DNA from: a virus
Virus record (IMG/VR): IMGVR_UViG_3300048924_000100
Coordinates: 62,001-126,000 of that record
Reading direction: 5' to 3' (one strand)
Length of the DNA stretch: 64,000 nucleotides
Made by a program: the position numbers and the translations under genes
Shown here: piece after piece, positions 1 to 64,000 of the stretch
How positions within the stretch are numbered: position 1 is the first letter of the stretch
Layout: every line of letters begins with the position of its first letter
Notes under the pieces: generated by a model
What the model saw: only the letters and a program-made list of their open reading frames with translations
Database searches by the model: none
What the model was told of the DNA's origin: nothing

Positions 1-2
1 CC

Positions 3-3000
3 GATGAGGTCTTTGTTGAGTTCCCGGCTAAATACACCCCGGTGATTGGTAGCGGTCGTGCTGTGGCGATCAATGCTCGTCAAGTCATCCAGGGTTATCG
101 TGGGTCGCACTACAAGTACAACTGGACCAAAGACATTGGCACTGTCTACAACAAGGAGAAGGTACTGGTCGTTAAGAGCTACGGTCTTGCCGATATGCTC
201 TGGCATCCACGTGCTTCCTTGTTCATCAACTTCGAGCGGTATTACAACCACTTCAACCTGTTGATGGAAGGTGCCAACGAGGAAGCGGTTAAGGGGCGAC
301 GCAAGCAGTTCTTCCGTATTGACCTGCCGTTGCACCTGCCATCCTTTTCCGACCTGATGATCGATTATGATCACTACGTCGAAAGTTTCCGTGATGGGTT
401 GCCGCTGCCTAGCAACAAGACTGTACGGACCACCAAGCAGGAGAGTTCTTACTGGTTGATGGACTGGATGGCATTCTTGTTCGGTGACTATCAATACAGC
501 CTGCTTAACAAACTGTCCGATAAGGCGATCGAAGATTTCCACCTGATCTTCGTGTTTAACAGCCGCGCGCTCGTTATCCACCTGGGTACACTGAAAGGGT
601 GGCTGGATGCAGAACTCGATAAGAACGTAGCTATCAAGGAAGAGAAGCTGCCAAAGAGTGATCGAGAAAAACACGGTAAGCGCCTTAACGCGTCTAAGCG
701 TGTCTACCTAGCACTGCTTAACCTTACACGTGGTGGTGTCACGGAAGAGGAAGTGGTTAAAGAGGAAGAGTCTAATGAACGAGAAGGAGAAAAAGCCGAG
801 AAGGCTGAGCGTCTGGCTGCAGAAGAGAAGGGAGCTTCGAAAGGGCAAGGCAAAGCATCCGGTGGATCCGGAGAAGGAACGCTTCCTCGCAAAAATGACG
901 GTGGGCGAACTGCTAGTCATCCTGACCCTCTCCGTGATGCTTTCGGTGGCAGTCAAGAAGCTGACGACGGAGTTCCTGAAGGGACACGACAAGAGGGAGA
1001 CGGAACAGATCTTGCGAGCACTGAAGAGTGGACATCACACGTAGACGACCGACTGCTCGAACAAGAGAAGGTTGTCGCCGAAACGTCCGTCAAGAAAGAT
1101 CCGTTTCCCAAGTTTGAAAGCGGTATCGCTGCTGCTCTGGAAGAGCGTGCTCGTGAAGGCAGCCTGACAGTTGCTGAACAGCAGTTCTTCATGCGCAAGG
1201 GTACTCAGGTTTATCACATCGAAATGGAAAACGGTCAGAGTCTGGCTGAATACATGGAGATCAAGCCTGAGTCCCTGAAAGAGCTTACGAGCGACGCTAA
1301 GATCGAGGGTAACTTCCCCACGATCCTGGATCAATCGATGCTCCAGAGCCGCGCCAAGGTCTTGAAGCAGGGGTACGTGGATAAGTTCTTGCTCAAAGAC
1401 ATGGCACAGATGGCAGTGGCGATTCAGAACGCTGGTTTCGCCCTTAACGACTACAAGCATGAGGTTGTTGAAGGCGTTGAAGGTGCTTACGACGTCATCA
1501 CCATTCAGGTTCACCCGGTTGATGGCGAACAGTCGACTCACCCGATCCGTTTCCCACGGGTCAGTAACGACGATGCTTCCTTTACCGTCGATGGTGTGAA
1601 GTCTCACCTGCAACTGCAACGCATGGAGTTACCGATTCGCAAGATCGATTCGGGCACCGTGCTGTTGACCAGTCACTATGACCGCCAGTTGATGGTGACT
1701 CGTAGCAAGAAGGTGGTTGATGACTTGGGCGTGTGGCTGAAGAAGCAGATCCTGCTCCGTGCTATGGCTAATAAGGACATTACGCTGAGTCGTGGTAACG
1801 GTCGTAACCGTGACTACACAGGTCCGCGTATCTACACCATCCTGGCCAGTCGCTTTCAGTGGATCAATGTGGGCGGCTACATGCTGGACTTCCGCATCGA
1901 GAAGCTGTTGGAAGATCACCCTGAGTTCAAGAAGTTCACCAAGCCGGATATGTTCCTGGTGGGCGTCAAGGACAAGAAGCCAATCACGATCGACAGCTAC
2001 GGCAACCTCTACCTGGACGGTGTTGAGTTTAACACCTTTGAAGGGTTGATGGGGATCAACTTCAGCAAAGCACCTAACGAACATGCCGTGGTTAACATCA
2101 GCGGCTTCCTGTTCCCACTGGGTGTGGTGCTGTGCTACTACTTCGGGATTGATGAGCTGTTGAAAGTCATCAAGGCTACTACCCGGACAGTGCCTATGGG
2201 TACCCGCCCTAAACTGGCAGAAGACGAGTACGCCATTCAGTTCAACGACGAGTACCTGATCTTCAACCGTCGTGAGAAGCTCACCACCCTGATCTTTGGT
2301 GGGATGCCTAAGTTGAACAACATCAGTAACTTCAGCCGAAGTGACCTGAACAACAAAGGTATCTGGGGTCCACTGATGGGAGACCCGAAGGTTCGTCCTA
2401 CTCAGTTCCTTGAGATGAACCTGCTTTACAAAATGTTCGTCGACCCGATCACCAAGAAAGAACTGCACCGCATGGGTTACAGTGAGTCGTTCCATCACTT
2501 GCTCATCGATGCGGCTAAGTTGCTGGAAACCGACTACACCCCTCACGAGGTGGAATTGGAAGAACAGCGGATCGTCGGCTACGAACGTTTTGCGGGTCAC
2601 TTCTACAAGGTCATGGTGGGCGCACAGCGTCAGTACTTCAACAAGGGCAAGGGTCGTAAGCAGAAGCTTGAGATCAACCCTGAAGCGGCGATCATGAGCA
2701 TCCTCAAGGACACCTCGGTTAACCGAGTCGAGGAAGTAAACCCGATCCACCAACTGAAGGATCAAGAGGAACTGACCTTTGGTGGTACCGGTGGGCGTAG
2801 TGAGATCACTGTAGTTAAGCGAGCGCGTGTGCAGCTCAAGAGCTACAAGGGCAAGGTCTCTGAGGCGAACAAGGACAGCGGTAAGGTAGGCTTCGTAACC
2901 TACACCACCTCTGACCCACTGGTCCTCGACTACCGTGGCAATATCGACACCAAGAGCAAGCCGTCGCCGACTTCGCTGTATTCGGTAACGGGTAACTTGG

Positions 3001-4139
3001 CGTTTGGTATGAACAAGGATGACACCAAGCGAGGCATGTTTACCTCGACTCAGGCGTCTCAAGCTGTCAGTGCCCAAAACTACACCATGCCGATCACCCG
3101 CACAGGCTATGACAACATCATTGCTCAGCGGACCTCCGAACTCTACAGCAAGGTTGCTAAAGATGCAGGCAAGGTAACGGCAGTCGTAGAGGACCATCTG
3201 GAAATCACCTATAACGACGGGACTGTTGAAAAGTATCCGTTGGGCTTGGTTATCGGTGAAGCCAGTGGTGAGTACCATCGCCACACCCGCGTTACCGATC
3301 TGAAAGTTGGTGACAAGTTTACTAAGGGTGAGGTTCTGGGTTGGGACCAGCAGTGGTTTGCACGGGACCCTTTCTGCCCAGGTCAAGTAGTCTGGAAGAG
3401 CGGTCGTCAAGTTCGCATTGCGTTGGTAGAAGACCAAGACACCTACGAGGACTCCATTGCGGTTTCGAAAGAGATCATGGCTGAATCGATTACCCCGTTC
3501 CTCACGAAGAACTCTTTCGCGGTGGATGTGGATAAGGTTGTGACCTTTAAGGTTAAACAAGGTGACCAAATCGACTACGACGCGATTTTATGCGAAATTG
3601 AAGAGAGCCACCTAGCGGGGGCTGGAGAGGAGACCACTCAGGTTGACGAGATCAACCGCTTGGGTATCAAACAGATCCGCTCCAAGTACCACGGCGAGGT
3701 GGTGAAGATCGAGGTGACTTACAACTCACCTGTGGAAAAGATGTCTGACAGTGTGCGTAAACTGATCGCTACCTCGGATAAAGAACGCAAGCGCATGTCC
3801 TCTATTGACGGCAGTTTTCCAACAGGTAGCGTGGGTAACAACCTTAACGTTGCTAAACCTGTTTTGTCGCCAGGCAAGGTATTGTTTACTGTATACGTCG
3901 AATCCATGGATGGTTCCACCACCTCGGACAAATACGTTATCGGTAACCAGATGAAGGGTACAGTCAACGGTGTAATGAAGAAGCCGTTGATGACTCAGGA
4001 CGGTCGAGTGGTTGACGTCAAGTGTAGCTTTAAAGGCGGCTTCAACCGCATGGTACTGAGCTTACGGGACCGTCTGGGCACAAGTGAACTGGCGGTTGGA
4101 GTTACCAAACAGGCTATTGCCATTTACAGAGGTAAGTAA
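3..4139 (+). CDS. RNA polymerase beta subunit, N-terminal half (probably virion RNAP, phiKZ gp178-like); 5' partial
   Basis: The reading frame is open to the left edge of the window, so the gene starts upstream; the GTG at 42 is internal. At least 1378 codons are present. The C-terminal third resembles the bacterial beta segment running up to the conserved 'NxEDSI' region: nt 3430-3470 encodes EDQDTYEDSIAVS, like the E. coli beta YNFEDS motif. The catalytic C-terminal half is a separate gene, as in phiKZ-type split polymerases. The size fits phiKZ gp178 (virion RNAP, packaged and injected to transcribe early genes) better than the smaller non-virion gp123, but this assignment is inference. 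Nt ~730-1070 encodes a long Glu/Lys/Gly-rich, probably disordered linker that is also read in another frame (see 775-1044). The stop at 4137-4139 is 2 nt before the endolysin start. Confidence 0.8.
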   Translation, partial: DEVFVEFPAKYTPVIGSGRAVAINARQVIQGYRGSHYKYNWTKDIGTVYNKEKVLVVKSYGLADMLWHPRASLFINFERYYNHFNLLMEGANEEAVKGRRKQFFRIDLPLHLPSFSDLMIDYDHYVESFRDGLPLPSNKTVRTTKQESSYWLMDWMAFLFGDYQYSLLNKLSDKAIEDFHLIFVFNSRALVIHLGTLKGWLDAELDKNVAIKEEKLPKSDREKHGKRLNASKRVYLALLNLTRGGVTEEEVVKEEESNEREGEKAEKAERLAAEEKGASKGQGKASGGSGEGTLPRKNDGGRTASHPDPLRDAFGGSQEADDGVPEGTRQEGDGTDLASTEEWTSHVDDRLLEQEKVVAETSVKKDPFPKFESGIAAALEERAREGSLTVAEQQFFMRKGTQVYHIEMENGQSLAEYMEIKPESLKELTSDAKIEGNFPTILDQSMLQSRAKVLKQGYVDKFLLKDMAQMAVAIQNAGFALNDYKHEVVEGVEGAYDVITIQVHPVDGEQSTHPIRFPRVSNDDASFTVDGVKSHLQLQRMELPIRKIDSGTVLLTSHYDRQLMVTRSKKVVDDLGVWLKKQILLRAMANKDITLSRGNGRNRDYTGPRIYTILASRFQWINVGGYMLDFRIEKLLEDHPEFKKFTKPDMFLVGVKDKKPITIDSYGNLYLDGVEFNTFEGLMGINFSKAPNEHAVVNISGFLFPLGVVLCYYFGIDELLKVIKATTRTVPMGTRPKLAEDEYAIQFNDEYLIFNRREKLTTLIFGGMPKLNNISNFSRSDLNNKGIWGPLMGDPKVRPTQFLEMNLLYKMFVDPITKKELHRMGYSESFHHLLIDAAKLLETDYTPHEVELEEQRIVGYERFAGHFYKVMVGAQRQYFNKGKGRKQKLEINPEAAIMSILKDTSVNRVEEVNPIHQLKDQEELTFGGTGGRSEITVVKRARVQLKSYKGKVSEANKDSGKVGFVTYTTSDPLVLDYRGNIDTKSKPSPTSLYSVTGNLAFGMNKDDTKRGMFTSTQASQAVSAQNYTMPITRTGYDNIIAQRTSELYSKVAKDAGKVTAVVEDHLEITYNDGTVEKYPLGLVIGEASGEYHRHTRVTDLKVGDKFTKGEVLGWDQQWFARDPFCPGQVVWKSGRQVRIALVEDQDTYEDSIAVSKEIMAESITPFLTKNSFAVDVDKVVTFKVKQGDQIDYDAILCEIEESHLAGAGEETTQVDEINRLGIKQIRSKYHGEVVKIEVTYNSPVEKMSDSVRKLIATSDKERKRMSSIDGSFPTGSVGNNLNVAKPVLSPGKVLFTVYVESMDGSTTSDKYVIGNQMKGTVNGVMKKPLMTQDGRVVDVKCSFKGGFNRMVLSLRDRLGTSELAVGVTKQAIAIYRGK
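775..1044 (+). CDS. Candidate overprinted small membrane protein (89 aa) inside the RNAP beta gene
   Basis: This ORF lies in the +1 frame within the low-complexity linker of the beta subunit. The start ATG at 775 has a good ribosome binding site, GAGGAAGAG at about 762-770. The product has a basic N-terminus (about 40 aa, many Lys/Arg), one clear hydrophobic segment at residues 41-60 (MTVGELLVILTLSVMLSVAV) and a charged C-terminal tail of about 29 aa. That gives an N-in single-span topology of the kind seen in pinholins and inner-membrane spanins, and the endolysin gene follows 3 kb downstream. A long hydrophobic run in an alternative frame of an E/K-rich region is unusual, and the host linker looks free to tolerate overprinting. 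No function is proven, and it could still be a chance ORF. Confidence 0.5.
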   Translation: MNEKEKKPRRLSVWLQKRRELRKGKAKHPVDPEKERFLAKMTVGELLVILTLSVMLSVAVKKLTTEFLKGHDKRETEQILRALKSGHHT

Positions 4140-4141
4140 AG

Positions 4142-5068
4142 ATGAGCTTCCAGACAGTCAACGGGGTTAAAGACATTCAAGTGGTCCTCCAAGAGGGTCA
4201 GGTCTACTCCGGCGGTATTGACGGTGTCTGGGGTGCTGGTTCAGCGAATGGGGTCCTGACGCTTCTTCAGGACTACCATTTGTTTCTGAATGGGGGGCGC
4301 TCTGTGCCCCTCCCAGTTACCTCGGCTAAGGGTTTCGACGCTGCCGTTCAGGGTGTCAAGGATATTCAGAGCAACCTGAAACTGGTGGGTCTCTACACTG
4401 GTGCAGTCGACGGCATTACAGGTGCTGGTAGCCTGGGTGGTTTGCGTCAGGCATTGTTCAGCTACAGCAAGCGCAAGCAACTGCCGTTCTACGACCTGGG
4501 TTGGAGTACTCGTGTTCCTGCGGCCTTCACCATGAAGGTTCGTAACTGGTGCACCAAGCAAAACATGTTCCCGGGCGCAGCCTCTGCACTGATGGCCTGC
4601 ATGTGCTTCGAATCGGGCGGTACCTTCCGTCCTGATAAACAGAACAACGGTGGCAGTAACTACTTCGGTCTGATTCAGTTCGGTACTGCGGCAGTGGAAG
4701 ACCTGGCCAAGACGTACGGGTTGAAGATCACCCTGAACGACGTCAAGGCGATGAGTCAGCTTGACCAGCTCGACCTGGTGTTCAAGTATTTCGAGATGTG
4801 GCAGAAGCGCGGTAAGGTTTACAAACGTCTCGAGGATTTCTACCTGACGATCTTCTATCCTGCTGCGGTAGGTAAGGGTCCAGACGAAGTCCTGTTCACC
4901 AAGGATTCACCGGTGCCTATCAATGCCAAGTCTTACCTGCAAAACAGCGGGTTCGATGTGGACAAAGATGGCGACATCACCGTCGGCGAGATCTGTACTC
5001 GGCTCTACGACATGTATTACCAAGGCATGGCGGTTGCAAACCGTACCAGCAGTCCTTCTCCACTCTAA
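4142..5068 (+). CDS. Endolysin: two peptidoglycan-binding repeats plus SLT-like muralytic domain
   Basis: 308 aa. The protein has two PG_binding_1-type repeats at residues ~5-45 and ~68-108 (both contain VKDIQ and a DG[VI].GAGS stretch), then a lysozyme/transglycosylase-like domain. The catalytic Glu is probably E157 in CFESGG, followed by the GLIQF motif near 176-180. This matches the modular phiKZ gp144/EL gp188 endolysin type; two binding repeats recall OBP gp279 rather than gp144, which has one. Residues 272-283 (DVDKDGDITVGE) form a textbook 12-residue EF-hand-like calcium loop, a common add-on in phage lysozymes. No signal peptide is seen, so it should need a holin or similar for release. 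The start has GAGGTAAG upstream and follows the beta stop directly. Confidence 0.9.
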   Translation: MSFQTVNGVKDIQVVLQEGQVYSGGIDGVWGAGSANGVLTLLQDYHLFLNGGRSVPLPVTSAKGFDAAVQGVKDIQSNLKLVGLYTGAVDGITGAGSLGGLRQALFSYSKRKQLPFYDLGWSTRVPAAFTMKVRNWCTKQNMFPGAASALMACMCFESGGTFRPDKQNNGGSNYFGLIQFGTAAVEDLAKTYGLKITLNDVKAMSQLDQLDLVFKYFEMWQKRGKVYKRLEDFYLTIFYPAAVGKGPDEVLFTKDSPVPINAKSYLQNSGFDVDKDGDITVGEICTRLYDMYYQGMAVANRTSSPSPL

Positions 5069-5092
5069 CCCCCCTACCAGGAGATCGGTCCG

Positions 5093-5269
5093 ATGACTGA
5101 TAAAGAGCAACTCATCACCAACATTGTCACGGTAGCCAATACCGTGGAAGTGGTTAAAAAGACCCTCGCCAAAGTAGGGTTGCAATACCTGGCTCCGCTG
5201 GGCGAATCCGTCATGGACGAGAAGATCAGCAAGGCCATCGTCGCCCGTGTTAAAGGAGTATCGAAATGA
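5093..5269 (+). CDS. Small protein of unknown function (58 aa)
   Basis: ATG at 5093 is preceded by CAGGAGATC (good ribosome binding site). The stop overlaps the next start as ATGA at 5266-5269, which suggests translational coupling. The sequence is short, mostly helical in appearance and amphipathic, without cysteines or a membrane segment. No family is recognised. Support comes from the ribosome binding site, the coupling and the otherwise empty gap between endolysin and the 511-aa gene. Confidence 0.7.
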   Translation: MTDKEQLITNIVTVANTVEVVKKTLAKVGLQYLAPLGESVMDEKISKAIVARVKGVSK

Positions 5270-6801
5270 TTCGTGAATCCAGCGTTGCACTTGCTGAGCT
5301 GATCGTGGTCGGCGGCGGTAACTTCCGCCCAAGTCAAGTGATTGCCGGTCTGAACGGTGAGTCCGGTGGTGCCATGGCCTTTACTGACAATTTCCGTGAG
5401 GAGATTCTCCAGGCCAGCCAAGGTAACATGCACACCGAAACTGTCGAGGGTGCTTCTGAGCGTCTGGGCGAGATCATCCGTGACTCGCTGACGAACATCC
5501 GTACCTACGGTGTGCCTATGGCCCGTCGTGTGTTGAAAGACACCCGTCTGCTGTACTCCCGTAAACAACTGAAAGACCTGACCGAGCAGTTGATTGACGT
5601 TCAGTACGTTAACGTCGACAACGGTTTCTTCGAGTCCCCGCTGTACCCGACTGAAGTGCGTGACAAGTCGATCACCTACACCGGTGTTGACCTGGGCATG
5701 GCCAAGTCGCTGAAATGGAGCTGGCCTGATCGCAAGGAAATCCTCGACTTCATCGGGGCTAACCACGCTGACCTGCTGGCTATCCTCGACGACGAAGACG
5801 AGTGCATCAGCCAGGCGGCCAACTTCATCTCCGAGCTGGATGAGTTGAGCAGTCTGTTCGTCAACAAAGATGGCATCTACGATTTCTCGCAGATCAAGTC
5901 TGTGCGCTTTGTGCTGCTGTTGAAGATGTACGTCCTGTTGACCAAGATGTACTTCTCCGAAGATCCTGCACCGTGGTTGAAGACCGGCGAGCTGGCTACT
6001 TATCGCAGCTACGTCAGCCAACTGTGGAACGGCATGACCCTGTACCTTATCAAGCTGAAGCAAGTGGTACTGACCTACCGCGCGCGTCAACTGGTGATCG
6101 TGGCCGAGAAACAACCTGTTCTGACCGCTCACAACCAGGCTCAGTACGGCGACACTCGCTTCATGCAGGCCAAGCTGAAGGTGTTCTACACCAACGGTAT
6201 CCTGGACAAGATCCAGGCGGCCAACGTTGGCTTCACTGAAGCGATCATGGGTTACTACTGGGGTGCCTTGACTGGTAGCCCGATGACCATCCTCGAGTTC
6301 ATCGCTGACGTGAGCAAAGGTCAGAACCTGGCCAAGGCGTACTACAGCCATATCCACGAGAAGCTGTCGACTCAATCGAACCAGCTGTTCATCAAGAGCG
6401 GTATCAAGGCGATCAACGATTTCATCAATGAAAGCCCTGTGCTGCTCGATCGTGTAAACGGTCTGCGTGGCGACAACCAGATGTTGATCAGCTGGGTGCA
6501 GGAGAAGTTCGCCGGCGAGCTGGAGAAGGCACACTACATCCTGGCCGATCGTCACAACTGCGATGACGTTGCTGGTGAGATCGTGGGTGGCGCTGATGAC
6601 GGTGGTGACCCTCGTCTGGACACTCTGCTGGAAACCCGTCTGATCCCGTCGTTCCTGCGTGCTTGCGGTGCCTCGTTGACTGCTGACATCATCGAATCCA
6701 CTTTCGTGGACACGAGCAAAGAAGACAACGTCATGGACAAGCGTGAGCGTCTTACCGTTGCGGTCATCACTGAACTCGTGAACCGCCTGCTCGAGGCATA
6801 A
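5266..6801 (+). CDS. Conserved-type phage protein of unknown function (511 aa), possible virion protein
   Basis: ATG at 5266 follows AAAGGAG and overlaps the previous stop by 4 nt. The protein is largely alpha-helical by residue pattern, acidic, with C-ending codons enriched, which in this window marks highly expressed genes. No catalytic motif or transmembrane span is visible. It is followed 3 nt later by another gene, and the three genes 5266-8387 form one unit ended by the terminator at 8397. In phiKZ, virion proteins lie next to the gp178 beta gene, so a structural role is plausible but unproven. Confidence 0.8.
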   Translation: MIRESSVALAELIVVGGGNFRPSQVIAGLNGESGGAMAFTDNFREEILQASQGNMHTETVEGASERLGEIIRDSLTNIRTYGVPMARRVLKDTRLLYSRKQLKDLTEQLIDVQYVNVDNGFFESPLYPTEVRDKSITYTGVDLGMAKSLKWSWPDRKEILDFIGANHADLLAILDDEDECISQAANFISELDELSSLFVNKDGIYDFSQIKSVRFVLLLKMYVLLTKMYFSEDPAPWLKTGELATYRSYVSQLWNGMTLYLIKLKQVVLTYRARQLVIVAEKQPVLTAHNQAQYGDTRFMQAKLKVFYTNGILDKIQAANVGFTEAIMGYYWGALTGSPMTILEFIADVSKGQNLAKAYYSHIHEKLSTQSNQLFIKSGIKAINDFINESPVLLDRVNGLRGDNQMLISWVQEKFAGELEKAHYILADRHNCDDVAGEIVGGADDGGDPRLDTLLETRLIPSFLRACGASLTADIIESTFVDTSKEDNVMDKRERLTVAVITELVNRLLEA

Positions 6802-6804
6802 TCG

Positions 6805-7530
6805 ATGGACGTCGGCAATCTCAAGCACGACCCCAAGATTGCAGACCGTCTGTTTACTGAATTGGAGGATGGCTCCGTTATTGCTAAACGCGATTTCGAA
6901 GTCCATCTTCCAAAGCGGTTTGTTGACAGCGGTATGGCAGAGGTAGGGGAAACAGTCACAACGCCTGCGGTGCTTGGGTTGGTGATACCGGGGGATAGTT
7001 ACGCTCCCCTGATGTCATTGATGAACATTACCCTCGTGCCGTTGAGCATTCGTGAAGTTGCAATCAAGGGCACTCAGTACCTGGTGTTGGAGTTTACCAA
7101 AGGCGACACGGTAATCGAGAACACCAACGTGCTGCAAGAGCCCAACCAACCGTACGCGTATTACATGGAGTTCCTCTACTACGCCAAACGTCCTTGGTAT
7201 GTCACCGAGAATGCGCTGTCGTCGATGTTTGACTTGGCGGCGACTCAAAGTGGCGATCCGGTCGGTAGCAGTCCCCAGGTAATGCGTGTTTACATGTCAT
7301 TAATGTTCCGTGATCCAGACAACCTGGAGAAGCCGTACCGGTACAGTAAGGCGATGTTGGAAGGACGACCTCCAGTTATTGTGGGTCTTAACAACAGTGG
7401 GCTCTTGATCGACGGTACTTTCCCGAAAATCATGGGTGGTTACCAACGCGACAACACGGTAGCGGCTATTGTGAACCCTGATGACCGTGTTACTGACCTG
7501 GAGAAGATTATTAAAGGGGTCCCAGTATGA
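6805..7530 (+). CDS. Protein of unknown function (241 aa), possible virion protein
   Basis: It starts 3 nt after the preceding stop and its TGA overlaps the next ATG (ATGA at 7527-7530), so it sits in a translationally coupled trio. The sequence shows alternating beta-strand-like stretches (residues ~55-110, ~160-185) without recognised catalytic residues, signal peptide or membrane span. A structural role is guessed from the neighbours only. Confidence 0.78.
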   Translation: MDVGNLKHDPKIADRLFTELEDGSVIAKRDFEVHLPKRFVDSGMAEVGETVTTPAVLGLVIPGDSYAPLMSLMNITLVPLSIREVAIKGTQYLVLEFTKGDTVIENTNVLQEPNQPYAYYMEFLYYAKRPWYVTENALSSMFDLAATQSGDPVGSSPQVMRVYMSLMFRDPDNLEKPYRYSKAMLEGRPPVIVGLNNSGLLIDGTFPKIMGGYQRDNTVAAIVNPDDRVTDLEKIIKGVPV

Positions 7531-8387
7531 GCCAGATACTTACATTTGGTAGCACGGTGTTGGAAGGTAGTGGTAAACGGGGCATCCTCAAACCGATGGA
7601 GCCCGGTGGTAATTACTACCTGATGAACTCGGGTGGTTTCAACATCCAGAATCGTGGTGGCGTCGGTTATCGCTTCAACGATTACATCAAAGAGTGCATG
7701 CACCCTGACAGCGACCTCAACCGTCGTGCAGCGGAAAACCAGCTCTGGTGTGAGTTGGGGCATCCTCCGCAATACTTCTGGACTCGTGAGGGCGGTCGCA
7801 TCATTCAAACGCCTATCACGGATCTGTATCAGTGGATTCACCGTTTGCGTACAGTGTTGGAACCCAACGTCTGTGCAGCGATCCGGAAGATTCACTGGAT
7901 CATGACTGGCGGCGATAAAGACCCGGTACACAACAAAGTAGAGATCCGTTCTTTCGGTCCTCTCAAAGATGTGTTCCAGGACAGCATCGACGATCCAGAC
8001 ATGAACACCGCGATCTCCATCCGCACGGTGACCAAGCCGCAGCAGATGGGCGACCGTAACCGTGAGGTGGAATACTTCACTGGTTATGACGTAGTGATGG
8101 AGCAGGGCATGTTGAACGCCTGTAAACATCGCTCCGCTGGTCTGGAGGACTTCTTGTCTTCTGCGCTCTACGACTCGACGCCAGCTGAAGTAGTGGCAAC
8201 GGTTGACGAGTTCCTGTTCATGTGCAAGCAGACAGTAAACAACGAAGCAGCTAAGGCCCGCTTTGCTGGTACTGAAAGCCTGGAACGGGTTTCCTCGATG
8301 ATCCGTGAAGTAGAACAGCGTCTTCGTGGTCAGCATGACAAGAAGATTCAGATTGTTCGCAGCAGCTCTTTGTCTGTTTTCAAATAA
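7527..8387 (+). CDS. Protein of unknown function (286 aa), possible virion protein
   Basis: Last gene of the coupled trio; ATG at 7527 is preceded by AAAGGGG. The protein has a Gly-rich N-terminus and a charged, helical C-terminal third. I recognise no domain. The strong terminator at 8397-8428 follows 10 nt after the stop, so this is the operon end. Confidence 0.78.
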   Translation: MSQILTFGSTVLEGSGKRGILKPMEPGGNYYLMNSGGFNIQNRGGVGYRFNDYIKECMHPDSDLNRRAAENQLWCELGHPPQYFWTREGGRIIQTPITDLYQWIHRLRTVLEPNVCAAIRKIHWIMTGGDKDPVHNKVEIRSFGPLKDVFQDSIDDPDMNTAISIRTVTKPQQMGDRNREVEYFTGYDVVMEQGMLNACKHRSAGLEDFLSSALYDSTPAEVVATVDEFLFMCKQTVNNEAAKARFAGTESLERVSSMIREVEQRLRGQHDKKIQIVRSSSLSVFK

Positions 8388-8396
8388 GACGCCATT

Positions 8397-8435
8397 AACC
8401 CCTACCGGCCCTCAAGCTGGTAGGGGTTATATTTA
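8397..8435 (+). terminator. Intrinsic terminator after the 5.1-8.4 kb unit
   Basis: Stem AACCCCTACCGGC (8397-8409) pairs with GCTGGTAGGGGTT (8416-8428) with one G-U pair and a 6-nt loop, followed by ATATTTATT. The same AGGGGTTATATTTA style recurs at 14771 and 17064. Confidence 0.85.
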
Positions 8436-8498
8436 TTAACGGGTTAACCATACCTATAGCCATTAGTGCATTTTGCCATAAACCAAGAGGAAGAAGTA

Positions 8499-9458
8499 AT
8501 GGATACTCAATCTCGTGCAGCTACCCAGCTGTTGGAAACACTGTCGTTCGTCAACACGCTGCGCGAAACCACCGGCGGTGTTAACGTTCTTCACGCTTTG
8601 CTGGAAACGTCGTCTAAGGAGTGGGAGAACTCCAAGGATGCTAACACCGACACTCACCTGATTAAGGGTGTGCACGTTAACAGCAAGAAGACCGACGCGA
8701 TCCACGTTTACATCGCTAAGCTGGTGGCTCAGCACATGCGCTCTGTGGGCAATCGTCTGACGGCCTGGACCAAGGCTACCATTGCCTCCGAAAACCACAC
8801 CAACGTCGCTGTGTCCAACCGTGTGGCCACTGCTGACTTCGACAACCACCAGCAACTGTTCAAAATGGTCGCCGGTCGTCTGATGGGCTACGACGATGCA
8901 GTAATCGACATCGCTCTGGCTGACGGTCCACGCGCTCGGGCTGAAGCACTGGTCGCCTATCTGGCTACGCGCTTTGATCTGGCAGAAGACCGCAACGCCG
9001 CACTGGAAGGTTACGCCAGCGCAGTTGAAATGTTCGAAGTTATGTTCGACGGCACCGGTTTCACACCTGAGTACTTCCTGAAAACCATCGGTCAAGTGAT
9101 CGCCTACTATAAGGCTCCGGTGACTGAGGGTACGATCCTGCTAGACAACCCGCTCGATCTGTTGGACGCGCTGGCCACTGACAGCCAGTACGACAACCTG
9201 CTCAGCTGCGCTGATGCACTGTTGGGTGTTAGTGTTCACACTGTTATCCTCGATAAGGATGACGCAGATCCAGTCGGTACTATCGCAGAAGTCCGCAAGA
9301 TCTTCGGCGAGAACGTGAAGATCGTCACCCCGAGTGGCGAACTGGATCTGGGTGTAGCGGGTGAGCTGGCGCTTCAATCCGGTGGTACGGTTGAAACCAA
9401 AGTTAAGGGTGTCGACGAAATCATCCCTGCCGGTATCCGCAGCACATTGATTGGTTAA
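8499..9458 (+). CDS. Protein of unknown function (319 aa)
   Basis: The start is set at ATG 8499, which has AGAGGAAG 5-12 nt upstream; an in-frame upstream ATG at 8466 lacks a ribosome binding site and lies at a possible promoter element. The protein is acidic, helical, with C-ending codons typical of well-expressed genes here. The C-terminal ~70 residues look like a beta-rich or Rossmann-like segment ending in a Gly-rich stretch. No known family was recognised. It is a single-gene unit between a terminator and an early promoter. Confidence 0.8.
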   Translation: MDTQSRAATQLLETLSFVNTLRETTGGVNVLHALLETSSKEWENSKDANTDTHLIKGVHVNSKKTDAIHVYIAKLVAQHMRSVGNRLTAWTKATIASENHTNVAVSNRVATADFDNHQQLFKMVAGRLMGYDDAVIDIALADGPRARAEALVAYLATRFDLAEDRNAALEGYASAVEMFEVMFDGTGFTPEYFLKTIGQVIAYYKAPVTEGTILLDNPLDLLDALATDSQYDNLLSCADALLGVSVHTVILDKDDADPVGTIAEVRKIFGENVKIVTPSGELDLGVAGELALQSGGTVETKVKGVDEIIPAGIRSTLIG

Positions 9459-9473
9459 GTAGGTGCTGTCAGG

Positions 9474-9529
9474 TCTGTTGCTCAAGCAAGAATATTTGAA
9501 GTCTATATTACTAGATTGAGCAACAGACT
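9474..9529. repeat. 13-bp perfect inverted repeat enclosing an early promoter
   Basis: GTCTGTTGCTCAA (9474-9486) is the exact reverse complement of TTGAGCAACAGAC (9517-9529). The 30-nt loop contains the early promoter box. No T-run follows, so it is not a simple terminator. It may be an operator or a transcript-end structure. Confidence 0.85.
9497..9513 (+). promoter_or_regulatory. Early promoter, TTTGAAGTCTATATTACT box
   Basis: One of six matches in this window to WTTYAARYCTAYATTAYT, containing the TATATTAC element known for phiKZ early promoters read by the virion RNAP. It lies about 95 nt upstream of ATG 9606. Confidence 0.8.
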
Positions 9530-9605
9530 TACCGTCTGGGGGGACGTGGACACCACCTCTTCTTGCTTCCTAATTTCTCACACACCTGTACTCACGAGGT
9601 TTACA

Positions 9606-10046
9606 ATGAGCTTGAATAAAGAATACTTTGCAGCACAAGACGCAGCCGTTAAAGAACTGGTGGAAAACGTCACTTACAACAAGGCCACCAACCACGCTAC
9701 GTTCGATGCTGCGAAACTGGATCTGCCGGAAGACATCACCCCGGAATCGATGCAGGCTCACGTGTCCTTCATCAATCAGCTGTCTGGCCAGGTTGAAGTT
9801 GCTACCGCACAAGTAGCGCGGGATCAATTCGCTGACAACAACAAACTGACCACCATCGACGGTACCCTGGACTTCGGCGGTTTCACCATCAACTCCCAGC
9901 ACCACCTGCAACAGCAAGTGGGCGACGATCACCTGTACGGCGTATCGACCACTGTGGTTGATTACTACCACGCCGAAGAACAAACCGACTGGCTGCAAGA
10001 ACACCGCGACCAGCACATCACCATGGCTACCAAGCTGTTCGGCTAA
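9606..10046 (+). CDS. Early protein of unknown function (146 aa)
   Basis: The start is taken as ATG 9606 because the frame upstream reads through the promoter region. CGAGGTTT precedes it. The protein is acidic, soluble and rich in C-ending codons, consistent with high early expression from the promoter at 9497. No domain is recognised. A terminator follows at 10061. Confidence 0.82.
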   Translation: MSLNKEYFAAQDAAVKELVENVTYNKATNHATFDAAKLDLPEDITPESMQAHVSFINQLSGQVEVATAQVARDQFADNNKLTTIDGTLDFGGFTINSQHHLQQQVGDDHLYGVSTTVVDYYHAEEQTDWLQEHRDQHITMATKLFG

Positions 10047-10060
10047 TACCACAGTAGTAC

Positions 10061-10116
10061 GGATGGCTAGGGAGAGATCCTTAGTCATCCACTATTACGC
10101 ATTTTCCTTTTTTTAT
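10061..10116 (+). terminator. Intrinsic terminator
   Basis: GGATGGCTAGG (10061-10071) pairs, with G-U pairs, with CCTTAGTCATCC (10079-10090); a long T-rich run follows at 10101-10116. Confidence 0.7.
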
Positions 10117-10129
10117 TTGGGTCACTGTC

Positions 10130-10465
10130 ATGAGCCATGACTACAAGAAGCTTCATGCAGCGCTAAGGGAGGTGGGGTTCTTTACCGATCTTAAATGCGA
10201 GGCGGTAATAAACGGTTTCCGTATTGATCGTAATTTCACCTTTGGTATGGTACCTCATGGCATTCATGTCACCTGCGCGATTCCTGGTTATAACCGTAGC
10301 AAGGGAAAGACCACCATTCCCAATGTACGTGTTGTCGAGTTCTACTCTGATGGCACTGCATGGATTGCTCAACCTGGTAAGCTAGATGGTGCTGTACAGG
10401 CTATTGAAGGTCTTATCGAACAACGCAAGGTAAGAGTTAATAATGGACACGTATCAACTGGTTGA
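10130..10465 (+). CDS. Small protein of unknown function (111 aa)
   Basis: ATG at 10130, with only a weak ribosome binding site. The product has a short helical start followed by beta-like stretches. Its 3' end overlaps the next gene by 23 nt, which argues for coupled translation with the 325-aa product. No recognised domain. Confidence 0.7.
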   Translation: MSHDYKKLHAALREVGFFTDLKCEAVINGFRIDRNFTFGMVPHGIHVTCAIPGYNRSKGKTTIPNVRVVEFYSDGTAWIAQPGKLDGAVQAIEGLIEQRKVRVNNGHVSTG

Positions 10466-11420
10466 ATTGCTTGTCAAAATGGGTGTCTTCTTTGGCCGCA
10501 AGGACAGGTTTGTAATAAAGGACTACCTGGTAACACTGTTTACTGTACCGGACTTCGATGGGAACCGTTTGGAAGTGTCCGAGCGTCATCCGGTACTTAC
10601 TGGTGGTTTTATTCCCTGGTACAGCTACGACCATGGTGAGCACAAAGGCCATTGCTTCCACACTCAGGTGCTTAACGCCCAGGTCCTGCGGCAGGTGTTA
10701 TCCGCAGCTATCATCAAGTGGTACAGTGCTACAGCCGTGGACATGGTGACTAAACCTGGTACCTACCTGGAGCTTATCGACAAGGCCTTAACCCTGGATC
10801 CTGATTTCAAAGGTCACATCAGGACAGTAGAAGTTGATCCTCGTATGGAAGCCCTCTCGAGGCTGTTACCGTACGGTGAACTACGAAAAATTGTGGACGA
10901 GCACTTACTCAAACTTCCTTTCGAGGAAGCCCATTCTTGGGGTATGCCGTTAACCCCTTATTCTGGAGGGATCCATGTGAACGCTAAACTCAATAAGGCA
11001 GATACCAAAATGCCACCTAAAAGCTATGAAGAATGTCTCGAGGGGCTGGACGATCGTGAACGGCTCCGCATAGACAACAACCACTACAATCCGACCAAGG
11101 GTGAGCCTAGTCCTTTTGGCGAAGCTCCTCTTGATTGTGAGCATCCATGGACTGCTTGGCGCCGTAATCACTTCTCCACCCCGGTGGGTCTTAAGGGTGA
11201 TGAGTTGCGCAAGCAGCTGTGTGCAGTATTGGAAGCTGAACCGTATCGCCCTCTGACTATCGTCAGCCTGATCAACGACCACGGGCTGGAATGTGACGGT
11301 CATCTTACACTGGGCTGGGTTATCTCTATGTACTACAACTTCGGTCGTAAGTCCTGGGAAGAGATTCACCAGGTAGGCCTTGAACGCATCAAATACTATC
11401 GTCGTAAACAGGAGCAATAA
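10443..11420 (+). CDS. Protein of unknown function (325 aa)
   Basis: ATG at 10443 overlaps the preceding gene; the AAGGTAAGAG upstream is an adequate ribosome binding site. The N-terminal ~60 residues share the style of the 111-aa upstream product (short helix, then beta-rich with aromatic residues). The C-terminal ~110 residues form a second, His/Trp-containing helical region. No motif allows a functional call. The Nudix-like gene starts 4 nt after the stop. Confidence 0.75.
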   Translation: MDTYQLVELLVKMGVFFGRKDRFVIKDYLVTLFTVPDFDGNRLEVSERHPVLTGGFIPWYSYDHGEHKGHCFHTQVLNAQVLRQVLSAAIIKWYSATAVDMVTKPGTYLELIDKALTLDPDFKGHIRTVEVDPRMEALSRLLPYGELRKIVDEHLLKLPFEEAHSWGMPLTPYSGGIHVNAKLNKADTKMPPKSYEECLEGLDDRERLRIDNNHYNPTKGEPSPFGEAPLDCEHPWTAWRRNHFSTPVGLKGDELRKQLCAVLEAEPYRPLTIVSLINDHGLECDGHLTLGWVISMYYNFGRKSWEEIHQVGLERIKYYRRKQEQ

Positions 11421-11423
11421 AAC

Positions 11424-12224
11424 ATGCTGTTGAAGTCTATCCCTAAAGGCGCTGAATTCACTTACGGTGTTCACGGTCCATCGCTGGCCACCATCGTTCC
11501 TGACAACGCGTTCACGCTGGTTCCGCAAGACGAGCTCCACACCTACCTGCGTGAAATCGACGCCTTTGTCATGGGCTCTGTACGCGCGCTGAACACCAAG
11601 TTCGAACTGTTGCGTCAAGGCATCGGTTACACCCTGTTCTACCGCATCGTTCTCGACGGTGCAGGCAAGAAGTCGGTCCAGTTCCTGGTCTACCGTCGTA
11701 ACAAGTCCAACGGCGAAGGTCGTCTGGCTTCCAAGCTCAGTCTGGGTGCCGGTGGTCATATCGAAGGCATCGACGTTTCGTATCACCAGGAAATTCTGGG
11801 CGAGCTGCTGTGTTCGACTGCGCTGATCGACATGCTCGAAACCACCGACGACTCCGTCGAGCGTGAAGGCTGTGAAGAAGTTCGTCTGTATGCAAAAGAC
11901 GGTACCGACATCACTGATGAAATCATCGTCGATTCTAAAGAAGCCCTCTTCCAGAAAGTCGGTTTCGTCATGGACAGCAAACCAGAAGCTGGTTACGTCG
12001 GCAACATCCACTACGGTGTGGTGTACGCCATCGACGCCAGCGCTGCGCACAGCTTTGACATGGCTGAGCCGCAGAACGACGCCGTGGCATGGGCGTCTGC
12101 TGAAGACCTGCGTTCCAACCTGGGTGTCTTTGGCGATAAGGACGTTCCTTTCGAACCTTGGTCGCAAATGATCGTTGATCAGATCGACGCACTCGAAGCG
12201 TACATCCTGAAGAACTTCGACTAA
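11424..12224 (+). CDS. Nudix-hydrolase-like protein (266 aa)
   Basis: The segment around residues 108-155 reads LGAGGHIEG, then, after an extended spacer, EREGCEEVRL. This resembles the GxGGHxx and REUxEExGU parts of the Nudix box found in the family with SIGVGGHI-type motifs. Nudix enzymes hydrolyse nucleoside diphosphates linked to another group. The spacing between the two parts is longer than the canonical 23-residue box, so activity is uncertain. C-ending codon bias suggests good expression. It precedes a PP-loop ATPase and thymidylate kinase, which fits a nucleotide-metabolism neighbourhood. A UUCG terminator follows. Confidence 0.6.
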   Translation: MLLKSIPKGAEFTYGVHGPSLATIVPDNAFTLVPQDELHTYLREIDAFVMGSVRALNTKFELLRQGIGYTLFYRIVLDGAGKKSVQFLVYRRNKSNGEGRLASKLSLGAGGHIEGIDVSYHQEILGELLCSTALIDMLETTDDSVEREGCEEVRLYAKDGTDITDEIIVDSKEALFQKVGFVMDSKPEAGYVGNIHYGVVYAIDASAAHSFDMAEPQNDAVAWASAEDLRSNLGVFGDKDVPFEPWSQMIVDQIDALEAYILKNFD

Positions 12225-12239
12225 GCAACATAGTGCAAC

Positions 12240-12276
12240 ACACTGCCCTCTTCGGAGGGTGGTGTTTATTTTTTTG
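12240..12276 (+). terminator. Intrinsic terminator with UUCG loop
   Basis: ACACTGCCCTC (12240-12250), TTCG, GAGGGTGGTGT (12255-12265), then TTATTTTTTT. It is a strong hairpin. Confidence 0.9.
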
Positions 12277-12295
12277 TCCTAAGGGGGGTTTATTA

Positions 12296-13258
12296 ATGTC
12301 ACAGGTTAACATTGCGTTCAGCTCGGGTATTGATTCTACTGCTTTGCTTATGCTTGCATTACGCAGAGGGTTCGATGTAAACCTGCACATGATCAACGTG
12401 TCGGGTATCCCTGAAACCATGATGTACGAGATGTACACGATGGGGCGTATTGTAGAAGAGGTCAAGAAGATAACCTTTAAGACGGGCTGCATCAACACTG
12501 TTTCTTACGCCATGGCGACGCCCTTCCCAGCCCGTATGAAAAGCGGTAGTTCCGATAACCCAATCTGCAACTCCATCACTCAGCAGCTGGCAACTGTGTT
12601 CGGCATGGCTGATATTCGTCGTATGAACTATGACGATTGCCCTGGAACCTGGATTGGTTGGAACAGAGCCGATGCTTCTGAGTCGTCGCTTATTGAGTGG
12701 GACCATTCCGAACAGGATTACCACGACCTGTGCAATCTGGTACCGAGTGTGATCGGTCGTCTAGGTAATGCGGACAATCTGGAAACTCCTTTCCGCATGC
12801 CTTTGTGGGACATGGAGAAGAAAGAAATCTACGCCATGCTGCCACAAGCGTTAAAGGACCTGGTGTTGGTAAACGGCAAGGCCCATGTGTACGCCCATGA
12901 GAACAAGGCTGTGTATAACGCCTATCCGCACAAGCTCAAGGAACTCTCCCATCAGTTGGACATGGAGATGCCTGAGCATTGGGAAGTAAAGCTGACGGAT
13001 ATTCCTGCACACATTCGCATCATGTGTGGTTACGGGCTGCCATCTGATGTGGGTCTTCCAGATGAAGCGAACCACTTGGTACTCGAATTGAGTAAGTTGT
13101 TCTCTTGGAAGTACGACGTCACTTTCGATAAATGGGAACGTAACAACGTTTCTAACTTTAAACTTTTCGTGGAAGATCACATCAAGATGGTCGGGGAACT
13201 CTCGACCTGGAAATGGGTGGCTGAAGCGGAAAAACTTAACGGGGAAGTAGTTGCATGA
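12296..13258 (+). CDS. PP-loop ATPase, QueC/ATP-pyrophosphatase-like (320 aa)
   Basis: The start at 12296 follows AAGGGGGG; the longer ORF from 12233 would be read through the terminator hairpin. Residues ~7-14 read AFSSGIDST, the SGGxDS-type PP-loop that binds ATP in adenylating enzymes such as QueC (preQ0 synthesis), TilS and DndC. A PLWDMEKKEI segment near the middle recalls the QueC 'PL..xxKxEI' motif. The zinc-binding cysteine cluster of true QueC is not obvious, so the substrate is open: 7-deazaguanine synthesis, RNA thiolation or another adenylation are all possible. Its stop overlaps the thymidylate kinase start by 4 nt (ATGA). Confidence 0.72.
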   Translation: MSQVNIAFSSGIDSTALLMLALRRGFDVNLHMINVSGIPETMMYEMYTMGRIVEEVKKITFKTGCINTVSYAMATPFPARMKSGSSDNPICNSITQQLATVFGMADIRRMNYDDCPGTWIGWNRADASESSLIEWDHSEQDYHDLCNLVPSVIGRLGNADNLETPFRMPLWDMEKKEIYAMLPQALKDLVLVNGKAHVYAHENKAVYNAYPHKLKELSHQLDMEMPEHWEVKLTDIPAHIRIMCGYGLPSDVGLPDEANHLVLELSKLFSWKYDVTFDKWERNNVSNFKLFVEDHIKMVGELSTWKWVAEAEKLNGEVVA

Positions 13259-13914
13259 AAGGGGAATTCTGGGTAGTAGACGGTCTTGACGGTTCTGGCA
13301 AGACCGGGTTGATGGACAGGATAAAGACGTTTCTTACCGTCCACCGTATTCCATTTATCTGGTCACGCGAACCCGGCGGTACTCCGTTTGCGGAGATGTT
13401 GCGTGACGGCCTGAAGTTCGGTTTCCACGGGTTGGGGGATTACGAACTGTCGCCCATGACACAGACCATGCTGTTTAACGCAGCGCGTGTGGATCACATC
13501 GAAAAGGTGATCAAGCCGCACATGGCTCAAGGCAAGATCGTATTGTGTGATCGCTACAAGGATTCCACCTTTGCGTACCAGGGTGGTGCTGGCGGCATCA
13601 ACGCGTCCAAGCTTACAACGATCCATGACTTGGTCTGTGGATTCAACCCTGACATGGTCTTCATGATGGACGGCGATCCAAAGGTATTCGCTGAGCGCAT
13701 GGTAGGTCGTGGACAACCGGATAAACTGGATAAGCTCCAGTTGGAAAAGGCTGATGAGATGCGCGACGTTTACCAGTATCGGGCCAGCCTTGAGCCGGAC
13801 GTATACCGGGTGATTGACGCGACTCAGAGCGAAGAACAGGTCTGGGCTCAGGTTCTCCCCCATCTGATGGAGCGACTCAATCAGTTAAAGCAACGGCCTA
13901 AAGCTGAGGCCTGA
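13255..13914 (+). CDS. tmk: Thymidylate (dTMP) kinase
   Basis: 219 aa, the usual length. Residues 9-16 are DGLDGSGKT (P-loop), REPGGT lies near residue 38 (substrate/LID-side motif) and a DRYKDSTFAYQGG segment near residue 99 is the diagnostic DRY motif with the AYQG signature. It phosphorylates dTMP to dTDP for DNA synthesis. It is coupled to the preceding PP-loop gene by ATGA overlap. A second, P-loop-less relative may lie at 30436-31002. Confidence 0.95.
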   Translation: MKGEFWVVDGLDGSGKTGLMDRIKTFLTVHRIPFIWSREPGGTPFAEMLRDGLKFGFHGLGDYELSPMTQTMLFNAARVDHIEKVIKPHMAQGKIVLCDRYKDSTFAYQGGAGGINASKLTTIHDLVCGFNPDMVFMMDGDPKVFAERMVGRGQPDKLDKLQLEKADEMRDVYQYRASLEPDVYRVIDATQSEEQVWAQVLPHLMERLNQLKQRPKAEA

Positions 13915-13953
13915 CGGGCCGGATGTTATAGTCCAACACAAGAGATTAGGATT

Positions 13954-14142
13954 ATGACACCTGATGACGAAATGCGCCAACGGCTACACCTGGATGCTCT
14001 GGGGAAGGTCTATTCGACTGTACCACCAGAGCGTCAACCTTGGAGTCCTCAGGGGCTTAAGGAAGATCCAAACTTCGTAAAGCGTGCTGAACCGCCTAAG
14101 CAGTTTGGTTACGGCATGGAACTGAACCTACCGAAGAAATAG
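13954..14142 (+). CDS. Small Pro-rich protein of unknown function (62 aa)
   Basis: ATG at 13954 follows GATTAGGA. The product is hydrophilic, with several prolines in the middle and C-terminus and no membrane span. It is followed 8 nt later by the next gene. No family recognised. Confidence 0.65.
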   Translation: MTPDDEMRQRLHLDALGKVYSTVPPERQPWSPQGLKEDPNFVKRAEPPKQFGYGMELNLPKK

Positions 14143-14150
14143 GGAACGGT

Positions 14151-14762
14151 ATGAAACTCTACCATTACTCCGATAAGCATTACGATCAGCTACAAAGTCG
14201 TCGCGTGTCGGGGCTCCCAGTTCCTGAGGGCGTTCGGGTTTCTGATGACTACCTCGATCACATTTCGTTCTTCTTCGATCCGATCCCTTCCAAGCTGATG
14301 CCTCAGATCTTTGATAAGGGGCACCCGTTCTGGTACAAGGGTCACAAGCTTTACGAGTATGTGATCGACGTTGATGATCTGGAAGATGAGTTCAACTTCC
14401 GTGTCGTAGAAAGTGAACGTAAGACTGCGTTGCTGGATGAGTTCTCCAAAGAGCATGATTGGGAAAGTCACGACCCAAAGAAGCTTGCTCTGTGGAAAGC
14501 AGAACTGTTCAAGATGCAGAAGAAGCACGGTGAGATCGGTTTCAATAAAGCTGCCTTCAAGGCATTTCTGAAAACCCTGCCGCGTGACACTACACGATAC
14601 GGTTACCTGACTGCCAAGGCTAGGGATGATTTCGATTGGGGATACAACAAGTATGCAGCGAATGTCCCGCATGTCATGCTGTATCCGTCTACGGGCATCA
14701 TCCCGGTTAAAGAAGTGTTTGAGTTGACCATTGGTAGTGAACACCGCAAGAAAGTTGTTTAG
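14151..14762 (+). CDS. Protein of unknown function (203 aa)
   Basis: ATG at 14151. It begins MKLYHYSDKHY, an opening of the general kind seen in some ADP-ribosyltransferase-fold or RNA 2'-phosphotransferase-like proteins (LYHxT), but the rest shows no confirmed catalytic set, so I give no function. The middle is Lys/Glu-rich and helical. The operon ends at the strong terminator 14771. Confidence 0.72.
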   Translation: MKLYHYSDKHYDQLQSRRVSGLPVPEGVRVSDDYLDHISFFFDPIPSKLMPQIFDKGHPFWYKGHKLYEYVIDVDDLEDEFNFRVVESERKTALLDEFSKEHDWESHDPKKLALWKAELFKMQKKHGEIGFNKAAFKAFLKTLPRDTTRYGYLTAKARDDFDWGYNKYAANVPHVMLYPSTGIIPVKEVFELTIGSEHRKKVV

Positions 14763-14770
14763 ACGTCACT

Positions 14771-14815
14771 ATAACCCCTCCTAGCCTGTTTGGGCTAGGA
14801 GGGGTTATATTTAAG
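14771..14815 (+). terminator. Strong intrinsic terminator
   Basis: ATAACCCCTCCTAGCC (14771-14786) pairs perfectly with GGCTAGGAGGGGTTAT (14793-14808), followed by ATTTA. It separates the kinase unit from the early promoter at 14827. Confidence 0.9.
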
Positions 14816-14825
14816 ATACATCGCG

Positions 14826-14843
14826 TTTCAAGTCTATATTACT
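14826..14843 (+). promoter_or_regulatory. Early promoter, GTTTCAAGTCTATATTACT box
   Basis: Best match to the window consensus and to the phiKZ TATATTAC early element. It is followed by CATGTGATTA, also present after the chimallin promoter. It lies 46 nt upstream of ATG 14889. Confidence 0.85.
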
Positions 14844-14888
14844 CATGTGATTAAGACAATTAAGTCTTTCATACTCCGGAGTAATACC

Positions 14889-15251
14889 ATGTCTCATTTC
14901 AACGCTGGCCAGTTCGACGAAATCGTAGAAGTTGTTAAAGCTAACAACGGCGTGATAGGTGACGACCACAACTGCGGTACCCGCACCATGACCATTGCTG
15001 GTCTGGGTATCTTCCGTAAGCCAGGTGTACAGAAAGGTATTGTGGTTCCTCTGTGCAGCAGCAAGGTGGGTTTCTGTCTGAACCACATGTACCTGGAAAA
15101 CGGTGAAGTTCGTGTCTCCCGCAACTCGGTGGGTGGCCTGATCGAAACCGGTAAACACGCCAACCTGCAAGCCGCAGTGGAAGCGTTCAACGCCGACCAA
15201 GAACACAACCAATGGTCCATGGGTGTTCTGGAACGTGTTGTATATCTGTAA
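14889..15251 (+). CDS. Early protein of unknown function (120 aa)
   Basis: ATG 14889 is preferred over the in-frame codon at 14847, which lies at the predicted transcription start; CCGGAG at 14876-14881 serves as ribosome binding site. The product is compact, Gly-rich, with four cysteines and probable alpha/beta content. It is a monocistronic early unit between the promoter at 14826 and the terminator at 15264, the arrangement expected for a takeover or anti-defence protein. No family recognised. Confidence 0.82.
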   Translation: MSHFNAGQFDEIVEVVKANNGVIGDDHNCGTRTMTIAGLGIFRKPGVQKGIVVPLCSSKVGFCLNHMYLENGEVRVSRNSVGGLIETGKHANLQAAVEAFNADQEHNQWSMGVLERVVYL

Positions 15252-15263
15252 GTAACCATCGTG

Positions 15264-15299
15264 AAAGACAGGGGGTAATTCCTCTGTCTTTTATTTTTT
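15264..15299 (+). terminator. Intrinsic terminator
   Basis: AAAGACAGGGG pairs with CCTCTGTCTTT (15281-15291), followed by TATTTTTT. Confidence 0.88.
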
Positions 15300-15339
15300 G
15301 GGGGATTAGGAATATTCCCCTTTATCAAAGGAGTTAGCT

Positions 15340-15816
15340 ATGCGCGTGTTTACTGCACTGTTATTGGCGGTGTTTGCTTCGGTTGGTTGTGCTGCTGCCA
15401 ATGCAGATATCATGGCTGGGATACCAAAGGACAAACAAGAAGAAGTTCTGTTGAGTTGTGACACAGAGGCTGGCAAGAGTCTGCTTGTTCTGCGTGATGC
15501 CGCAACAGATACCTTCACGATCCTGTACGGTAAGGATTTGATCCAGCCTGAACACGTCATTGCCAAACTGGGTAATGACATGGGTACCTCCTACCACCAC
15601 TCCGCGTCGGAAGCAACCGACACTCGAGAGATCTACTCGGCGGATGGTCAAGAGTTCACTACCGTGGGCTACATGGATAAGGCAGGCGTCATCTCGGCGT
15701 ATTACAAGTTACAGTCGGGTGTGACGGTAATAATCTCTGACAAGTGTACTGCCCGCAGTGTGAGCAGTGCATTTGATTTCTCTGAGAAGTTCGCAAACAT
15801 GACCGAAGTTGATTAA
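15340..15816 (+). CDS. Predicted exported protein (158 aa)
   Basis: The N-terminus (residues 1-22) is a Sec-type signal peptide: MR, then a hydrophobic core LLLAVFASVG, then CAAANA with a likely AxA cleavage after about residue 22. The C at 17 is not in a good lipobox (no Leu at -3), so a lipoprotein is less likely. The mature part is about 136 aa, beta-rich, with two cysteines that could form a disulfide in the periplasm. AAAGGAG precedes ATG 15340. It is monocistronic between two terminators. A role at the envelope, such as superinfection exclusion, is a guess. Confidence 0.75.
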   Translation: MRVFTALLLAVFASVGCAAANADIMAGIPKDKQEEVLLSCDTEAGKSLLVLRDAATDTFTILYGKDLIQPEHVIAKLGNDMGTSYHHSASEATDTREIYSADGQEFTTVGYMDKAGVISAYYKLQSGVTVIISDKCTARSVSSAFDFSEKFANMTEVD

Positions 15817-15817
15817 G

Positions 15818-15862
15818 GCAGGGGGAGGGTTTCCTCCCCCTTGCTCTTTCTTTATTTTTTTT
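15818..15862 (+). terminator. Intrinsic terminator
   Basis: GGGGGAGG (15821-15828) pairs with CCTCCCCC (15833-15840), followed by T-rich sequence including an uninterrupted T-run near 15854-15863. Confidence 0.9.
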
Positions 15863-15884
15863 TGCCATAAAACAGGGGTAGACT

Positions 15885-16619
15885 ATGAACCGCTTCCGTG
15901 CGGCGGACCGACAGAACTTTGAACTCTTCCAGGGGACTCTTAACGTTGTAGGTAACTACCTACCTTTAGACTTTATCTTCCGTGTTTTCAACCACATTAA
16001 GAAGAACCCAGAAGGTTACGACCATGCATGGCTCTACAACGCGCTGCGGGCTACCAAGGACCTCTCGCAGCTGCATTCCCTACCTGAGGGTGCTCTTCAC
16101 GTAATGTACGCTGTAACGATGCTCATGGAGGCTGGTAGGACCTATGACGGTTCTACACCCACAGACGCGGCGGGGGCGTTTGCTGTAGTCTTTCTGAGTG
16201 AGCACGCTGGTGGCTTCTTCAGTCACGATGAGTTACAAACTATTTACCGGGTGAGTCGCAGGGTTAGTGTCATGAACCTGCGTCCGTCGGTTGATACCAC
16301 CATTGCTGTAATTGCCAACGAAGTCAGGTTGTTAACGGATGTCCTATATCCTGACCCTACAAAGATGGTGGTGGAACTCGTTAGAAACAATTCTACGCCT
16401 AATCTTGCCCCCATGGAACCAGATGAATGGTGTCAGGCTTTGGCGCATAGTTTTGCCGAACGCTTTGGCCGACGTGGAACGGCGTGGAAAACGCTGCCCG
16501 TTATGGTCCTCAACAACAAGCAGGAGCAGTTAAGAAACTTCCAATTACTTGCTGATGACGAGAATTACATTGGCGAGCTTGTGAAGAACAACTATAACCG
16601 CATTTTTGCTCACAGGTAA
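15885..16619 (+). CDS. Protein of unknown function (244 aa)
   Basis: ATG 15885 follows ACAGGGGTAGACT. The protein is mainly helical; a SHDEL segment near residue 113 recalls HD-domain proteins, but the other metal ligands are not in place, so I do not assign it. It is followed 6 nt later by a membrane protein gene. Confidence 0.75.
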   Translation: MNRFRAADRQNFELFQGTLNVVGNYLPLDFIFRVFNHIKKNPEGYDHAWLYNALRATKDLSQLHSLPEGALHVMYAVTMLMEAGRTYDGSTPTDAAGAFAVVFLSEHAGGFFSHDELQTIYRVSRRVSVMNLRPSVDTTIAVIANEVRLLTDVLYPDPTKMVVELVRNNSTPNLAPMEPDEWCQALAHSFAERFGRRGTAWKTLPVMVLNNKQEQLRNFQLLADDENYIGELVKNNYNRIFAHR

Positions 16620-16625
16620 AAAAGT

Positions 16626-17054
16626 ATGTCACACTTAATCGAAGATTTAGTGGTGACGCTGGTCTGGTTGGTTGCCATTGTCTTACTGGTAGTCAGGCAC
16701 AAGGAACTCCGTGGATTACTCTACGGTTTGACTCTAACCGATGACGGTTTGACGTTCTGGTATCGATTGGGAATCTATGCTGGTACGGTAACAATGATTC
16801 GTGATATGGACGTAAAGGAACCTCAGCTGACCGGAAATGTATTAGGTTGGCGTTGTCGGTTCCCTGTCCGTTATACGAACAAAGAGATGTGCACCTACAT
16901 TCGGGAGTACGCCCCTCAGTGTTCGGATAAGCAACCGCACTCTAAGGACCTCTGGATCTTTAATGAGGTGGTTAATCGAAACAACAATGCCTTAATCAGC
17001 ATTAATTGTCAGATTTTTGCATTCGACAATAGCGACGGTAAAGGCTTTTATTGA
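16626..17054 (+). CDS. Membrane protein of unknown function (142 aa)
   Basis: The N-terminal segment at residues ~8-24 (VVTLVWLVAIVLLVV) is a clear transmembrane helix, followed by basic residues and a soluble C-terminal domain of about 110 aa. By the positive-inside rule the domain is cytoplasmic. It lies directly downstream of the 244-aa gene, and the bidirectional terminator at 17064 follows. No family recognised. Confidence 0.75.
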   Translation: MSHLIEDLVVTLVWLVAIVLLVVRHKELRGLLYGLTLTDDGLTFWYRLGIYAGTVTMIRDMDVKEPQLTGNVLGWRCRFPVRYTNKEMCTYIREYAPQCSDKQPHSKDLWIFNEVVNRNNNALISINCQIFAFDNSDGKGFY

Positions 17055-17063
17055 AAAGCAGCT

Positions 17064-17101
17064 ATAAGCCCCTCTACCCCGCAAAGGGTAGAGGGGCTTA
17101 T
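17064..17101. terminator. Bidirectional terminator between convergent units
   Basis: ATAAGCCCCTCTACCC (17064-17079) pairs perfectly with GGGTAGAGGGGCTTAT (17086-17101). It separates the rightward membrane-protein unit from the leftward tail tube gene and can serve both. Confidence 0.9.
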
Positions 17102-17116
17102 ATTTACGCCTGGTGT

Positions 17117-18025
17117 TTAACCCAGGTAGTCCCCGTTCTCGGCAGCAACCGTAGCCTTGGCCATGGTCATGCGTTCGATGGTACCAGCGGCGGCCAGGTT
17201 TTCCAGAACCGAAGTACGTTCCTGGAAGCCCGCCGGCGCAGTTACCGCGTCAGGGTTGAACAGTGGAAGCAGTTGCAGCATTTTGCGAGCGATCTGTTTC
17301 ACCGCGAGGGTGTCCATTTCGATCACGCCGGTGAATTCCATTTCGATAGAACGGATTTGGTTTTCGTCGGCTTTGTTGCGCTTGATCTCGATCGGAACGG
17401 TCGTGGTCGGCTGACCAGCAACAAGGATCGCGGCGTGAGCTACGTCCTTCATGTTGCGGGTTGGCTCGAAGTAGATCGCCGAGTACGAGGTGTCGTCGAG
17501 CAACATGTCTCCTGGATCGTCCAGAATCACCATTTTGGCGTTCAGGATTTCAGGGTCCATTACACCCCAACGCGACCAGGTCTTCAACATGTGAGTGAAT
17601 ACTTCACCTTCCACGTCGTAGGCCTTGTGGGTCACGCTACCCAGAGAACGGGTAGCACCTGTTGCCACGGACATTTTGTGACCTGTCCACTCCATCGAAC
17701 CGAAGTTGATTTCTGTGGAGTCACGGATGCCGCTCCATTCCTGCGAACGGTTCTCGAAGAACGCCTTGCACAGGGAATGGAGTTTGTTGCCGCCTGGGAG
17801 GCGGGAGAAGAACGCAGGGGTGCTCAGAACAATACACCAGCCCTGTTGAGACACATGAGGCTGAGCCGACATGTACTCGAAGATGTTGCCTGCCCAGCCG
17901 TACATGCCACCGGCGTCGCCATCGATGACGGGGCGGTTGCCAAGGTCCAAGGCCTCGACAAACGGGTCACTCGCTGGCATCAGCGTCGTGTCTGTACGGT
18001 GCGGGTAGTTAGTATCAGAAGCCAT
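17117..18025 (-). CDS. Tail tube protein (phiKZ gp30-like)
   Basis: 302 aa, directly downstream of the sheath gene on the same strand, the gp29-gp30 arrangement of phiKZ. Strong C-ending codon bias fits an abundant structural protein. It would form the inner tube through which DNA passes. ATG at 18025 (minus) has AAGGAG upstream (AGTAAGGAGTAAGTAGTT on the minus strand). No other function is suggested by the sequence; the assignment rests on size, order and composition. Confidence 0.82.
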   Translation of the reverse strand: MASDTNYPHRTDTTLMPASDPFVEALDLGNRPVIDGDAGGMYGWAGNIFEYMSAQPHVSQQGWCIVLSTPAFFSRLPGGNKLHSLCKAFFENRSQEWSGIRDSTEINFGSMEWTGHKMSVATGATRSLGSVTHKAYDVEGEVFTHMLKTWSRWGVMDPEILNAKMVILDDPGDMLLDDTSYSAIYFEPTRNMKDVAHAAILVAGQPTTTVPIEIKRNKADENQIRSIEMEFTGVIEMDTLAVKQIARKMLQLLPLFNPDAVTAPAGFQERTSVLENLAAAGTIERMTMAKATVAAENGDYLG

Positions 18026-18038
18026 AACTACTTACTCC

Positions 18039-20213
18039 TTACGAGTTGGTGGCCAGATCTTCTTCGTTGTAGGCGAAGAGGTCCAGGTTCATCATGTACT
18101 TACCCTTGTTGAAGTAAGCATGGGCGATTGTGTTCATCACAGCACGACCACCCGGTTGGGTTTCGTCGTAGCTTGGTACGAACGTGATGGACTTGCACAG
18201 GCCACCGAGGCGATCGCGGCATTTGCGTTCCGCGCCGTCTTTGAAGTTCGCCACGTAGTCGGAAGCCGACAGCGAGGTGTCACCGCAGACGTTGTTCCAC
18301 TCGTCTTGTGCAATCTTTTCGATGCACACGCAGAGGAAGTTGGTCACCAGGTCCTTCAGCACGGAATCCGCGTTCGGGTACAGGGTGATCAGGGACGGAC
18401 GGAACAGGGTTTCAACGTTGCGCGGACGCAGCGTGATACCACCGTTGGTGAAGTTATCACCGGCTACGAAGTCTTCCTCGAACTCGATGTTAGGCGAGTG
18501 CATGGTACGCAGGTTACGGTTGTCTTTGCTGTCCGGGCTGAAAGCAGCGCGGATAACGCCAGACGAGTTACCGGCGAACAGAGCAAACGCGTAAGCCAGG
18601 TCGAGGTTACCCGACATTGCTTCGCCACTTGCTTCATCGATAACGTAAGCTTCGATGAGGTTGATCGACGAACGGCAGGACGGAGTGCCCCAGTAGGTCG
18701 ATTCCGGGAACAGCTTGGCTTGTGCGGACAGCGAAGTGAATCGCGAGTACACGTCTGCCAGCTTGTTGGTTTGCCCTGGTACAAAGACGGTCGCATCAGG
18801 AATCACGATGATGTCTTTACGGCTAGCCAGCAACTGCACCGCGAGGTCTTTCACTTCTTGGGAGAAACCAACGTCCCAGTAGAAGGATTGACGGTTCTTG
18901 GTGTAGTTCTTGGTTTCGGTGCCCGCGAGGTACTCGGTCATGTCCAAAGCCATCAGCTTGTTGTTCACTTGCCAGGCTTGTTCGGTCGTGATCGGGAACT
19001 TGGCGTTAGCCAAAACGTTGAACGGGTCATCGACCACAGGAACGTCGACGTACTCAGGCAGTTCGCCGTCGGCCGTCAGGAATGGCGAAACGCCGCCCTT
19101 GGCTTTAACCGAACCAGTCATGTCCCAGGACACAGCGCCGGAGTTAACCAGAGCGTAGTACGGAGCACCCGTGTGGTTCTGGCAGGTGAACGGGTTCATC
19201 TGCTGATACGGGAACTGGCTTGCGTCAACCAGGGTGGTGTTGTTCGGTTCTTCAACCGCGTACATCGCCTGGCACAGTGCAGTGATCGACTCTTCGTAGA
19301 TATGCACCGAGTTGAACGGCTGCTGAATCGGAACAACCTTACGGTTGAGATTCGTGCCGGTGAATTGACCGAAGGCGTCTTTGATGCCGTACTTGGTCTT
19401 GTTCAGTTCAGTCTTGAACAAGGTGTAGGAAACGGTTTCGAGACGTTTAGGCGTCTTGGCGTAGGAACGCGCGCCGACTTCGCTTTCGGTGAACATCTTC
19501 AGGTCGAACGGGAACACGCCCGTAGCCGTCACGAAGTCCGAGATTTGACGCCAGTTGACTTGGCTATCCAGAACGCCAGTGACCAGGCCACCTTTGTTGT
19601 AGGCATCGCCCACGCCGGCTACCGCTTCGTAAAGCGGGTAAACGATGATCTCAGGCACAGCCGGGGTCGGACCGTTGGCTGGAATAGCAGCGATGGTACG
19701 GCGTTGCAGTGCACCGACAGCCACGCCTTTCTTCGCTTCAGGATCAGGTTTGATCTCGATGCTCAGTGCAGTGGTGAAGGTATCGCCGGTTGGGATTTTC
19801 GCACCCTGGGCGTCACGCTTGAATTTGCCGGCCAGGTCACGCTCGTAGTCTGGCAGTTCTACCAGCTGAACGAACGCAGAGATCGCCACACGGGCAATTT
19901 CTTTGTTGGCAGACAAACGACGCACACCAATAGCCGCTTGCTGGCCGTTGTTGAGAGCGGTGATCAGCGCAGCGTTCGGATTGTAGAACGGCGTGGTGTG
20001 ATCGAAAACGTTACCGAACTTCTTAGCGAAGTCGGCTGTGGCGATCCACTGAGTACCTTTGTCGTCAGCCAGATCACCCACGGGGGTCACCATGGAAATC
20101 ACTGGAAGGTGCAGCGGATATGTCGGCTCGGAGACGGTGTAATCGGGGATCGACTTGTCGTTGATACCACGATTATTCACTTTCCCCGGAATGATGCTGT
20201 TAAGAACAGTCAT
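18039..20213 (-). CDS. Contractile tail sheath protein (phiKZ gp29-like)
   Basis: 724 aa, close to the 695 aa of phiKZ gp29. The N-terminus (IIPGKVNNRGI, then a VSMVTPVGD-like strand region) and the C-terminal domain with a late Lys/Tyr-rich stretch are typical of phage sheath proteins. It polymerises around the tail tube and contracts on infection. The gene is leftward, divergent from the 20332 unit, and starts with GAGGTTCTCC on the minus strand. Strong C-ending codon bias indicates high expression. Confidence 0.88.
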   Translation of the reverse strand: MTVLNSIIPGKVNNRGINDKSIPDYTVSEPTYPLHLPVISMVTPVGDLADDKGTQWIATADFAKKFGNVFDHTTPFYNPNAALITALNNGQQAAIGVRRLSANKEIARVAISAFVQLVELPDYERDLAGKFKRDAQGAKIPTGDTFTTALSIEIKPDPEAKKGVAVGALQRRTIAAIPANGPTPAVPEIIVYPLYEAVAGVGDAYNKGGLVTGVLDSQVNWRQISDFVTATGVFPFDLKMFTESEVGARSYAKTPKRLETVSYTLFKTELNKTKYGIKDAFGQFTGTNLNRKVVPIQQPFNSVHIYEESITALCQAMYAVEEPNNTTLVDASQFPYQQMNPFTCQNHTGAPYYALVNSGAVSWDMTGSVKAKGGVSPFLTADGELPEYVDVPVVDDPFNVLANAKFPITTEQAWQVNNKLMALDMTEYLAGTETKNYTKNRQSFYWDVGFSQEVKDLAVQLLASRKDIIVIPDATVFVPGQTNKLADVYSRFTSLSAQAKLFPESTYWGTPSCRSSINLIEAYVIDEASGEAMSGNLDLAYAFALFAGNSSGVIRAAFSPDSKDNRNLRTMHSPNIEFEEDFVAGDNFTNGGITLRPRNVETLFRPSLITLYPNADSVLKDLVTNFLCVCIEKIAQDEWNNVCGDTSLSASDYVANFKDGAERKCRDRLGGLCKSITFVPSYDETQPGGRAVMNTIAHAYFNKGKYMMNLDLFAYNEEDLATNS

Positions 20214-20331
20214 GGAGAACCTCGTAGATGTCCTGTTTGTGGGTCCTAAAACAATCGTATGCTAGCCATTTCTGGGCCGTACAGTGTGTTATACCACTGG
20301 CACATAACATGTTATTTTTAGAGGCAACCCC

Positions 20332-21210
20332 ATGCTGATCAACGCCTATGACACCACGGTCGGGAAACCTTTCAGGGCTTCTGACAAGGTCGAGAGTACT
20401 ATCAAGACCCTTCACGTCACCCGTAACCTGACTCCGACAAAGAAGCCGGGAGTGTTCGTGGTAACCCATGAAACCGACCTCCCCATCCCTATTTTCGCCT
20501 TTCCTATCACCATGGAAGGGTTCAATCGTCAACTGATCACCGTCTATGACGAACGTCCGTTCCGTAACAAAAGTAACGCGATCGTTAACCAGAACGAAAT
20601 CACCATCATGCGTCTCGCTGCGTTCCTGCAACATGACGTAGCTGAAGGCGATGTAGTGCCATTAAAGAGTTGCAGACTGATGGCAACCAAGGCATTTGCT
20701 GAAGCTTTTGGTAGTCGTTTGTCTCGTCGTGCTGGTCTGGACCTTAACGCTGGCATGACCCTCAAGGTACTGTTGGCCTACTTCATGATCTGCACTCAAG
20801 AAGAAGTGACTGCTGATCTGGAGTTGTTGTCGTTGAACGTTATTCGTTCGATCTACGGCAGCGAGAAAGGTTACATCCTGGGTATCGTGGAAGGGCTGCC
20901 TAAGTTGGCTACTCTGCAAGACCTGTTCGATGCCATCCGCGCCAACCCTGTGTTGTATCAACTGAAGGGTGTCGAGTTCAAGGACTTCATGGCCTTGCTG
21001 GGTGGTATCACCTTCATGGCGCTGGGTAGCAAGGTGATCATTGCCGCTGCTGAAGCGCCAGCCCTGTTTACTGCATTGGTGTATGGTGCAGCTCGTTACA
21101 AACTGTACGCTAAGACCCCGTTGGGGATGGCGTTGGATCCTAAATACAACAAGGGTGTATTGGAGTCGTTTACTAAACACATCGACTACACCTACGACCT
21201 CAACGGGTAA
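20332..21210 (+). CDS. Probable virion protein (292 aa; position of phiKZ gp28)
   Basis: The ATG at 20332 follows AGAGGCAACCCC. There is a hydrophobic stretch near residues 228-252 (ALLGGITFMALGSKVIIAAAEAPALF), long enough to span a membrane or form a buried helix. The gene is the first of three that lead to the terminase, matching in mirror the phiKZ gp25-gp28 cluster next to the sheath. The function is not recognised from motifs. Confidence 0.72.
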   Translation: MLINAYDTTVGKPFRASDKVESTIKTLHVTRNLTPTKKPGVFVVTHETDLPIPIFAFPITMEGFNRQLITVYDERPFRNKSNAIVNQNEITIMRLAAFLQHDVAEGDVVPLKSCRLMATKAFAEAFGSRLSRRAGLDLNAGMTLKVLLAYFMICTQEEVTADLELLSLNVIRSIYGSEKGYILGIVEGLPKLATLQDLFDAIRANPVLYQLKGVEFKDFMALLGGITFMALGSKVIIAAAEAPALFTALVYGAARYKLYAKTPLGMALDPKYNKGVLESFTKHIDYTYDLNG

Positions 21211-21215
21211 ACATC

Positions 21216-23885
21216 ATGGGTATTCGTGGACCGGAAGACAATACGCCGCTGGTTCGATACACGGACGATCATCTCTGGTCTAATCCGGAAGAGAACCAGC
21301 AGTACCAGGTAAAGCTTAATCGCATTACCGAAGAGTACGGTTACAGTTCCAATTTCAGTTACATGAACAAGTGGCGAGCCCTGCCGAAGAAGGATACCTT
21401 CTTCCACGTGTTCTCGGTAGGGGGTCTGCATCCTGGGTTCTGGAACTTCAAGAACAACACCCTGCGTCGCAATCCACTGGATCGTTGGGTTAACTTGGGC
21501 TTGTTGTGTAAAGCCCGTGGTTTGCTGACCGACGTGTATTCGAACAAGGGTTACATGCAGAGCCGTAGCCATTGCTGGATCATGGTCACCTACGACGGCC
21601 TGGTGTTGCTGGCTATTCAGAAGCTGGCGGAAACTCCGGTCATGGATGGCGACGACATGCACTTCCGTTGCTACACGCCTTCGGTGCTGGTGGACAAGAG
21701 TCGTGCGGTTATCAACGAAGTCGGTAACCCGTTCATCTTCGAAACGTGTGTGTACGAGAACCCGAGTGAGTACGCCTCGTTCCTGGGTCGTTACAACACC
21801 GTAAAGGCGCGTCCTGGTTATACCGGGTTGTACCATAACGGTGTAGCGGTTAACGGCGGGCCTGTTGATGTCAATCCGATTGCTCCGGGTGATGTCATTG
21901 AGTTCTGGCACGACCCTACCGTGTTGCGCACCGAGCTGTATGCGTACAACACGCTCCAGTCGTTCTACTCGGAGATGGACCAGAAGCACAAGGTCATCGT
22001 TCACCCACCGAAGATCAAAGGCGATTTCACCATTCGCTACTTCGATGACAATGATTACTTCCTGATCGGACTTAATCGTCATGGGTTGTACTTCCCTCGT
22101 AACAACGAGACCGCGGTTCGTCAGCTGACTCATGCGGACGTGGCCATCGCCGATGACATGATCCAGGCTGCGAGCAACTACCATCCTGAAATGTCTGATC
22201 CATTGGACATAAAGATCCTGGTGTTGATTCGCGAGACGGCGTGGGAGTTCCAGTGGCCTCATGAACATCAACGTATCCGTTACCTGTACCGGATGCCTGA
22301 TATCGACATCATGCGAGCCATGGTGGATGCACGGGCTAACATGCCTGAGTGGACGGCCAAGGAACTGGAACAAGGTCCGGTGATGTCGTTGCTGCGTAAG
22401 CAGTGGAAGACTGTCAAGCGTGATGATGCGATCATGTCGGTAGGCTACAACGCCGCCACACGCGTTCTAAGCGAGACACCGCTCCGAGCCACCTACTTGC
22501 TGGGCAGTCGGGGTATCGAGGTCCCAGTGACCTACCAGGAGGCTTGTACTGCCTGGGAACACGATGCCGACGGCAAGCTGTTGGAATGGCGCAACATGAC
22601 GGGTATCCTGTACTACTCGCCTAACAACCCGGCCTGTGCCATGGTGGAGTTTACCATGGGCGAGACTGGTCGTGAGTTGGACATGCTCATCACCAACCAG
22701 GACGTACCGGTCAGCAAGGATTGGGACTACCAGGTCTACACCGTTAGTTGGAACATCAACATCCAGGATATCGTAGGCCCTTGGGTCAACGTCACTGGCG
22801 ATGCGACCAAGTACCGGATCGAAGACGGTGTGTTGATCTGGACTGGATTGGACCGTATCAACAAGCGCGGCATCCTGATCAGTAACAAGAAGATCCTGGG
22901 CTACCAATTCCAATTGGAGCACCTTGATCACAGCTTGGCCTTTGCTATCACGGATATCTATCCTGACGGCGGGCATCTGACCGGGTTGACGTGGGCACAG
23001 ATCGACATCTGGATAAACGGCCATCCGTTGATTGACAAGGTAGATTGGATCTATGACGAGCAGTACTGCTACATCAACAACAAAGAGTTCCTCGTCGACG
23101 GCCCGCAAGACATTGTTGTACGGGCGATGGGTCTTGATAAAACTGTGGTGCTACCGAACTCTGACACCGAACTCGGATTTGTGGATGGCGGGGTTATTGG
23201 CCGCGTCGATCGCTACAATCTGCGCGGGGATCGAGTTACTCGTACGGTTATTAATGGGGGCCTTTACCTGACCGATGAAGTTCCACGGGCAGAGCGAGAC
23301 GTTCCAGACGATCAGGCTAACCCCCTGAACGGCAGACCGTACATGGTCAAGCACACCTGGTGTCCAATTCGATTTGTGGAGGACTACGATGAACTCCCTT
23401 ATCGTCAACGCAGTCGCGATGTGGATCAACGGGTAAGTGATTACCTCACCGTGTGGTTGCCTAAGCCGCAAACCAACGACGAAGAGATTCACTGGGAGAA
23501 TGGGGATCCTCACCGCCCAGACGGTTCCGGTTCGGCGGTTATCGCAAACCTGCAAGACAAGTACCGGTTGTACAGTCCGTTCATGAACGTCGTGGTAAAC
23601 GGTGTGCTGAATGGTTTGATTGCACTGCCTCCCAAGGCAGATGGGGAAACCTACTACAGTGACCAGGACATTCGGGATGCGGTACAACCCTACGTTTGGT
23701 GGCTGCGGTATGACCCAATCGTTCGTAACTATGATCGTCGTTACTTTGCGATCACCCCGTTTGCTAACTTCGGTAAGCTGACCGTCTCGGACAAACAACT
23801 CATTTTCTTCAAACAGGTTAACGATCTCTACCTGAGTTCGGTTACTGTGATTGAGGGCTATTTCGAGGTAACCCCTAATGTTTGA
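21216..23885 (+). CDS. Probable virion protein (889 aa; position of phiKZ gp27)
   Basis: A large, aromatic-rich, beta-dominated protein without catalytic motifs. Its 3' end overlaps the next gene by 8 nt. The location between the sheath gene and the terminase, and the size, match the phiKZ gp27 slot. Part of the middle (residues ~510-640) looks like repeated beta-sandwich segments. A baseplate, neck or tail role is possible, inferred from context only. Confidence 0.75.
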   Translation: MGIRGPEDNTPLVRYTDDHLWSNPEENQQYQVKLNRITEEYGYSSNFSYMNKWRALPKKDTFFHVFSVGGLHPGFWNFKNNTLRRNPLDRWVNLGLLCKARGLLTDVYSNKGYMQSRSHCWIMVTYDGLVLLAIQKLAETPVMDGDDMHFRCYTPSVLVDKSRAVINEVGNPFIFETCVYENPSEYASFLGRYNTVKARPGYTGLYHNGVAVNGGPVDVNPIAPGDVIEFWHDPTVLRTELYAYNTLQSFYSEMDQKHKVIVHPPKIKGDFTIRYFDDNDYFLIGLNRHGLYFPRNNETAVRQLTHADVAIADDMIQAASNYHPEMSDPLDIKILVLIRETAWEFQWPHEHQRIRYLYRMPDIDIMRAMVDARANMPEWTAKELEQGPVMSLLRKQWKTVKRDDAIMSVGYNAATRVLSETPLRATYLLGSRGIEVPVTYQEACTAWEHDADGKLLEWRNMTGILYYSPNNPACAMVEFTMGETGRELDMLITNQDVPVSKDWDYQVYTVSWNINIQDIVGPWVNVTGDATKYRIEDGVLIWTGLDRINKRGILISNKKILGYQFQLEHLDHSLAFAITDIYPDGGHLTGLTWAQIDIWINGHPLIDKVDWIYDEQYCYINNKEFLVDGPQDIVVRAMGLDKTVVLPNSDTELGFVDGGVIGRVDRYNLRGDRVTRTVINGGLYLTDEVPRAERDVPDDQANPLNGRPYMVKHTWCPIRFVEDYDELPYRQRSRDVDQRVSDYLTVWLPKPQTNDEEIHWENGDPHRPDGSGSAVIANLQDKYRLYSPFMNVVVNGVLNGLIALPPKADGETYYSDQDIRDAVQPYVWWLRYDPIVRNYDRRYFAITPFANFGKLTVSDKQLIFFKQVNDLYLSSVTVIEGYFEVTPNV

Positions 23886-25596
23886 CCAATCACCGTTGTC
23901 TAACGCGGTTGCTGCTGTGGCGGGGACGAACATCAGTCCTCTCAACACCGGTGAACGCAAGAACTTCCACTACATTGAAAACGTCTACGATCCGGATATC
24001 CATCCGCCTAGTGACCTGACGAAGTACGTGGTTCCTCAGGAAGGGGAGTTGGTATTCGACACCCCTAACGGCATGATCTACTATGTGGCTAAAGTGGATT
24101 GGCAGGCTACCCTGAAGTCGACTCTGGTACCATGGCGTCTCCAGAACGCTGACGAAGGCACTACCAGTGACCAGGACTACATCTACGGTCTCCGTGGTGG
24201 TCCGATGGCGGGTGAGGCCCTGCTGTCTATCGACTACTCGGTACGTCCGAACGTAGCGCGCGTGGATTCCACCATCATGCGTCCGGGTGCAACCCATGCA
24301 TTCGTGTACCTGGGTAGTGCGGCAGTTGAGGGTAACATCATCTCGGCTCAGTACGACCAATCGATGAACATGATCAGCAAGACCGTTCCGGTTAAGCTGG
24401 CCTTGATCAACGAGTACTCGAACAAGTCGATCATGACCACCGGTCCGTTCAGTGTTACCAAGAACGAACTGGCGTTGCCTGATGGCACTCGTGCCTGGTT
24501 GGTGTTCTTCGAGGGTGATAACTTCATCCCGCCTGCTCAGCCGTTGATGGTTCAGCATTCGGCGTACATGAAAGACCACAACATCGGCGTCAAGTATGTC
24601 ACTGGTGTTGAGCTGTTGTCTCCATGGTTCACCCACATCAGTGATCGTGATCGTCTGATCATTCCGGTTAACGTTCAGCTGTCGGCAGTCGAGTTGCGTG
24701 CAATTACGCATTACTCTGACGGTTCGACTTCTGATCCAGAGCCGGTTAACGGTGGCGAGTACAGCCTGTTTGGTGTTAACGAGTACCGTCCTAAGTTCCC
24801 TGGTCAAACCGCTGATGTGGTATTGGTCAAGAAGCTGGCGGTGAACGAACAACACTACGAGGCTCAGCCGGGTAACCCGAACTTCGTGCGTCACTCGTAT
24901 ACCTTCGAGGCCGGTGCGTCCAAGGGTGCTTACAGCCCACGGATCTTCACCTACCCTCAATGGGATGCGTCGCTCAACGGTTATCGTCTGCAGCACTTCC
25001 TGTACGACCTGGACCGCAGAACGTTCGTCGACGTCACTGCCGTTGTTACTTACAACGACAAGAGCCCAGCCTACAAGCCGTCCTCGTACGGCCTGTCGCA
25101 GTCGCTCATCTTCAACATCAACCTCAAGGACGTCGCTCCGACGTACGAAAGTGTGCCGTTCATTCAGCATACTGAGATTGTGTTGCTGAAGGATGTCAAC
25201 GGTCCGGGCAATCGCTGGAGTGTGAACTACACCTACGGCAAGCCTACTTACACTGCGAAGAATGTCGTGGCGGCTAACAACGGGGTTAACACCCGGTTCA
25301 GTCTCGTCAACGGTCAGGATGCGCTGGACGAGTGGCTGGATGTGATGTACTGGTCGATCTACCCGAGCTACGACGTCTTCAACGAAGACAAAGCTCCAAC
25401 CCCAACGCACTTCGATCTGATGCATGAAGATGGCCGCAAGTGGCGCTTCCCGGTTACCGCCTGGAATCAAAACAACGCGATCACCATTGCCATGCAGAAG
25501 GGCAAGACCTGGTACATCAACTGGGTCAACAAAGACGTGGCTGGCGTTGAGCTGCAACTCGGCATGACCGGCGTTACGGTGGAAGTGGCACCTTAA
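23878..25596 (+). CDS. Probable virion protein (572 aa; position of phiKZ gp26)
   Basis: ATG 23878 overlaps the upstream stop by 8 nt, with GAGGTAACCCC as ribosome binding site. It is beta-rich with several Ser/Thr/Asn-rich strands, reminiscent of tail or adhesin modules, and shares the aromatic-rich style of the 889-aa neighbour. No enzymatic motif. Structural role inferred from synteny. Confidence 0.75.
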   Translation: MFDQSPLSNAVAAVAGTNISPLNTGERKNFHYIENVYDPDIHPPSDLTKYVVPQEGELVFDTPNGMIYYVAKVDWQATLKSTLVPWRLQNADEGTTSDQDYIYGLRGGPMAGEALLSIDYSVRPNVARVDSTIMRPGATHAFVYLGSAAVEGNIISAQYDQSMNMISKTVPVKLALINEYSNKSIMTTGPFSVTKNELALPDGTRAWLVFFEGDNFIPPAQPLMVQHSAYMKDHNIGVKYVTGVELLSPWFTHISDRDRLIIPVNVQLSAVELRAITHYSDGSTSDPEPVNGGEYSLFGVNEYRPKFPGQTADVVLVKKLAVNEQHYEAQPGNPNFVRHSYTFEAGASKGAYSPRIFTYPQWDASLNGYRLQHFLYDLDRRTFVDVTAVVTYNDKSPAYKPSSYGLSQSLIFNINLKDVAPTYESVPFIQHTEIVLLKDVNGPGNRWSVNYTYGKPTYTAKNVVAANNGVNTRFSLVNGQDALDEWLDVMYWSIYPSYDVFNEDKAPTPTHFDLMHEDGRKWRFPVTAWNQNNAITIAMQKGKTWYINWVNKDVAGVELQLGMTGVTVEVAP

Positions 25597-25629
25597 TGTT
25601 ATACACGTAATCCCTCATCGGAGAAATGT

Positions 25630-25824
25630 ATGACCTCGCAAGTTAAAGTGTCGGCTCATTGTGCTGCTAACAAGGAAGTTGTCGCTCGTGTTGTTAACGT
25701 GGTGACCAACGAACAGCTGGAAGAAGTGGTTCTGCAAGACGGCGAAAGTCGTGACTTGCTGATCTACGACGACCGTGCGGTAATCACGCATGAGCGTGTT
25801 AAAGAAGTCGCTGTAGCCGAGTAA
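25630..25824 (+). CDS. Small protein of unknown function (64 aa)
   Basis: ATG 25630 follows CGGAGAAATGT. The acidic product looks like a small beta barrel or ubiquitin-like fold from its alternation of hydrophobic residues. It lies between a virion gene and a terminator. No family recognised. Confidence 0.7.
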   Translation: MTSQVKVSAHCAANKEVVARVVNVVTNEQLEEVVLQDGESRDLLIYDDRAVITHERVKEVAVAE

Positions 25825-25833
25825 CGCCGTTAC

Positions 25834-25872
25834 AACAGGCCTGGGGGTAACACCCTGGGCCTGCTTTATTCT
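25834..25872 (+). terminator. Intrinsic terminator
   Basis: CAGGCCTGGG (25836-25845) pairs with CCCTGGGCCTG (25853-25863) with a small bulge, followed by CTTTATTCTT. Confidence 0.8.
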
Positions 25873-25917
25873 TAATGCGTTATATTTATTTTTTGATATG
25901 TGTAATGGGAACTTATC

Positions 25918-28900
25918 ATGGAAACAGTTGACAGTGACAACACGGCAAAAGACAGTACGTTAAAGTTTGCAAAAGAGTTGATGAACTACCTGGGTGCACA
26001 GAACCTCCCCAAGGAACTTATCGACGACCGCAAGAAACGAGTGGACTGGGAGAAGCGCACTGATGATGAGTTGGTCATGGCGCACTTCGACGAAGACAGC
26101 TTGTCCAAGATCAAGACGGTTCGTTTCCTCAAGGACTTTGCCCGCTACAAAGCACAGCCTGACCGTACTACCAAGAACACCAGCTTCTTGCGGACAGCAG
26201 AGATCTTCCGTCAGCAGGGGATCAAGAACTACTACTTCCTCCTGCAACTGAACAACCCGGCTTTGATCGGGGTAGACCCGTATGACGAGAACTTGACCAA
26301 CGAACAGAAGGTCATGATCATGCACGAATCGGAGACCAACTTCTGGTACTTCCTTCGTGAGGTGTGTAAGCTCCGGGCTGACCGTCAGTTCTTAGCGAAC
26401 CGGGGTAACATCAGTTTCATCTGGAACTACCTGAACCACATTACCCAGTACATGATCATGCCTCGTCAGCAGGGCAAGTATCAGGATGACAACAACAAGG
26501 TTCGTATCGCTACGGCTAACGGTAAGGTGAACGAGCCTAAGGACGCCTGGGTACGTATTGGTGACCTTAAAGCGGGTGATGAGGTTATCGACCGTTATGG
26601 CAAGAAGTGTACAGTTATCGGTATCCATCCTCAGGGTATCAAACGACTGTACCGGGTTTACGCCAGCGATGGTCGTTATGTGGACGCGGGCCCTGAGCAC
26701 CTCTGGACGCTGGCTGACCACAGCCGTAAGGTGAACGATGATCCGATCTGGGATGACTACACCACTGCAGAGATGATTGACAAGCTCAAGTCTGATGTGA
26801 TCCTTGAGTTTCCGTTGATCGAAGCCGAACAAGGGGTTGCTAAAACCCTGGCGATTGATCCGTATGTGATGGGTACCTTGATTGGTGGCCAACGTATCGG
26901 TGGGTTCATTCTGATCAAGAAGGTTTCTGAAGCGGCTGATGCTTGGATTGAAGAGAACCTGCCTGAAGGTCTTGAGCTGGTTAAGAAGGGCAATCGTCGT
27001 GAGATCCATTCGACAGACGAGAATGTCAAGATTACCTTCGATCCAGACATGGGTGTGCCGTCGCACTACCTGGAAGGTGCTCTGTCAGATCGCCTGGCGC
27101 TCCTACAAGCGTTTCTGGACCAAGGAGCCATCGGTGAGGAGGGTGTGGTCTACAACACCACTAGCAGGCTTGTAGGCGGTCATGTTCAATACCTGGCGCG
27201 TGGCTTGGGTGGTACTGCTTCCAAATCGAGTAACAAGATCACCGTAACCCTGCCGCATTCGATGGCGTTGTTTAAGTACAAGCATGTCGAGGACGAGTTC
27301 GTTTATCAGAACCAACTGTTTGTGGAACGCATCGAGTATCAGGGCGAAGCACCTTGCACCTGCATCGAGGTCGACAACGAGGATCACCTCTACGTCACTG
27401 ATGACTTCCTGGTCACTCACAACACCGTGTCGGTACAGGTTATTGCTTTCTGGCTGACGTACATCATGGGTCGGGGCTACAAGTCTCACCTGGTAACGCT
27501 GAAGTCGGATAACCGGGCTCAGTTCATTGACGCAATCAAGAAGATCCGAACGTGTCTGCCGAAGTACCTGGTTAACCCAACTTGGAAGGACAAGGATGCG
27601 GGTAACTACCTGACGTATAAAGCGTTTGGGGAGGAGCACGTGAACACCCTGACCATCTCAGTACCCCAGATGGGCGAAGACGCCGCAGGCGACCTTGGAC
27701 GGGGTCTCACGGTAGGTACCACGAACTACGACGAGCCAGGTTACATCAACTGGATCGAGGCGATCATCAACGGATGCTCTCCTTCTGCTTTGACAGAGAT
27801 GGAGATTTGTCGTGACAGCGGCATTCCTTACGGGATCAGTTATATCACGACACCGAATACGACCCTGCATCCAAGTGGTGCATTCATGTTCGAGAAGTTG
27901 ATGACATCGACCGAGTGGCGTGAGAAGTTCTTCGACTCGTACAGCGAAAGTCATCTGAAGATGCGCTTGCTTAAAGCCTCTCCGAAGAAGACCACCTCGC
28001 CTTCTGTGGCCCTTGTGTATAACTACCTGCAACTGGGTAAAGACAAGGCCTGGGTACGGGAGACTATCGACAGCCTCAACCTCAGCCTTGCTAAGGCGAA
28101 GATCGACTTGCTCCTCATGTGGGTTGAAGACGGTGAGAACCGTGTGTTCGACGACGTGACGCGTGAAGCGATTAACAACGTTAAGCGGGATAAGGTTTGG
28201 AGTAAGGAGTATCGTGACACGGGTCTGTTTATCGACTTCTTTGTCACGCAGCAAGAACTGCTAGAGATGGCGAAGAAGAGTTATAATGACTTCTTCCTCA
28301 TTGGGGTGGATACCTCGTCGGCTATCAACAAGGATGCCTGTACGCTGATCATCCGCAGTATCAAGACCGGTAAGGTCATTGGGGTGGGTCGTTATCAGTT
28401 GGCGTTCCTGGATGACGTGACGGGCATTATCGTCGACATGCTGACTACCTTCGAGAACAGCCTGTTGGTGATTGAGCGCAACTATGCTCACCACATGATC
28501 GACAACCTGCTGGTGATGCTGCCAGCTAAAGGGATGGATCCATTCACTCGAATCTACAACACGGTCTTCCAAGATCCTGTTAACCATTCGAAGGAATATG
28601 AGGCAGTTCAGAACACCAAGTTTGCTCACCGCAGTAAAAGCTTCTACCTGAAGTACAAACAGTTCTTCGGGTTCGTCACCACCCAGACATCGCGTCAAGT
28701 GCTGTACGGGCTGATTCAGGAAGCTGTGGGTAACACGGGGTATGGTCTGAACTACGACAGGCTTGCTGACGAGCTTATCAACCTCAAGACGCGGGGCGAT
28801 CGAATCGACCACGATAGCAAACAGCACGATGACTTGGTTATCGCCTGGTTGTTGACTTACTGGTTTATCAAGCTGGGGCAGAACAAGCCGATGTACGGGA

Positions 28901-29211
28901 TTCCTACCGGGATTGCGTTGTCGGAAACTCGTAACCTGCTGGACGCTGGTAAGAACCGCAATGCTCCTGAAGTCGATCCAAGTATTGTCTCGTTTATGGA
29001 CAACATCAGGAAGCGTGTACAGAAGCTTACAGATGAGTTGTTGAACACCAACGACAACATCCTGGCCATGCGACTGGAAGCCGAGATCAACAAGCTCAGC
29101 AAACTGCTTCCGGTTGAGACGGCTAAACTTCTTACCGTGGATACCTTAATCGAAACAGCTAAGCTTGAGCGTGCCAAGCGGATGCTCAGAGAACGTAAAC
29201 GTGCTGCGTAA
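25918..29211 (+). CDS. Terminase large subunit (phiKZ gp25-like), interrupted by an in-frame intein
   Basis: 1097 codons; removal of the 315-aa intein (residues 188-502) leaves 782 aa. The ATPase P-loop reads PRQQGK (182-187), and the next extein residue is T503, which restores GKT. A YDEPG segment shortly after is the likely Walker B. The C-terminal RNase H-like nuclease shows GVDTSS with D798, VIERN and HDDLVIAW, the three acidic positions expected for metal binding. The enzyme pumps DNA into the prohead and cuts it. It is followed by a PL7-like gene. The upstream region 25870-25917 is AT-rich (TTATATTTATTTTTTGATAT) and may hold a promoter. Confidence 0.93.
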   Translation: METVDSDNTAKDSTLKFAKELMNYLGAQNLPKELIDDRKKRVDWEKRTDDELVMAHFDEDSLSKIKTVRFLKDFARYKAQPDRTTKNTSFLRTAEIFRQQGIKNYYFLLQLNNPALIGVDPYDENLTNEQKVMIMHESETNFWYFLREVCKLRADRQFLANRGNISFIWNYLNHITQYMIMPRQQGKYQDDNNKVRIATANGKVNEPKDAWVRIGDLKAGDEVIDRYGKKCTVIGIHPQGIKRLYRVYASDGRYVDAGPEHLWTLADHSRKVNDDPIWDDYTTAEMIDKLKSDVILEFPLIEAEQGVAKTLAIDPYVMGTLIGGQRIGGFILIKKVSEAADAWIEENLPEGLELVKKGNRREIHSTDENVKITFDPDMGVPSHYLEGALSDRLALLQAFLDQGAIGEEGVVYNTTSRLVGGHVQYLARGLGGTASKSSNKITVTLPHSMALFKYKHVEDEFVYQNQLFVERIEYQGEAPCTCIEVDNEDHLYVTDDFLVTHNTVSVQVIAFWLTYIMGRGYKSHLVTLKSDNRAQFIDAIKKIRTCLPKYLVNPTWKDKDAGNYLTYKAFGEEHVNTLTISVPQMGEDAAGDLGRGLTVGTTNYDEPGYINWIEAIINGCSPSALTEMEICRDSGIPYGISYITTPNTTLHPSGAFMFEKLMTSTEWREKFFDSYSESHLKMRLLKASPKKTTSPSVALVYNYLQLGKDKAWVRETIDSLNLSLAKAKIDLLLMWVEDGENRVFDDVTREAINNVKRDKVWSKEYRDTGLFIDFFVTQQELLEMAKKSYNDFFLIGVDTSSAINKDACTLIIRSIKTGKVIGVGRYQLAFLDDVTGIIVDMLTTFENSLLVIERNYAHHMIDNLLVMLPAKGMDPFTRIYNTVFQDPVNHSKEYEAVQNTKFAHRSKSFYLKYKQFFGFVTTQTSRQVLYGLIQEAVGNTGYGLNYDRLADELINLKTRGDRIDHDSKQHDDLVIAWLLTYWFIKLGQNKPMYGIPTGIALSETRNLLDAGKNRNAPEVDPSIVSFMDNIRKRVQKLTDELLNTNDNILAMRLEAEINKLSKLLPVETAKLLTVDTLIETAKLERAKRMLRERKRAA
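26479..27423 (+). mobile_element. Class-3-type intein in the terminase P-loop, with decayed homing endonuclease domain
   Basis: The 315-aa insert lies exactly between K187 and T503 of GK^T. The first residue is Tyr, not Cys/Ser/Ala. Block A-like DAWVRIGDLKAGDEV is present. Block B reads GPEHLW with Trp at the class 3 position; block F reads TCIEVDNEDHLYVTDDFLV, and block G ends VTHN followed by Thr. This is the WCT set of class 3 inteins, which use the block F Cys as nucleophile. The middle has LAGLIDADG-like remnants (YVMGTLIGGQR and LLQAFLDQGAIG), but both catalytic acidic residues appear lost or shifted, so homing activity is probably gone. Confidence 0.9.
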
Positions 29212-29231
29212 CCCAACTCCCTGGAGAAACC

Positions 29232-29912
29232 ATGTCTGTTGACATCACCAAGTTCCTCATTGCTACACCACTGCCCGTTTCGGATACCAATCCGGTGGCA
29301 CTTGAACTCATGGGCGATTTGGCTCTAATTCAGTGTCCGGAAGTTATCTCGTTACTGGAAGGTGGCGCTGTGAGGTTTACCGCTCCTACCCAAGGAGCTT
29401 CCAGCAAAAGCACCAAACGCACTCGCTGTGAATGGAAGGAACCTGAGTACTGGGCTCTGGCTAGTGCTGCGCGACATTGGAGTCGTCAAGAGATTACACT
29501 TGAGAAAGTCAACTCAGCGCAGAAGGTAGTTATCGGGCAGATCCATGTCAAAGACGCTACCACTCCTCCGCTGAAGGTGTTCTGGAACAAGGGCAAGATC
29601 ACCATCGGGTTTCGTCGTAGCTTTGCCAGCCCTGATATCGTCAACACTGTGATCCATAACAGCGTACCTTTGGGTGCTACGTTTAAACTCAGTATTGGCG
29701 TGACCTCTAACGGGTCGGTATCGATCAACGTCCTGTGCAATGGCGTGCCGTCGATCAAGCTGTCCTGGAAACTGGATGACACTTGGCAAGATCAGGTGCT
29801 TCAGTTCCATGGCGGCTTGTACAACCAGATCGATTATGCCGATGATACTCCAGCAGAAGACGGATCAGTGACTGTGATCTCTGAACTGACGGTTACCCAC
29901 GGCGCTGTGTAA
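29232..29912 (+). CDS. Polysaccharide lyase family 7 (alginate-lyase-fold) protein (226 aa)
   Basis: The three PL7 signature strands are present in order: RCEWKE at 65-70 (family RSELRE), QIH at 103-105 (family QIH), and FHGGLYNQ at 192-199 (family YFKAGxYNQ). The putative catalytic Arg65, Gln103, His105 and Tyr198 are all kept. PL7 enzymes cleave alginate by beta-elimination in a jelly-roll cleft. There is no signal peptide, as expected for a virion-carried or lysis-released enzyme. The position directly after the terminase gene suggests a late gene, possibly tail-associated. Alginate is a Pseudomonas exopolysaccharide, so this fits the host. Substrate is inferred, not shown. Confidence 0.82.
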   Translation: MSVDITKFLIATPLPVSDTNPVALELMGDLALIQCPEVISLLEGGAVRFTAPTQGASSKSTKRTRCEWKEPEYWALASAARHWSRQEITLEKVNSAQKVVIGQIHVKDATTPPLKVFWNKGKITIGFRRSFASPDIVNTVIHNSVPLGATFKLSIGVTSNGSVSINVLCNGVPSIKLSWKLDDTWQDQVLQFHGGLYNQIDYADDTPAEDGSVTVISELTVTHGAV

Positions 29913-29931
29913 TTCCCCATCAACCGACCAT

Positions 29932-29970
29932 AACCCTACCCTGGCCTTACGGCTGGGGTAGGGGTGGTTT
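29932..29970. terminator. Terminator between convergent units
   Basis: CCCTACCC (29934-29941), with inner TGGCC/GGCTG, pairs with GGGGTAGGG (29955-29963). It lies between the rightward PL7 gene and the leftward 143-aa gene. Confidence 0.75.
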
Positions 29971-29988
29971 AAAGAGATTTACATAAAA

Positions 29989-30420
29989 TTAAAACCACTC
30001 AGTGCGCTCAGTGATCACATTGAGTGTTGCTTCCATACAGGACAGTTGGGTTACCATCAGCTGTATTTCCCATTCAGTGACGTGGAACGGCTCCAGGTCA
30101 TTGATCTCTTGTTTCAGTGTCGCGATGTCATTCTCCAGTTGAACCTTCTTGGCGAAGACCCGTTGTTGCTCTGGAGTGTACTTACCCATGTTGCCCATTT
30201 TTAGGTAAGCATTTTCGTGCTGTTCTTTTGGCGCCCAGGAGATGTACCCCTGATGGTCCGGATGGTTTGGTTTCCCGCCATCCAAGTATTCGACCAAATA
30301 GCCCTGATCGCCGCCATCTTCGTCAGCGGGGAGTTCCCATCCCCGATAGCTAATGTACTCTTGGCGAGTCATAGCCTTTGACTTGACGATTTTCGTTCCT
30401 ACGAAGTGATGAAGAACCAT
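29989..30420 (-). CDS. Conserved-type phage protein (143 aa), function unknown
   Basis: Residues ~17-72 carry a module I have seen in many unrelated phages (TRQEYISYRGWELP, then GYLVEYLDGGKPNHP and GYISWAPKE), of unknown function. The C-terminal ~55 residues are a coiled-coil-like helix pair (Lys/Glu/Leu-rich). The start at 30420 (minus) has GGAGACC upstream. It is the last gene of a leftward unit. Confidence 0.8.
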   Translation of the reverse strand: MVLHHFVGTKIVKSKAMTRQEYISYRGWELPADEDGGDQGYLVEYLDGGKPNHPDHQGYISWAPKEQHENAYLKMGNMGKYTPEQQRVFAKKVQLENDIATLKQEINDLEPFHVTEWEIQLMVTQLSCMEATLNVITERTEWF

Positions 30421-30435
30421 AACTGGTCTCCGGTG

Positions 30436-31002
30436 TTATGAGTTAAGTAATGGGGTTACCTCCCAACCTTGGGTGTCACCCAGCGTGTAGTGCAGACATT
30501 TGAAACGCGACATGGCGTCACCCATGCGACATGCACGTTCAGAAAACCGTTCAGCGTAATCTTCAACGATGCAGTCCTCCCCAAGCTTATCGGCCAGGAT
30601 AACTCCGGCAGGATAAGCGACTCCGCCCAGGGATTGCAACATCTCGAGATTTTCCTTCAGCACTGTTTGAAACGAATCGATCTGGTAATCCATCCACCGC
30701 ATATCGTGGATGATCCCTCCCCGGACCAAAACGATCTCGTACTCTCCCAGTGCAGGAAGGAGTATCTCTTTGTAGAACTTTGAACGTGCATCAAGCAACG
30801 CTGCAATTTTTGCCTCGTTGCTTTTCTCAGGATGAGTAAGGACCAACCAGAGTTCCCGGTTGTCCAACAATGCATTTTCTCCGACGCCGACGTCAGAACA
30901 GATCCCGACCTTCTTACCTTGCAGGGTGAGTAGATCACTAAGTTTCGAAATACAAGCCGACACAGTTTGGTCTGACTGGCCATCAACGTTGAAGTAGTGC
31001 AT
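30436..31002 (-). CDS. Thymidylate-kinase-like protein lacking the P-loop (188 aa)
   Basis: The N-terminus (YFNVDGQSDQTVSACISKL) lines up with the real kinase at 13255 (FWVVDGLDGSGKTGLMDRI), keeping the strand-VDG-helix pattern but with QSDQTV in place of GSGKT. The middle and C-terminal helices have a similar layout, with an LVRGG segment near the place of DRY. It is probably a catalytically dead or repurposed relative; the relation is by eye and needs a profile search. It is 9 nt downstream of the 460-aa gene. Confidence 0.62.
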   Translation of the reverse strand: MHYFNVDGQSDQTVSACISKLSDLLTLQGKKVGICSDVGVGENALLDNRELWLVLTHPEKSNEAKIAALLDARSKFYKEILLPALGEYEIVLVRGGIIHDMRWMDYQIDSFQTVLKENLEMLQSLGGVAYPAGVILADKLGEDCIVEDYAERFSERACRMGDAMSRFKCLHYTLGDTQGWEVTPLLNS

Positions 31003-31011
31003 CGTTCCTCC

Positions 31012-32394
31012 TTACTCAAAGTAGTCCTTGCTCAGGATACGCAGCACGATGTAGAGACACAGTGCCGTGCGTACCAGTTGCACGGTTTGCTGGGTTTTTA
31101 CCCCAGTTTGTTCTTTGACGATTTCGTCACCAAGGGTTCGAATAACCTTGACGGTATCGTTCTTGCTTCGAGGGGCGCCGTAGGCGCCGCGCATCTTGAT
31201 CAAGACGTCGTACACGTTAGTTTTCTTAATACCATTGGTGTGCAGGTATTCAAACATGTGCTGGAGAACGGCATCCGCAAACTGTTTGTATTCCGGCTTC
31301 TTCGGGTTGTTGTACAGCTTCGGAAACTGCTGAATCACGTACGCCAACTTGTCACGGGGAGTACCCTCTAGGGCATCCGCTGAGTACTTGATCAGCTCGT
31401 CTTTGTAGAACGAGGTGTCCTCGGTGAGGATGCGATCAAGGTAGAGACCATACTGGGTGATCTCTTTGGTCTGAGACTTCAGCGCCAACTCATCGCCAAG
31501 GTTAACCTTTGCACCGTCGATACGCACGATGTTGGTTTTGTTCTTGACGTCGTGAAAGACTTTGTTGATGTCGTTAATCGCCCGACGCAAACGGTTCTGG
31601 ATATCCCCGACCATGTAGACGATTTTCTTGTCGTCATCCATTTTGCTGAAAGCGTCGTAGTGGATACCCGTCTTCGGGTTGATGATGAACTCAGCCCGAG
31701 CCTCGATCAGCATCCGCCAGCTACCGTAACGCTTGATGTCGTATTTCAGACTCAGGCGGTTGTAGGTTTCCAGCACCACTTCTTTCCGTGCCATAAACGG
31801 ATAGTCGTTGTGGATGATCGAAGTCAAACACTTGTAGTGGTACATCGACAGGATATCGATCAGGGCCTGGTGTTTGGTATCCTTGCTCAGGCTTGAACGG
31901 TTAACCCGGTACAGCAGGTAGGGAATGGTCAGGTTGAAGGTATCGCCCACAACACTCCATTCCTTGTTCACCGCTTTGGCTGCGTGCAGGTTTTCCTTGA
32001 GTTCCTCTTCGTCAACGTCGAAGATCTCAGAGAACCACTGGTTACGGTCAGCCGTGGTGAAGGTGATCTTGTGCAAACCGAGATACGGAGAACCAAAGAA
32101 CTCCATATGGCTGACCACGCCCACACTTCGAGTTACGAACGAGTAGACGTAGCGACGCAGCACCTTGGCCCACTTCTCATCAACAACCAGGAAGTCACCA
32201 AACTTGTTGCAGATGTCCAGGATGGCGTGGTTACTGTCGAAGTCAATGCCCGACAGCAACGCCTCAGTACCCGTAACCGATTGGATCTCATGCGGATCCA
32301 TCGGAAACAGATACAGCCCATCTTTGGCCAGGATTGAGTGATCTTCCATGCCTTCAAACAAACTGAAGATCGACGGTTCAAGAAACGATGTCAT
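31012..32394 (-). CDS. Protein of unknown function (460 aa), possible virion protein
   Basis: A helical, charged protein without catalytic motifs; the C-terminal ~25 residues are moderately hydrophobic. The start overlaps the stop of the upstream 281-aa gene by one base, so the two are coupled. In style (length, charge, leftward orientation) it resembles the 377-aa gene at 42352. No family recognised. Confidence 0.75.
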   Translation of the reverse strand: MTSFLEPSIFSLFEGMEDHSILAKDGLYLFPMDPHEIQSVTGTEALLSGIDFDSNHAILDICNKFGDFLVVDEKWAKVLRRYVYSFVTRSVGVVSHMEFFGSPYLGLHKITFTTADRNQWFSEIFDVDEEELKENLHAAKAVNKEWSVVGDTFNLTIPYLLYRVNRSSLSKDTKHQALIDILSMYHYKCLTSIIHNDYPFMARKEVVLETYNRLSLKYDIKRYGSWRMLIEARAEFIINPKTGIHYDAFSKMDDDKKIVYMVGDIQNRLRRAINDINKVFHDVKNKTNIVRIDGAKVNLGDELALKSQTKEITQYGLYLDRILTEDTSFYKDELIKYSADALEGTPRDKLAYVIQQFPKLYNNPKKPEYKQFADAVLQHMFEYLHTNGIKKTNVYDVLIKMRGAYGAPRSKNDTVKVIRTLGDEIVKEQTGVKTQQTVQLVRTALCLYIVLRILSKDYFE

Positions 32395-33239
32395 CAGAAT
32401 CTCCTTGGTACGGAACGACGAACGGCGTCGGTTACCCGCTGACGGTCACTGTAGGCCATCCGCTTGGTCCATTCACCGGTGAGGTATTCGTGGTAATCTT
32501 TCCAGGCATCACGATACTCCATGATGTCATCCTTGATGTCGCTCAAGGAAACACCGCTACGGATAATCGCTTCCTGGGTAGGGCGACGGCAGGAACGGTA
32601 GATGTATGCCTTGACTGCCAGTTCTACCAGATGAGCAAAGTGTTCGTGTTGGCGCGTCGAAATACTGCTCAGGCCTTCATCGAACTCCAGGATCATCTTG
32701 GCTGACATCGAGTAAGTACCCGAGTTCAAACCAAAGATCACAAAGCAGTTGTTACCCGTCATGTGGATGTTGTTGTAGGTCACCGGCATCTGACGGTTAG
32801 AACTGAGGCTGTCGATCAGCGCCTCGGTCATGTCCGTGATAGAACCCTGACCACACATGTCGTTGGTGTTGGTACTCATCCCCAACATACCCGTCGACGA
32901 AGTCATCGAACCCAGGTAGATCTCGGTTACCGAAATGATCTTGCGACCACCGGTGACGATATCGGGTACGTTCACTTCAATGCAGGCGTTACCCAAGTCG
33001 CGGATACGCGCTCCGCTCAGATCGATCAACTCGGTCTTACCGCCGTTGGCATTACAAGCCGGCAGTACCGTACGGTGAATCACTTTTTCGCGAATGCCTT
33101 GTTCCACTGTGGTGTGGTTAACGAGGTTGTACCAGTTGCCTGCGAAGTTACCGTTGGGTGATTCGAAAGCCAACTTCAAGAGGTAATCGTCGATGTCACA
33201 ATTGGTGACCCGATTGATGGCGTAATCCACCGCGTTCAT
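32394..33239 (-). CDS. Protein of unknown function (281 aa), possible virion protein
   Basis: The start at 33239 (minus) has CAGGAG upstream. The middle (residues ~90-175) is Gly/Ser/Thr/Asn-rich and beta-like, while the C-terminal ~110 residues are helical and Arg-rich. No enzymatic motif. It is the first large gene of the leftward unit whose leader is the hairpin-dense region 33290-33480. Confidence 0.75.
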   Translation of the reverse strand: MNAVDYAINRVTNCDIDDYLLKLAFESPNGNFAGNWYNLVNHTTVEQGIREKVIHRTVLPACNANGGKTELIDLSGARIRDLGNACIEVNVPDIVTGGRKIISVTEIYLGSMTSSTGMLGMSTNTNDMCGQGSITDMTEALIDSLSSNRQMPVTYNNIHMTGNNCFVIFGLNSGTYSMSAKMILEFDEGLSSISTRQHEHFAHLVELAVKAYIYRSCRRPTQEAIIRSGVSLSDIKDDIMEYRDAWKDYHEYLTGEWTKRMAYSDRQRVTDAVRRSVPRRF

Positions 33240-33277
33240 AATCTGGTACTCCTGAGAGACGGTGTAAATAAATTGGG

Positions 33278-33496
33278 TTAAGAGGGGTCATAGCATCCTG
33301 CTTCGACCTTCTGAGTCGAAAGGTACCGACCCTCTAAAAACGTCTCAGAGAAACGGTTCTCCAAAACTAGTACCGTAGGGTACCTGACATACAGAAAACC
33401 GCTAGGATCGTTTCCTAGACAGCTTAGAACGGATCCTGAGAGGGGTGATTGAGGTGAATAGAAACCCTCACTCAGACTCTCATAATTAAATTGCAT
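33278..33496 (-). CDS. Possible small protein (72 aa)
   Basis: The ATG at 33496 (minus) has TAGGTAG just upstream and the frame stays open to 33278, 39 nt before the next start. The product has no recognised features. The same DNA folds into several perfect hairpins, which makes a structured leader the competing reading. Retained at low confidence. Confidence 0.35.
   Translation of the reverse strand: MQFNYESLSEGFYSPQSPLSGSVLSCLGNDPSGFLYVRYPTVLVLENRFSETFLEGRYLSTQKVEAGCYDPS
33297..33475 (-). other. Cluster of short hairpins (possible structured leader RNA)
   Basis: Consecutive stems: TTCGAC/GTCGAA (33302-33320), GAGAA/TTCTC (33348-33361), GTACC/GGTAC (33370-33383), CTAGGA/TCCTAG (33402-33418) and CTGAG.AGGG/CCCT..CTCAG (33436-33475). 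If transcribed leftward this is the 5' leader of the 281-aa gene. The strand is assigned from that context. Confidence 0.5.
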
Positions 33497-33499
33497 TCT

Positions 33500-33800
33500 A
33501 CCTATATATTCTATTTGAGATCTGCCGCCGGGCCGGGAGCGGGGTGTTTAAATTTCTTGTTTTTAAAGTTCCTTCGGAAACTCTGTTAAGTTTTTTGTTT
33601 TTCCAATTGGCTAATTTCAAGAAAAACTATTCCCTTCTGTTTACCTCGCGCACACGCGCTCCGTGCGCTAAAGAACCTAATATATATTTATATATATTTA
33701 TTCTTTATTGCTCTTTTAAAGCTTTTAAAAGCAAAGAAACGCCTGCACGCACACGCACGAGGTATACAGAGGGATGGAGTATTTCAAACCTAAATTATTA
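33500..33800. other. AT-rich intergenic strand-switch region; possible replication origin
   Basis: About 300 nt with much lower GC than the surroundings, no convincing gene, and a change of coding direction across it. It holds a tandem TATATATTTA repeat (33681-33700), the palindrome GCTTTTAAAAGC (33721-33732) inside a longer AAAGCTTT-centred dyad, and alternating CGCGCACACGCGC / GCACGCACACGCACG tracts. An origin or a divergent promoter block is inference. Confidence 0.45.
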
Positions 33801-33865
33801 CTTTGTCACCTAGGAAACCATATTCTAGAAAAACGAATTGCGAAACACATGAGGAGTTAAGATCC

Positions 33866-34429
33866 ATGACGACTGTAGCCTGGAACGGCAAGAAACTGGT
33901 AACGGATTCGCAAGTGTCGCTGGGGACGACGGCGAACCCTGGACCGGTCAAAAAGATTTTCGAACCTGAGGAAGGTGAGTATTGGGAGTGCTACGGCACC
34001 AAGGTCGTGGCATTCGGCATCTCGGGGGATGGCAAAGCAATTGGCTTCATGCGCGATCGACTGCGGGAAGGGATTAGCCACCGTACGCGTTTCGATGACA
34101 TCGAGGAAGTATCGTTCGGCGCGCTGGTGATTACCGAGGACGGCAACTGCTACCGCTGGCAGACCAACAAACGGAATGGCCGGCCACAGCACCAAGACCT
34201 GTTGCAACTCATGCCACCTTGCACCGTCGGTTCTGGTCACGCCTATGCCTTGGGGGTCATGTGGATTGGCAAGGACATCGAGACTGCTGTGAAGGCTGCG
34301 ATCAAACTGGACAAGTGGTCAGGTGGAGACTTACAAATCTGGGAACTTCCACCTAAGCCGGACGTCAAGTCTGTTCGTCCCGTCGCACCAACCGCACAAA
34401 CACAAGTGGCCGAAACACCAGCCGCCTAA
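33866..34429 (+). CDS. HslV/proteasome-like Ntn-hydrolase protein, copy 1 (187 aa)
   Basis: The start at 33866 follows GAGGAG; the frame upstream lies in the AT-rich region. After Met removal the N-terminus is Thr-Thr-Val (TTVAWNGKKLV), then TDSQVSLG, very like the TTI..DGQVSLG opening of HslV, and PGPVKKIF matches the GNVRKV stretch with the active-site Lys. GSGHAYALGVM near residue 131 matches the HslV GSGGNYALAA motif. Such proteins are Thr-nucleophile peptidases of the proteasome fold. The C-terminal ~25 residues are Pro/Ala-rich. A paralogue follows 14 nt downstream. Role in the phage is unknown. Confidence 0.82.
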   Translation: MTTVAWNGKKLVTDSQVSLGTTANPGPVKKIFEPEEGEYWECYGTKVVAFGISGDGKAIGFMRDRLREGISHRTRFDDIEEVSFGALVITEDGNCYRWQTNKRNGRPQHQDLLQLMPPCTVGSGHAYALGVMWIGKDIETAVKAAIKLDKWSGGDLQIWELPPKPDVKSVRPVAPTAQTQVAETPAA

Positions 34430-34443
34430 CCTGGAATAAATCT

Positions 34444-35040
34444 ATGAGCACCATAGCGTTCGACGGAAAACAACTGGTCACGGACTCGTCGGTTTCGATT
34501 GACGAGACGATCAGCCAAACCCAGTTCCGCAAGATCTTTACACCGATTGACGATAACGAGTACTGGGAGATCAACGGTGTACGGGCGTTGGCGTTCGCAG
34601 CTTTCTCGCTACCGATCATCAACCTGGAACTTCGCAAAGCTTTGCAGAAGGGATTGAACGAAGGGGACGACTCAAGCTGCTTCAGCGAAAACTTTGACGC
34701 GATCGTTATCGACGAGACAGGTCTGGCTTACCAGATTGTGGCGGTTTGGGTGGCGTATGGGGACGATCGAAAGCTTCGCATCAGCTTCATCCCGACTACT
34801 GGCATCGTCGCAATTGGGACGGGTGATCAATACGCACTGGCAGTGATGGCTGTGGGTAAATCTGCTCGGTCGGCGATCAAGGCAGCAATTGCCCTGAACG
34901 TTGATTCGGCCGGTAACCTGCAAAGCTTCGAAGTTCCACCGAAACCTGAAACACCATCGAAGCGCCCTCCGGCGGACACCACTACTGAAGCTGGCAAGTG
35001 GATCGACGTCGGTCAGCTGGATCCGGTTGTCAAGTTGTAA
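34444..35040 (+). CDS. HslV/proteasome-like Ntn-hydrolase protein, copy 2 (198 aa)
   Basis: A tandem paralogue of the preceding gene: MSTIAFDGKQLVTDSSVS opening, QFRKIF at the active-site-Lys position, and GTGDQYALAVM for the GSG-YAL motif. The residue exposed after Met removal is Ser followed by Thr, so the nucleophile could be Ser2 or the protein could be inactive. The second copy has a different middle and a Lys/Pro-rich tail. The pair could form a mixed ring. Its stop is at 35038-35040. Confidence 0.78.
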   Translation: MSTIAFDGKQLVTDSSVSIDETISQTQFRKIFTPIDDNEYWEINGVRALAFAAFSLPIINLELRKALQKGLNEGDDSSCFSENFDAIVIDETGLAYQIVAVWVAYGDDRKLRISFIPTTGIVAIGTGDQYALAVMAVGKSARSAIKAAIALNVDSAGNLQSFEVPPKPETPSKRPPADTTTEAGKWIDVGQLDPVVKL

Positions 35041-35227
35041 ATCTCCTATGCTATGTGAACTCGTGAGTTTGCTCCTGCTTGAAGATAGTTAGCCCTGGCG
35101 TCCCCGTGGGAATAGTTTGGAGTCCCTACCCACATCAGTCAGTCGTCCCCCATTAACGATTGGCTGTCCCGGCAAAGCATCGCTGGGAAAAGCTCCACCT
35201 GCCAACTTAGTCTCATCGTGTCCGGAC

Positions 35228-35280
35228 ATCCCACTGTGGTGTCCGGATGCGGTGGGATTATTTCGCATTTTGTTTTTTGT
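35228..35280 (+). terminator. Terminator-like hairpin after the HslV-like pair
   Basis: ATCCCAC (35228-35234) pairs with GTGGGAT (35252-35258), followed by TATTTCGCATTTTGTTTTTTG. Confidence 0.6.
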
Positions 35281-35424
35281 TACCGGATGGATATATTTTA
35301 TACTTGCACACGTCTTTCGGTTTTTCTCATAGCTGGGTTTTCCGATGATGTGGATTGGAGGTGGGTCCTACTGTCCTTCGGTTAGCAGGTGCTTCTCTCA
35401 CAGGTGCAGCCTTTCTGAGGACAT

Positions 35425-35483
35425 CCCCTGTTGCGGAGTTTCTTGGGCATGCCAAGCACTCTACTTGCGACAGGGGTTATTTT
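35425..35483 (+). terminator. Nested terminator-like hairpin upstream of PhuZ
   Basis: CCCCTGTTGC (35425-35434) pairs with GCGACAGGGG (35467-35476) with one G-U pair; an inner stem CTTGG/CCAAG sits at 35442-35456; TTATTTTTC follows. Confidence 0.65.
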
Positions 35484-35541
35484 TCATCTGTGGATAGATT
35501 CTTGGGCGATGTAGGCAATGGGTTGAAGTCATGTAAAAAGA

Positions 35542-35559
35542 TTTCAAGCCTACATTACT
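35542..35559 (+). promoter_or_regulatory. Early promoter upstream of PhuZ, ATTTCAAGCCTACATTACT box
   Basis: Matches the window early consensus with TACATTACT in the core. About 64 nt upstream of the PhuZ ATG. Confidence 0.78.
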
Positions 35560-35622
35560 AACACGTTGACCCAATTGGTCTAACGAATTCTTTCAACTGG
35601 TAACTCAAAGAGAACATTTCAC

Positions 35623-36621
35623 ATGAATGCAAATACTTCGGATCTGGCATACTTCCTCTGCGGTGGTACCGGTATTAACATCGGCGTGGCTCTGAAAAAG
35701 GGTACTCACACCGACAACAACAAAAACGCTTTCTTCGTCGGTCTGGATTCCTCGGATCGTAACAGCTCCGGCGACTTGTTCGAAGTTGTGCAGATGGCCG
35801 TTGCCAACGACCCTGACCAGAAGGCCAAGGGTTCGGGTAAAGTCAAAGCAACCAACTACCCACAAGCTGAACAGTTCATCAACCAGTTCCTGACCAAGCA
35901 CAAGCCACGTGATTACAACATCATCGTCTGCTCCACCGGCGGTGGTACTGGTTCGATGCTGGCTTTCGTTCTGGCGCGCATGCTGTTCGAACGCGATCAA
36001 CTGGTCGTGCTGTGCTTCATCAACGACAAGACCTCGCAGGTTGAAGAGATCAACGTCGTGAACAGCTACCGTTCGTACGCGTCGCTGACCACTCCTGGTT
36101 CGCTGAACCGCGTGGTTCCGTACATGGAGTTCGACAACACCCTGACCAACACTCGTGGTGAAGTCAACCAAATGGTCATCGACAAGCTCGATGTGGCCAG
36201 CCTGTTCCTGAGCAACGTCAACAAGGAACAAGACCACACTGACATGAAGAACCTGCTGAACTTCAGCAAGCACTACGGCGTTCCACCGTCCATGTCGCGT
36301 ATTCGCTTCTACGACGAGAAAGGTGTTGCAGACTTCAAGGGCAAGGTGCCGGTTGCAGTCTCTTCCCTGTTCGAAAGCAGCGATGCAGTCATCCCACGTT
36401 TCAACGGCACCGTGATCCGTTCCACCGGCGTGTTCGCTGACGGCGTTAAGCGTCCAAGCAACGCCCAGGAACTGCACATGGTCCTGGACCACGGCGAAGC
36501 TCTGAAAGAGCTGGAGAAACACATCGAAGCAATGGAAACCCGCAAGGTTGAAACTTCGTCGACCTTCACCCAGCAGAAAGATCTCTCTGCCGGTGCGGAT
36601 GACAAAGGCTTCTTCATGTAA
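35623..36621 (+). CDS. phuZ: PhuZ, phage tubulin/FtsZ-like GTPase
   Basis: 332 aa, near the usual ~315-325. The tubulin signature loop reads STGGGTGSM at residues 104-112 (tubulin GGGTGSG), with a T1-type loop CGGTGINIG near residues 13-21. PhuZ polymerises into a bipolar spindle that centres and rotates the phage nucleus and carries capsids to it. The C-terminal ~25 residues are a flexible tail as in known PhuZ proteins. C-ending codon bias and the early promoter at 35542 fit early, abundant expression. A terminator follows at 36641. Confidence 0.95.
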   Translation: MNANTSDLAYFLCGGTGINIGVALKKGTHTDNNKNAFFVGLDSSDRNSSGDLFEVVQMAVANDPDQKAKGSGKVKATNYPQAEQFINQFLTKHKPRDYNIIVCSTGGGTGSMLAFVLARMLFERDQLVVLCFINDKTSQVEEINVVNSYRSYASLTTPGSLNRVVPYMEFDNTLTNTRGEVNQMVIDKLDVASLFLSNVNKEQDHTDMKNLLNFSKHYGVPPSMSRIRFYDEKGVADFKGKVPVAVSSLFESSDAVIPRFNGTVIRSTGVFADGVKRPSNAQELHMVLDHGEALKELEKHIEAMETRKVETSSTFTQQKDLSAGADDKGFFM

Positions 36622-36640
36622 GTCCGCTTAGCTAGTGTAG

Positions 36641-36690
36641 GGTACCGGGGAGTGATCCTCGGTACCTTATAGCTGCTATATTGTTTTTTG
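36641..36690 (+). terminator. Intrinsic terminator after PhuZ
   Basis: GGTACCGGGGA (36641-36651) pairs with TCCTCGGTACC (36656-36666); a T-run in TTGTTTTTTG follows after about 15 nt. Confidence 0.75.
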
Positions 36691-36753
36691 ATATCTTTTT
36701 CTACCGGCATCCTCATTACTATGAGGCATGGTTTTTATAAAGGGGTCAAGAAG

Positions 36754-37050
36754 GTGTCTAGAAGCTTCTCTCTGGATTTAAAATCCTATACCCTGGACGT
36801 ACCATTGGGTGCAGAACCAACGGTCTTAAATCGGACCGTAACCACGCTTGATCTGCATGCAATGCTCGTTGATGAAGGGTTTAATTCATTCGAGGTCCCC
36901 AGAGGGTATCACCGTCTTTGGGGAAATGACATTAACGCGTTAAGGGATCAGGTAGCTAGTAAGCTGTTGGGGGTACCTAGAGACGCTGTAGTCTGCATAA
37001 AGACTTTTGGGAAACTTCGGCAGCAAGTACTGGTTACACTGAAATACTAA
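36754..37050 (+). CDS. Small protein of unknown function (98 aa)
   Basis: GTG 36754 is chosen because AAAGGGG lies 8 nt upstream; the in-frame ATG at 36721 has no ribosome binding site and sits in a TATG sequence that could be a late promoter core. The product begins MSRSFSLDLK and ends in a beta strand (VLVTLKY). It is the first of a run of seven small genes after PhuZ. No family recognised. Confidence 0.65.
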   Translation: MSRSFSLDLKSYTLDVPLGAEPTVLNRTVTTLDLHAMLVDEGFNSFEVPRGYHRLWGNDINALRDQVASKLLGVPRDAVVCIKTFGKLRQQVLVTLKY

Positions 37051-37063
37051 GAAGGGGCGAGCA

Positions 37064-37615
37064 GTGATCAGATATGACGTCATGAACTTGGCTAATAGCT
37101 TTGTCATGGAAGTGGAAGACATTCCAGCAGTCAGGGAGTCAATCGCTGTACGGATGCTCGAAGCTGCCGTGGAGATTATTAATTATCCATCGCGTGAAGA
37201 CAGCATCCTTGATCAATTGGGGAGAGTGTACGAAGATCATTACGAGATGCTGACACCGGATCTTGTAATCATCAAGGTTAAAGAAGCACTGCAAAAGGAA
37301 ATGAAGCGGCGGTCGTGGGATAAGCGACTCCATGTTCAGATCCGTTTTAACAAGGTCTCCCACGCGTTTCATCAGGCCCTTATTGACATGGACCTGGATG
37401 CTACGTTGAGAGCTGCAGCTAAGCCTAAGCCAGTTCAGCGCATTACACGGGCTAAGGTAACAGGCGACACTATCAACGACAATCCAAGTCAGGAGGCCCT
37501 CAATGAATTCCTTGAAACTGTTGAGCGTCGGAGTCTTCGGCGAACTCCGCAGCTTTCAGATCGACAACCGACAGTTGTTAGAGAACCTTTTGAGCGAGAT
37601 CTCAGAAATTACTAA
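37064..37615 (+). CDS. Protein of unknown function (183 aa), small-gene array
   Basis: GTG start at 37064 with AAGGGGCGAGCA upstream. The N-terminal ~110 residues look like alpha/beta with a helix pair (residues ~22-75) and a final strand. The C-terminal 60 residues are Arg-rich and probably disordered. That tail is encoded where the next gene begins, an overlap of 113 nt, so the tail may be an overprinted extension. Confidence 0.68.
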   Translation: MIRYDVMNLANSFVMEVEDIPAVRESIAVRMLEAAVEIINYPSREDSILDQLGRVYEDHYEMLTPDLVIIKVKEALQKEMKRRSWDKRLHVQIRFNKVSHAFHQALIDMDLDATLRAAAKPKPVQRITRAKVTGDTINDNPSQEALNEFLETVERRSLRRTPQLSDRQPTVVREPFERDLRNY

Positions 37616-38000
37616 CGATTACGTTCCCCATCTACATCGGGAAATGGCCTGGGGTTTGCTTGAGATGGGTGTTGAACAGCTCACGTATTCCAAAGGTGTT
37701 AATCGTAACGACTGTCATTACAATCAGAAAGCCGCTCGTTGCTACACGTACAAAGATGAGAGAGACGATATCCTTGCCACCATTATCTCTCACCTATCGA
37801 CACAGATAGGCAACGCGACCAATAGAACGTCACTGGATCATCCTTTTTTATACCAGATCCTTGCAAACGGGGACGTAATGGTTAGTGTGGATGTCCGGGA
37901 CCTAGAGCCCCTGGCAGACGATTTCATCAGTCAGGAGGAAAGCGGTTATGAGCAAGATTCTTGGCATACCACTGGGGTGCATACCGATAGCCTTTGGTGA
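37503..38000 (+). CDS. Protein of unknown function (165 aa), small-gene array
   Basis: The ATG at 37503 has a strong AGGAGG ribosome binding site, although it lies 113 nt inside the preceding gene. It shares the helix-helix then closing strand layout of its neighbours (VMVSVDVRDLE near residue 125), followed by an acidic tail. The last 53 nt overlap the next gene. No family recognised. Confidence 0.7.
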   Translation: MNSLKLLSVGVFGELRSFQIDNRQLLENLLSEISEITNDYVPHLHREMAWGLLEMGVEQLTYSKGVNRNDCHYNQKAARCYTYKDERDDILATIISHLSTQIGNATNRTSLDHPFLYQILANGDVMVSVDVRDLEPLADDFISQEESGYEQDSWHTTGVHTDSLW

Positions 38001-38310
38001 ACGCGGTTTCCACCCAGCAGAAATAACAAACCTGATCACATTGTTAATGGGAGTGTGCAGGTATAATGAGGTGGAGTACATCCCCTCGGTGATTGCGGAG
38101 TATATCCGTACGGAGATGGATCTGGATCCACTGCATGCCCAGATCCTGATCCTGGATGCTTTGCCCATGTTACTCGACGTGGGTACACAGTTTAGAAGGA
38201 TGGCCGCTACAGGCTGTCTGCAACGTTATGTTGTGCATAGCCACATCATTTTACTGGAAGTAGACGATGACTACCAAGACCATTACGCATACAGTGATGC
38301 TGCCCCCTAA
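37948..38310 (+). CDS. Protein of unknown function (120 aa), small-gene array
   Basis: ATG 37948 follows CAGGAGGAAAG. The layout is helical with a closing strand (HIILLEVDD). It overlaps both neighbours (53 and 44 nt). It looks like a remote relative of the flanking small proteins, but identity is too low to be sure by eye. Confidence 0.68.
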   Translation: MSKILGIPLGCIPIAFGERGFHPAEITNLITLLMGVCRYNEVEYIPSVIAEYIRTEMDLDPLHAQILILDALPMLLDVGTQFRRMAATGCLQRYVVHSHIILLEVDDDYQDHYAYSDAAP

Positions 38311-38578
38311 CACTGACGTAACACAATTCATCGGGGTTCACCGCAACCTTATGGAGTCAATGCAAATCCCGCACACGCTGGATTTCTTTGAGAATGTGGA
38401 TGGATTTACTCATCCTATTCCAGAATGTCAGGAGCAGCTAAAGGTGGGTTTCTTCGAATTCTTCCGCCAGCTGCAAGACCTCAAAATGATGTACGGTTCG
38501 GTACAGTGCATTAACGCCACAGTGGGTAACAGCACCGTGACGTTTGTCTTTACCTATCAAGATTTGTCCTCTGCATAA
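38267..38578 (+). CDS. Protein of unknown function (103 aa), small-gene array
   Basis: ATG 38267 lies within the end of the previous gene, with GGAAGTAGACG upstream. The product has two helices and closing strands (VTFVFTYQ). No domain recognised. Confidence 0.68.
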   Translation: MTTKTITHTVMLPPNTDVTQFIGVHRNLMESMQIPHTLDFFENVDGFTHPIPECQEQLKVGFFEFFRQLQDLKMMYGSVQCINATVGNSTVTFVFTYQDLSSA

Positions 38579-38588
38579 AGAGACCATC

Positions 38589-38948
38589 ATGTGGAAACGC
38601 ATCCTACCAATTGACTACGAAGAGCTGGCCGACCACTTGTTGGCGGTGTATGCAATGGATTGCAGCGACATGCCAGCCGAGCCATTTGATTTTCAGATGG
38701 CGAAGAATGTTTTGATCGATCAAGTGGAAGCCATCATGGAAGACGGCGAGTGCTGCGAAGACACCCACCTGACGGACCTGTTGTTTAAGCATCACATTTA
38801 TGGGTCGGTTAAATCCATGCACGTAACGAGTCTTCCAGGTACGGTCGTGTTTCGAGACGGACATCCTTTGAAGCTTCCGTTGGTTATTATCGAACTCGAT
38901 TCGCAAGGAGAACTCCCGTATGGCAACCCTGAATCCTTCACGTGGTGA
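38589..38948 (+). CDS. Protein of unknown function (119 aa), small-gene array
   Basis: ATG 38589 is preferred to the upstream frame extension, which overlaps the preceding gene; AAAGAGA precedes it. It is acidic, helical at the start (residues ~10-50) and ends in strands (PLVIIELD). It overlaps the next gene by 29 nt. Confidence 0.68.
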   Translation: MWKRILPIDYEELADHLLAVYAMDCSDMPAEPFDFQMAKNVLIDQVEAIMEDGECCEDTHLTDLLFKHHIYGSVKSMHVTSLPGTVVFRDGHPLKLPLVIIELDSQGELPYGNPESFTW

Positions 38949-39333
38949 CATCGTTTCATTTCAGCTGGTGAAGAACGGCATCAACGGTGGAGACCGTATT
39001 GACGTAAAAGTCGACGGTATCCTCCAGTATGCAACGGCTCGAATGATTGACCCACAGTTGGCCATCAAGCACAAAAACCTTTTCCCGTACTTCCAGGATA
39101 AGGTAGGCAACGTCGACGATCCAAACACCTACGGGTATTTGGCGTTGCTGGGTCGTAATGACAAACTGGAGATCATCGGGATTCCATGGATCAATGATTC
39201 GACCTTCCAGCTTATCGATGGGCGTAACGCCAACCTCGTGGTTACGAACTGGCGTGAAGATTTCCGTTCCCCGCTGGCTACATTCATGCAGAGCATCGGG
39301 GCGTCTTACACCCTCACGGTTTTTGACAAGTAA
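38920..39333 (+). CDS. Protein of unknown function (137 aa), end of small-gene array
   Basis: ATG 38920 with AAGGAG upstream. It is beta-rich and basic, with an SH3- or OB-like alternation and no helix-pair layout, so it may not belong to the same family as the genes before it. A strong terminator follows at 39343. Confidence 0.7.
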   Translation: MATLNPSRGDIVSFQLVKNGINGGDRIDVKVDGILQYATARMIDPQLAIKHKNLFPYFQDKVGNVDDPNTYGYLALLGRNDKLEIIGIPWINDSTFQLIDGRNANLVVTNWREDFRSPLATFMQSIGASYTLTVFDK

Positions 39334-39342
39334 GGGTAAACT

Positions 39343-39395
39343 GTCACTACATTCCTCATTCATAGGGGAGTGTAGTGACTATTTTCTTTTTTGCA
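39343..39395 (+). terminator. Strong intrinsic terminator
   Basis: GTCACTACATTCCTC (39343-39357) pairs with GGGGAGTGTAGTGAC (39365-39379), followed by TATTTTCTTTTTT. Confidence 0.88.
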
Positions 39396-39446
39396 ATCTG
39401 ATTTTTATTTCTTAATTAATTTGCTTATTCTGAGAGTGTTAACCTG

Positions 39447-41531
39447 ATGACTGCCGCAGCTAAACACACATCTCCTTTCCTAGCAGAGGAGTATATACCC
39501 AATCGTAACTTGCTCCAGAACTACCACTACATGGCCGCCGCTTATTTGACGGCTCTTTACAAGTGGGACTACAACACAGTACTGGAGTTGGTAGAGAAAG
39601 TATTTGTACCCAACCAGAACGGCTTTAAGGAAGCCAAGTTCAGAGTCTTTAAGAAGAACAAGTACGGCGACCGTGTTCCTGACATCATGCCGGCTCGTGA
39701 GTTCTTCCAGACAGTTCAGGATAATAACTGGCACCTGTCTCCGTCGTTTGTGGCTTACACGCACACCAACCAAGAACAGTCGATCAACTCGATTGGTACT
39801 GAAACCTTTATCGAATTCCGTCGCCTTTATAAAGGCAAGATGAAAGAAGCTATTTCGTCTGGCGATAAAGAAGCTGCACAAGCGTTTGATGAAATCCAGA
39901 AGGCCCTGAAGATCTTTAACAACGCCCAGTCTGGTGCGATGTCGTCTTCCGGTACTCCGCTGATGAACAAGTCGGGTCACACTACTCTGACCTCTATCTG
40001 CCGTTCCCTGACCTCCGTCGCCAACCTGATGAACGAGCGACTGATTACGGGTAACCGGTTGCTACTCAGTTACAACAAGTCCATGGAACTGTTTATCAGT
40101 ACCCTGGCGTTTGCTAAGCGGGACAAGATCCAGGCGGTAATCGACAAGTACGAAATGAGTTACGCCACCGTAGACCAGGTCATGGACATGGTGAAACGTT
40201 GCGCGTCGTACTACTGGAGCAACCCGACCCAGATCGCAGCTATCCGTACCTTTATGGAAATGCTGTCACCTCTGGAGCTGACAATCATCCTCTGCACCAT
40301 GGACCTCCGTGGGCTGTACACCACCAACCAAGCACTGATCAAACGGTTCTTCGATGAATGGTGCAAAGTTCCTGAGATGCCAACGTCGTTTGAAAACGTT
40401 ACTACCATCAAGGCAGCTAACGACGACTACAAGACACTCTGCACTACCAAGCTGGGCAAAGGGGCGACGGCAGATCAGACCGCGTATCTCAACGCTTACC
40501 ACGTCAGCCTGGAAGTTAAATGGCGAGACTTCATTGAAGCTTTCTTGAAAGCCGATATCCCGCCGTCTGGTGTATTCAGCGTTAAGGAGTTGGTACGTGA
40601 GAACGTTGTAACCTCCGACACTGACTCGATGATCTATTCGGTAGACGCCATCATTGATGACTACATTACCGATAAGAAAGACGAGCTGGCATTTAACGGG
40701 GTACTGACGTACTTCATTCGTTGCATTGCCGTAGACCAGCATGCGCGTCTTAGCACCAACATGAACGTGGCTAAGAAGTTCCGTTATCGTCTGAACATGA
40801 AGAACGAATACCTCTTCAGTTCGTACGTGACTACTTCGATGTCCAAGCACTACTATGCGTTGCAGTTGATGCTGGAGGGTATTCTCTACGATAACCCTAA
40901 ACTGGAACTCAAGGGCGTGCACCTCAGGGGGATCAAGATCGCACTCAAGGTCCGGGAGTTCACGAACAAGCTGATGCGCGATGTGTTGAATGCCATTTAC
41001 ACCAACCAGCAACTGGATGCTCCAGAGTTGTTAAAAGGTGTGGGTGATTTGGAACGCGCTCTGTTTGAAGAACTGGAGAAGGGTGGTTGGAGCTGGTTGA
41101 CCAAGAACGGAATCAAAGAAGAGACGGCCTACAGCAACGCTGATTCGTCGATCTACTTCTACCACGAGATGTGGAAGCAGGTGTTCGCCGATACCTATGG
41201 CGACGCACCAGAGCTGCCGTACCGTGCGTATAAGGTCAACGTTACACTGGACAACAAGACCAAGGTCAAGAAGTTTACTGAGACCTACGGGGAAAGCGAT
41301 GTGGTCAAGAAGATGATGGCTTACATTGAGGCGCGTGGATCGCTAACCTCCGTGTATGTTCCGATTGACATGATCGAATCGATTGGTGGTATCCCGAAAG
41401 AGATCCTACCGATTGTGGATACACGCTTGCTTATTGCACAGAACTTCAAGTCCATCTACGCCATTCTGGAATCCTTGGGCTTGTACATCATGAACAGCAA
41501 GGTAACTCGTCTGGTATCTGACGAGCATTAA
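39447..41531 (+). CDS. Divergent family B DNA polymerase (palm/thumb portion)
   Basis: 694 aa. Residues 390-394 read SDTDS, the motif C (YGDTDS) carrying the two catalytic aspartates D391 and D393. Downstream, KNEYLFSS and the LKGVHLRGIKIALKVREF stretch match the family B thumb-side pattern 'xxKGxxxxR...'. A motif-B-like helix may lie near residues 170-200. No 3'-5' exonuclease motifs (DxE, NxxxD, YxxxD) are obvious, so the exonuclease is probably a separate gene, as in other phiKZ-like phages with split replication genes. It would replicate phage DNA in the phage nucleus. ATG 39447 has no strong ribosome binding site. Confidence 0.75.
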   Translation: MTAAAKHTSPFLAEEYIPNRNLLQNYHYMAAAYLTALYKWDYNTVLELVEKVFVPNQNGFKEAKFRVFKKNKYGDRVPDIMPAREFFQTVQDNNWHLSPSFVAYTHTNQEQSINSIGTETFIEFRRLYKGKMKEAISSGDKEAAQAFDEIQKALKIFNNAQSGAMSSSGTPLMNKSGHTTLTSICRSLTSVANLMNERLITGNRLLLSYNKSMELFISTLAFAKRDKIQAVIDKYEMSYATVDQVMDMVKRCASYYWSNPTQIAAIRTFMEMLSPLELTIILCTMDLRGLYTTNQALIKRFFDEWCKVPEMPTSFENVTTIKAANDDYKTLCTTKLGKGATADQTAYLNAYHVSLEVKWRDFIEAFLKADIPPSGVFSVKELVRENVVTSDTDSMIYSVDAIIDDYITDKKDELAFNGVLTYFIRCIAVDQHARLSTNMNVAKKFRYRLNMKNEYLFSSYVTTSMSKHYYALQLMLEGILYDNPKLELKGVHLRGIKIALKVREFTNKLMRDVLNAIYTNQQLDAPELLKGVGDLERALFEELEKGGWSWLTKNGIKEETAYSNADSSIYFYHEMWKQVFADTYGDAPELPYRAYKVNVTLDNKTKVKKFTETYGESDVVKKMMAYIEARGSLTSVYVPIDMIESIGGIPKEILPIVDTRLLIAQNFKSIYAILESLGLYIMNSKVTRLVSDEH

Positions 41532-41541
41532 GGAGCACGTA

Positions 41542-41913
41542 ATGACTAAATTGACCAAGGCTGATAACTTCATGTTTTTCAAGGATAGTGCCACTGGTTT
41601 GGTATTTGCAGGGGAGGGGGCTTTCCTGTATCCGGAAAATATGAAGATCATGGTTCAGCCAACGGTGACTGTCGCCATGACCGACGAGATGCATGTCGAA
41701 AAGGGCGTGTACGTTACCTTCAACTATTGTGACCACGATCACGCCTTCTACGTGGGTAAACCAGAAGAAGTCCCTAAGCTGTTGAAAGCACTGTGGGAAG
41801 GTCGTGAATCCAAGATCGTGGTAGAACCTGACTACTACAGCTACCTGATGGATGTCAAGCATCAGGCGCATCTGGATTCCTGGTCGCGTTCTCCTGATCG
41901 GATGGGGAGTTAA
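41542..41913 (+). CDS. Protein of unknown function (123 aa)
   Basis: ATG 41542 with AAGGAGCACG upstream, 10 nt after the polymerase stop, so in the same operon. A compact beta-rich protein with a His/Cys-containing stretch (NYCDHDHAF) that could bind metal. Function not recognised. Confidence 0.72.
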   Translation: MTKLTKADNFMFFKDSATGLVFAGEGAFLYPENMKIMVQPTVTVAMTDEMHVEKGVYVTFNYCDHDHAFYVGKPEEVPKLLKALWEGRESKIVVEPDYYSYLMDVKHQAHLDSWSRSPDRMGS

Positions 41914-41918
41914 TCATC

Positions 41919-42236
41919 GTGGGTACAGTACATTACTTACCCACTTCCCGGAACAAGGAACACCTTGAACAAGTACTCAGTGAACGTCAGTTCCGAACGG
42001 TAGTACTGGGTAGCCGTCTGGGTAGTTACACTGACGCTACAGCCAGCATGATAAAAGCTCGGGATGAGTTGGACAAGTGGTATGGGTTCTTTGGGCCTGT
42101 CCTGCGTTTCTTAAATCCGATGCAGCACATGTTGGCGGTAGAAACGTTTGCCAGGGCCGAACACAAACAACGGGAAGCTTACAGGGAGTTCATGAGGGCT
42201 AAGAACAAGCTACAAGAGCAGTGGCACCTGAAGTAA
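41919..42236 (+). CDS. Protein of unknown function (105 aa)
   Basis: GTG start at 41919 with GGGGAG upstream. The helical, basic C-terminal half (residues ~45-105) looks like a coiled coil or amphipathic helix. The terminator at 42257 ends the polymerase operon. Confidence 0.68.
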   Translation: MGTVHYLPTSRNKEHLEQVLSERQFRTVVLGSRLGSYTDATASMIKARDELDKWYGFFGPVLRFLNPMQHMLAVETFARAEHKQREAYREFMRAKNKLQEQWHLK

Positions 42237-42256
42237 CAACCAGCCATAAACCTATA

Positions 42257-42295
42257 ACTCCTACTACTCCTTGCGGAGTAGTAGGAGTATAAGGA
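42257..42295. terminator. Hairpin terminator between convergent units
   Basis: ACTCCTACTACTCC (42257-42270), TTGC, GGAGTAGTAGGAGT (42275-42288), a perfect 14-bp stem between rightward and leftward genes. Confidence 0.82.
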
Positions 42296-42351
42296 AATCA
42301 ATCTTTTTAAATTTTTATATTAAATATGGGATCACTTCGTCGGATTAACCG

Positions 42352-43485
42352 TTAAGTCTGTTCCCGTATAATGAAAACACCCTTCGAATTGAGATCATTC
42401 AACACTTTTACTTCTTCGAGCAGATTACCCAGATGTTCTCTGAAGTACGCTTCAGGGATATTCTTTTGACGATTGGCAATCTGACGATACAGACGGTCGA
42501 ACTCAACGTTGATGTCCGGGCACTTGTACTTCATGCGGTTAGCAATCGACAAGTAGATGGCACAGACCTTCAGCATACCAGGCTCAAAAGCCCAACCGGT
42601 CTGAGCAAACAACGCCTGGTCATGCGGATCGATGTAGTTGGTATAAGGATAACCCCGATACAAACTGTCGATCTGTTTCAGCATCATCGACACATCCTGC
42701 AGACGACGCCCCGTCAGCACATCTATAAGGAAGAACATGTACTGCTTAAAAAGCTTCTCCTCATTCAACGTGGTGAAGGTAACCGACTCAGTAATGATCA
42801 GGTCGTTGAGGTCTTTCTCCTTAACGAAGAACTCGTAGAGGACGTTGATGACCGACAACTGGTTCTGGTAGAAGGTCGCCTGATAGAGCGGGTACTGACA
42901 GACATACGAGGCAATCCCCGTGCTGACTTCCCGCTTCTCACGCATGAACATCCACCAGCCTACCGCCAAGGCTACCAGGTCCAAACCAATGATGGCCACG
43001 TCTGTGATCACATTGTTAGCACCCGGTTTCTTCTCAACAGTATGTTTGTACCCACGATCCAATACTGTTGAATAGAGGGGGATGACCGAACGCAAATCTT
43101 CCAGTTTCAGCTTATCCACATCAAACGTCTGGAAAGAATCGAGGAGTACCCAGTGCTCTCTGACGTTACGGCGGTAGAAGCCATCCGGCTCTGCATTGCC
43201 AATCCGGTTGATAGATGTGATGTGATAAATCGTGCACAGTGAATTAGCACGGAAGCGAGTATTATCTACAACCTCCTGCAAGCTCCACTCAGGGTCGATC
43301 GCCAGATGGCGAAGAATCCCTACCAGCTTGTGTTGGTCTTCGAGGTGGAAAGGCGTACGGTCTACGTAGGCCCGATAGTCTCGGCGGTTGAACTCTGTTA
43401 CACGGAGTAGGTTCCCCAAGTCACCGAAGTTGCTGCGGGGATACTTCCGGCTGATATCCTCAGCGGGATAGGTAAAGATGGGCAT
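42352..43485 (-). CDS. Protein of unknown function (377 aa) with one hydrophobic segment
   Basis: The start is set at the ATG at 43485 (MPIFTYPAED); a longer frame to 43563 runs into the control region of the chimallin gene. Residues around 180-200 (DVAIIGLDLVALAVGWWMF) form one hydrophobic helix followed by REKR, so the protein may be membrane-anchored. The rest is helical and charged, in a style like the 460-aa gene at 31012. No family recognised. Confidence 0.75.
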   Translation of the reverse strand: MPIFTYPAEDISRKYPRSNFGDLGNLLRVTEFNRRDYRAYVDRTPFHLEDQHKLVGILRHLAIDPEWSLQEVVDNTRFRANSLCTIYHITSINRIGNAEPDGFYRRNVREHWVLLDSFQTFDVDKLKLEDLRSVIPLYSTVLDRGYKHTVEKKPGANNVITDVAIIGLDLVALAVGWWMFMREKREVSTGIASYVCQYPLYQATFYQNQLSVINVLYEFFVKEKDLNDLIITESVTFTTLNEEKLFKQYMFFLIDVLTGRRLQDVSMMLKQIDSLYRGYPYTNYIDPHDQALFAQTGWAFEPGMLKVCAIYLSIANRMKYKCPDINVEFDRLYRQIANRQKNIPEAYFREHLGNLLEEVKVLNDLNSKGVFIIREQT

Positions 43486-43789
43486 AGTAGTTATCCGAAA
43501 CAAATGATGGGGATGTAAGAATAAAGTATTACTGCAATCTCCTATCTTATGTGAACAAGTCACATCAGAGGAAGTGTCCTCTACTGGGGACCATTGCGCA
43601 ATTCGAGAATTAGTGATATGATTAGAAGTTGATTACTCTATATCATCCCTGCTGAAAAGTAGGGTGATTTCAGTGGGGTAAGAAAATTTCAAACCCATAT
43701 TACCAATGTGATTAGTAATACAGATGTTCCACATCGGTAAAGATAATCACGCTATAGCAAACTATCTTCGTACACAAGGAAAACAACTC
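43486..43789. promoter_or_regulatory. Divergent control region upstream of chimallin
   Basis: A 304-nt gap without a gene. It contains the AATCTCCTATCTTATGTGAAC motif (43536-43556; 19 of 21 nt as at 35040), overlapping a dyad ATGTGA-acaag-TCACAT, a GC-poor stretch, and the early promoter at 43687. Confidence 0.65.
43687..43704 (+). promoter_or_regulatory. Early promoter of the chimallin gene, ATTTCAAACCCATATTACC box
   Basis: Matches the early consensus; followed by AATGTGATTA, shared with the promoter at 14826. About 86 nt upstream of ATG 43790. Confidence 0.78.
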
Positions 43790-45808
43790 ATGAGTCTGAA
43801 TAACGGTTCCGAAAGCACCTCCTGGAACGAAAACAACGAAAAGCCGAACTCCAATCAGGCTCCAGGCGCCTCGGGCACCATGGCTCCTCTGGACGGTCTG
43901 GCTGGTCTGCTGCGTCTGCCGTCGATGACGAGCGATAACCGCAACCTGAAAGAGGTTAGCGAAACCATCGAGAAACTCGAGGCGATCTACGAGAACGCCA
44001 AGAAATCCACCACCAACGAACTCCAGCGCAAAATCGTTCCGACGGTTGAAATGCTGACTCCGTCCATCTCGGCTCAACTGCCAGGTGTCGGCCTGTACGT
44101 CGTCTTCGACGGCACCATGTACGTGATGGCTGCTCTGTTCTACAACCGCACGCTGAGCATCGGCGTAGAGCGCATCACCGTCAACACCAACAACATCGTC
44201 CAGCAGATGTCCGCGCCACTGACTCCAGCTCAGTACCCGAACAGCCTGTTCCTGGAAAAGCTGACCTCGCACTACACCAAGGTTGCCGAAGCCCTGGGCG
44301 TGAAGAACGTCAGCGTGATCAACATGATCGTTTGCGATCTGGAAATGCTGCACCACGCAGAAGCCGGCGATCCGAAAGACTACGCCCACCGTCAGGCGAA
44401 CTACATCGCCTCCGAGTGGGAAGAAGCGATCATGGTCAAGACCGTGCGCGAAATCGTGGGCAAGGGCTACCAAGTTCCGGTTCCGTTCGCTACTCCTGAT
44501 CAGCCGTACGGCAAAGATGGCTGCGCCGAAGCTCGCGTTAACGCAATCGCTTTCCGCACCAGCAAGGCCGGCACTCTGACTCCGGACAACATGGAAGTTA
44601 TTGTTAGCACCATCAACAATAACAACCAGAACACCGGCAACTTCCAGGCCAACTCGAAAGAGCTGATCCGGGTTACTGGTGCGGTCAGCCTGAACGGCGT
44701 GTCGTGGGAAGATCACCAGCGTTTCATGATGTCGCACCGCTCGCAAGAGCAAATGAACTCGCTGCAACAGTTCCTCGGCAACAGCATGGGCATGGGCGCA
44801 TACCCACAAGGCTTCAAGCCACTGCGTCCAGTTATCACCATCGGCACCGTGCAAGCTGGTGAGCAACTGTGCAACAACGGCGGCCTGTTCCCGTTCTTCA
44901 GCGGCCTGTACGCGCTGATGGCGACGAACAACCAGTACGTCTGGTCTGAAGCTCTGCGTCGTCACTCGGTAGGTGCTCGTGGTAACCTGGCCGACCTGGA
45001 AACTCGTGTTGATCAAATGGTCAGCCAGATCCCAGGCGGTTTCCAGAACCCACAACGCATCCGCCTCGACGAGAAGAAGATGTCGGACACCGAGCTGGTT
45101 AACAACTGGATTCGCCAGAACGTTAGCCCGCACGCAACCTTCCAGATCAACCTGATCCCGGCAGGTCCGAACGCGTCCATCAACAACTTCTTCTTCCAGC
45201 TGGCCAAGGTCGGTCAGAACGCCGCTGAAATCAAGGTAGTCATCGCTCTGATCGACTCCATGACCAAAGGCGCGTTCTCGGAAGTGATCCGCGGCAACGT
45301 TACCTCGCAACAAGGTTGGGTGCCTTCCAAGCCAGTGCTGATCCCGACTGGCATGATCGCAGTCAACGGCATGGCTGAATACGCCGGCAAGAAGTTCAAC
45401 ACCCAGGAACTGGACGAGATGATGATCTCGCACATCAAGGGCCCGAAAGGTCAGCTCGCAGCCGAAAGCCTGCTGTCGACCATGTACGGCACCATCCCGG
45501 GTGAGGAATTTAAACAGCGGGCACAAAAGCTGCGCGTGGAAACCTCGTCGTCGCTGTTCGACGGTCAGGTTCACATCAACGGCTGGGCTCAGCCTCACAT
45601 CTGGGCGCCTGACTTCATGGCCGCCATGTCGAAAGCCATGGACACCATCGGTCAGCTGAACGTTGCCAACAACCTGGGCAGCTGGCGCAACACCAGCCTG
45701 GCTTCGACGCCTGGCATCGGTCTGGCTACCCTCGTGGGCGCTGGTTCGAACAACGCGACCGGCAACGGTCTCGGTGTTGCATACAACATGAACATGCCAT
45801 TCATGTAA
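43790..45808 (+). CDS. chmA: Nuclear shell protein chimallin (phiKZ gp54-like)
   Basis: 672 aa; ATG 43790 has AAGGAAA upstream. The protein has a low-complexity, probably disordered N-terminus (~40 aa, Ser/Asn/Pro-rich) and a Gly/Asn/Met-rich C-terminus, with a large folded centre and no enzyme motif. Known shell proteins (631 aa in 201phi2-1 gp105) have flexible terminal segments that link subunits into the nuclear lattice. The call rests on the early promoter, the strongest codon bias in the window, size, and position directly upstream of the beta-prime N-half gene, the phiKZ gp54-gp55 order. Chimallin is among the most abundant early phage proteins and encloses the replicating DNA. Confidence 0.82.
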   Translation: MSLNNGSESTSWNENNEKPNSNQAPGASGTMAPLDGLAGLLRLPSMTSDNRNLKEVSETIEKLEAIYENAKKSTTNELQRKIVPTVEMLTPSISAQLPGVGLYVVFDGTMYVMAALFYNRTLSIGVERITVNTNNIVQQMSAPLTPAQYPNSLFLEKLTSHYTKVAEALGVKNVSVINMIVCDLEMLHHAEAGDPKDYAHRQANYIASEWEEAIMVKTVREIVGKGYQVPVPFATPDQPYGKDGCAEARVNAIAFRTSKAGTLTPDNMEVIVSTINNNNQNTGNFQANSKELIRVTGAVSLNGVSWEDHQRFMMSHRSQEQMNSLQQFLGNSMGMGAYPQGFKPLRPVITIGTVQAGEQLCNNGGLFPFFSGLYALMATNNQYVWSEALRRHSVGARGNLADLETRVDQMVSQIPGGFQNPQRIRLDEKKMSDTELVNNWIRQNVSPHATFQINLIPAGPNASINNFFFQLAKVGQNAAEIKVVIALIDSMTKGAFSEVIRGNVTSQQGWVPSKPVLIPTGMIAVNGMAEYAGKKFNTQELDEMMISHIKGPKGQLAAESLLSTMYGTIPGEEFKQRAQKLRVETSSSLFDGQVHINGWAQPHIWAPDFMAAMSKAMDTIGQLNVANNLGSWRNTSLASTPGIGLATLVGAGSNNATGNGLGVAYNMNMPFM

Positions 45809-45833
45809 TTGTTGTAGCCTGCAATGGATTGGT

Positions 45834-45878
45834 GGGCGAGGGGGTTAACACCCTCTCGCTCGCTGGTTCTTTTTTCTG
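45834..45878 (+). terminator. Intrinsic terminator after chimallin
   Basis: GCGAGGGG and CCCTCTCGC (45836-45859) form the stem around TTAACA, followed by TTCTTTTTTC. Confidence 0.8.
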
Positions 45879-45901
45879 TTTTCTCTTTTTTGGAGCCGGC
45901 T

Positions 45902-47539
45902 ATGGGCAATATGTATCTACCGGAACTCACTCCGTCAAATGAGCTAGCTATTAAGAAGCTCACGCAGTACAGCGAAGCAAACCTGGATCCAATGCCGTTC
46001 TTTAATCGCTATGCGGCAGCCTTTGGCAAATCGTTGGAAGATGATCCTCGTTATTCGGAACCGCTGTACTGGGACTTCGAAGATTACGACTACCTGCACG
46101 ACACCAGTCGATTCAAGCCAATCTACCTGAACGAGTTCGACTTCAACATTCAGGAAGACCGTGAGGCTATCGAGCGCTTAACGCGTATGGAGTTCGTCGG
46201 TAACTCATTCGACACGGTGGCAAGCTGTAACCCAGCGTGTGGCTACTATCGTGGTAACTACCGCCTGAAGCAGGGTAAAGCCTGTCCTAAGTGCGGTGAA
46301 GTGCCAGAGCTGTTTCTCGATCGGGGTGAAGACACCCGGTTGTGGCTGAAGCTACCGGAAGGGGTAAAGGGTTTTGTTAACTTGGGTTTCTTTTCGACCT
46401 TCTTTAACAAGATCGGTATCGGTAGTCCAAAGGTCTGTGTACCTCGATACTTTATCGACCCGATCTATCGGGCGCAGATCAACAAGCAGAAGAACACAAC
46501 GGTTAACCTGATCCGCAACATGTTGGAAGAGCTTCAGATTACTGAAGTCAACATGAACGGCTTCCAGGATCGTTGTGACGACATCATGCACTGGATGCTG
46601 GTAGGTAATGGCAAACGTCATTGCACCACCTCGCACGAAGGTGTGGTGTTGATGGAAGTGTACCAGAAGAACAAGCACATCGCGTTCTCCAAGTACATGA
46701 AGGTACCGAATCGCTATGCAACCATTCTGGAGAAGTCGGGCAAAGATACATACGCCTATCCTCACCAGCCAGTGACTGCACAGCTGTACACCGCGATTGC
46801 TGATACCAAACGCTCCAACCCTGTGGTTAAGCTTAACGCTGCTGACAAGCGCCGTAACGTGGACATCGTGGGCAAGAACCTGGTTAAGCTGGCCGACCAA
46901 TACCGTAAGGTGAACAACCCGAAAGCGTTGTTTGGTAAACCGGCGATCAACCGTAAACACGTGGCCTCTGGTGCAGTTCCGTTTACCGGTCGTTCCGTAG
47001 TGACGTCGGTAACAGGTATCCTGAACCCGGACGAGTGGATGGTTCCGTGGAAGATGTGTCTGGCTATTCTGGACTACCACATCACGGGCTTCCTGTATCG
47101 TCGTGGGCATACACCGTATCAGGCCATTCAGCGTATCAGTCGAGCTGCTTATTGGATCGACCCGCTGATTGATGAATTCTTCCGCGACATGGAAGACAAC
47201 AACAAGGCCATCATCCAGAGTGGGCGTAACCCGTCGATTGAGTTCCTCAGTCTGCGTAGTGCGTTCCTGCGGGTTAACCGCGATCTCCGCGATGAAAGTA
47301 TCCGGGTACCGATTCTGGCTGTTAGTGAATCGAACACCGACTTTGACGGCGACAACCATTATATCGTCCTTATGGCTGATAACGAGTCGAAAGCAAAAGC
47401 TTACGGCGCATGGGGTCACCACCAGACGTTGGACCGCAACATTCCGTTTACAGTGGGCGACTACGCCGGTCAGGCGGCTACTAACCTCATGAACCTTAAC
47501 ACGCTCATGGCGCAGACCGTCATCATCGACGCAGCCTAA
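45902..47539 (+). CDS. RNA polymerase beta-prime subunit, N-terminal half (non-virion RNAP, phiKZ gp55-like)
   Basis: 545 aa. The start ATG 45902 follows TGGAGCC; a longer frame would run through the terminator hairpin. Cys109 and three further Cys (CNPACG, then CPKCG) form a zinc-ribbon as in the beta-prime N-terminus. Residues 478-484 read NTDFDGD, the invariant NADFDGD with catalytic Mg-binding Asp480, Asp482 and Asp484. It pairs with the C-half at 60169. It lies directly after the chimallin gene, as gp55 follows gp54 in phiKZ. The non-virion RNAP transcribes later phage genes. Confidence 0.9.
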   Translation: MGNMYLPELTPSNELAIKKLTQYSEANLDPMPFFNRYAAAFGKSLEDDPRYSEPLYWDFEDYDYLHDTSRFKPIYLNEFDFNIQEDREAIERLTRMEFVGNSFDTVASCNPACGYYRGNYRLKQGKACPKCGEVPELFLDRGEDTRLWLKLPEGVKGFVNLGFFSTFFNKIGIGSPKVCVPRYFIDPIYRAQINKQKNTTVNLIRNMLEELQITEVNMNGFQDRCDDIMHWMLVGNGKRHCTTSHEGVVLMEVYQKNKHIAFSKYMKVPNRYATILEKSGKDTYAYPHQPVTAQLYTAIADTKRSNPVVKLNAADKRRNVDIVGKNLVKLADQYRKVNNPKALFGKPAINRKHVASGAVPFTGRSVVTSVTGILNPDEWMVPWKMCLAILDYHITGFLYRRGHTPYQAIQRISRAAYWIDPLIDEFFRDMEDNNKAIIQSGRNPSIEFLSLRSAFLRVNRDLRDESIRVPILAVSESNTDFDGDNHYIVLMADNESKAKAYGAWGHHQTLDRNIPFTVGDYAGQAATNLMNLNTLMAQTVIIDAA

Positions 47540-47561
47540 CACAGGCTAAGAGGTAAACACG

Positions 47562-48203
47562 ATGAACAGTGCTCAGGCATTTAGCTATGCGGTCTCGGGT
47601 AGTTATACCGAGAATCAGATGCAGAAGTACGCCGAGTATGTGAACAACTCCACTCAGGCGTTTCAACAAGCCGGTGGGTGGTTAGCACAACAAGCTACAA
47701 ACGCGATGGAAGGGTTTAACAACTACCTGACATCTCGTGCCTGGGAAATGGGTAAACGACTGCTGGGTAAGTCTGACGGCGATTACGTTGGACGGTTCGA
47801 AGTTGGTTACCTGGGTTCTGTGGCAGGTCTTCAAGGTGCACAAGGTTTCATGCGTGATTACATCATGGCGCATGAAGGACTGCATCAGGATTACCTGGAC
47901 GAGAAGATCCATGGTTACGATGGTGTGTTCAGTCCGCTCAACACAGGCATTGGCGAGGAGAACATTTTCTGGCGTCGTGCAATGAACGGCGTGTTGCAGA
48001 TGGAAACCAAAGACGACCTGACTCGGTTGAAGCATGCTCACTATCTGGAAAGTTCAGGTGGTGGTCTGTCATTCCGCGAACGTGTCGATATCCAGAAAAC
48101 TTGGAACGCTATTGGTCTTCATCGGACAAAGAACCTGTTCGACATCACCAGTGAAACGAACCAGGCCTTGAAGGGTGCTGAGAAGCCTCCAGAGGCCGAA
48201 TAG
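47562..48203 (+). CDS. Protein of unknown function (213 aa)
   Basis: ATG 47562, AAGAGGTAAAC upstream, 22 nt after the beta-prime gene. The N-terminal ~60 residues are Gln/Ala/Asn-rich and helical, then Gly-containing segments and an acidic end. No motif recognised; it could be a polymerase-associated or structural protein. A terminator follows. Confidence 0.73.
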   Translation: MNSAQAFSYAVSGSYTENQMQKYAEYVNNSTQAFQQAGGWLAQQATNAMEGFNNYLTSRAWEMGKRLLGKSDGDYVGRFEVGYLGSVAGLQGAQGFMRDYIMAHEGLHQDYLDEKIHGYDGVFSPLNTGIGEENIFWRRAMNGVLQMETKDDLTRLKHAHYLESSGGGLSFRERVDIQKTWNAIGLHRTKNLFDITSETNQALKGAEKPPEAE

Positions 48204-48218
48204 TGCCACGTAGATAAA

Positions 48219-48256
48219 CAGGAGGGGGTAACACCCTTCCTGCTTTATTTTTTTGC
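48219..48256 (+). terminator. Intrinsic terminator
   Basis: CAGGAGGGGG (48219-48228) pairs with CCCTTCCTG (48234-48242), followed by CTTTATTTTTTT. Confidence 0.85.
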
Positions 48257-48326
48257 TATACGCTATCTTACAGCGCTGTCTGTAAATCTATTCTTATAGA
48301 GGTTATTTCTATAAAGGGAAAGCGAT

Positions 48327-48734
48327 ATGGCAACTTTTTGTGTGGCTAGTATGTCAACTCGCAATGGCTGGGAGATCAAATCCCCCCAAGAAGCGATGGC
48401 ACTGCATTTCATGTATTGGTTTACCTCCCGTCGTGACCAGGGCAAGGTTATCGGTCAAGTACCCAGTTTTTATTTTCTCTGGGCAACCCATGGTACGACG
48501 CCAGAAACCATGGTTGAAAGAACGCAACAAGAATTCGACTCCTACATGAAAGAACTGTTCCCACAGTCCGAAGTGTTGGTGCAGAAACAAGTGGTGCAGG
48601 GCGAAATAAATAACTACCATCTACTGATCTCGGCAAGAGCAATCGTTGATGGTGTGTCTTACGATCTGTCCGAAGTGGTAGTAGTTACGGGCAGCAAATA
48701 TGAAGTGTTGGATAAGGCGAGGTTGGGTAAATGA
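48327..48734 (+). CDS. Protein of unknown function (135 aa)
   Basis: ATG 48327 follows AAAGGGAAAG. The predicted fold is mixed alpha/beta with closing strands. It is preceded by a TTTTTTTGCTATA sequence at 48249 that may be a promoter element. Its stop overlaps the next start by 4 nt. Confidence 0.72.
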   Translation: MATFCVASMSTRNGWEIKSPQEAMALHFMYWFTSRRDQGKVIGQVPSFYFLWATHGTTPETMVERTQQEFDSYMKELFPQSEVLVQKQVVQGEINNYHLLISARAIVDGVSYDLSEVVVVTGSKYEVLDKARLGK

Positions 48735-49519
48735 GTCAGATGACAAAGCAGGATCGCGAAGATATTCTCCAGGAAGACTTTGCCTTTCTTCAAACCGTTA
48801 AAGTACAAGACGTCAACGGCAAGTTGATGATGAGTGACGGCGAAGTTCCATTCAACGTGGAAACCGTCCTCTACGAGAAAGAATTCGTACGCGACTGGCT
48901 GATGCCTTTCGCCATCGGTAATGATCTGGGCAAGAACTACTTCAAAGTCAACGAGTGGTTCCAGATCTCCGGTAACGGTACCCGTGCTGTCATGGTAGTG
49001 GATGACGACCACAAGCCAGTGCTGATCATTGCACCGATGATCAACCACAACCTGACCGAACGCGAATACCGCATGATGGAACAGGCCAGCCGGATGATCC
49101 ACAGTCACAGCGCCGACACCATGAAGAAGAACGATCCCAACGCCAACCTTAGTCTGGCCAAGGCACTGACAGCGGCGCTGGACAAGAAGAAGCGCGTTAC
49201 GCTTACTGAAATGATCGCGCCTGAGTTCTACGCCAAGCACGGCGTTATCCCTGAAGCTGAAAAGCAGATCTACTACATCAAGGATAACCTGAACAACAAC
49301 AGCCGCGACATCAAGGACATCAATGCGATTCGTCCTACGCTCTATGCAAACCATCGCAAAGAGCCGGTAACCCAGGAACAGGTCGAACAGGTTAACGCCT
49401 TGATGACCGGTAACACCGAGTTCCACTTCAACGAAGAATCCATCAAAGACGCCAAGAAAAGTGTCAGTGTTCGTCGCTCCGATGACCGGGAAGTTCCGTC
49501 CGACCCGCTGGAGTGCTAA
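48731..49519 (+). CDS. Protein of unknown function (262 aa)
   Basis: ATG 48731 in ATGA overlap with the preceding gene. The protein is acidic, with a helical, Asn-rich middle (residues ~170-200) and a charged tail. No domain recognised. It is followed by the SbcD-like nuclease, so a DNA-processing role is possible but unproven. Confidence 0.75.
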   Translation: MSQMTKQDREDILQEDFAFLQTVKVQDVNGKLMMSDGEVPFNVETVLYEKEFVRDWLMPFAIGNDLGKNYFKVNEWFQISGNGTRAVMVVDDDHKPVLIIAPMINHNLTEREYRMMEQASRMIHSHSADTMKKNDPNANLSLAKALTAALDKKKRVTLTEMIAPEFYAKHGVIPEAEKQIYYIKDNLNNNSRDIKDINAIRPTLYANHRKEPVTQEQVEQVNALMTGNTEFHFNEESIKDAKKSVSVRRSDDREVPSDPLEC

Positions 49520-49540
49520 TTACCATTAGGGGATTTATAA

Positions 49541-50662
49541 GTGCGTTTTCTCTGGAGCTCTGATCAACACACGCTGCACCAAGTAACACCCACGCCGCAT
49601 ATCCTAAGTAACCTGACTACCTTTCTCCAGAAAGAAAATGATCTGGCTAAAGTAGACTTGGTAGGGTTTGGTGGCGACTTCATGGAACGCATGGTTGAGT
49701 CCCCTAACGCTGACATGTTTAAAGTCAAAGACTGGGGGCGTGACTTCCTCCATGATGCCTTTGATGCTAACCCCAAGATTACAGTGATCTGGTTAGCGGG
49801 CACTGAATCTCACGACGCAGGTCAACCCCGACACTTTGTAAACCTCGCACCCCGAGGCATGGATGTCCGGTACATTGACACGTTGTCGATTGAGGTGCTC
49901 CCACACCTAGATAACTTGTCCATTATGTTTGTTCCAGACAACATGGGCAGTATGTCGCCAGATGAGATCTGGGAGCGGGCACTCCAGGTCTTAAAGGCAA
50001 ACGACATGGACAAGGTCGATATGATCTGGTTCCATGGCGGGTTTACTTTTCAGTTACACGCCGCAGCCCAAAAGCACGCACACCTGTTGGAGCGGTGGGA
50101 AACTATCGTTCACTTCGGTATCTTTGCAGGCCATATTCACAAGCCGGTGCAAAAGGGGAAACTCTATACGTCCGGTTCGTTTGACCGTACTGCTCATGGC
50201 GAAGAACATCCCAAGGGCGGCTATGTGGTGGACCTGGATAAGAAGAAGAACACCTTCTTACCAACGTTCTGGGAAAACAAGAATGCTTTGCCGTTCCTCA
50301 CAATGCACGTGGCTTCCGATATCACGCCTGAAAAGCTGATCACGGATTTCCACACCTTTGTTGCAGCCCGTAGACTTCCTCCCTTTTCGCAAGTGCGTAT
50401 TAAAGGAGGCAAGGCTGAGATCGTTAACCCGATCGTTGAAGTCATGAAAAAAGACTACCCCATGTTTGGGATCAAGGCAGAGAACGAAGTCGAGAAGGGC
50501 GTCAGTATTGACGAGACTTTGTTTGATGCTAAGGCCTATGAGGGGGTTTCATTAACTAAAGATAACTTAAACGACTCGCTTCGACCTGAAGTCGAAGATC
50601 GGTTCCTGGAGTTGGGGATTGATTTAGAAGAGGCGTTTGAGGTGCTTGAGGAGTTCAAATGA
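49541..50662 (+). CDS. SbcD/Mre11-like (T4 gp47-like) metallophosphoesterase nuclease
   Basis: GTG start at 49541 with TAGGGGATT upstream. Motifs in order: SDQH at residues 7-10 (DxH), FGGD at 43-46 (GD), GTESHD at 87-92 in place of GNHD, FHGG later, and GHIHKP (GHxH). Together these are the calcineurin-type metal ligands of SbcD/Mre11, the nuclease half of the DNA-end-processing complex. The missing Asn of GNHD is unusual. No SbcC partner is in the window. The next gene overlaps by 4 nt. Confidence 0.85.
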   Translation: MRFLWSSDQHTLHQVTPTPHILSNLTTFLQKENDLAKVDLVGFGGDFMERMVESPNADMFKVKDWGRDFLHDAFDANPKITVIWLAGTESHDAGQPRHFVNLAPRGMDVRYIDTLSIEVLPHLDNLSIMFVPDNMGSMSPDEIWERALQVLKANDMDKVDMIWFHGGFTFQLHAAAQKHAHLLERWETIVHFGIFAGHIHKPVQKGKLYTSGSFDRTAHGEEHPKGGYVVDLDKKKNTFLPTFWENKNALPFLTMHVASDITPEKLITDFHTFVAARRLPPFSQVRIKGGKAEIVNPIVEVMKKDYPMFGIKAENEVEKGVSIDETLFDAKAYEGVSLTKDNLNDSLRPEVEDRFLELGIDLEEAFEVLEEFK

Positions 50663-51453
50663 GAGCACTGGGTGCGTTAGGCATGTCGGTGGGGACTTCA
50701 CTGGCATTAGAACTCGGCGGGGATGCTATTCGTTCTGCGGATACCCTGCTGTTCAATCTCAGGACATTAATACGTAACGCCCAAGCGGCTTACGAGAAAG
50801 ATGATGCTGGTTCGGATGACGTTAATACGTTGACCAAAGATGTTGAAGAAGACCTCGTCAAGTTAGGCCAGTATCTCGAAGGGCTGCGTAAAGGTAAGCC
50901 TATCGCGATGGTGGTCTACTATCCGTCGTATAAGGGGTTGAAAAGCCGGTACAAGTACGCCGAGCTGACCGACTTCCTTAATAACGGTACGGAGAAGCAG
51001 AAGAAGTTTGCACGCCTTACCAAAGACGTTGCGTCCGCTCTAATGAGCAAGCACGCTAAGATCCTCACGGCTACTGATATTGGTATGCCTGATTTTAAGG
51101 GGAACGGCGTTGTCATGACGCACCACGTGGTCGACCTTGCAGAAGCACCAGGGTACGGCCGTCTCTTCCTCTTGGAATCTTACACCGGGGTATTAAAACC
51201 ATTCACGGGGTGGTACACCAAGTTGACGGGTGGTGAGGATTTGCACTACATGCCGTTCAACCGTCTCACTATTCAAATCTTTGGTGATCGCTCAACCAAC
51301 TTTAAATCTTCCTCTAAGGCGATTAAAGACCTGGTTAAGAAGACGGCCATTGATGGCAAATGGACTTCAGCCACATCGTTGAGTCGGGTGAGGAACACTA
51401 TCATGAACTTAGACAACCAAGTCGACAAGGCTGGACTCTTGATGATGCTGTAA
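50659..51453 (+). CDS. Protein of unknown function (264 aa)
   Basis: ATG 50659 overlaps the nuclease stop, with GAGGAG upstream, so it is coupled. The N-terminus (MRALGALGMSVGTSLALELGG) is mildly hydrophobic but too polar for a clear membrane span. The rest is Lys-rich and helical. No family recognised. It is the last gene of the unit starting at 48327. Confidence 0.72.
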   Translation: MRALGALGMSVGTSLALELGGDAIRSADTLLFNLRTLIRNAQAAYEKDDAGSDDVNTLTKDVEEDLVKLGQYLEGLRKGKPIAMVVYYPSYKGLKSRYKYAELTDFLNNGTEKQKKFARLTKDVASALMSKHAKILTATDIGMPDFKGNGVVMTHHVVDLAEAPGYGRLFLLESYTGVLKPFTGWYTKLTGGEDLHYMPFNRLTIQIFGDRSTNFKSSSKAIKDLVKKTAIDGKWTSATSLSRVRNTIMNLDNQVDKAGLLMML

Positions 51454-51550
51454 GGACCAGAATACGTGGTAAGTTAACATTCCACTGCACCACCATTCAT
51501 ATAGACTAAACCACCAATTTCCCCCAGTTTGAAAAAGAAGGTAAACTGCT

Positions 51551-52276
51551 ATGAACGGACAACGCCCTCAAGGTGCTCCAAATGGTCAGAAGCGTAAAAA
51601 GACGTTCCTGAACGACTACCGCCAGGCGCATCCTGCAACGGACGCTCCTATCAACGGTGGTAAATACCCCGCTCAACTGATGTTCGAGCAAAAGATCACC
51701 GGCCAAATCGTGCTGAAGATCAACGACGGCGTGTTCTCCGAAGGCAAGTCGACACACAAAGAAGTCGAACTCGATGCCTACGACCGCGGTCAGTTGTTCG
51801 AAGCACTGAAAGACGCCGCTGACCTTACCGGCAACCCGAACTTCAAAGCTGCCAAGGTTATCCCGGCTAAGCACCAGTTCGTGTTCCAAGGCGGTTCGGG
51901 TCGCATGTCCGACAAGCCAGTCGTGCAGTGCAACTTCACCATCACCCGTGAAGACAACGGCGAGATCACCCTGGGCTACAGCAAGGGCGACTACAAAGCA
52001 CTGATCCGCTTCAAAGGTCCTCGCAGCATGACCGTAATGATGCGTACTCCGTCGGGCGAAGTGGTCGACGACAAAGGCATCATGTCCCGCTGGGCTGTGC
52101 GTCACTGGGTGGGCTTCATGAAGCCGGTTCTGGAACGTATGGAACTCGAAGGTTGGGAACCACCTAAGCCTCGTAACACCGACGGCGGTAACGGCGGTGG
52201 TGGCGGTGGTCGTAACAACAACGACAGCAACAGTTCCTCTGGCAGTGCCACTGACGACTTCGACGACGAATTCTAA
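51551..52276 (+). CDS. Candidate single-stranded-DNA-binding protein (241 aa)
   Basis: ATG 51551 with AAGAAGGTAAAC upstream. Three features recall SSB: a beta-rich N-terminal domain (residues ~40-150), a Gly/Asn/Ser-rich linker (~215-230) and the acidic tip TDDFDDEF at the extreme C-terminus, like the DDDIPF tail of SSB that recruits partners. Strong C-ending codon bias implies abundance, as expected for SSB. The neighbours are a DNA nuclease and replication/transcription genes. No conserved SSB residue is confirmed, so this is a fold-level guess. Confidence 0.55.
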   Translation: MNGQRPQGAPNGQKRKKTFLNDYRQAHPATDAPINGGKYPAQLMFEQKITGQIVLKINDGVFSEGKSTHKEVELDAYDRGQLFEALKDAADLTGNPNFKAAKVIPAKHQFVFQGGSGRMSDKPVVQCNFTITREDNGEITLGYSKGDYKALIRFKGPRSMTVMMRTPSGEVVDDKGIMSRWAVRHWVGFMKPVLERMELEGWEPPKPRNTDGGNGGGGGGRNNNDSNSSSGSATDDFDDEF

Positions 52277-52293
52277 TCGTCCAAATGCTGATA

Positions 52294-52318
52294 AGAGCGG
52301 AGGGCGTTCCTCCGTTCT
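52294..52318 (+). terminator. Possible terminator hairpin
   Basis: AGAGCGGAGG (52294-52303) pairs with CCTCCGTTCT (52309-52318). No T-run follows, so termination is uncertain. Confidence 0.45.
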
Positions 52319-52357
52319 ACCAAACCCTATGGCTGATAACTGATTATCGGAGGCTTT

Positions 52358-52789
52358 ATGGCTCGTCCCGAAAACCTTGCTATTAACCGAGCTGCCTGGG
52401 ACGCGCTACCGCCTACCCAAACTCTCGACATGATAATACCAGGACTAGACCCATTTACTGTCAGACTGGTCCGCCCTGACCTTAAGCAAGATCTCGGAGA
52501 ATGGAATACCTGCTACATCATTTATTTCGAGGGTAAACCACCGCTTGGTTATGATAAGCGATACGACAAGTTGGGGTGTATCATTTTAATAAACAAGAAT
52601 GGGACATCGGATACGGAGTTCTACATCACCATTGAAGAGCCAGAAATCTCTACGGGGAAATCTTGGGGTACTCCAGTGGATCTGCGTTACAATCCTTTCC
52701 GTGCAAACCCTCAAGCATTTACTGACCAAGTTCTGGACTATCTGTACGCTAAGGCGAGTGAGCTGGGCAAGCTCAGAGTGGTTAGCTAA
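52358..52789 (+). CDS. Protein of unknown function (143 aa)
   Basis: ATG 52358 with TCGGAGGC upstream. The product has a beta-rich core with a Pro-rich start and helical end. No motif recognised. It lies just upstream of the early promoter at 52794. Confidence 0.72.
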   Translation: MARPENLAINRAAWDALPPTQTLDMIIPGLDPFTVRLVRPDLKQDLGEWNTCYIIYFEGKPPLGYDKRYDKLGCIILINKNGTSDTEFYITIEEPEISTGKSWGTPVDLRYNPFRANPQAFTDQVLDYLYAKASELGKLRVVS

Positions 52790-52793
52790 AAAG

Positions 52794-52812
52794 ATTTAAA
52801 ACCTACATTATT
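52794..52812 (+). promoter_or_regulatory. Early-type promoter, ATTTAAAACCTACATTATT box
   Basis: Matches the window consensus, weaker in the core (TACATTAT). About 37 nt upstream of ATG 52849. Confidence 0.68.
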
Positions 52813-52848
52813 TGCCTGTAGACGCTATTACTGTTTGGAGTTAGCATC

Positions 52849-54408
52849 ATGCTTGAGTTCGCTATACGTCGCACATCCAGCAAGAAGTTCGAAGGGATCC
52901 TGATCACGTTCAACGATCAGATTATTAAGTTCAATGGCGAGGCAGCCATCAAGCTGGAACGCACAATCAAGGATCGCAGCGACGCCACCTACAATCTGTT
53001 CGACTGCCTTAACGATTACATCGCAGGCACGATGGACCACGAGCAGCAGAAAGAGCTGTTCAACCTGTACAACAAAGCTCACGTGATTGTTGACAGCGGC
53101 AAGTTCCAGGATTACAACGATGACCTGGCTCAGCTGAAACCGATTACTGATGAGATCCTCGATTTCATTAACGTACCTAAGTACTGCTCGTTCATCCATT
53201 ACTCCAAGTACATGAAGATCCCCAAAGATCTGAGTGAAGCGGCGAGTAAAGGCGACTACCCAGAACAAACCACCATCCGCGACCACGACTACGTCGAGCA
53301 GGTTAAGTTGGCGTTTGTTGCTCGGGTTATCTATCCGATCGTCTTCGGCTTGCAAGCACGATTCGAAGTGGTCATGGGCAGCGGTGGTTTCAGTGATCTG
53401 GCCTGCGGTAACCTGATCAAGGACAACCCATGGATCATCAACTTGCCGGGTTGGCACAAGCTGGTTGGCTATGTCAAGTTCGCATTTGACAAGCGCGGTA
53501 TTCCTACCCAGCCTGACAGCGTCACCAGTGTTGAGAACTTTGTTGATAAAGTACTTTTTAACACGGTGTTCAATCGTTTATGTTGTGCGGCTATTCCTGA
53601 AACGGAAGAAGGCAAGAACATTGCCACTGCTATCAACGCCTCGGTTAAGCAGCACGAGTCTTTGGGCGGTAACTTCACGCAACGGGATTACCCAAGCGAG
53701 TCGGACGATGACAAACGTTCGATGCTGGACAAACACCAGATCAGTGAAGAAGTGCGTTCAACTGACGATACAGTAGCGGCTGAGTTCTTCAGCTTCACAC
53801 TGTTCGACGAAGAAGACAATCCTCGTTATAAGGATCGCTTCAAGTATACCTGCCAAGCGCTGGGTATTCAGAACGTTGAGTTGGTGGAAAAGATCTACGA
53901 CAACCTGTCGCCTCATTGGGACTTCGAGTTGGAAGATCATATCCTCAAACTCCTGCAACTGGTCTTTGCATTTGAGGTCTCGCCGTTTGCTTTTGAAGCA
54001 GCCGGTTATGATCAGTTAATGGCGGCTATCTGTGTGGCACAGGTACGACTGCACGAGCAGGGCTACAAATACCTGCCGTCAGTGATTGGCGCGATCAAGG
54101 ATCCTAACGGTGAATTGTCGTTGCCAGATGGATTCAGCTTGAGCGAAGAAGATCGTCAGTTCATGGCATCTATCTGCGAGATCCAGAGCCGTAACAATGA
54201 AGGCCGCTCGTTTAACGAAGCGGTACAAGCCGCGCAATCGTTCCTTGATAAGTTCGGTCGCGGCATCTGGCAGTCCAACTTGGAATATGGGGTGTTGGAC
54301 ACACCAGAGACTTACGCACTCGTGCGCCCAGGCAAACTCTTTGCCCTGGAAATCAGTGTTGAAGTTAAGAACGAATTCATGGCGTTGAACCGTAAAGTAA
54401 ACGCCTGA
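52849..54408 (+). CDS. Probable fifth subunit of non-virion RNAP (phiKZ gp68-like)
   Basis: 519 aa; ATG 52849 follows TTGGAGTTAGC. It has no standard RNAP motif and no catalytic residues; it is helical and acidic. The call is from position: in phiKZ the order is gp68, gp69, gp70, gp71-73, gp74, gp75, and here genes of fitting type follow in the same order (unknown, unknown, beta C-half, beta-prime C-half, helicase). The size fits the gp68 subunit as I remember it. phiKZ gp68 is needed for promoter-specific transcription. It has its own early-type promoter. Confidence 0.62.
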   Translation: MLEFAIRRTSSKKFEGILITFNDQIIKFNGEAAIKLERTIKDRSDATYNLFDCLNDYIAGTMDHEQQKELFNLYNKAHVIVDSGKFQDYNDDLAQLKPITDEILDFINVPKYCSFIHYSKYMKIPKDLSEAASKGDYPEQTTIRDHDYVEQVKLAFVARVIYPIVFGLQARFEVVMGSGGFSDLACGNLIKDNPWIINLPGWHKLVGYVKFAFDKRGIPTQPDSVTSVENFVDKVLFNTVFNRLCCAAIPETEEGKNIATAINASVKQHESLGGNFTQRDYPSESDDDKRSMLDKHQISEEVRSTDDTVAAEFFSFTLFDEEDNPRYKDRFKYTCQALGIQNVELVEKIYDNLSPHWDFELEDHILKLLQLVFAFEVSPFAFEAAGYDQLMAAICVAQVRLHEQGYKYLPSVIGAIKDPNGELSLPDGFSLSEEDRQFMASICEIQSRNNEGRSFNEAVQAAQSFLDKFGRGIWQSNLEYGVLDTPETYALVRPGKLFALEISVEVKNEFMALNRKVNA

Positions 54409-54443
54409 GCAATTAAAGCAAGACTATCTTCGAGGTTAGCAAC

Positions 54444-55877
54444 ATGGCTGAAATTACATTGATCAAAGCCGTATTCGGCATGGGCAACAAGAACCACGAC
54501 CATGTTCATCGGCACAACATCCTGGACATGTCCACTTACAACATCGACACCGTGAAGATGGAACAGCACCAGGGTGGCGTAACTGCTAACACCCTGAACT
54601 CCATTGCAGCACAGTCGGGTGGTTTGACCACGAAGCCATTGGGTTACGTCAACATCGAAGACGGGTTCAACACTCGCCGTGGTCTCGGCATGCTTAGCTT
54701 CCTCATTACCAACAACTCGATCGAAACAGCTGAGTTAGCCGTACTGGGTTACATGACAGGCGGTCAGGCCAGTCACGAAGGTATTGAACCGCAGACCATG
54801 TTTGTACCGGTTCGCTGCTGGGATACACGTACTACCCAGAAGTTCGACAACATGGGTATGCCGATGGCGTCGACTGTTATTACTGGTTCGCACCAGTTCT
54901 TGATGGGTGACCCAACTGGTCGTGATGAACTTAAGTCGGTTCGTCCTATCGACATGGCTCAGGAAGTACTGGGTTACATGGCCAGTACTGCAGACGGCAT
55001 GGATGATGGCTTCGATGGCATCTTGGCAGCTGACCTGCGTAACAACGTAGTGATGTCCAAGACCGACAACCTCAACCCAACTCACCACGCTCGTGAGCTG
55101 TTGAAGATTGCCGCGGCCACTACGACTGAAGGCCAGTACACCGGTATTGCGAATGCTATCGGCGATGCAATGATTGGTCCTGGCATTGGTGAAGAAGCGC
55201 TGACGTCTAACGAGTTCTTCAAGACCATGATGTCGGCTGGTGGTAGCTTCTCCATGGCTAACTTCATGGGCTGGAGCATGGCTGAGATCCACTCGGTCTT
55301 CACCAACCTGCCAGACGTGATGAACATCACCCTGCTGGATCCAAACGCTACTGTGGGCGTAGACCACACGTTGGACTCCACTGAGTATGGTGGCGCTAAC
55401 AGCTTCGAGACAATCGCCTCCGAGCTGGCTTACCTGACTGTGCACATGCTGATCAAGTGCGGTCTGACTCACCTGGTGTTCAGTGCCACCAACAACCCAC
55501 ATCACTTCAGCGGCCTGGAAGGTTCTGATACGGGTGTGGAAGTGGTAACCGGTACATTCGGTTCGGTGCTCGATCACGATGACACCGCTATCAACCGTGT
55601 TGAACGTTTCAAGGATCTGCTGCGGTCGTTGTTCTTCAGCAAGTACTCGACTCAGTTCGTACACACCTCCACGCTGTTGAGTGTGCAGGTTAGCTGTCAC
55701 CTGTTCGGTGAAACCGACGTCACTGTGTTCTTCAACGGTGAAGAAAACAAACAGCGTAAGTACGTTAATGCTACGTACAACGTTAACCGGACCAGTACAA
55801 ACATCACCAGCAGCCAAGCTGGTCTGAATGAAGCGCAAAACTTCATGCAGAACATCACCGACTACTTTACGAAATAA
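54444..55877 (+). CDS. Candidate nuclear protein-import factor (phiKZ gp69/Imp1, PicA position)
   Basis: 477 aa; ATG 54444 with CGAGGTTAGC upstream. Slightly acidic, Gly/Thr/Ser-rich folded protein with no enzyme motif, no signal peptide and no convincing membrane span. It follows the gp68-like gene as gp69 does in phiKZ; gp69 (Imp1, called PicA in phiPA3) selects proteins for entry into the phage nucleus. The call is by synteny only. Confidence 0.55.
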   Translation: MAEITLIKAVFGMGNKNHDHVHRHNILDMSTYNIDTVKMEQHQGGVTANTLNSIAAQSGGLTTKPLGYVNIEDGFNTRRGLGMLSFLITNNSIETAELAVLGYMTGGQASHEGIEPQTMFVPVRCWDTRTTQKFDNMGMPMASTVITGSHQFLMGDPTGRDELKSVRPIDMAQEVLGYMASTADGMDDGFDGILAADLRNNVVMSKTDNLNPTHHARELLKIAAATTTEGQYTGIANAIGDAMIGPGIGEEALTSNEFFKTMMSAGGSFSMANFMGWSMAEIHSVFTNLPDVMNITLLDPNATVGVDHTLDSTEYGGANSFETIASELAYLTVHMLIKCGLTHLVFSATNNPHHFSGLEGSDTGVEVVTGTFGSVLDHDDTAINRVERFKDLLRSLFFSKYSTQFVHTSTLLSVQVSCHLFGETDVTVFFNGEENKQRKYVNATYNVNRTSTNITSSQAGLNEAQNFMQNITDYFTK

Positions 55878-55886
55878 GGATCCGTC

Positions 55887-57353
55887 ATGAATGAATTGAA
55901 CAAGTTGTATAAAGCCATGCTAATGTCGTGGGGCTCCGTGATCAAGGATGACGCACGCATCGTGGTCTCCATCAACGGTGACGAGATCCCTGTTCGTATC
56001 GACGACATGGACCTGTACCTGCCGCAGTCCGAAGTACTGGACGGCAACTGCATCGACAAGGTGTTCTTCCACCCGGCCTGTGAGAACGTCACCTCCAAGG
56101 AAACTGAAGTCTTCAAGGTGATCCGTCGCCTGTCGACCCTCAAGCTCCTGACCACGTTCTCCGAATACGTACCGATCATGTTCGGTGTGGCCAGCAAGAA
56201 CACCAAGCAAGCCTGGCGCCAGAACATCCTCGACATGCTCGAGCCTCTGAAGTCGGCGAAGCGTGTCTACCGTGATGAGTTGAAGAAACTCTTCCAGCAG
56301 ATGCAGGTAGAAGTCAACGACAACGGTGTGGACAACCGGTTCATTCACATCAAGGTCACCAAAGGCGGTGGTCGTGGCAAGACTGGTGAGAAGGTCTACT
56401 ACAAAGCCAAGCCGGTGTTCCCGTTCTACAACGAGATCGTCAAGCGCCTGGCTCGCTCTGAAGGCCAGTCCGAGAACCAGACCGTTGAACTGAACGGCTA
56501 CAGCGTATCCATCGGTGCTCTAAAGCTGGCGGCTCACCTGTTCAAGGAAATCCTGCCAATCGTAGAAACCCCGGACGATCTCGAAGTCGAGGCAACCAGT
56601 CAAGTGGCTGCGCGTCTGTGTGCTTACCTGGGTTGCTACTACGAACTGGCTGAACAGCTGAATCGTATCCAGAACACTTTCCGTGCTGACTTCGACAAGG
56701 CCGGTGTCTACCCAATCGACACCAACTGGTACGAACACCTGGACGAGCTGCCAGAAATCTATCGTCAGGTGCCTACGCTTGATTATAATAGCCACAACAC
56801 CCAAGACGAAGAAGTTCAGCAGAGCACTACCCAACGCAACAACCAAAACCTGTTCTCGGTCAGCGGTAGCGGCAATCGCAACCAGAACAATAACAACAAC
56901 CAAAACAACAACCAGGGTAACAACAATAACAACAACAAAGGCGGCAATAACCAGGCCAATGTTGTTGGTGGTAATGATGGTAGCTACGACACCACTGTTC
57001 CAGCAATGGAATACGGCGACAACTATGTCAAGACCGAGATCGACTACATGGCCGGTCACGTCAACCACTACGCCATGAACAACAATGGCAACCAGGTCAT
57101 CTATCAGTGCACTCGTCACGGTAACGTGCTGCGTCGTATCGAAAGCAGCATGAACAACATGATGGGTGGGATGAACAACATGATGGGCGGCATGGGTGGC
57201 ATGATGGGTGGTGGCCAGCAATTGGCTAACGGCATGATCCTGCTTCCTAACGGCATGACGGTAATGCCACAGCAACTGCAACAAATGATGCGTCCATCGA
57301 CAGCTGCCAGTGCACCAGGCGGTTCTGTTGATTACTCGGCCACGACTTTCTAA
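55887..57353 (+). CDS. Protein with Asn-rich linker and Met/Gly repeats (488 aa; phiKZ gp70 position)
   Basis: The ATG at 55887 follows AAGGATCCGTC. Residues 1-290 are a folded, C-ending-codon-biased region. Residues ~318-365 are an almost pure Asn/Gln/Gly stretch. Residues ~422-450 carry the Met/Gly repeat MNNMMGG, MNNMMGG, MGGMMGGG. The low-complexity parts resemble condensate- or chaperonin-tail-like sequence (GroEL ends in GGM repeats). No enzymatic motif. The location between the import-factor candidate and RNAP genes suggests a role in the nucleus or with RNAP, unproven. Confidence 0.72.
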   Translation: MNELNKLYKAMLMSWGSVIKDDARIVVSINGDEIPVRIDDMDLYLPQSEVLDGNCIDKVFFHPACENVTSKETEVFKVIRRLSTLKLLTTFSEYVPIMFGVASKNTKQAWRQNILDMLEPLKSAKRVYRDELKKLFQQMQVEVNDNGVDNRFIHIKVTKGGGRGKTGEKVYYKAKPVFPFYNEIVKRLARSEGQSENQTVELNGYSVSIGALKLAAHLFKEILPIVETPDDLEVEATSQVAARLCAYLGCYYELAEQLNRIQNTFRADFDKAGVYPIDTNWYEHLDELPEIYRQVPTLDYNSHNTQDEEVQQSTTQRNNQNLFSVSGSGNRNQNNNNNQNNNQGNNNNNNKGGNNQANVVGGNDGSYDTTVPAMEYGDNYVKTEIDYMAGHVNHYAMNNNGNQVIYQCTRHGNVLRRIESSMNNMMGGMNNMMGGMGGMMGGGQQLANGMILLPNGMTVMPQQLQQMMRPSTAASAPGGSVDYSATTF

Positions 57354-57369
57354 AGCGGCCATAAGGCTA

Positions 57370-57415
57370 GCGGGCTGGGGATATCCCCAGCCCGCAATAC
57401 CCTTTCTTTTTAAGC
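57370..57415. terminator. Palindromic terminator between convergent genes
   Basis: GCGGGCTGGGGAT (57370-57382) is followed directly by its perfect complement ATCCCCAGCCCGC (57383-57395); TTTCTTTTT follows on the plus strand. Confidence 0.88.
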
Positions 57416-57739
57416 TTTTACTGTATTGGCTCTGGCTATGGCTTTGTTCAGATCGCTCTCGTTGATCAACTGAAACGAGTGAAGGTTGGACACATCCTGA
57501 TTGGGATCAATGATGTCGTTAATATACGCTGTGGCCCAACGCAGATGCGCAGGAACATTCATCGACCGCATTACCCGATAGAAGTCAGTGCGGAAGGCAA
57601 ACAGCATCGCACGGTCTACGATTGGGATGGTCTGAGAACCACGCAGCAGTATTTCTTTTTCAGAGCGTACTAGAATCTTGAAGGCATCGGTATAGAACAG
57701 CTCTTTACCGTTGTCAGCTTCATTGTTTGGAATTGGCAT
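57410..57739 (-). CDS. Small protein of unknown function (109 aa)
   Basis: The ATG at 57739 (MPIPNNEAD) has GGAGAGG just upstream; an earlier in-frame TTG at 57751 overlaps the ribosome binding site and is unlikely to be the start. The product is helical with a basic middle. It is the only leftward gene between rightward RNAP-related genes. No family recognised. Confidence 0.68.
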   Translation of the reverse strand: MPIPNNEADNGKELFYTDAFKILVRSEKEILLRGSQTIPIVDRAMLFAFRTDFYRVMRSMNVPAHLRWATAYINDIIDPNQDVSNLHSFQLINESDLNKAIARANTVKA

Positions 57740-57811
57740 GGTCCTCTCCAAGCTAAATGTTAACTGGCTGCCCCATCCTTTATTGCTATAAGCGATATGG
57801 CAACCCTAATA

Positions 57812-57830
57812 AAACTTAAACCTATATCAT
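57812..57830 (+). promoter_or_regulatory. Early-type promoter, ACTTAAACCTATATCAT box
   Basis: Weakest of the six consensus matches (TATATCAT core). It is overlapped by a split inverted repeat: CTTAAAC (57815-57821) and CTTGAT (57831-57836) pair with ATCAAGTTTAAG (57862-57873). Confidence 0.62.
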
Positions 57831-57892
57831 CTTGATGAATGGGTAGTCAGATCTCTTTGTAGATCAAGTTTAAGATAATAGGAGAAAGCATT

Positions 57893-60169
57893 GTGAGTAA
57901 GAAAGAGATAGATTCTCCTGTCGTGGTACCTGAGGTAGGATTGGGAAGATTCAAGAAATGGGCCTACCTCGGCGAAAACCAACTGCACCCAGCGGTAATG
58001 GGTGTTTGTGCAAACTTGGTTGTGTTCCCATGGGTATCGTCACCTACCCGTATTTACATGGTGGGCAACATGATCCCGAAGTCGGTTGTTACTTCGGGTG
58101 CCAGTGAGCGCAAACTCAAAACCGGTAACGAATACCAGTACGCCGAAACAACTCGCTGCATCAAAGCACCATCGAACATGATCATCGAGGAAATCTTCTA
58201 CGCTCAGTCCATCAGTGGCGGGGAAGGTGACACCGATAAATGGGCTCCGGTGTATGTGGTGTTCCGTAACGAGGAAAAGGGCAAGTACGATATCCTGGAA
58301 TTCCCACGGTATAACGTACAGAACTCTTACGTCGGGTTCGAATATGTCTACGACATGAACGTCATGCGCAAACTGCGTAAAGGCGCTGTGTTCGCTAAAG
58401 GTACCATCTTCGCCAAGTCACCTCGCGTCAGTAAAGATGGCGAGTGGATGTTCGGTATGGACCTCAAGGTTGCGCCAGCTTCCTTCCACTATACCGAGGA
58501 GGACGGCATCGGCATCACTGAGACCTGTGCGCGTGAGAAACTGCGTTGCATGTTTGAACATGTGCGTGCTCACGGTTGGAACGAAGACGAGTGGATCCCT
58601 CTGACACTGTACGGAGAGAACCCATTCCCACAGAGTGGCGAACGTATTCGTGAAGACGGTATCGTCATGGGTTTCCGTCGTCGTATCTCTGCTAACGCTC
58701 TGGTGTCGTTGACCAAGAAAGCTTTGACCATCCCTGATGAAACACACGACATCCTGTTCAGGGCGCCGGTGGATTCTGAAGTGATGTCTGTTGAAGTCAT
58801 TTCTGAACGCATGAAGAACAAGGCGAACAACCGTTCGACTGATTACATCAAACAGGCCCACACCAATATGCTGGAGCGTTATGAACGCCGCCAGAATGAC
58901 ATGTGGAACGAGGTGATCCGTTGGCACAGTGGTCGCGTAGCGGCTAACCGTGGTAACGACATTGCCATGACCCGTCCTCTGAATCGGTTCATCCGCTTCG
59001 CTAAGGGCAACTTCACGATCAACCCTAACACCGGTAAGCCTAACCCGCTGTTCCGTGCAGTCAAGCGCGTACGCGTTAAAGACTGGAGTGTTACCATCCG
59101 CCTGCGTGAGATCGTTTCTGGTCGTGCCAAGTTCAAGATGTCCGGCATGAACGGGGACAAAGGTGTAATCGTTCGGATTATTCCAGACGAAGATGCACCG
59201 CGTTATGATGACGGTACTGTGTGTGACGTGGTTGTTAACAACACACCAGCCTTCCGTCGTCAGATCTTCTCGATGCTGATGGAACAGTCGATCAACTTCA
59301 TTAACATTAATATCCACAAAGAAGTGGTGCAATGTCATAAAGAAGGCGACTACGTAACAGCAATGGAAAAGCTGATGCTGTTCTACGAGACTGGGTTCCC
59401 AGAGTTCGCAGAGCTGGTACAGCAGACCATGGTGACCCGCGAGGACATCGTCGAGTACGTCAACGAGATCGTGGCTACTCAGATCAGTGTGCATGTGCGC
59501 AGCGACACCAAGCTGTATGGCGTTGAGATTATCAAAGCCTTGCGTAAGGTCTACAGCTACAAGCCAGAGCACATCACCTTCCGGGATTCCCTCGGTGAGA
59601 TGGTGCGGTCGGTTAACCCGGTACTGATCACCCACCAGCACTTCATGCTGTTGGACAAGTTCGGTACTGACATGTCGGCTCAGTCGCTGCCAATGTCTAA
59701 CCCGTTCGGTATGCCAGCCAAACTTAACGAAGCCAACAAGTACTCCAGTTGGTTGCGGATGGTCTGGAACCGTAACAAGGGTGAAACGGAAGCACGTCTG
59801 TCACTCAGTCAGACTGGGGCAAAGGAAACGGTCAAGCAATTGGCCATGGGTTACGCTCCTGAACTCCGTACGCGGATGGCACAGCGTATTGTTCGGGCTG
59901 ACGATGGGTTTAACATCAACCAGATCATCAAGCCTGAAGAGTATGGGTTGAACCGGGCAGTGCAAATGTCGCAGAGCATGCTCAGTGACTCCGGTTATAC
60001 CTTGCGTCGTGAACTGCCAACGGATCGTTCTGATTATGAGGCGCCTGACGTAATGATCCCGCGTGAACGTATGGACGAACCTTTGGCGGGTGGCAAGACT
60101 GTTAACCCAGCCGGGCTCCGAGCAGATGATGAGTTCGAGAAAGAGTTTTTGCATAAGGAGATTGTGTAA
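57893..60169 (+). CDS. RNA polymerase beta subunit, C-terminal half (non-virion RNAP, phiKZ gp71-73-like)
   Basis: 758 aa; GTG 57893 follows TAGGAGAAAGC. Residues 406-435 read RLREIVSGRAKFKMSGMNGDKGVIV, the beta motif 'GDKxxGRHGxKG' region that holds the active-site lysines (K416 and K423 equivalents), then a PDEDAP segment for the 'PxxDMPY' motif. Phylogenetically split beta subunits of this kind are specific to phiKZ-like phages. It joins directly to the beta-prime C-half gene (start codon overlaps the stop by one base). In phiKZ this position is gp71-73; no intron is visible here. Confidence 0.88.
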   Translation: MSKKEIDSPVVVPEVGLGRFKKWAYLGENQLHPAVMGVCANLVVFPWVSSPTRIYMVGNMIPKSVVTSGASERKLKTGNEYQYAETTRCIKAPSNMIIEEIFYAQSISGGEGDTDKWAPVYVVFRNEEKGKYDILEFPRYNVQNSYVGFEYVYDMNVMRKLRKGAVFAKGTIFAKSPRVSKDGEWMFGMDLKVAPASFHYTEEDGIGITETCAREKLRCMFEHVRAHGWNEDEWIPLTLYGENPFPQSGERIREDGIVMGFRRRISANALVSLTKKALTIPDETHDILFRAPVDSEVMSVEVISERMKNKANNRSTDYIKQAHTNMLERYERRQNDMWNEVIRWHSGRVAANRGNDIAMTRPLNRFIRFAKGNFTINPNTGKPNPLFRAVKRVRVKDWSVTIRLREIVSGRAKFKMSGMNGDKGVIVRIIPDEDAPRYDDGTVCDVVVNNTPAFRRQIFSMLMEQSINFININIHKEVVQCHKEGDYVTAMEKLMLFYETGFPEFAELVQQTMVTREDIVEYVNEIVATQISVHVRSDTKLYGVEIIKALRKVYSYKPEHITFRDSLGEMVRSVNPVLITHQHFMLLDKFGTDMSAQSLPMSNPFGMPAKLNEANKYSSWLRMVWNRNKGETEARLSLSQTGAKETVKQLAMGYAPELRTRMAQRIVRADDGFNINQIIKPEEYGLNRAVQMSQSMLSDSGYTLRRELPTDRSDYEAPDVMIPRERMDEPLAGGKTVNPAGLRADDEFEKEFLHKEIV

Positions 60170-62163
60170 TGGCCTTGCAAATTAGTCTACGGGAGTTTGC
60201 CAACCTGCCTGAACACCAGGTACTGCGTTGGCGCGGTTTCCGTATGGCCGTTGAGGTCACGGACGACCACGGTGAGAAAGTAAAGAGTGACACCTATGCC
60301 ATGCTGTTGACTTGGCAAGGTATGATGATCCACCGAGCTTACAACGATGTACCGTACTCGGTGAAAGAGATCATCCCCACCGGCAAGAGCGTCGTGTATA
60401 ACAACAAGACGCTCGCCATTCCAATGAACTGGATCATGGGAGAGATTGGTCCTAACATCCACGATCCAGTGGCGTGGGATGCAATCAAGATGACCATTCA
60501 CATGTGGCAGACCAAGTTGAATAACTTGATCGTAGTCATGAGTGAGACGTCGGTCATCTCTGCCATGGCGGAGTCGGTAGACGACCTGATTGAAGATCCG
60601 GGTATCCGCGAGATCCATCGCAAGGTACTGGATAAGGAAGTCACGATCGACGAAGGTGAGGACTTGTTCTCGGACTACCTCAAGACGTCTGAGACGTTGG
60701 ATTACAACACGGTAGCTCTGTTGGCACGTACTGGTGGCGTGAGTATCAACCAGGCTTATCAGACGGCGATCATTCGAGGGGCAGTATTCGACCTCGATAA
60801 CACCATTATGCCAAACGCTGTAATGGCGCGCTACGCTGATGGTGTAACCAACTTGGCAGATGCCATTGGCGATAACCGTGGTGCAGGTAAGGCACTGAAC
60901 AGTAACGGCCGTGCACTGAAAGACTCGGAATGGTTTCACCGGAAGATTCACTTGTTCACGGCGATCATCCATTCCATCAATCACATGCACGACTGTGGCT
61001 CGCTTGACACCGTGCCTGCGCGCATTGCGTCGACTGAGATGGCCAAGAGCCTGCTCGGCAAGTATCGCGTCCTAGACGACGGTACAGTTGATCTGATCAG
61101 CGTTAGAAACGTTAAGACGATCAAAGCCGGCGATCTGGTTAACCTACGCAGTGTGGCGTTCTGTAACAGTCCTCTGGGTACTCCGTGTGGCGTTTGTTAC
61201 GGATCGATGAAGTCTGCGATCCCGTACAACCGGATGATGAAGAAAGATGCAAACGTTGGTATGTTTGCTGGCACCACGATCTGTAACCCATTGGGTCAGA
61301 AAATGTTGTCAACCAAACACTTCATCCGAAACGCTACCAGTAAGAAGTTCGTACCACACCACCGCGACAAGGAGATCATCAATTCCAACGGTGACCAGAT
61401 CTTCCTTGACAAAGATCTGTGTAAGGAGGGCACGCGACTGATTCTCCGGTCAACCATTGTGAAAGATTTGTCTGACTTGCGTTCCTTGGACATCATGGAC
61501 GAGATCGCGCTCAGCAAGTTGCCTTACTTTGGTGAAGTGACCTTCCAGTATGAGGTGGAAGACATTATGGTGGGCGGTACCACCACGCAGCAACACCCCG
61601 CACAGACCTCGGTATCTTCTCGCCGTGCCCGCTTTTCTATGGGATTTCTCCAGTATATACTGGACCATGGCTGGACCATGCAGGACAAGAAGTTCATCTC
61701 AGTGGACCTCTCCAAGTGGAACAGCAAAGACCCGATGTTCGTGTTGCCCTATGTTCGTGAGGACTTGGACGCACACCGTGCTCGGGTGGAAAACTTCCTT
61801 ACGTTCAACAAACGTAATGCGGCGTGGAAGAAACAGGTCGTTACTCCTAAAGTCTTCGGCGAAGTACTTGCGGAGTTCTGGACGTTGATCGATGCTGAAA
61901 CTAAAGGCATCAACATGATTTACGTCGAGGTCATTCTGGCCTGTGCACTGACCAAGAATCCAGCAGGGCATTCGTACAAGCTGGCAACGGGTCCTGGTGA
62001 GAAATACTTCACCAGCTTTGTAACTTGCGTGGACAACCGTGGTTCGGGAACAACGGCAATCTTTGAACGCCAGCAGAACATCCTGAACCTTCCGAAAACC
62101 TTCGCGGTTAAAGACCGTCAATCAAGTGTACTGGAATGTTTCCTCCAGCATGCGGTGTCATAA
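60169..62163 (+). CDS. RNA polymerase beta-prime subunit, C-terminal half (non-virion RNAP, phiKZ gp74-like)
   Basis: 664 aa; ATG 60169 overlaps the preceding TAA. Cys332, Cys340 and Cys343 in CNSPLGTPCGVCYGS match the second beta-prime zinc cluster (E. coli CxTDxGVCxxCYG). NVGMFAGTTICNPLGQKMLSTKHF (split here as NVGMFAG, then CNPLGQKMLSTKHF) is the 'xVGxxAxxxxGEPGTQxTxRxFH' trigger-loop region, with the Glu and first Gly changed. Together with 45902 and 57893 most of the non-virion RNAP is in this window; only the beta N-half (gp123-type) is missing, unless 3-4139 is that part. Confidence 0.88.
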   Translation: MALQISLREFANLPEHQVLRWRGFRMAVEVTDDHGEKVKSDTYAMLLTWQGMMIHRAYNDVPYSVKEIIPTGKSVVYNNKTLAIPMNWIMGEIGPNIHDPVAWDAIKMTIHMWQTKLNNLIVVMSETSVISAMAESVDDLIEDPGIREIHRKVLDKEVTIDEGEDLFSDYLKTSETLDYNTVALLARTGGVSINQAYQTAIIRGAVFDLDNTIMPNAVMARYADGVTNLADAIGDNRGAGKALNSNGRALKDSEWFHRKIHLFTAIIHSINHMHDCGSLDTVPARIASTEMAKSLLGKYRVLDDGTVDLISVRNVKTIKAGDLVNLRSVAFCNSPLGTPCGVCYGSMKSAIPYNRMMKKDANVGMFAGTTICNPLGQKMLSTKHFIRNATSKKFVPHHRDKEIINSNGDQIFLDKDLCKEGTRLILRSTIVKDLSDLRSLDIMDEIALSKLPYFGEVTFQYEVEDIMVGGTTTQQHPAQTSVSSRRARFSMGFLQYILDHGWTMQDKKFISVDLSKWNSKDPMFVLPYVREDLDAHRARVENFLTFNKRNAAWKKQVVTPKVFGEVLAEFWTLIDAETKGINMIYVEVILACALTKNPAGHSYKLATGPGEKYFTSFVTCVDNRGSGTTAIFERQQNILNLPKTFAVKDRQSSVLECFLQHAVS

Positions 62164-62180
62164 CTCGAAGTCCTCCTTAG

Positions 62181-62212
62181 GGGGGACTTCGGTCCCCCTT
62201 TAATGTTTTTGA
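62181..62212 (+). terminator. Intrinsic terminator with UUCG loop
   Basis: GGGGGAC (62181-62187), TTCG, GTCCCCC (62192-62198), followed by TTTAATGTTTTT. Confidence 0.85.
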
Positions 62213-62223
62213 GGCTTTTTGGT

Positions 62224-64000
62224 ATGAGGCATTCCGCCACTTTATCCTCAGGTCACACCTACCTGCGTATCTTTGGGTATTACGGCGATTTCTGTGCAAA
62301 GGTTATTATTCCTTTCTGCCGTGCTCATTTGTACAAGACTGGTAAGGTTCCATTGCCGGGCACCAATAAACAGGTGTGGAAAGTGACTCACGTGTTCGCT
62401 CAGTCTAACCACGACAAAACTGAGTACCGAATTCCTGTTAGTTTAATGAAAGAGTTCCTGGAGTTTGCACAGTACCGGGGCTACAATACTGCTCGTATTG
62501 CTATTGAAACAGAACCTGAGATCGAAGGCGTAGACTGCGAGTTCGAGTTACGTCCCGAAATGTCCACACCTCTGGCTGAACAAGAGGAATGGATTGAGTA
62601 CCAGTTAGCAGAAGGTGCGATCAAGATCAACAACGCCCCTACAGGCGGTGGTAAGGCTCTGGCTAACGATACACCGGTTAGAACTGTACACGGCTGGCGC
62701 CCTATTGGTCAGATCAAGGTTAACGATCTGGTCATGGCTCCTGACGGCTCCCACACGTACGTTACAGGCGTTTTCCCACAAGGCAAGACCAAGACCTTCC
62801 GTCTGACGTTTGAAGACGGCAGGAACGTTGTAGCGTGCCCTGAGCATCAATGGGAAGTGCGTGCTGAAGGCGAGACCGAATGGCAGGTATTGACAACACA
62901 GCAGTTAGTGGACAGTCAGAAGAATTGGCAGATTCCGCTGACCGCCAGTGAACGCAATGTCGATCGTGGTGATATCATCGATTCTTACTTAATCGGTAAG
63001 ACAGATCGTATCCTGGGTGAGAAGTATCTAGAAGGTTCCCATTCACAACGGATGGGGTTAATACGCGGCTTACTGGATAACACCGGTGAACCACAGCCTG
63101 ATGGATCGATCATCTTCCGGACTGAATACGGTATAACAGCCAAGATGGTTCGTGATCTGGTCCGCAGTATCGGTGGTATCGCCAAGGCAAAGTTTGAAAA
63201 CTTCAACAACGTGGTCTGGATTAAACACCGAACTCCAGAGATCCTGTTTACTGATGAGGACAAGGTAGACAAGCTGTGTGGGAGTGAGAACCGTGACCTG
63301 GGACTGAAGATCTCGGCTATTGTACCTGCCCTGCCCACACATACCACTTGCATCGCTGTAGAACACCCGTCACACTGTTTTGTGATCAAGGACTACCTGG
63401 TCACCCACAACACCTACATGAGCCTCTATACTGCCGTTAAGCTCGGTAAGCGGATCCTCATTACAGTGCAGCCACGTTACATCACCACCTGGATCAACGA
63501 CATCGAGAAAACGTTGATCGTCAAACCAGGCGATATCGTGGTGTGGGAGAACACGTCATTGCCATTACTGGGAGAGAACATCGAGAAGGGACTCATTAAT
63601 CCCAAGATCGTTATCGTTCCGTTCTCCCGGATCTCGGGGTACTTGCGCAATAGTCGTAAGGATCCAACCGCAGTACCGCTTGGCAAGATCTTTGAACAGA
63701 TCAACCCGGGTCTCCGTATTGTGGACGAGGGACATGAATCGTTCCACGAGATCTGTCTGTCACTGTTCCATGGCAACGTTAAGAAGTTGATTACCAACTC
63801 GGCTACATTGAGTGGTGATGATCCATTCATGAACCGGATGTACAACTTGATGCTGCCAATCAGTCTCAGGCTTAAAGAACCTGATCCTGAGAACTACATT
63901 GACATTGTCGCTTACATGTATCACTTGTGTCAGCGCAAGTTCTTCTTGAAGACAATGCAGTTCGGCAGCTACAACGACATGGCGTTGGAGGCGTCCATTC
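62224..64000 (+). CDS. SF2 helicase (phiKZ gp75/UvsW-like), interrupted by an intein; 3' partial
   Basis: The frame is open to the right edge of the window, at least 592 codons. ATG 62224 has TTGAGGC upstream. The extein begins with ~100 residues of beta-rich accessory domain, then motif I: PTGGGK (residues 139-144) joins T397 across the intein. Motif II is DEGH at 501-504 (nt 63724-63735), after the Walker-like VKLGKRILITVQP strand. DEGH and the T4 UvsW/Hel-type layout suggest a branch-migrating or ATP-dependent DNA helicase. Its position after gp74 matches phiKZ gp75. Confidence 0.85.
   Translation, partial: MRHSATLSSGHTYLRIFGYYGDFCAKVIIPFCRAHLYKTGKVPLPGTNKQVWKVTHVFAQSNHDKTEYRIPVSLMKEFLEFAQYRGYNTARIAIETEPEIEGVDCEFELRPEMSTPLAEQEEWIEYQLAEGAIKINNAPTGGGKALANDTPVRTVHGWRPIGQIKVNDLVMAPDGSHTYVTGVFPQGKTKTFRLTFEDGRNVVACPEHQWEVRAEGETEWQVLTTQQLVDSQKNWQIPLTASERNVDRGDIIDSYLIGKTDRILGEKYLEGSHSQRMGLIRGLLDNTGEPQPDGSIIFRTEYGITAKMVRDLVRSIGGIAKAKFENFNNVVWIKHRTPEILFTDEDKVDKLCGSENRDLGLKISAIVPALPTHTTCIAVEHPSHCFVIKDYLVTHNTYMSLYTAVKLGKRILITVQPRYITTWINDIEKTLIVKPGDIVVWENTSLPLLGENIEKGLINPKIVIVPFSRISGYLRNSRKDPTAVPLGKIFEQINPGLRIVDEGHESFHEICLSLFHGNVKKLITNSATLSGDDPFMNRMYNLMLPISLRLKEPDPENYIDIVAYMYHLCQRKFFLKTMQFGSYNDMALEASI
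62656..63411 (+). mobile_element. Class-3-type intein in the helicase P-loop
   Basis: 252 aa inserted between K144 and T397 of GK^T. The N-terminal residue is Ala. Block A-like ALANDTPVRTVHGWRPIGQI is present; block B reads CPEHQWEV with Trp in the class 3 position, block F reads TTCIAVEHPSHCFVIKDYLV, and block G is VTHN followed by Thr. The middle retains LAGLIDADG-type remnants (SYLIGK and LIRGLLDNTG) without the catalytic acids. It differs from the terminase intein at most positions, so it is not a recent copy. Confidence 0.88.

Follow-up and report, generated by a model that had tools for sequence, protein, structure and literature searches.

A conserved gene for a predicted membrane protein is overprinted on the disordered beta-subunit linker of the virion RNA polymerase in a single clade of nucleus-forming jumbo phages

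The window analysed here, a stretch of 64,000 bases from a virus record 214,198 bases long, belongs to an EL-like jumbo phage whose nearest named relatives are the Pseudomonas phages EL and GXNNE2 and the Erwinia phages RisingSun and Joad. The window opens within the beta gene of the virion RNA polymerase (vRNAP), which is placed among virion genes and whose ATG lies upstream, at base 61766 of the record (Table 1); its phiKZ homologue is described as a vRNAP subunit in passages of PMC10612078. The beta gene is intact in the window and in GXNNE2, and is split in EL, HHBS8_1, MIZ-Pa99 and FishSpeaker by an intron-like insertion located downstream of the embedded frame described below. A small gene is annotated at the place equivalent to 5093-5269 in the records examined that bear this embedded frame.

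Table 1. Position of the embedded gene, its parts and its neighbours in the window.
Feature	Position	Strand	Basis or remark
Virion RNA polymerase beta gene, 3' part in window	3..4139	+	homologue of EL gp186, RisingSun gp230, phiKZ gp178
Predicted disordered beta linker, beta residues 253-340	759..1022	+	AlphaFold pLDDT about 25-32
Shine-Dalgarno-like AGGA, 8 nt upstream of ATG	763..766	+	moderate strength only
Embedded gene, 89 aa + TAG stop	775..1044	+	translation, codon-position flip, profile homology
Basic N-terminal segment, residues 1-41, net charge +9	775..897	+	
Predicted transmembrane segment, residues 42-60	898..954	+	hydropathy, low-confidence model
LRDAF, a short motif of the beta frame (LxDLF/Y-like in relatives), read from the same bases as the transmembrane segment	930..944	+	
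Charged C-terminal tail, residues 61-89, conserved RE...IL+.L pattern	955..1041	+	
Muralytic enzyme gene, homologue of the post-beta gene in EL (gp188 / EL188) and relatives	4142..5068	+	
58-aa conserved protein, phrog_17945, after the muralytic enzyme gene	5093..5269	+	

Translation of the window agreed with the original prediction of an 89-codon frame in the +1 register, lying entirely within the beta frame. The stretch of beta beneath it, which had been called a disordered linker, is indeed modelled with very low pLDDT, and this linker is nearly coextensive with the embedded ORF. The anticipated arrangement of a basic N-terminus, a hydrophobic helix of about 20 residues and a charged tail was also recovered, with 29 residues in the tail; residues 42-60 are the best 19-residue hydrophobic segment (Kyte-Doolittle 2.17). 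W14 and R18, both carried by a predicted helix (10-22), and S57 are invariant across the 19 sequences of alignment A3. Two structure models were of low confidence (mean pLDDT 65.9 and 65.8), the first placing helices at residues 10-22, 32-39 and 43-84. The ribosome binding site, which had been described as strong, proved to be moderate. Most Elvirus-like loci have an ATG and a Shine-Dalgarno-like site in matching positions; such a site alone carries little weight, because the E-rich codons of beta yield GGA-rich DNA.

When the codons of the window were shuffled while preserving the beta peptide, the +1 frame stayed open in 1852 of 2000 shuffles, and openness in a single sequence was therefore dropped as evidence for a gene. 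A search with the window protein recovered seven contigs with products 81-87% identical, and in a first set of beta homologues all those covering the linker, including those of EL and RisingSun, have an open +1 frame with a recognisably similar translation. In twelve wider records the +1 frame is likewise open and encodes a hydrophobic segment; at the beta gene of phiKZ, Ea35-70, SPN3US, CR5, SA002 and FLC8, no such frame was found. When 17 whole records were searched with a profile of 31 members (A2), ten proved to contain the embedded ORF. Six genomes outside the profile were matched (Kc263, N1M2, Miami, AVP1, ZPAH34 and FishSpeaker, E-values from 1.4e-18 to 1.7e-8), and the same search gave no match in D3 or in the six phages just listed. 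Among these 17 records only the embedded copy was seen and no free-standing one, AVP1 having in addition one weak, stop-broken match (E 0.039). With tblastn, the EL and OBP forms matched only sites under beta, or the corresponding place in an unannotated record, and the window form gave no match. The OBP query matched Kc263, AH04, N1M2, Yubaba, Sureiya, pEt-SU, SXP01 and Survivor, always under beta; the features overlying the matches in SXP01 and Survivor bear the names beta' and alpha. The embedded gene was annotated in none of the 16 annotated ORF-bearing records examined (D3 excluded). Searches of Pfam, PHROG, BFVD and PDB returned no match to its product, in scans with the 31-member family the best E-values (0.005-0.09) were scattered over unrelated families and were taken as chance, and fold searches with the low-confidence models found nothing.

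The beta gene is found in 290 phage records. We scored 68 beta loci, chosen from all those fetched after exclusion of near-duplicates and of loci cut short in the linker, and found a homologous +1 ORF in 45 of them. A tree of beta built on 65 distinct sequences groups the 42 positives into a single clade of 43 (support 0.987), whose remaining member is D3. The +1 frame of D3 holds an open segment that includes a hydrophobic stretch (L046, 3079-3441) but has no profile similarity, through either strong divergence or decay; its profile score of 4.0 is below that of the best shuffle (11.1) and it was counted as negative. The distribution of the ORF is thus narrower than that of the beta gene, being confined to one clade apart from D3, and, judged from the tree, both a gain in that clade and an older gain followed by loss elsewhere would fit it.

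We then compared the two frames codon by codon. For nine loci, the mean pairwise difference at beta positions 1, 2 and 3 was 0.225, 0.142 and 0.456 in the upstream flank and 0.208, 0.158 and 0.463 in the downstream flank, as against 0.381, 0.293 and 0.194 inside the ORF. Inside the ORF, the +1 translation was more alike than that of beta in all 36 pairs (identity 0.631 against 0.475), and in the flanks in none of the 36. The same shift toward the +1 frame appeared in all six further sets (OBP-like, Vibrio, L083, L064, L069/75/95 and broad) and was weakest in the broad, very divergent one, where +1 exceeded beta in 23 of 28 pairs. In sliding windows over three sets, the edges of the codon signal matched the proposed start and stop, and 80-codon beta windows outside the ORF gave a lowest value of 0.148, compared with -0.16 to -0.24 within it. 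Substitution counts over 11 close pairs gave omega-like ratios inside the ORF of 0.28 (+1) and 1.59 (beta), and in the flanks of 1.52 (+1) and 0.18 (beta); some sequences occur in two of the pairs, so that the p-values of these ratios are not independent. This reversal, together with the flip in codon positions, is the pattern expected when purifying selection acts on a second frame within an older gene. Because the ratios inside the ORF are the reverse of those in the flanks, the beta sequence is, on this evidence, the passenger within the ORF stretch, in line with the earlier suggestion that the embedded frame had forced the composition of the linker.

The original prediction had staked itself on the absence of stops from the +1 frame of relatives and on constraint at synonymous sites; the frame is open in 45 of 45 homologues, and the third positions of the beta frame are constrained. 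The beta frame also stays open, in 38 of 38 loci, when shuffles that preserve the +1 peptide, drawn under a null with uniform codon choice, leave it open in only 1 to 94 of 2000 cases (0.05-4.7%), and since it does so we read the overlap as translated in both frames. It could be argued that conservation of the ORF is a by-product of beta, the +1 frame being open and hydrophobic by chance and untranslated, as the many open shuffles of the window and beta-preserving shuffles scoring up to 53 bits against the profile (locus L074) would allow, yet beta is the less conserved of the two inside the ORF, the omega-like ratios point the opposite way, and in 21 of 22 loci (all but D3) the actual sequence outscores its best shuffle against the profile, so that this explanation is hardly credible and in essence refuted by the comparisons. 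Bases 775-1044 are thus almost certainly a genuine translated gene.

The products of the family are about 75-110 residues long with one predicted transmembrane helix, and a hydrophobic segment with a Kyte-Doolittle value of at least 1.4 is present in 38 of 38 loci; hydropathy of this kind makes the embedded product very probably a membrane protein. EL-like members have a basic N-terminus with the invariant W and R, a hydrophobic segment ending near the invariant S, and a charged tail with a near-invariant R, and from their charge they are probably oriented N-in/C-out. OBP-type members are without most of the N-terminal part, the codon signal beginning at an ATG just upstream of the hydrophobic segment; with their short N-terminus and positive C-tail, charge gives no clear topology. 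The predicted membrane effector thus stands as an overprinted gene for a membrane protein; its proposed identity as a holin or spanin finds no family match.

As to function, a holin-like role in lysis is the single most likely one, held tentatively, because a muralytic gene follows beta and because no holin is labelled in HHBS8_1 or named in the main text of four papers on such phages. In such a scheme, ribosomes would start internally on the beta mRNA at ATG 775, and the product, a small single-pass inner-membrane protein that is probably N-in/C-out in EL-like forms, would collect in the cytoplasmic membrane and act late, as a holin or a holin-regulating lysis protein, together with the muralytic enzyme encoded directly after beta. 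Our search placed the enzyme gene directly after beta in 43 of the 45 ORF-bearing loci. EL and FishSpeaker escaped it because beta is intron-split there, and both have an annotated gene at that place. According to passages of PMC3352856, EL188 and OBPgp279 degrade peptidoglycan in vitro. None of the 243 features of the EL-like HHBS8_1, which carries nuclear shell protein and PhuZ labels, is labelled holin. A term search of the main text of PMC13282480, PMC10299810, PMC12571901 and PMC12908238 gave no occurrence of 'holin', and none is named in passages of PMC7058600 and PMC7909554. In OBP and three relatives (L036, L051, L052 and L053) the enzyme scored only 89-95 bits against its profile; the remaining positive loci with a match reached about 350 bits or more, a gap that suggests an exchanged catalytic domain.

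Several observations count against a role in lysis. PMC6034870 reports detection of the enzyme next to beta by mass spectrometry in a RisingSun lysate and, by its own account, in EL too; the enzyme may therefore be a virion protein and the cluster structural. The vRNAP subunits of phiKZ are middle gene products in the passages seen of PMC10612078, and this timing, early for a holin, argues against the lysis role, as does the topological ambiguity of the OBP type. In the Ea35-70 type, the enzyme gene adjoins beta without the ORF; indeed, seven loci have the enzyme without the ORF, D3, Ea35-70 and SA002 included, and the co-occurrence of ORF and enzyme is suggestive but confounded by descent. 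The holin option of the original prediction is therefore made plausible by the muralytic neighbour, and is weakened by the possible virion nature of the enzyme and by the family scans, in which no described holin family matched the embedded protein.

Comparison with known systems gives partial likenesses. PhiX174 E in D and MS2 L are overprinted phage membrane genes, and embedded membrane genes of phages are often lysis genes. Class III holins (T4 T-type) have a single transmembrane segment and are N-in/C-out. The embedded protein shares with them one predicted transmembrane segment, the probable orientation and a muralytic gene nearby, and differs by the lack of a sequence match, by a tail of about 30-60 residues and by a neighbouring enzyme that may be a virion protein; a small protein with at least one transmembrane segment, as holins are, is what hydropathy and the model's helix 43-84 predict. 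MS2 L-type proteins are +1-embedded, have a basic N-terminus followed by a transmembrane segment, and are defined by an LS dipeptide at the end of that segment. The embedding, the order basic N-terminus to transmembrane segment and, in EL-like members, LS dipeptides are common to both; the carriers here are dsDNA phages with a muralytic enzyme, and LS is not conserved throughout the family, the OBP type being without it and FT or FS standing in members other than the EL-like ones. Lambda Rz1 in Rz, an embedded lysis gene according to passages of PMC6139136, likewise encodes a short protein targeted to the membrane, in the +1 frame of a gene older than itself, and the same source states that overprinted phage membrane genes are usually missed by gene callers. 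Here, unlike in the Rz1 case, the overprinted gene codes for a large subunit of RNA polymerase and the overlap is a disordered linker, and the searches gave no family link.

A somewhat unlikely alternative to lysis is that the protein is made with beta and enters the virion along with the vRNA polymerase and muralytic enzyme, to insert into the host inner membrane at entry and assist either delivery of the genome or polymerase or the early infection vesicle. The placement of beta among virion genes and the mass spectrometry of the adjacent enzyme fit such a virion protein, as do the co-localisation of injected phiKZ vRNAP with injected DNA (in passages of PMC10612078) and excerpts of reviews describing a membrane vesicle of unknown mechanism. 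These reviews also have phiKZ and Goslar forming the vesicle, yet phiKZ, SPN3US and Ea35-70 have neither the ORF nor a free-standing copy; since phiKZ forms the vesicle without it, the ORF is not generally required for this (Goslar lay outside our search). A more specific version, which we consider quite improbable, would have the disordered polymerase linker, in a single nucleus-forming clade, carry a membrane gene older than the genus, whose product, packaged or co-made with the polymerase, acts in the membrane at genome delivery, anchoring the polymerase or shaping or piercing the early infection vesicle.

Also unlikely is some other membrane effector, acting in superinfection exclusion, in modulation of membrane stress or defence, or as a cytoplasmic anchor for new vRNA polymerase. 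A small basic protein with a single transmembrane segment, made in step with beta, would suit many such roles, with no specific support for any one of them. Effectors of these kinds are mostly early genes, which counts against this possibility. New phiKZ vRNAP, on the other hand, is kept outside the nucleus according to passages of PMC10612078.

A spanin component, which the original prediction had also offered, is very unlikely and was rejected as a leading idea: spanin genes are often embedded in the +1 frame (PMC6139136, in part), an architecture shared with two-component spanins, but the window protein has no Cys and hence no lipobox cysteine of an o- or u-spanin, it has 41 residues before the transmembrane segment and only 29 after it where i-spanins carry a long periplasmic coiled-coil domain, and the same excerpts already list EL and OBP among predicted two-component spanin singletons, encoded elsewhere.

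Altogether, these comparisons of codons and translations show that bases 775-1044 are dual-coded with the disordered vRNAP beta linker, an arrangement passed down within a single clade of nucleus-forming jumbo phages, and that the hidden protein is preserved more strictly than the stretch of polymerase it overlaps. We found no report of this overlap in titles, abstract starts and passages, a body of text that mostly lies outside subscription journals and outside the original EL and OBP genome papers; within the same scope, the literature on holins, ribosome profiling, entry vesicles and virion proteomes of such phages does not report it either. The gene adds an unannotated, deeply conserved member to such well-sequenced phages as EL, OBP, RisingSun and Miami, and is a clean case of a cellular-type enzyme gene whose local sequence is controlled by a gene overprinted on it. 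The embedded gene also provides a concrete candidate, open to testing, for the membrane function missing from phages in which the literature searched names no holin, and mutations or knock-downs in this stretch of beta are open to misreading as polymerase effects.

Finally, the beta frame itself carries a short motif (LRDAF, ILDVF, LADLY or LVDLF) in 26 of 38 positive loci, against 1.2 expected from +1-preserving shuffles, for a pattern picked after viewing the sequences and in loci that are related. It may be a docking motif. Of 23 loci without a profile-positive ORF, a single one, D3, has it.

Follow-up and report, generated by a model that had tools for sequence, protein, structure and literature searches.

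The large terminase (TerL) gene of a giant phage related to Pseudomonas phage EL is interrupted inside its Walker A motif, and we conclude with high confidence that the interrupting element is a class 3 intein, placed between the Lys and the Thr of the motif, which would be removed by class 3 splicing, whose endonuclease is probably non-homing, and which appears to be inherited vertically. Class 3 is a rarer class of intein. The window that we analyzed is a stretch of 64,000 nucleotides (positions 62001-126000 of a 214,198-base virus record), and all positions below refer to it unless another record is named. The gene and its parts are as follows:

25918-29211, + strand: large terminase precursor gene, intein included; an ORF of 1097 aa without the stop, matching phrog_2 (1.3e-40)
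25918-26478, + strand: N-extein, residues 1-187, ending ...PRQQGK, the Walker A motif as far as its Lys
26479-27423, + strand: intein assigned to class 3 on sequence and predicted fold, Tyr1 to Asn315 (315 aa), with empty sites in four relatives
27424-27426, + strand: the +1 Thr (Thr503 of the precursor), putative downstream nucleophile and Walker A Thr
27424-29211, + strand: C-extein, the remainder of the terminase ATPase and nuclease

The nearest named relative of the 1097-aa protein is the phage EL terminase, which is 64.5% identical over its length. In the Walker A loop, Lys187 and Thr503 flank the in-frame insert, with the junctions PRQQGK^YQDDNNK and VTHN^TVSVQ. The terminases of four homologous phages, VP4B, pTD1, Kc263 and Sureiya, have an uninterrupted PRQ[QS]GKTV at this point, and both boundaries are therefore fixed without recourse to any intein model. 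Apart from the insert, which N1M2 has and Sureiya lacks, the terminases of these two phages are nearly identical. An in-frame insert of 315 residues at GK^T, as proposed in the first-pass annotation, is thus borne out, and its boundaries are exact.

The residues expected of a class 3 intein were then compared across 47 terminases with an insert at the same GK^T site, among which there are 39 distinct inteins:

26698-26706, + strand: block B His74-Leu75-Trp76, containing the W of the WCT triad; His and Trp invariant (39/39)
27361-27363, + strand: block F Cys295, the C of the triad and proposed first nucleophile; invariant (39/39) and matched in alignment by the class 3 Cys of both 6rix and 6bs8
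27415-27423, + strand: block G Thr313-His314-Asn315, of which Thr313 is the T of the triad; invariant (39/39)

Tyr1, Trp76, Cys295 and the +1 Thr, all of which had been picked out from the window sequence, are present, as are His74, Thr313, His314 and Asn315. Only 18 of the 315 sites are invariant in the 39 inteins, and the six class 3 catalytic residues (His74, Trp76, Cys295, Thr313, His314 and Asn315) are all among them (hypergeometric ~1.4e-8), so that a chance origin of the signature can be rejected. Residue 1, by contrast with these, takes ten identities (Tyr, Gln, Leu, Met, Glu, Asp, Ala, Gly, Phe and Pro), and Cys, Ser or Thr occurs there in none of the 39. In terms of the intein blocks, we find a site that is empty in homologues, a non-nucleophilic residue 1, His at B:10 and Trp at B:12, Cys at F:4, Thr at G:5 followed by His-Asn, and a nucleophilic +1 residue (Thr). 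One reading of these residues has to be corrected: the T of the triad had been assigned to the +1 Thr, which is a separate, downstream nucleophile. In the Mycobacterium smegmatis DnaBi1 intein the triad is Trp67-Cys118-Thr137, with Thr137 directly before His138-Asn139 (PMC6195587), and block G:5 likewise defines the Thr elsewhere (PMC5050341). Because the published class 3 structures place the T in block G before His-Asn, its counterpart in the terminase intein is Thr313.

Profile scores and the predicted structure agree with this assignment. Compared as a single sequence with solved structures, the intein matches best the class 3 DnaB inteins from M. chimaera (6rix, 6riy) and M. smegmatis (6bs8), and its Trp and Cys align with theirs. 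The family profile scores the WCT-grafted gp41-1 intein (6riz; C1A, F65W, D107C) at 42.7 bits and native gp41-1 (6qaz) at 30.8; since the two proteins are otherwise nearly identical, the 12-bit gain indicates that the profile favors the class 3 version. An AlphaFold model of the intein, based on 28 aligned viral inteins, has a mean pLDDT of 93.9 and predicts a Hint (horseshoe) domain with an inserted LAGLIDADG fold. Foldseek ranks PI-SceI and other endonuclease-bearing inteins first, the class 3 DnaB inteins next (TM-score 0.72-0.79, normalized by the length of the DnaB intein), and I-DmoI, which matches the inserted domain, further down. Family-wide conservation, profile scores and predicted fold thus join the sequence itself in supporting a class 3 intein, and they also favor the block F Cys as first nucleophile, as the first-pass annotation had it, in a splicing reaction that we infer.

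If the terminase intein behaves like the class 3 inteins that have been studied, Cys295 would attack the Lys187-Tyr1 peptide bond and form a block F branched thioester, from which the N-extein would be transferred to the hydroxyl of the +1 Thr. Asn315 would then cyclize, aided by His314, and an O-N shift would rebuild GKT. After splicing the +1 Thr would serve as the Walker A Thr, and a working P-loop is expected in spliced TerL only. As Lys and Thr stand 315 residues apart in the unspliced precursor, it is a sound inference that the precursor lacks a usable P-loop.

The domain inserted in the Hint fold bears on how the intein persists:

26800-27297, + strand: LAGLIDADG domain, probably catalytically dead, limits approximate (intein residues 108-273), with fold matches to PI-SceI and I-DmoI and its acids lost
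26887-26889, + strand: Gly137, at the position of the first LAGLIDADG Asp in intact relatives
27121-27126, + strand: Gln215-Gly216, at the position of the second LAGLIDADG Asp in intact relatives

The model retains the fold of an active LAGLIDADG enzyme, but the acid at the end of each LAGLIDADG helix is replaced (by Gly at the first, by Gln or Gly at the second). Of 32 distinct EL-clade sequences, none has the second acid and a single one has an Asp aligned at the first position, with no shared replacement, whereas the acids (LGDG and DTDG types) are intact in the majority of the relatives from Klebsiella and Aeromonas phages. The endonuclease of the terminase intein is therefore probably dead and its homing lost, as judged from these residues. 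All 36 EL-clade viral contigs recovered by an extein-based search have the insert, and at the level of the clade the tree of the inteins agrees with that of the exteins. Given the lost acids, the insert in 36 of 36 contigs and the congruent trees, the EL-clade intein appears to be passed on vertically, without ongoing homing; it would be kept in this way because nothing but a precise, in-frame deletion would remove it from an essential gene. The two trees disagree locally among the nearest relatives of the window (L033/L060), which points to some exchange of inteins between phages. Compared with its closest terminase relative (L060), the window has a dN of 0.28 in the dead endonuclease region (26800-27297) and of 0.02-0.05 in the exteins, a contrast that suggests a swap of intein alleles between phages.

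Purifying selection acts on the splicing (Hint) parts about as strongly as on the exteins. The dN/dS of the relic domain among close relatives, ~0.15-0.19, exceeds that of the splicing parts and the exteins two- to threefold yet lies well under 1. The values are rough since dS is near saturation; read with this caution, they do not support neutral decay of the relic. The simplest reading of purifying selection on a dead domain is structural constraint, because an essential protein would be lost if the insert misfolded.

Retention without homing could instead mean that the intein is useful. The first-pass annotation had proposed that packaging is gated on intein removal, and the anatomical part of this proposal stands, in that the precursor Walker A is unusable; a regulated gate, in which conditional splicing (for example, under redox control by Cys293/Cys295 of the CTC motif) times the packaging ATPase, is unsupported, and we consider it improbable. 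The EL clade does retain the intein universally without a working endonuclease, and the class 3 M. smegmatis DnaB intein is redox-sensitive via a second Cys (PMC6195587). However, Cys293, the other Cys in the CTC motif, is present in 24 of the 39 inteins and Cys44 in 5, so that conservation does not support redox gating via either residue, and the regulatory Cys48 of the M. smegmatis intein has no counterpart in the terminase intein in the structure-sequence match alignment. Moreover, the closely related phages VP4B, pTD1 and Sureiya live without the intein, and the difficulty of exact deletion explains its retention equally well. A broader form of the idea, that the dead intein or the inert LAGLIDADG domain benefits EL-like phages through splicing-timed packaging or DNA binding by the precursor, seems to us unlikely to a similar degree: it is based on universal retention together with purifying selection, and structural constraint plus hard exact deletion account for both just as well.

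That the homing endonuclease is still active, via altered catalytic residues, is more doubtful still. The LAGLIDADG domain is predicted to be well folded and is under purifying selection, as described above, but the absence of the second acid in 32/32 and of the first in 31/32 EL-clade sequences, with no common replacement, argues against activity, as does vertical inheritance. A class 1 or class 2 intein, with another boundary or another chemistry, has very little probability in our view. In its favor is a weak match (E 0.85) to TIGR01443, which is a general model of intein C termini. Pfam and NCBIfam searches returned no model at its cut-off, a point against the class 3 assignment. Class 1 is rejected on residue 1, which is never Cys or Ser, and class 2 on the presence and invariance of Cys295 and Trp76, while the empty-site homologues fix both boundaries and rule out different ones. 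Finally, we give almost no credence to a decayed, non-splicing insert that leaves TerL broken or functional unspliced, since, although the endonuclease half is dead and at least one class 3 intein gene has been titled a pseudogene (Arthrobacter Arth_1007, PMC3196547), the splicing residues are all intact, the Hint part is constrained about as strongly as the exteins, and the Walker A motif of an essential enzyme would stay split.

The class 3 terminase intein is a known kind of element, and the same arrangement exists in phage EL. Phage EL gp011 (NC_007623) and other EL-like phages carry a terminase intein at the same GK^T with the WCT residues and with the endonuclease acids lost, and the tree places these inteins as orthologues of the one in the window. 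The EL intein is ~44% identical to it and has Gln as residue 1. At the terminase gene, the public EL record has no intein annotation. The InBase list names inteins of phiEL ORF11, ORF39 and ORF40; the papers searched that use the name phiEL do not mention inteins. Tori and Perler 2011 is central to work on phage class 3 inteins. Class 3 terminase inteins are common in EL-like and other phages. Klebsiella, Aeromonas and Serratia-related giant phages (phiKp_32, AerS_266, N1M2, ZPAH34) have them at the same site with the WCT residues, but, unlike the window intein, these keep the LAGLIDADG acids and are distributed patchily between close relatives, N1M2 being full and Sureiya empty. The terminase intein of the T4-like phage ECD7 likewise ends in THN^T. 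The DnaB inteins of M. smegmatis (6bs8) and M. chimaera (6rix) share the WCT residues, the Hint fold and insertion in the P-loop after GK (PMC6195587, PMC7664689), but they are mini-inteins without an endonuclease domain, have a +1 Ser and reside in a host helicase. Mycobacteriophages have already been described as having class 3 inteins in their terminases, and P-loop insertion is likewise on record for terminase inteins, with known sites in TerL1 (PMC5050341). Those inteins belong to other phages and are distant in sequence (~25-28% identity).

Two further class 3 inteins are present in the genome, both between the P-loop Lys and Thr of helicases:

62656-63411, + strand: second class 3 intein (252 aa), a separate element at GGGK^T of a helicase, with Ala1, EHQW, TTC and THN^T
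C1, ~35221-36006, outside the window, - strand: third class 3 intein, at GSGK^T of another helicase; the EL counterpart is gp166

The helicase gene hosting the second intein starts at 62203 and extends past the end of the window, and the LAGLIDADG motifs of this intein are also degenerate. EL has both helicase inteins and one more in the RNA polymerase subunit gene gp039 (L021:8709-11819), a class 3 element at GKA^..HN^S whose LAGLIDADG motifs are intact; the gp039 orthologue in the window (60169-62163) is empty at that point, with the junction near 60894/60895. RisingSun (record G015) shows the terminase intein only. Elsewhere in the window, 43724-45808 strongly matches the phage nuclear shell protein family (phrog_4795), and the phage therefore probably builds a phage nucleus.

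Public records call terminases and helicases alike "DarB-like antirestriction" (L010, L016, L017, L019, L099, L100), labels that probably stem from the shared intein. The record of Raoultella phage VB_ZK_P1 (L020:1-2852) starts within the TerL intein, which is why its terminase is annotated as truncated, without the N-extein. For annotators, the warning is that shared inteins appear to pass wrong product names between terminases and helicases. Our analysis adds a clean, well-bounded family of class 3 inteins in giant-phage terminases, with 39 distinct members in which the catalytic residues are invariant and residue 1 is free to vary. The persistence of endonuclease-dead inteins, set against a related intein with intact motifs that is present in EL but not in the phage studied here, makes the question of why inteins outlast their homing enzyme a testable one.

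Follow-up and report, generated by a model that had tools for sequence, protein, structure and literature searches.

Class 3 inteins are recognised by a signature in which position 1 carries no nucleophile and a WCT motif is present (PMC3196547). Solved examples include DnaBi1 from M. smegmatis (6bs8), which is inserted in a P-loop, and DnaB-1 from M. chimaera (6rix/6riy). The Lys-Thr junction in the Walker A motif (GK^T) is already known as the classic P-loop intein site, and the mycobacteriophage TerL1-a inteins split the P-loop of the terminase large subunit (TerL) between its invariant Lys and Thr (Kelley 2016, PMC5050341). Whether inteins crowd into P-loops through conservation of the target or through selection for regulation is an open question (PMC5874633, PMC5050341). 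The inteins described here are a known kind of element at a known insertion hot spot. The literature that we searched (subscription papers, among them the original EL genome paper, fell outside its scope) held no description of the inteins of EL-like phages, and we make no claim to a first sighting. What we add is a third copy in the same genome, a near-universal GK^[T/S] rule for this clade, an exceptional non-ATPase host in EL, cases of direct transfer from gene to gene, and constraint on a dead endonuclease.

The window, by which we mean the whole 64,000-nucleotide stretch of DNA analysed here, corresponds to positions 62001-126000 of a virus record of 214,198 bases. Several RNA polymerase subunits, a nuclear shell protein (chimallin; window 43724-45808) and the tubulin PhuZ (35623-36621) were assigned in this phage using PHROGs. 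On the basis of this gene content, the phage is classed as a nucleus-forming jumbo phage. It is kin of Pseudomonas phage EL. Three class 3 inteins are encoded in its genome, two of them inside the window, and their hosts are TerL, a UvsW-like helicase and an SNF2-like helicase. Pfam gave no useful match for the phage's own inteins or for its TerL and helicase, and PHROGs and profiles were the informative sources. Two further Walker A motifs are intein-free, namely VVDGLDGSGKT in a kinase-like protein (window ~13282) and IEALTNRGKS in a DnaB-like protein (genome ~161777, minus strand).

The TerL gene (25918-29211, plus strand) matches the PHROG terminase large subunit (1.3e-40) and is split into exteins at 25918-26478 and 27424-29211, which are 73-80% identical to those of EL and RisingSun (79% for EL). 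Its intein of 315 amino acids (26479-27423, plus strand) was delimited by profile, signature residues and structure model. The Walker A motif PRQQGK (26461-26478) abuts the intein start and Thr +1 follows at 27424-27426, giving the junctions MPRQQGK / YQDDNN...FLVTHN / TVSVQ. The block B Trp, which is the first WCT residue (W76, 26704-26706), the block F catalytic Cys (C295, 27361-27363) and the block G Thr-His-Asn at the C-terminal splice junction (T313-H314-N315, 27415-27423) are invariant in our alignments. Both LAGLIDADG blocks are degenerate and lack the catalytic acid: block C reads PYVMGTLIGGQ (26860-26892) and block E reads LALLQAFLDQGA (27094-27129), with the core LQAFLDQGA. A profile of TerL inteins matches the solved class 3 inteins 6bs8, 6rix and 6riy (1e-9 to 1e-10), and in the AlphaFold model (pLDDT 93.8) both LAGLIDADG halves are kept in shortened form. 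Of 35 contig loci, 34 carry the intein, and pTD1 lacks it. The empty alleles of pTD1 and VP4B read PRQQGK-TVTAQ, and every TerL intein sampled from the EL-like clade has lost both LAGLIDADG acids.

The UvsW-like SF2 helicase gene begins at 62203 on the plus strand and runs beyond the window end (64000), forming a 785-aa frame in the genome that matches the PHROG DNA helicase (6.3e-34). Here the Walker A motif PTGGGK (62638-62655) abuts an intein of 252 amino acids (62656-63411, plus strand), identified by signature residues and model, and Thr +1 is at 63412-63414. The junctions read APTGGGK / ALANDT...YLVTHN / TYMSL. Again the block B Trp (W66, 62851-62853), the block F catalytic Cys (C232, 63349-63351) and the block G Thr-His-Asn at the C-terminal splice junction (63403-63411, with Thr as T250) are invariant in the alignments. 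The first LAGLIDADG half-domain is mostly deleted, leaving SYLIGK as the block C remnant (62983-63000), and block E is degenerate (MGLIRGLLDNTG, 63052-63087; core IRGLLDNTG). The AlphaFold model (pLDDT 92.3) keeps mainly the second LAGLIDADG half, and its Foldseek matches include the class 3 inteins 6rix and 6bs8. This intein is also found in near relatives of the phage, and the empty allele of GXNNE2 reads TGFGK-TYMAI. An earlier note on this DNA had placed both inteins between the Walker A Lys and Thr, a claim that is borne out by the junction reads and by the empty alleles in relatives (pTD1 and VP4B for TerL, GXNNE2 for the helicase). Of the two outer positions that it gives, 26479 coincides exactly with the start of the TerL intein and 63411 with the end of the helicase intein.

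The pair reported in that note is incomplete, as the same genome holds one further class 3 intein at GK^T, outside the window. It comprises 268 residues in an SNF2/RapA-like helicase (G000:C1:35221-36024, equivalent to L009:15221-16024, minus strand) and is endonuclease-dead by sequence, and EL has the same intein. None of the three inteins has Cys, Ser or Thr at position 1 (Tyr1 in TerL, Ala1 in the helicase and Ala1 in the SNF2-like protein), and all three end in VTHN/T, i.e., a terminal His-Asn followed by Thr +1. The WCT motif (Trp B:12, Cys F:4, Thr G:5) is present as W76/C295/T313 in TerL and W66/C232/T250 in the helicase, and the class 3 assignment made earlier for these two thus agrees with their signature residues. 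The inteins of TerL and the helicase are homologous (blastp 4e-15). Structure models, which were built from alignments of the window and contig loci, match the HINT fold of solved class 3 inteins (Z 19.4 and rmsd 1.5 over 123 residues against 6bs8_C), and their matches include class 3 mini-inteins as well as inteins with an endonuclease, PI-SceI and TliVMA. Active-looking relatives carry LGDG and LLDTDG, whereas the catalytic acids of blocks C and E are gone from all three inteins, so the sequence of a mobile LAGLIDADG homing endonuclease is not retained. The loss of the active acids that the earlier note had reported for the window's two inteins therefore stands, with blocks C and E degenerate or truncated. 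Judged by their residues, all three inteins have an intact splicing apparatus and a dead endonuclease, and are predicted to be no longer self-copying. Like DnaBi1 and M. chimaera DnaB-1, they combine the WCT signature and the absence of an N-terminal nucleophile with a HINT fold, and like DnaBi1 they interrupt a P-loop. Where DnaBi1 has only a linker, they have a LAGLIDADG region, catalytically dead yet folded, which the TerL intein retains and of which the helicase intein has lost half. The host genes differ too, encoding, instead of DnaB, TerL and SF2 helicases from a phage that forms a nucleus.

The insertion site was surveyed using the intein alignment, with no host gene, as the query against viral contigs and bacterial genomes. 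Among the resulting 160 loci (the best 80 matches per collection, near-copies included, with intein starts nudged by script to a nearby GK), 156 lie at GK|T or GK|S. The other four comprise two terminase Walker A variants, one masked locus and one insertion elsewhere in a helicase. The last of these (L245:2992-4113), a close relative of the inteins studied here, sits at QAL|T away from Walker A and is the only clear departure from the GK rule among the best 80 matches per collection. Across 19 related records and the phage genome, every intein with both junctions readable lies at GK^[TS]. When 53 host proteins were scanned with Pfam, many P-loop families with no relation to one another were named, among them the SNF2, DnaB, PhoH, RecD-type, Clp, AAA, ResIII, TraG and terminase families. 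GK^T/S is a near-universal site of this intein clade and is not peculiar to this phage. The TerL inteins found here are all at GK^T, matching the mycobacteriophage TerL1-a inteins in their insertion between the P-loop Lys and Thr of TerL, although those belong to other phages and another TerL lineage and further TerL sites are reported in the same study (PMC5050341).

The flanking DNA gave no indication of the shared homing site that the earlier note had suggested looking for. Flanks at the insertion sites are identical at only 10-14 of 30 positions, the common part is limited to the core GGNAAR|ACN, and the wobble positions are nearly without information (0.06 bit at -4 and 0.19 at +3). An extended shared DNA homing site was rejected on these grounds. 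The conservation of codon-fixed bases alone would also be seen if inteins inserted widely and survived, or spliced, only where Gly-Lys precedes and Thr/Ser follows; a splicing need for Gly-Lys at the junction gives the same pattern, and the endonuclease target is itself deduced from the occupied sites. We consider such a protein-level filter possible yet rather doubtful, as class 3 inteins of mycobacteriophages also occur outside P-loops (PMC5050341) and L245 occupies QAL|T; class 3 splicing can therefore proceed without GK.

Related phages carry further alleles of these inteins. EL has class 3 inteins at the same GK^T sites in its TerL, helicase and SNF2-like genes, and differs from this phage in having a fourth, active-looking intein at AAGK^S in an RNA polymerase subunit, which is not an ATPase (L102:739-1836; NC_007623 45446-46543). 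The same subunit of this phage reads GAGK-A, with no Thr/Ser +1 and no intein. The RNA polymerase gene of GXNNE2 (L105) is intein-free and its extein DNA is 98% identical to that of EL; the helicase intein is likewise present in EL and absent from GXNNE2. We looked for co-conversion around these two EL insertions, and the neighbouring mismatches with GXNNE2 are scattered. A search of related records returned no class 3 intein match in pTD1 or AH04. This group of phages is a natural test of the P-loop question: inteins of one type occupy GK^T in TerL, in two helicases and in an AAA+ protein, as well as GK^S in a protein that is not an ATPase, and close relatives carry active-looking, dead and absent alleles. 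The EL RNA polymerase intein indicates that the site tracks local sequence and not ATPase activity, which weakens the idea that ATPase function is the reason for the site.

To characterise the history of the inteins, we compared intein and extein trees. TerL inteins from EL-like phages cluster as a single clade (support 100), and the TerL intein and extein trees concur on the main groups, indicating that the TerL intein has been inherited vertically with its gene through these phages. One locus departs from this pattern: the TerL intein of L015 (L015:4185-5000) groups with the clade of the present phage while its TerL groups with L016 and L018, possibly as a result of intein recombination or conversion. 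A single origin of all helicase inteins was rejected (p-AU 3e-122). The helicase intein of EL may represent a separate lineage, although a single clade with that of this phage was not rejected (p-AU 0.45).

The earlier note had proposed either independent homing or an old transfer between genes within one phage lineage. Gene-to-gene transfer inside one phage lineage is real in this group. In FishSpeaker, the intein of the helicase is sister to that of SNF2 (support 100/99); the two are 64% identical and mutual best matches. Less firmly, the helicase intein of Raoultella phage VB_ZK_P1 and an intein at GK^T in its BCS1-like AAA+ protein (L119:709-1809) pair in the wide tree (SH-aLRT 94, 61% identical), with the fork weak in a smaller tree. 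Given such cases, and the shared class and site, one intein might have been copied recently between TerL and the helicase in the present phage; we regard this as very improbable. The two inteins are only ~31% identical in their aligned N-terminal block, each clusters with inteins from the same gene in other phages, and a clade of these two inteins alone was rejected (p-AU 0.0008). The part of the earlier proposal that stands is an older event, as the test did not reject a shared ancestor for the TerL clade and the helicase intein of this phage (p-AU 0.12). The deep nodes joining the three inteins are weak and the tests gave p-AU values of 0.12 and 0.45; an old TerL/helicase transfer and independent homing may each account for the data.

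Taken together, we think it likely that the three class 3 inteins reached GK^T through homing or ectopic copying directed at codon-fixed bases, followed by loss of the endonuclease. The survey shows that the site is shared because this clade occupies almost only Gly-Lys codons before Thr/Ser, in any gene. Entry was probably mediated by an endonuclease reading mainly GGN-AAR-ACN (or AGC/TCN), with its function lost afterwards; in this phage it is dead by sequence. The TerL intein has later passed vertically through EL-like phages; EL also has the SNF2 intein, and near relatives have the helicase intein. Until the intein is excised, the precursor ATPases would be expected to be unable to bind ATP normally. 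The intact residues predict the class 3 splicing route, in which the block F Cys attacks the N-terminal junction first, the N-extein then passes to Thr +1, and the terminal Asn undergoes cyclisation. The inteins most likely persist since they can be lost only by precise removal and donor alleles without them are scarce, although a regulatory use is possible.

The dead endonuclease region is under purifying selection and more constrained than simple decay predicts. Among near relatives, its dN/dS is 0.04-0.16 in TerL and 0.02-0.06 in the helicase, compared with 0.007-0.04 and 0.07-0.08 for the respective exteins, and in a wider, more saturated TerL set the value is 0.23; these values are rough, coming from few pairs with high dS, yet far below 1. 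The simplest reading of the constraint is that folding and splicing depend structurally on the remnant, and a second role of the region is possible. More speculatively, and with somewhat less than even confidence, the homing target may be the Walker A codons themselves (GGN AAR ACN/TCN/AGY, wobble ignored), such that one lineage invades almost any P-loop gene and accidentally a non-ATPase (the EL RNA polymerase), P-loop enrichment comes from targeting and not from selection for an ATP switch, and the dead endonuclease is kept in EL-like phages for a second role.

The inteins might instead act as a conditional switch, an option raised in the earlier note, with delayed or stress-dependent splicing timing the activity of the packaging motor and helicases during infection. 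Redox sensitivity is known for a class 3 intein in the P-loop of mycobacterial DnaB (PMC6195587), the TerL intein has come close to fixation across the EL-like clade, and the constraint on the dead endonuclease (dN/dS ~0.02-0.16) is compatible with a switch, although simpler readings of it exist. We nevertheless judge a switch unlikely, as relatives manage without these inteins (pTD1 and AH04, and GXNNE2 without EL's helicase intein) and the EL RNA polymerase intein indicates that the site requires no ATPase. A CxC motif beside the catalytic Cys, considered as a redox mark peculiar to the TerL inteins, proved non-specific: many TerL inteins have it and many lack it, and it occurs in 28 of 160 other surveyed class 3 inteins (best 80 matches per collection).

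In several public records (L053, L060, L058 and similar ones), these helicases and an RNA polymerase subunit are labelled 'terminase large subunit ... intein-containing' or 'DarB-like antirestriction'. These labels are also attached to intein-free proteins, and the names have probably spread through intein similarity.
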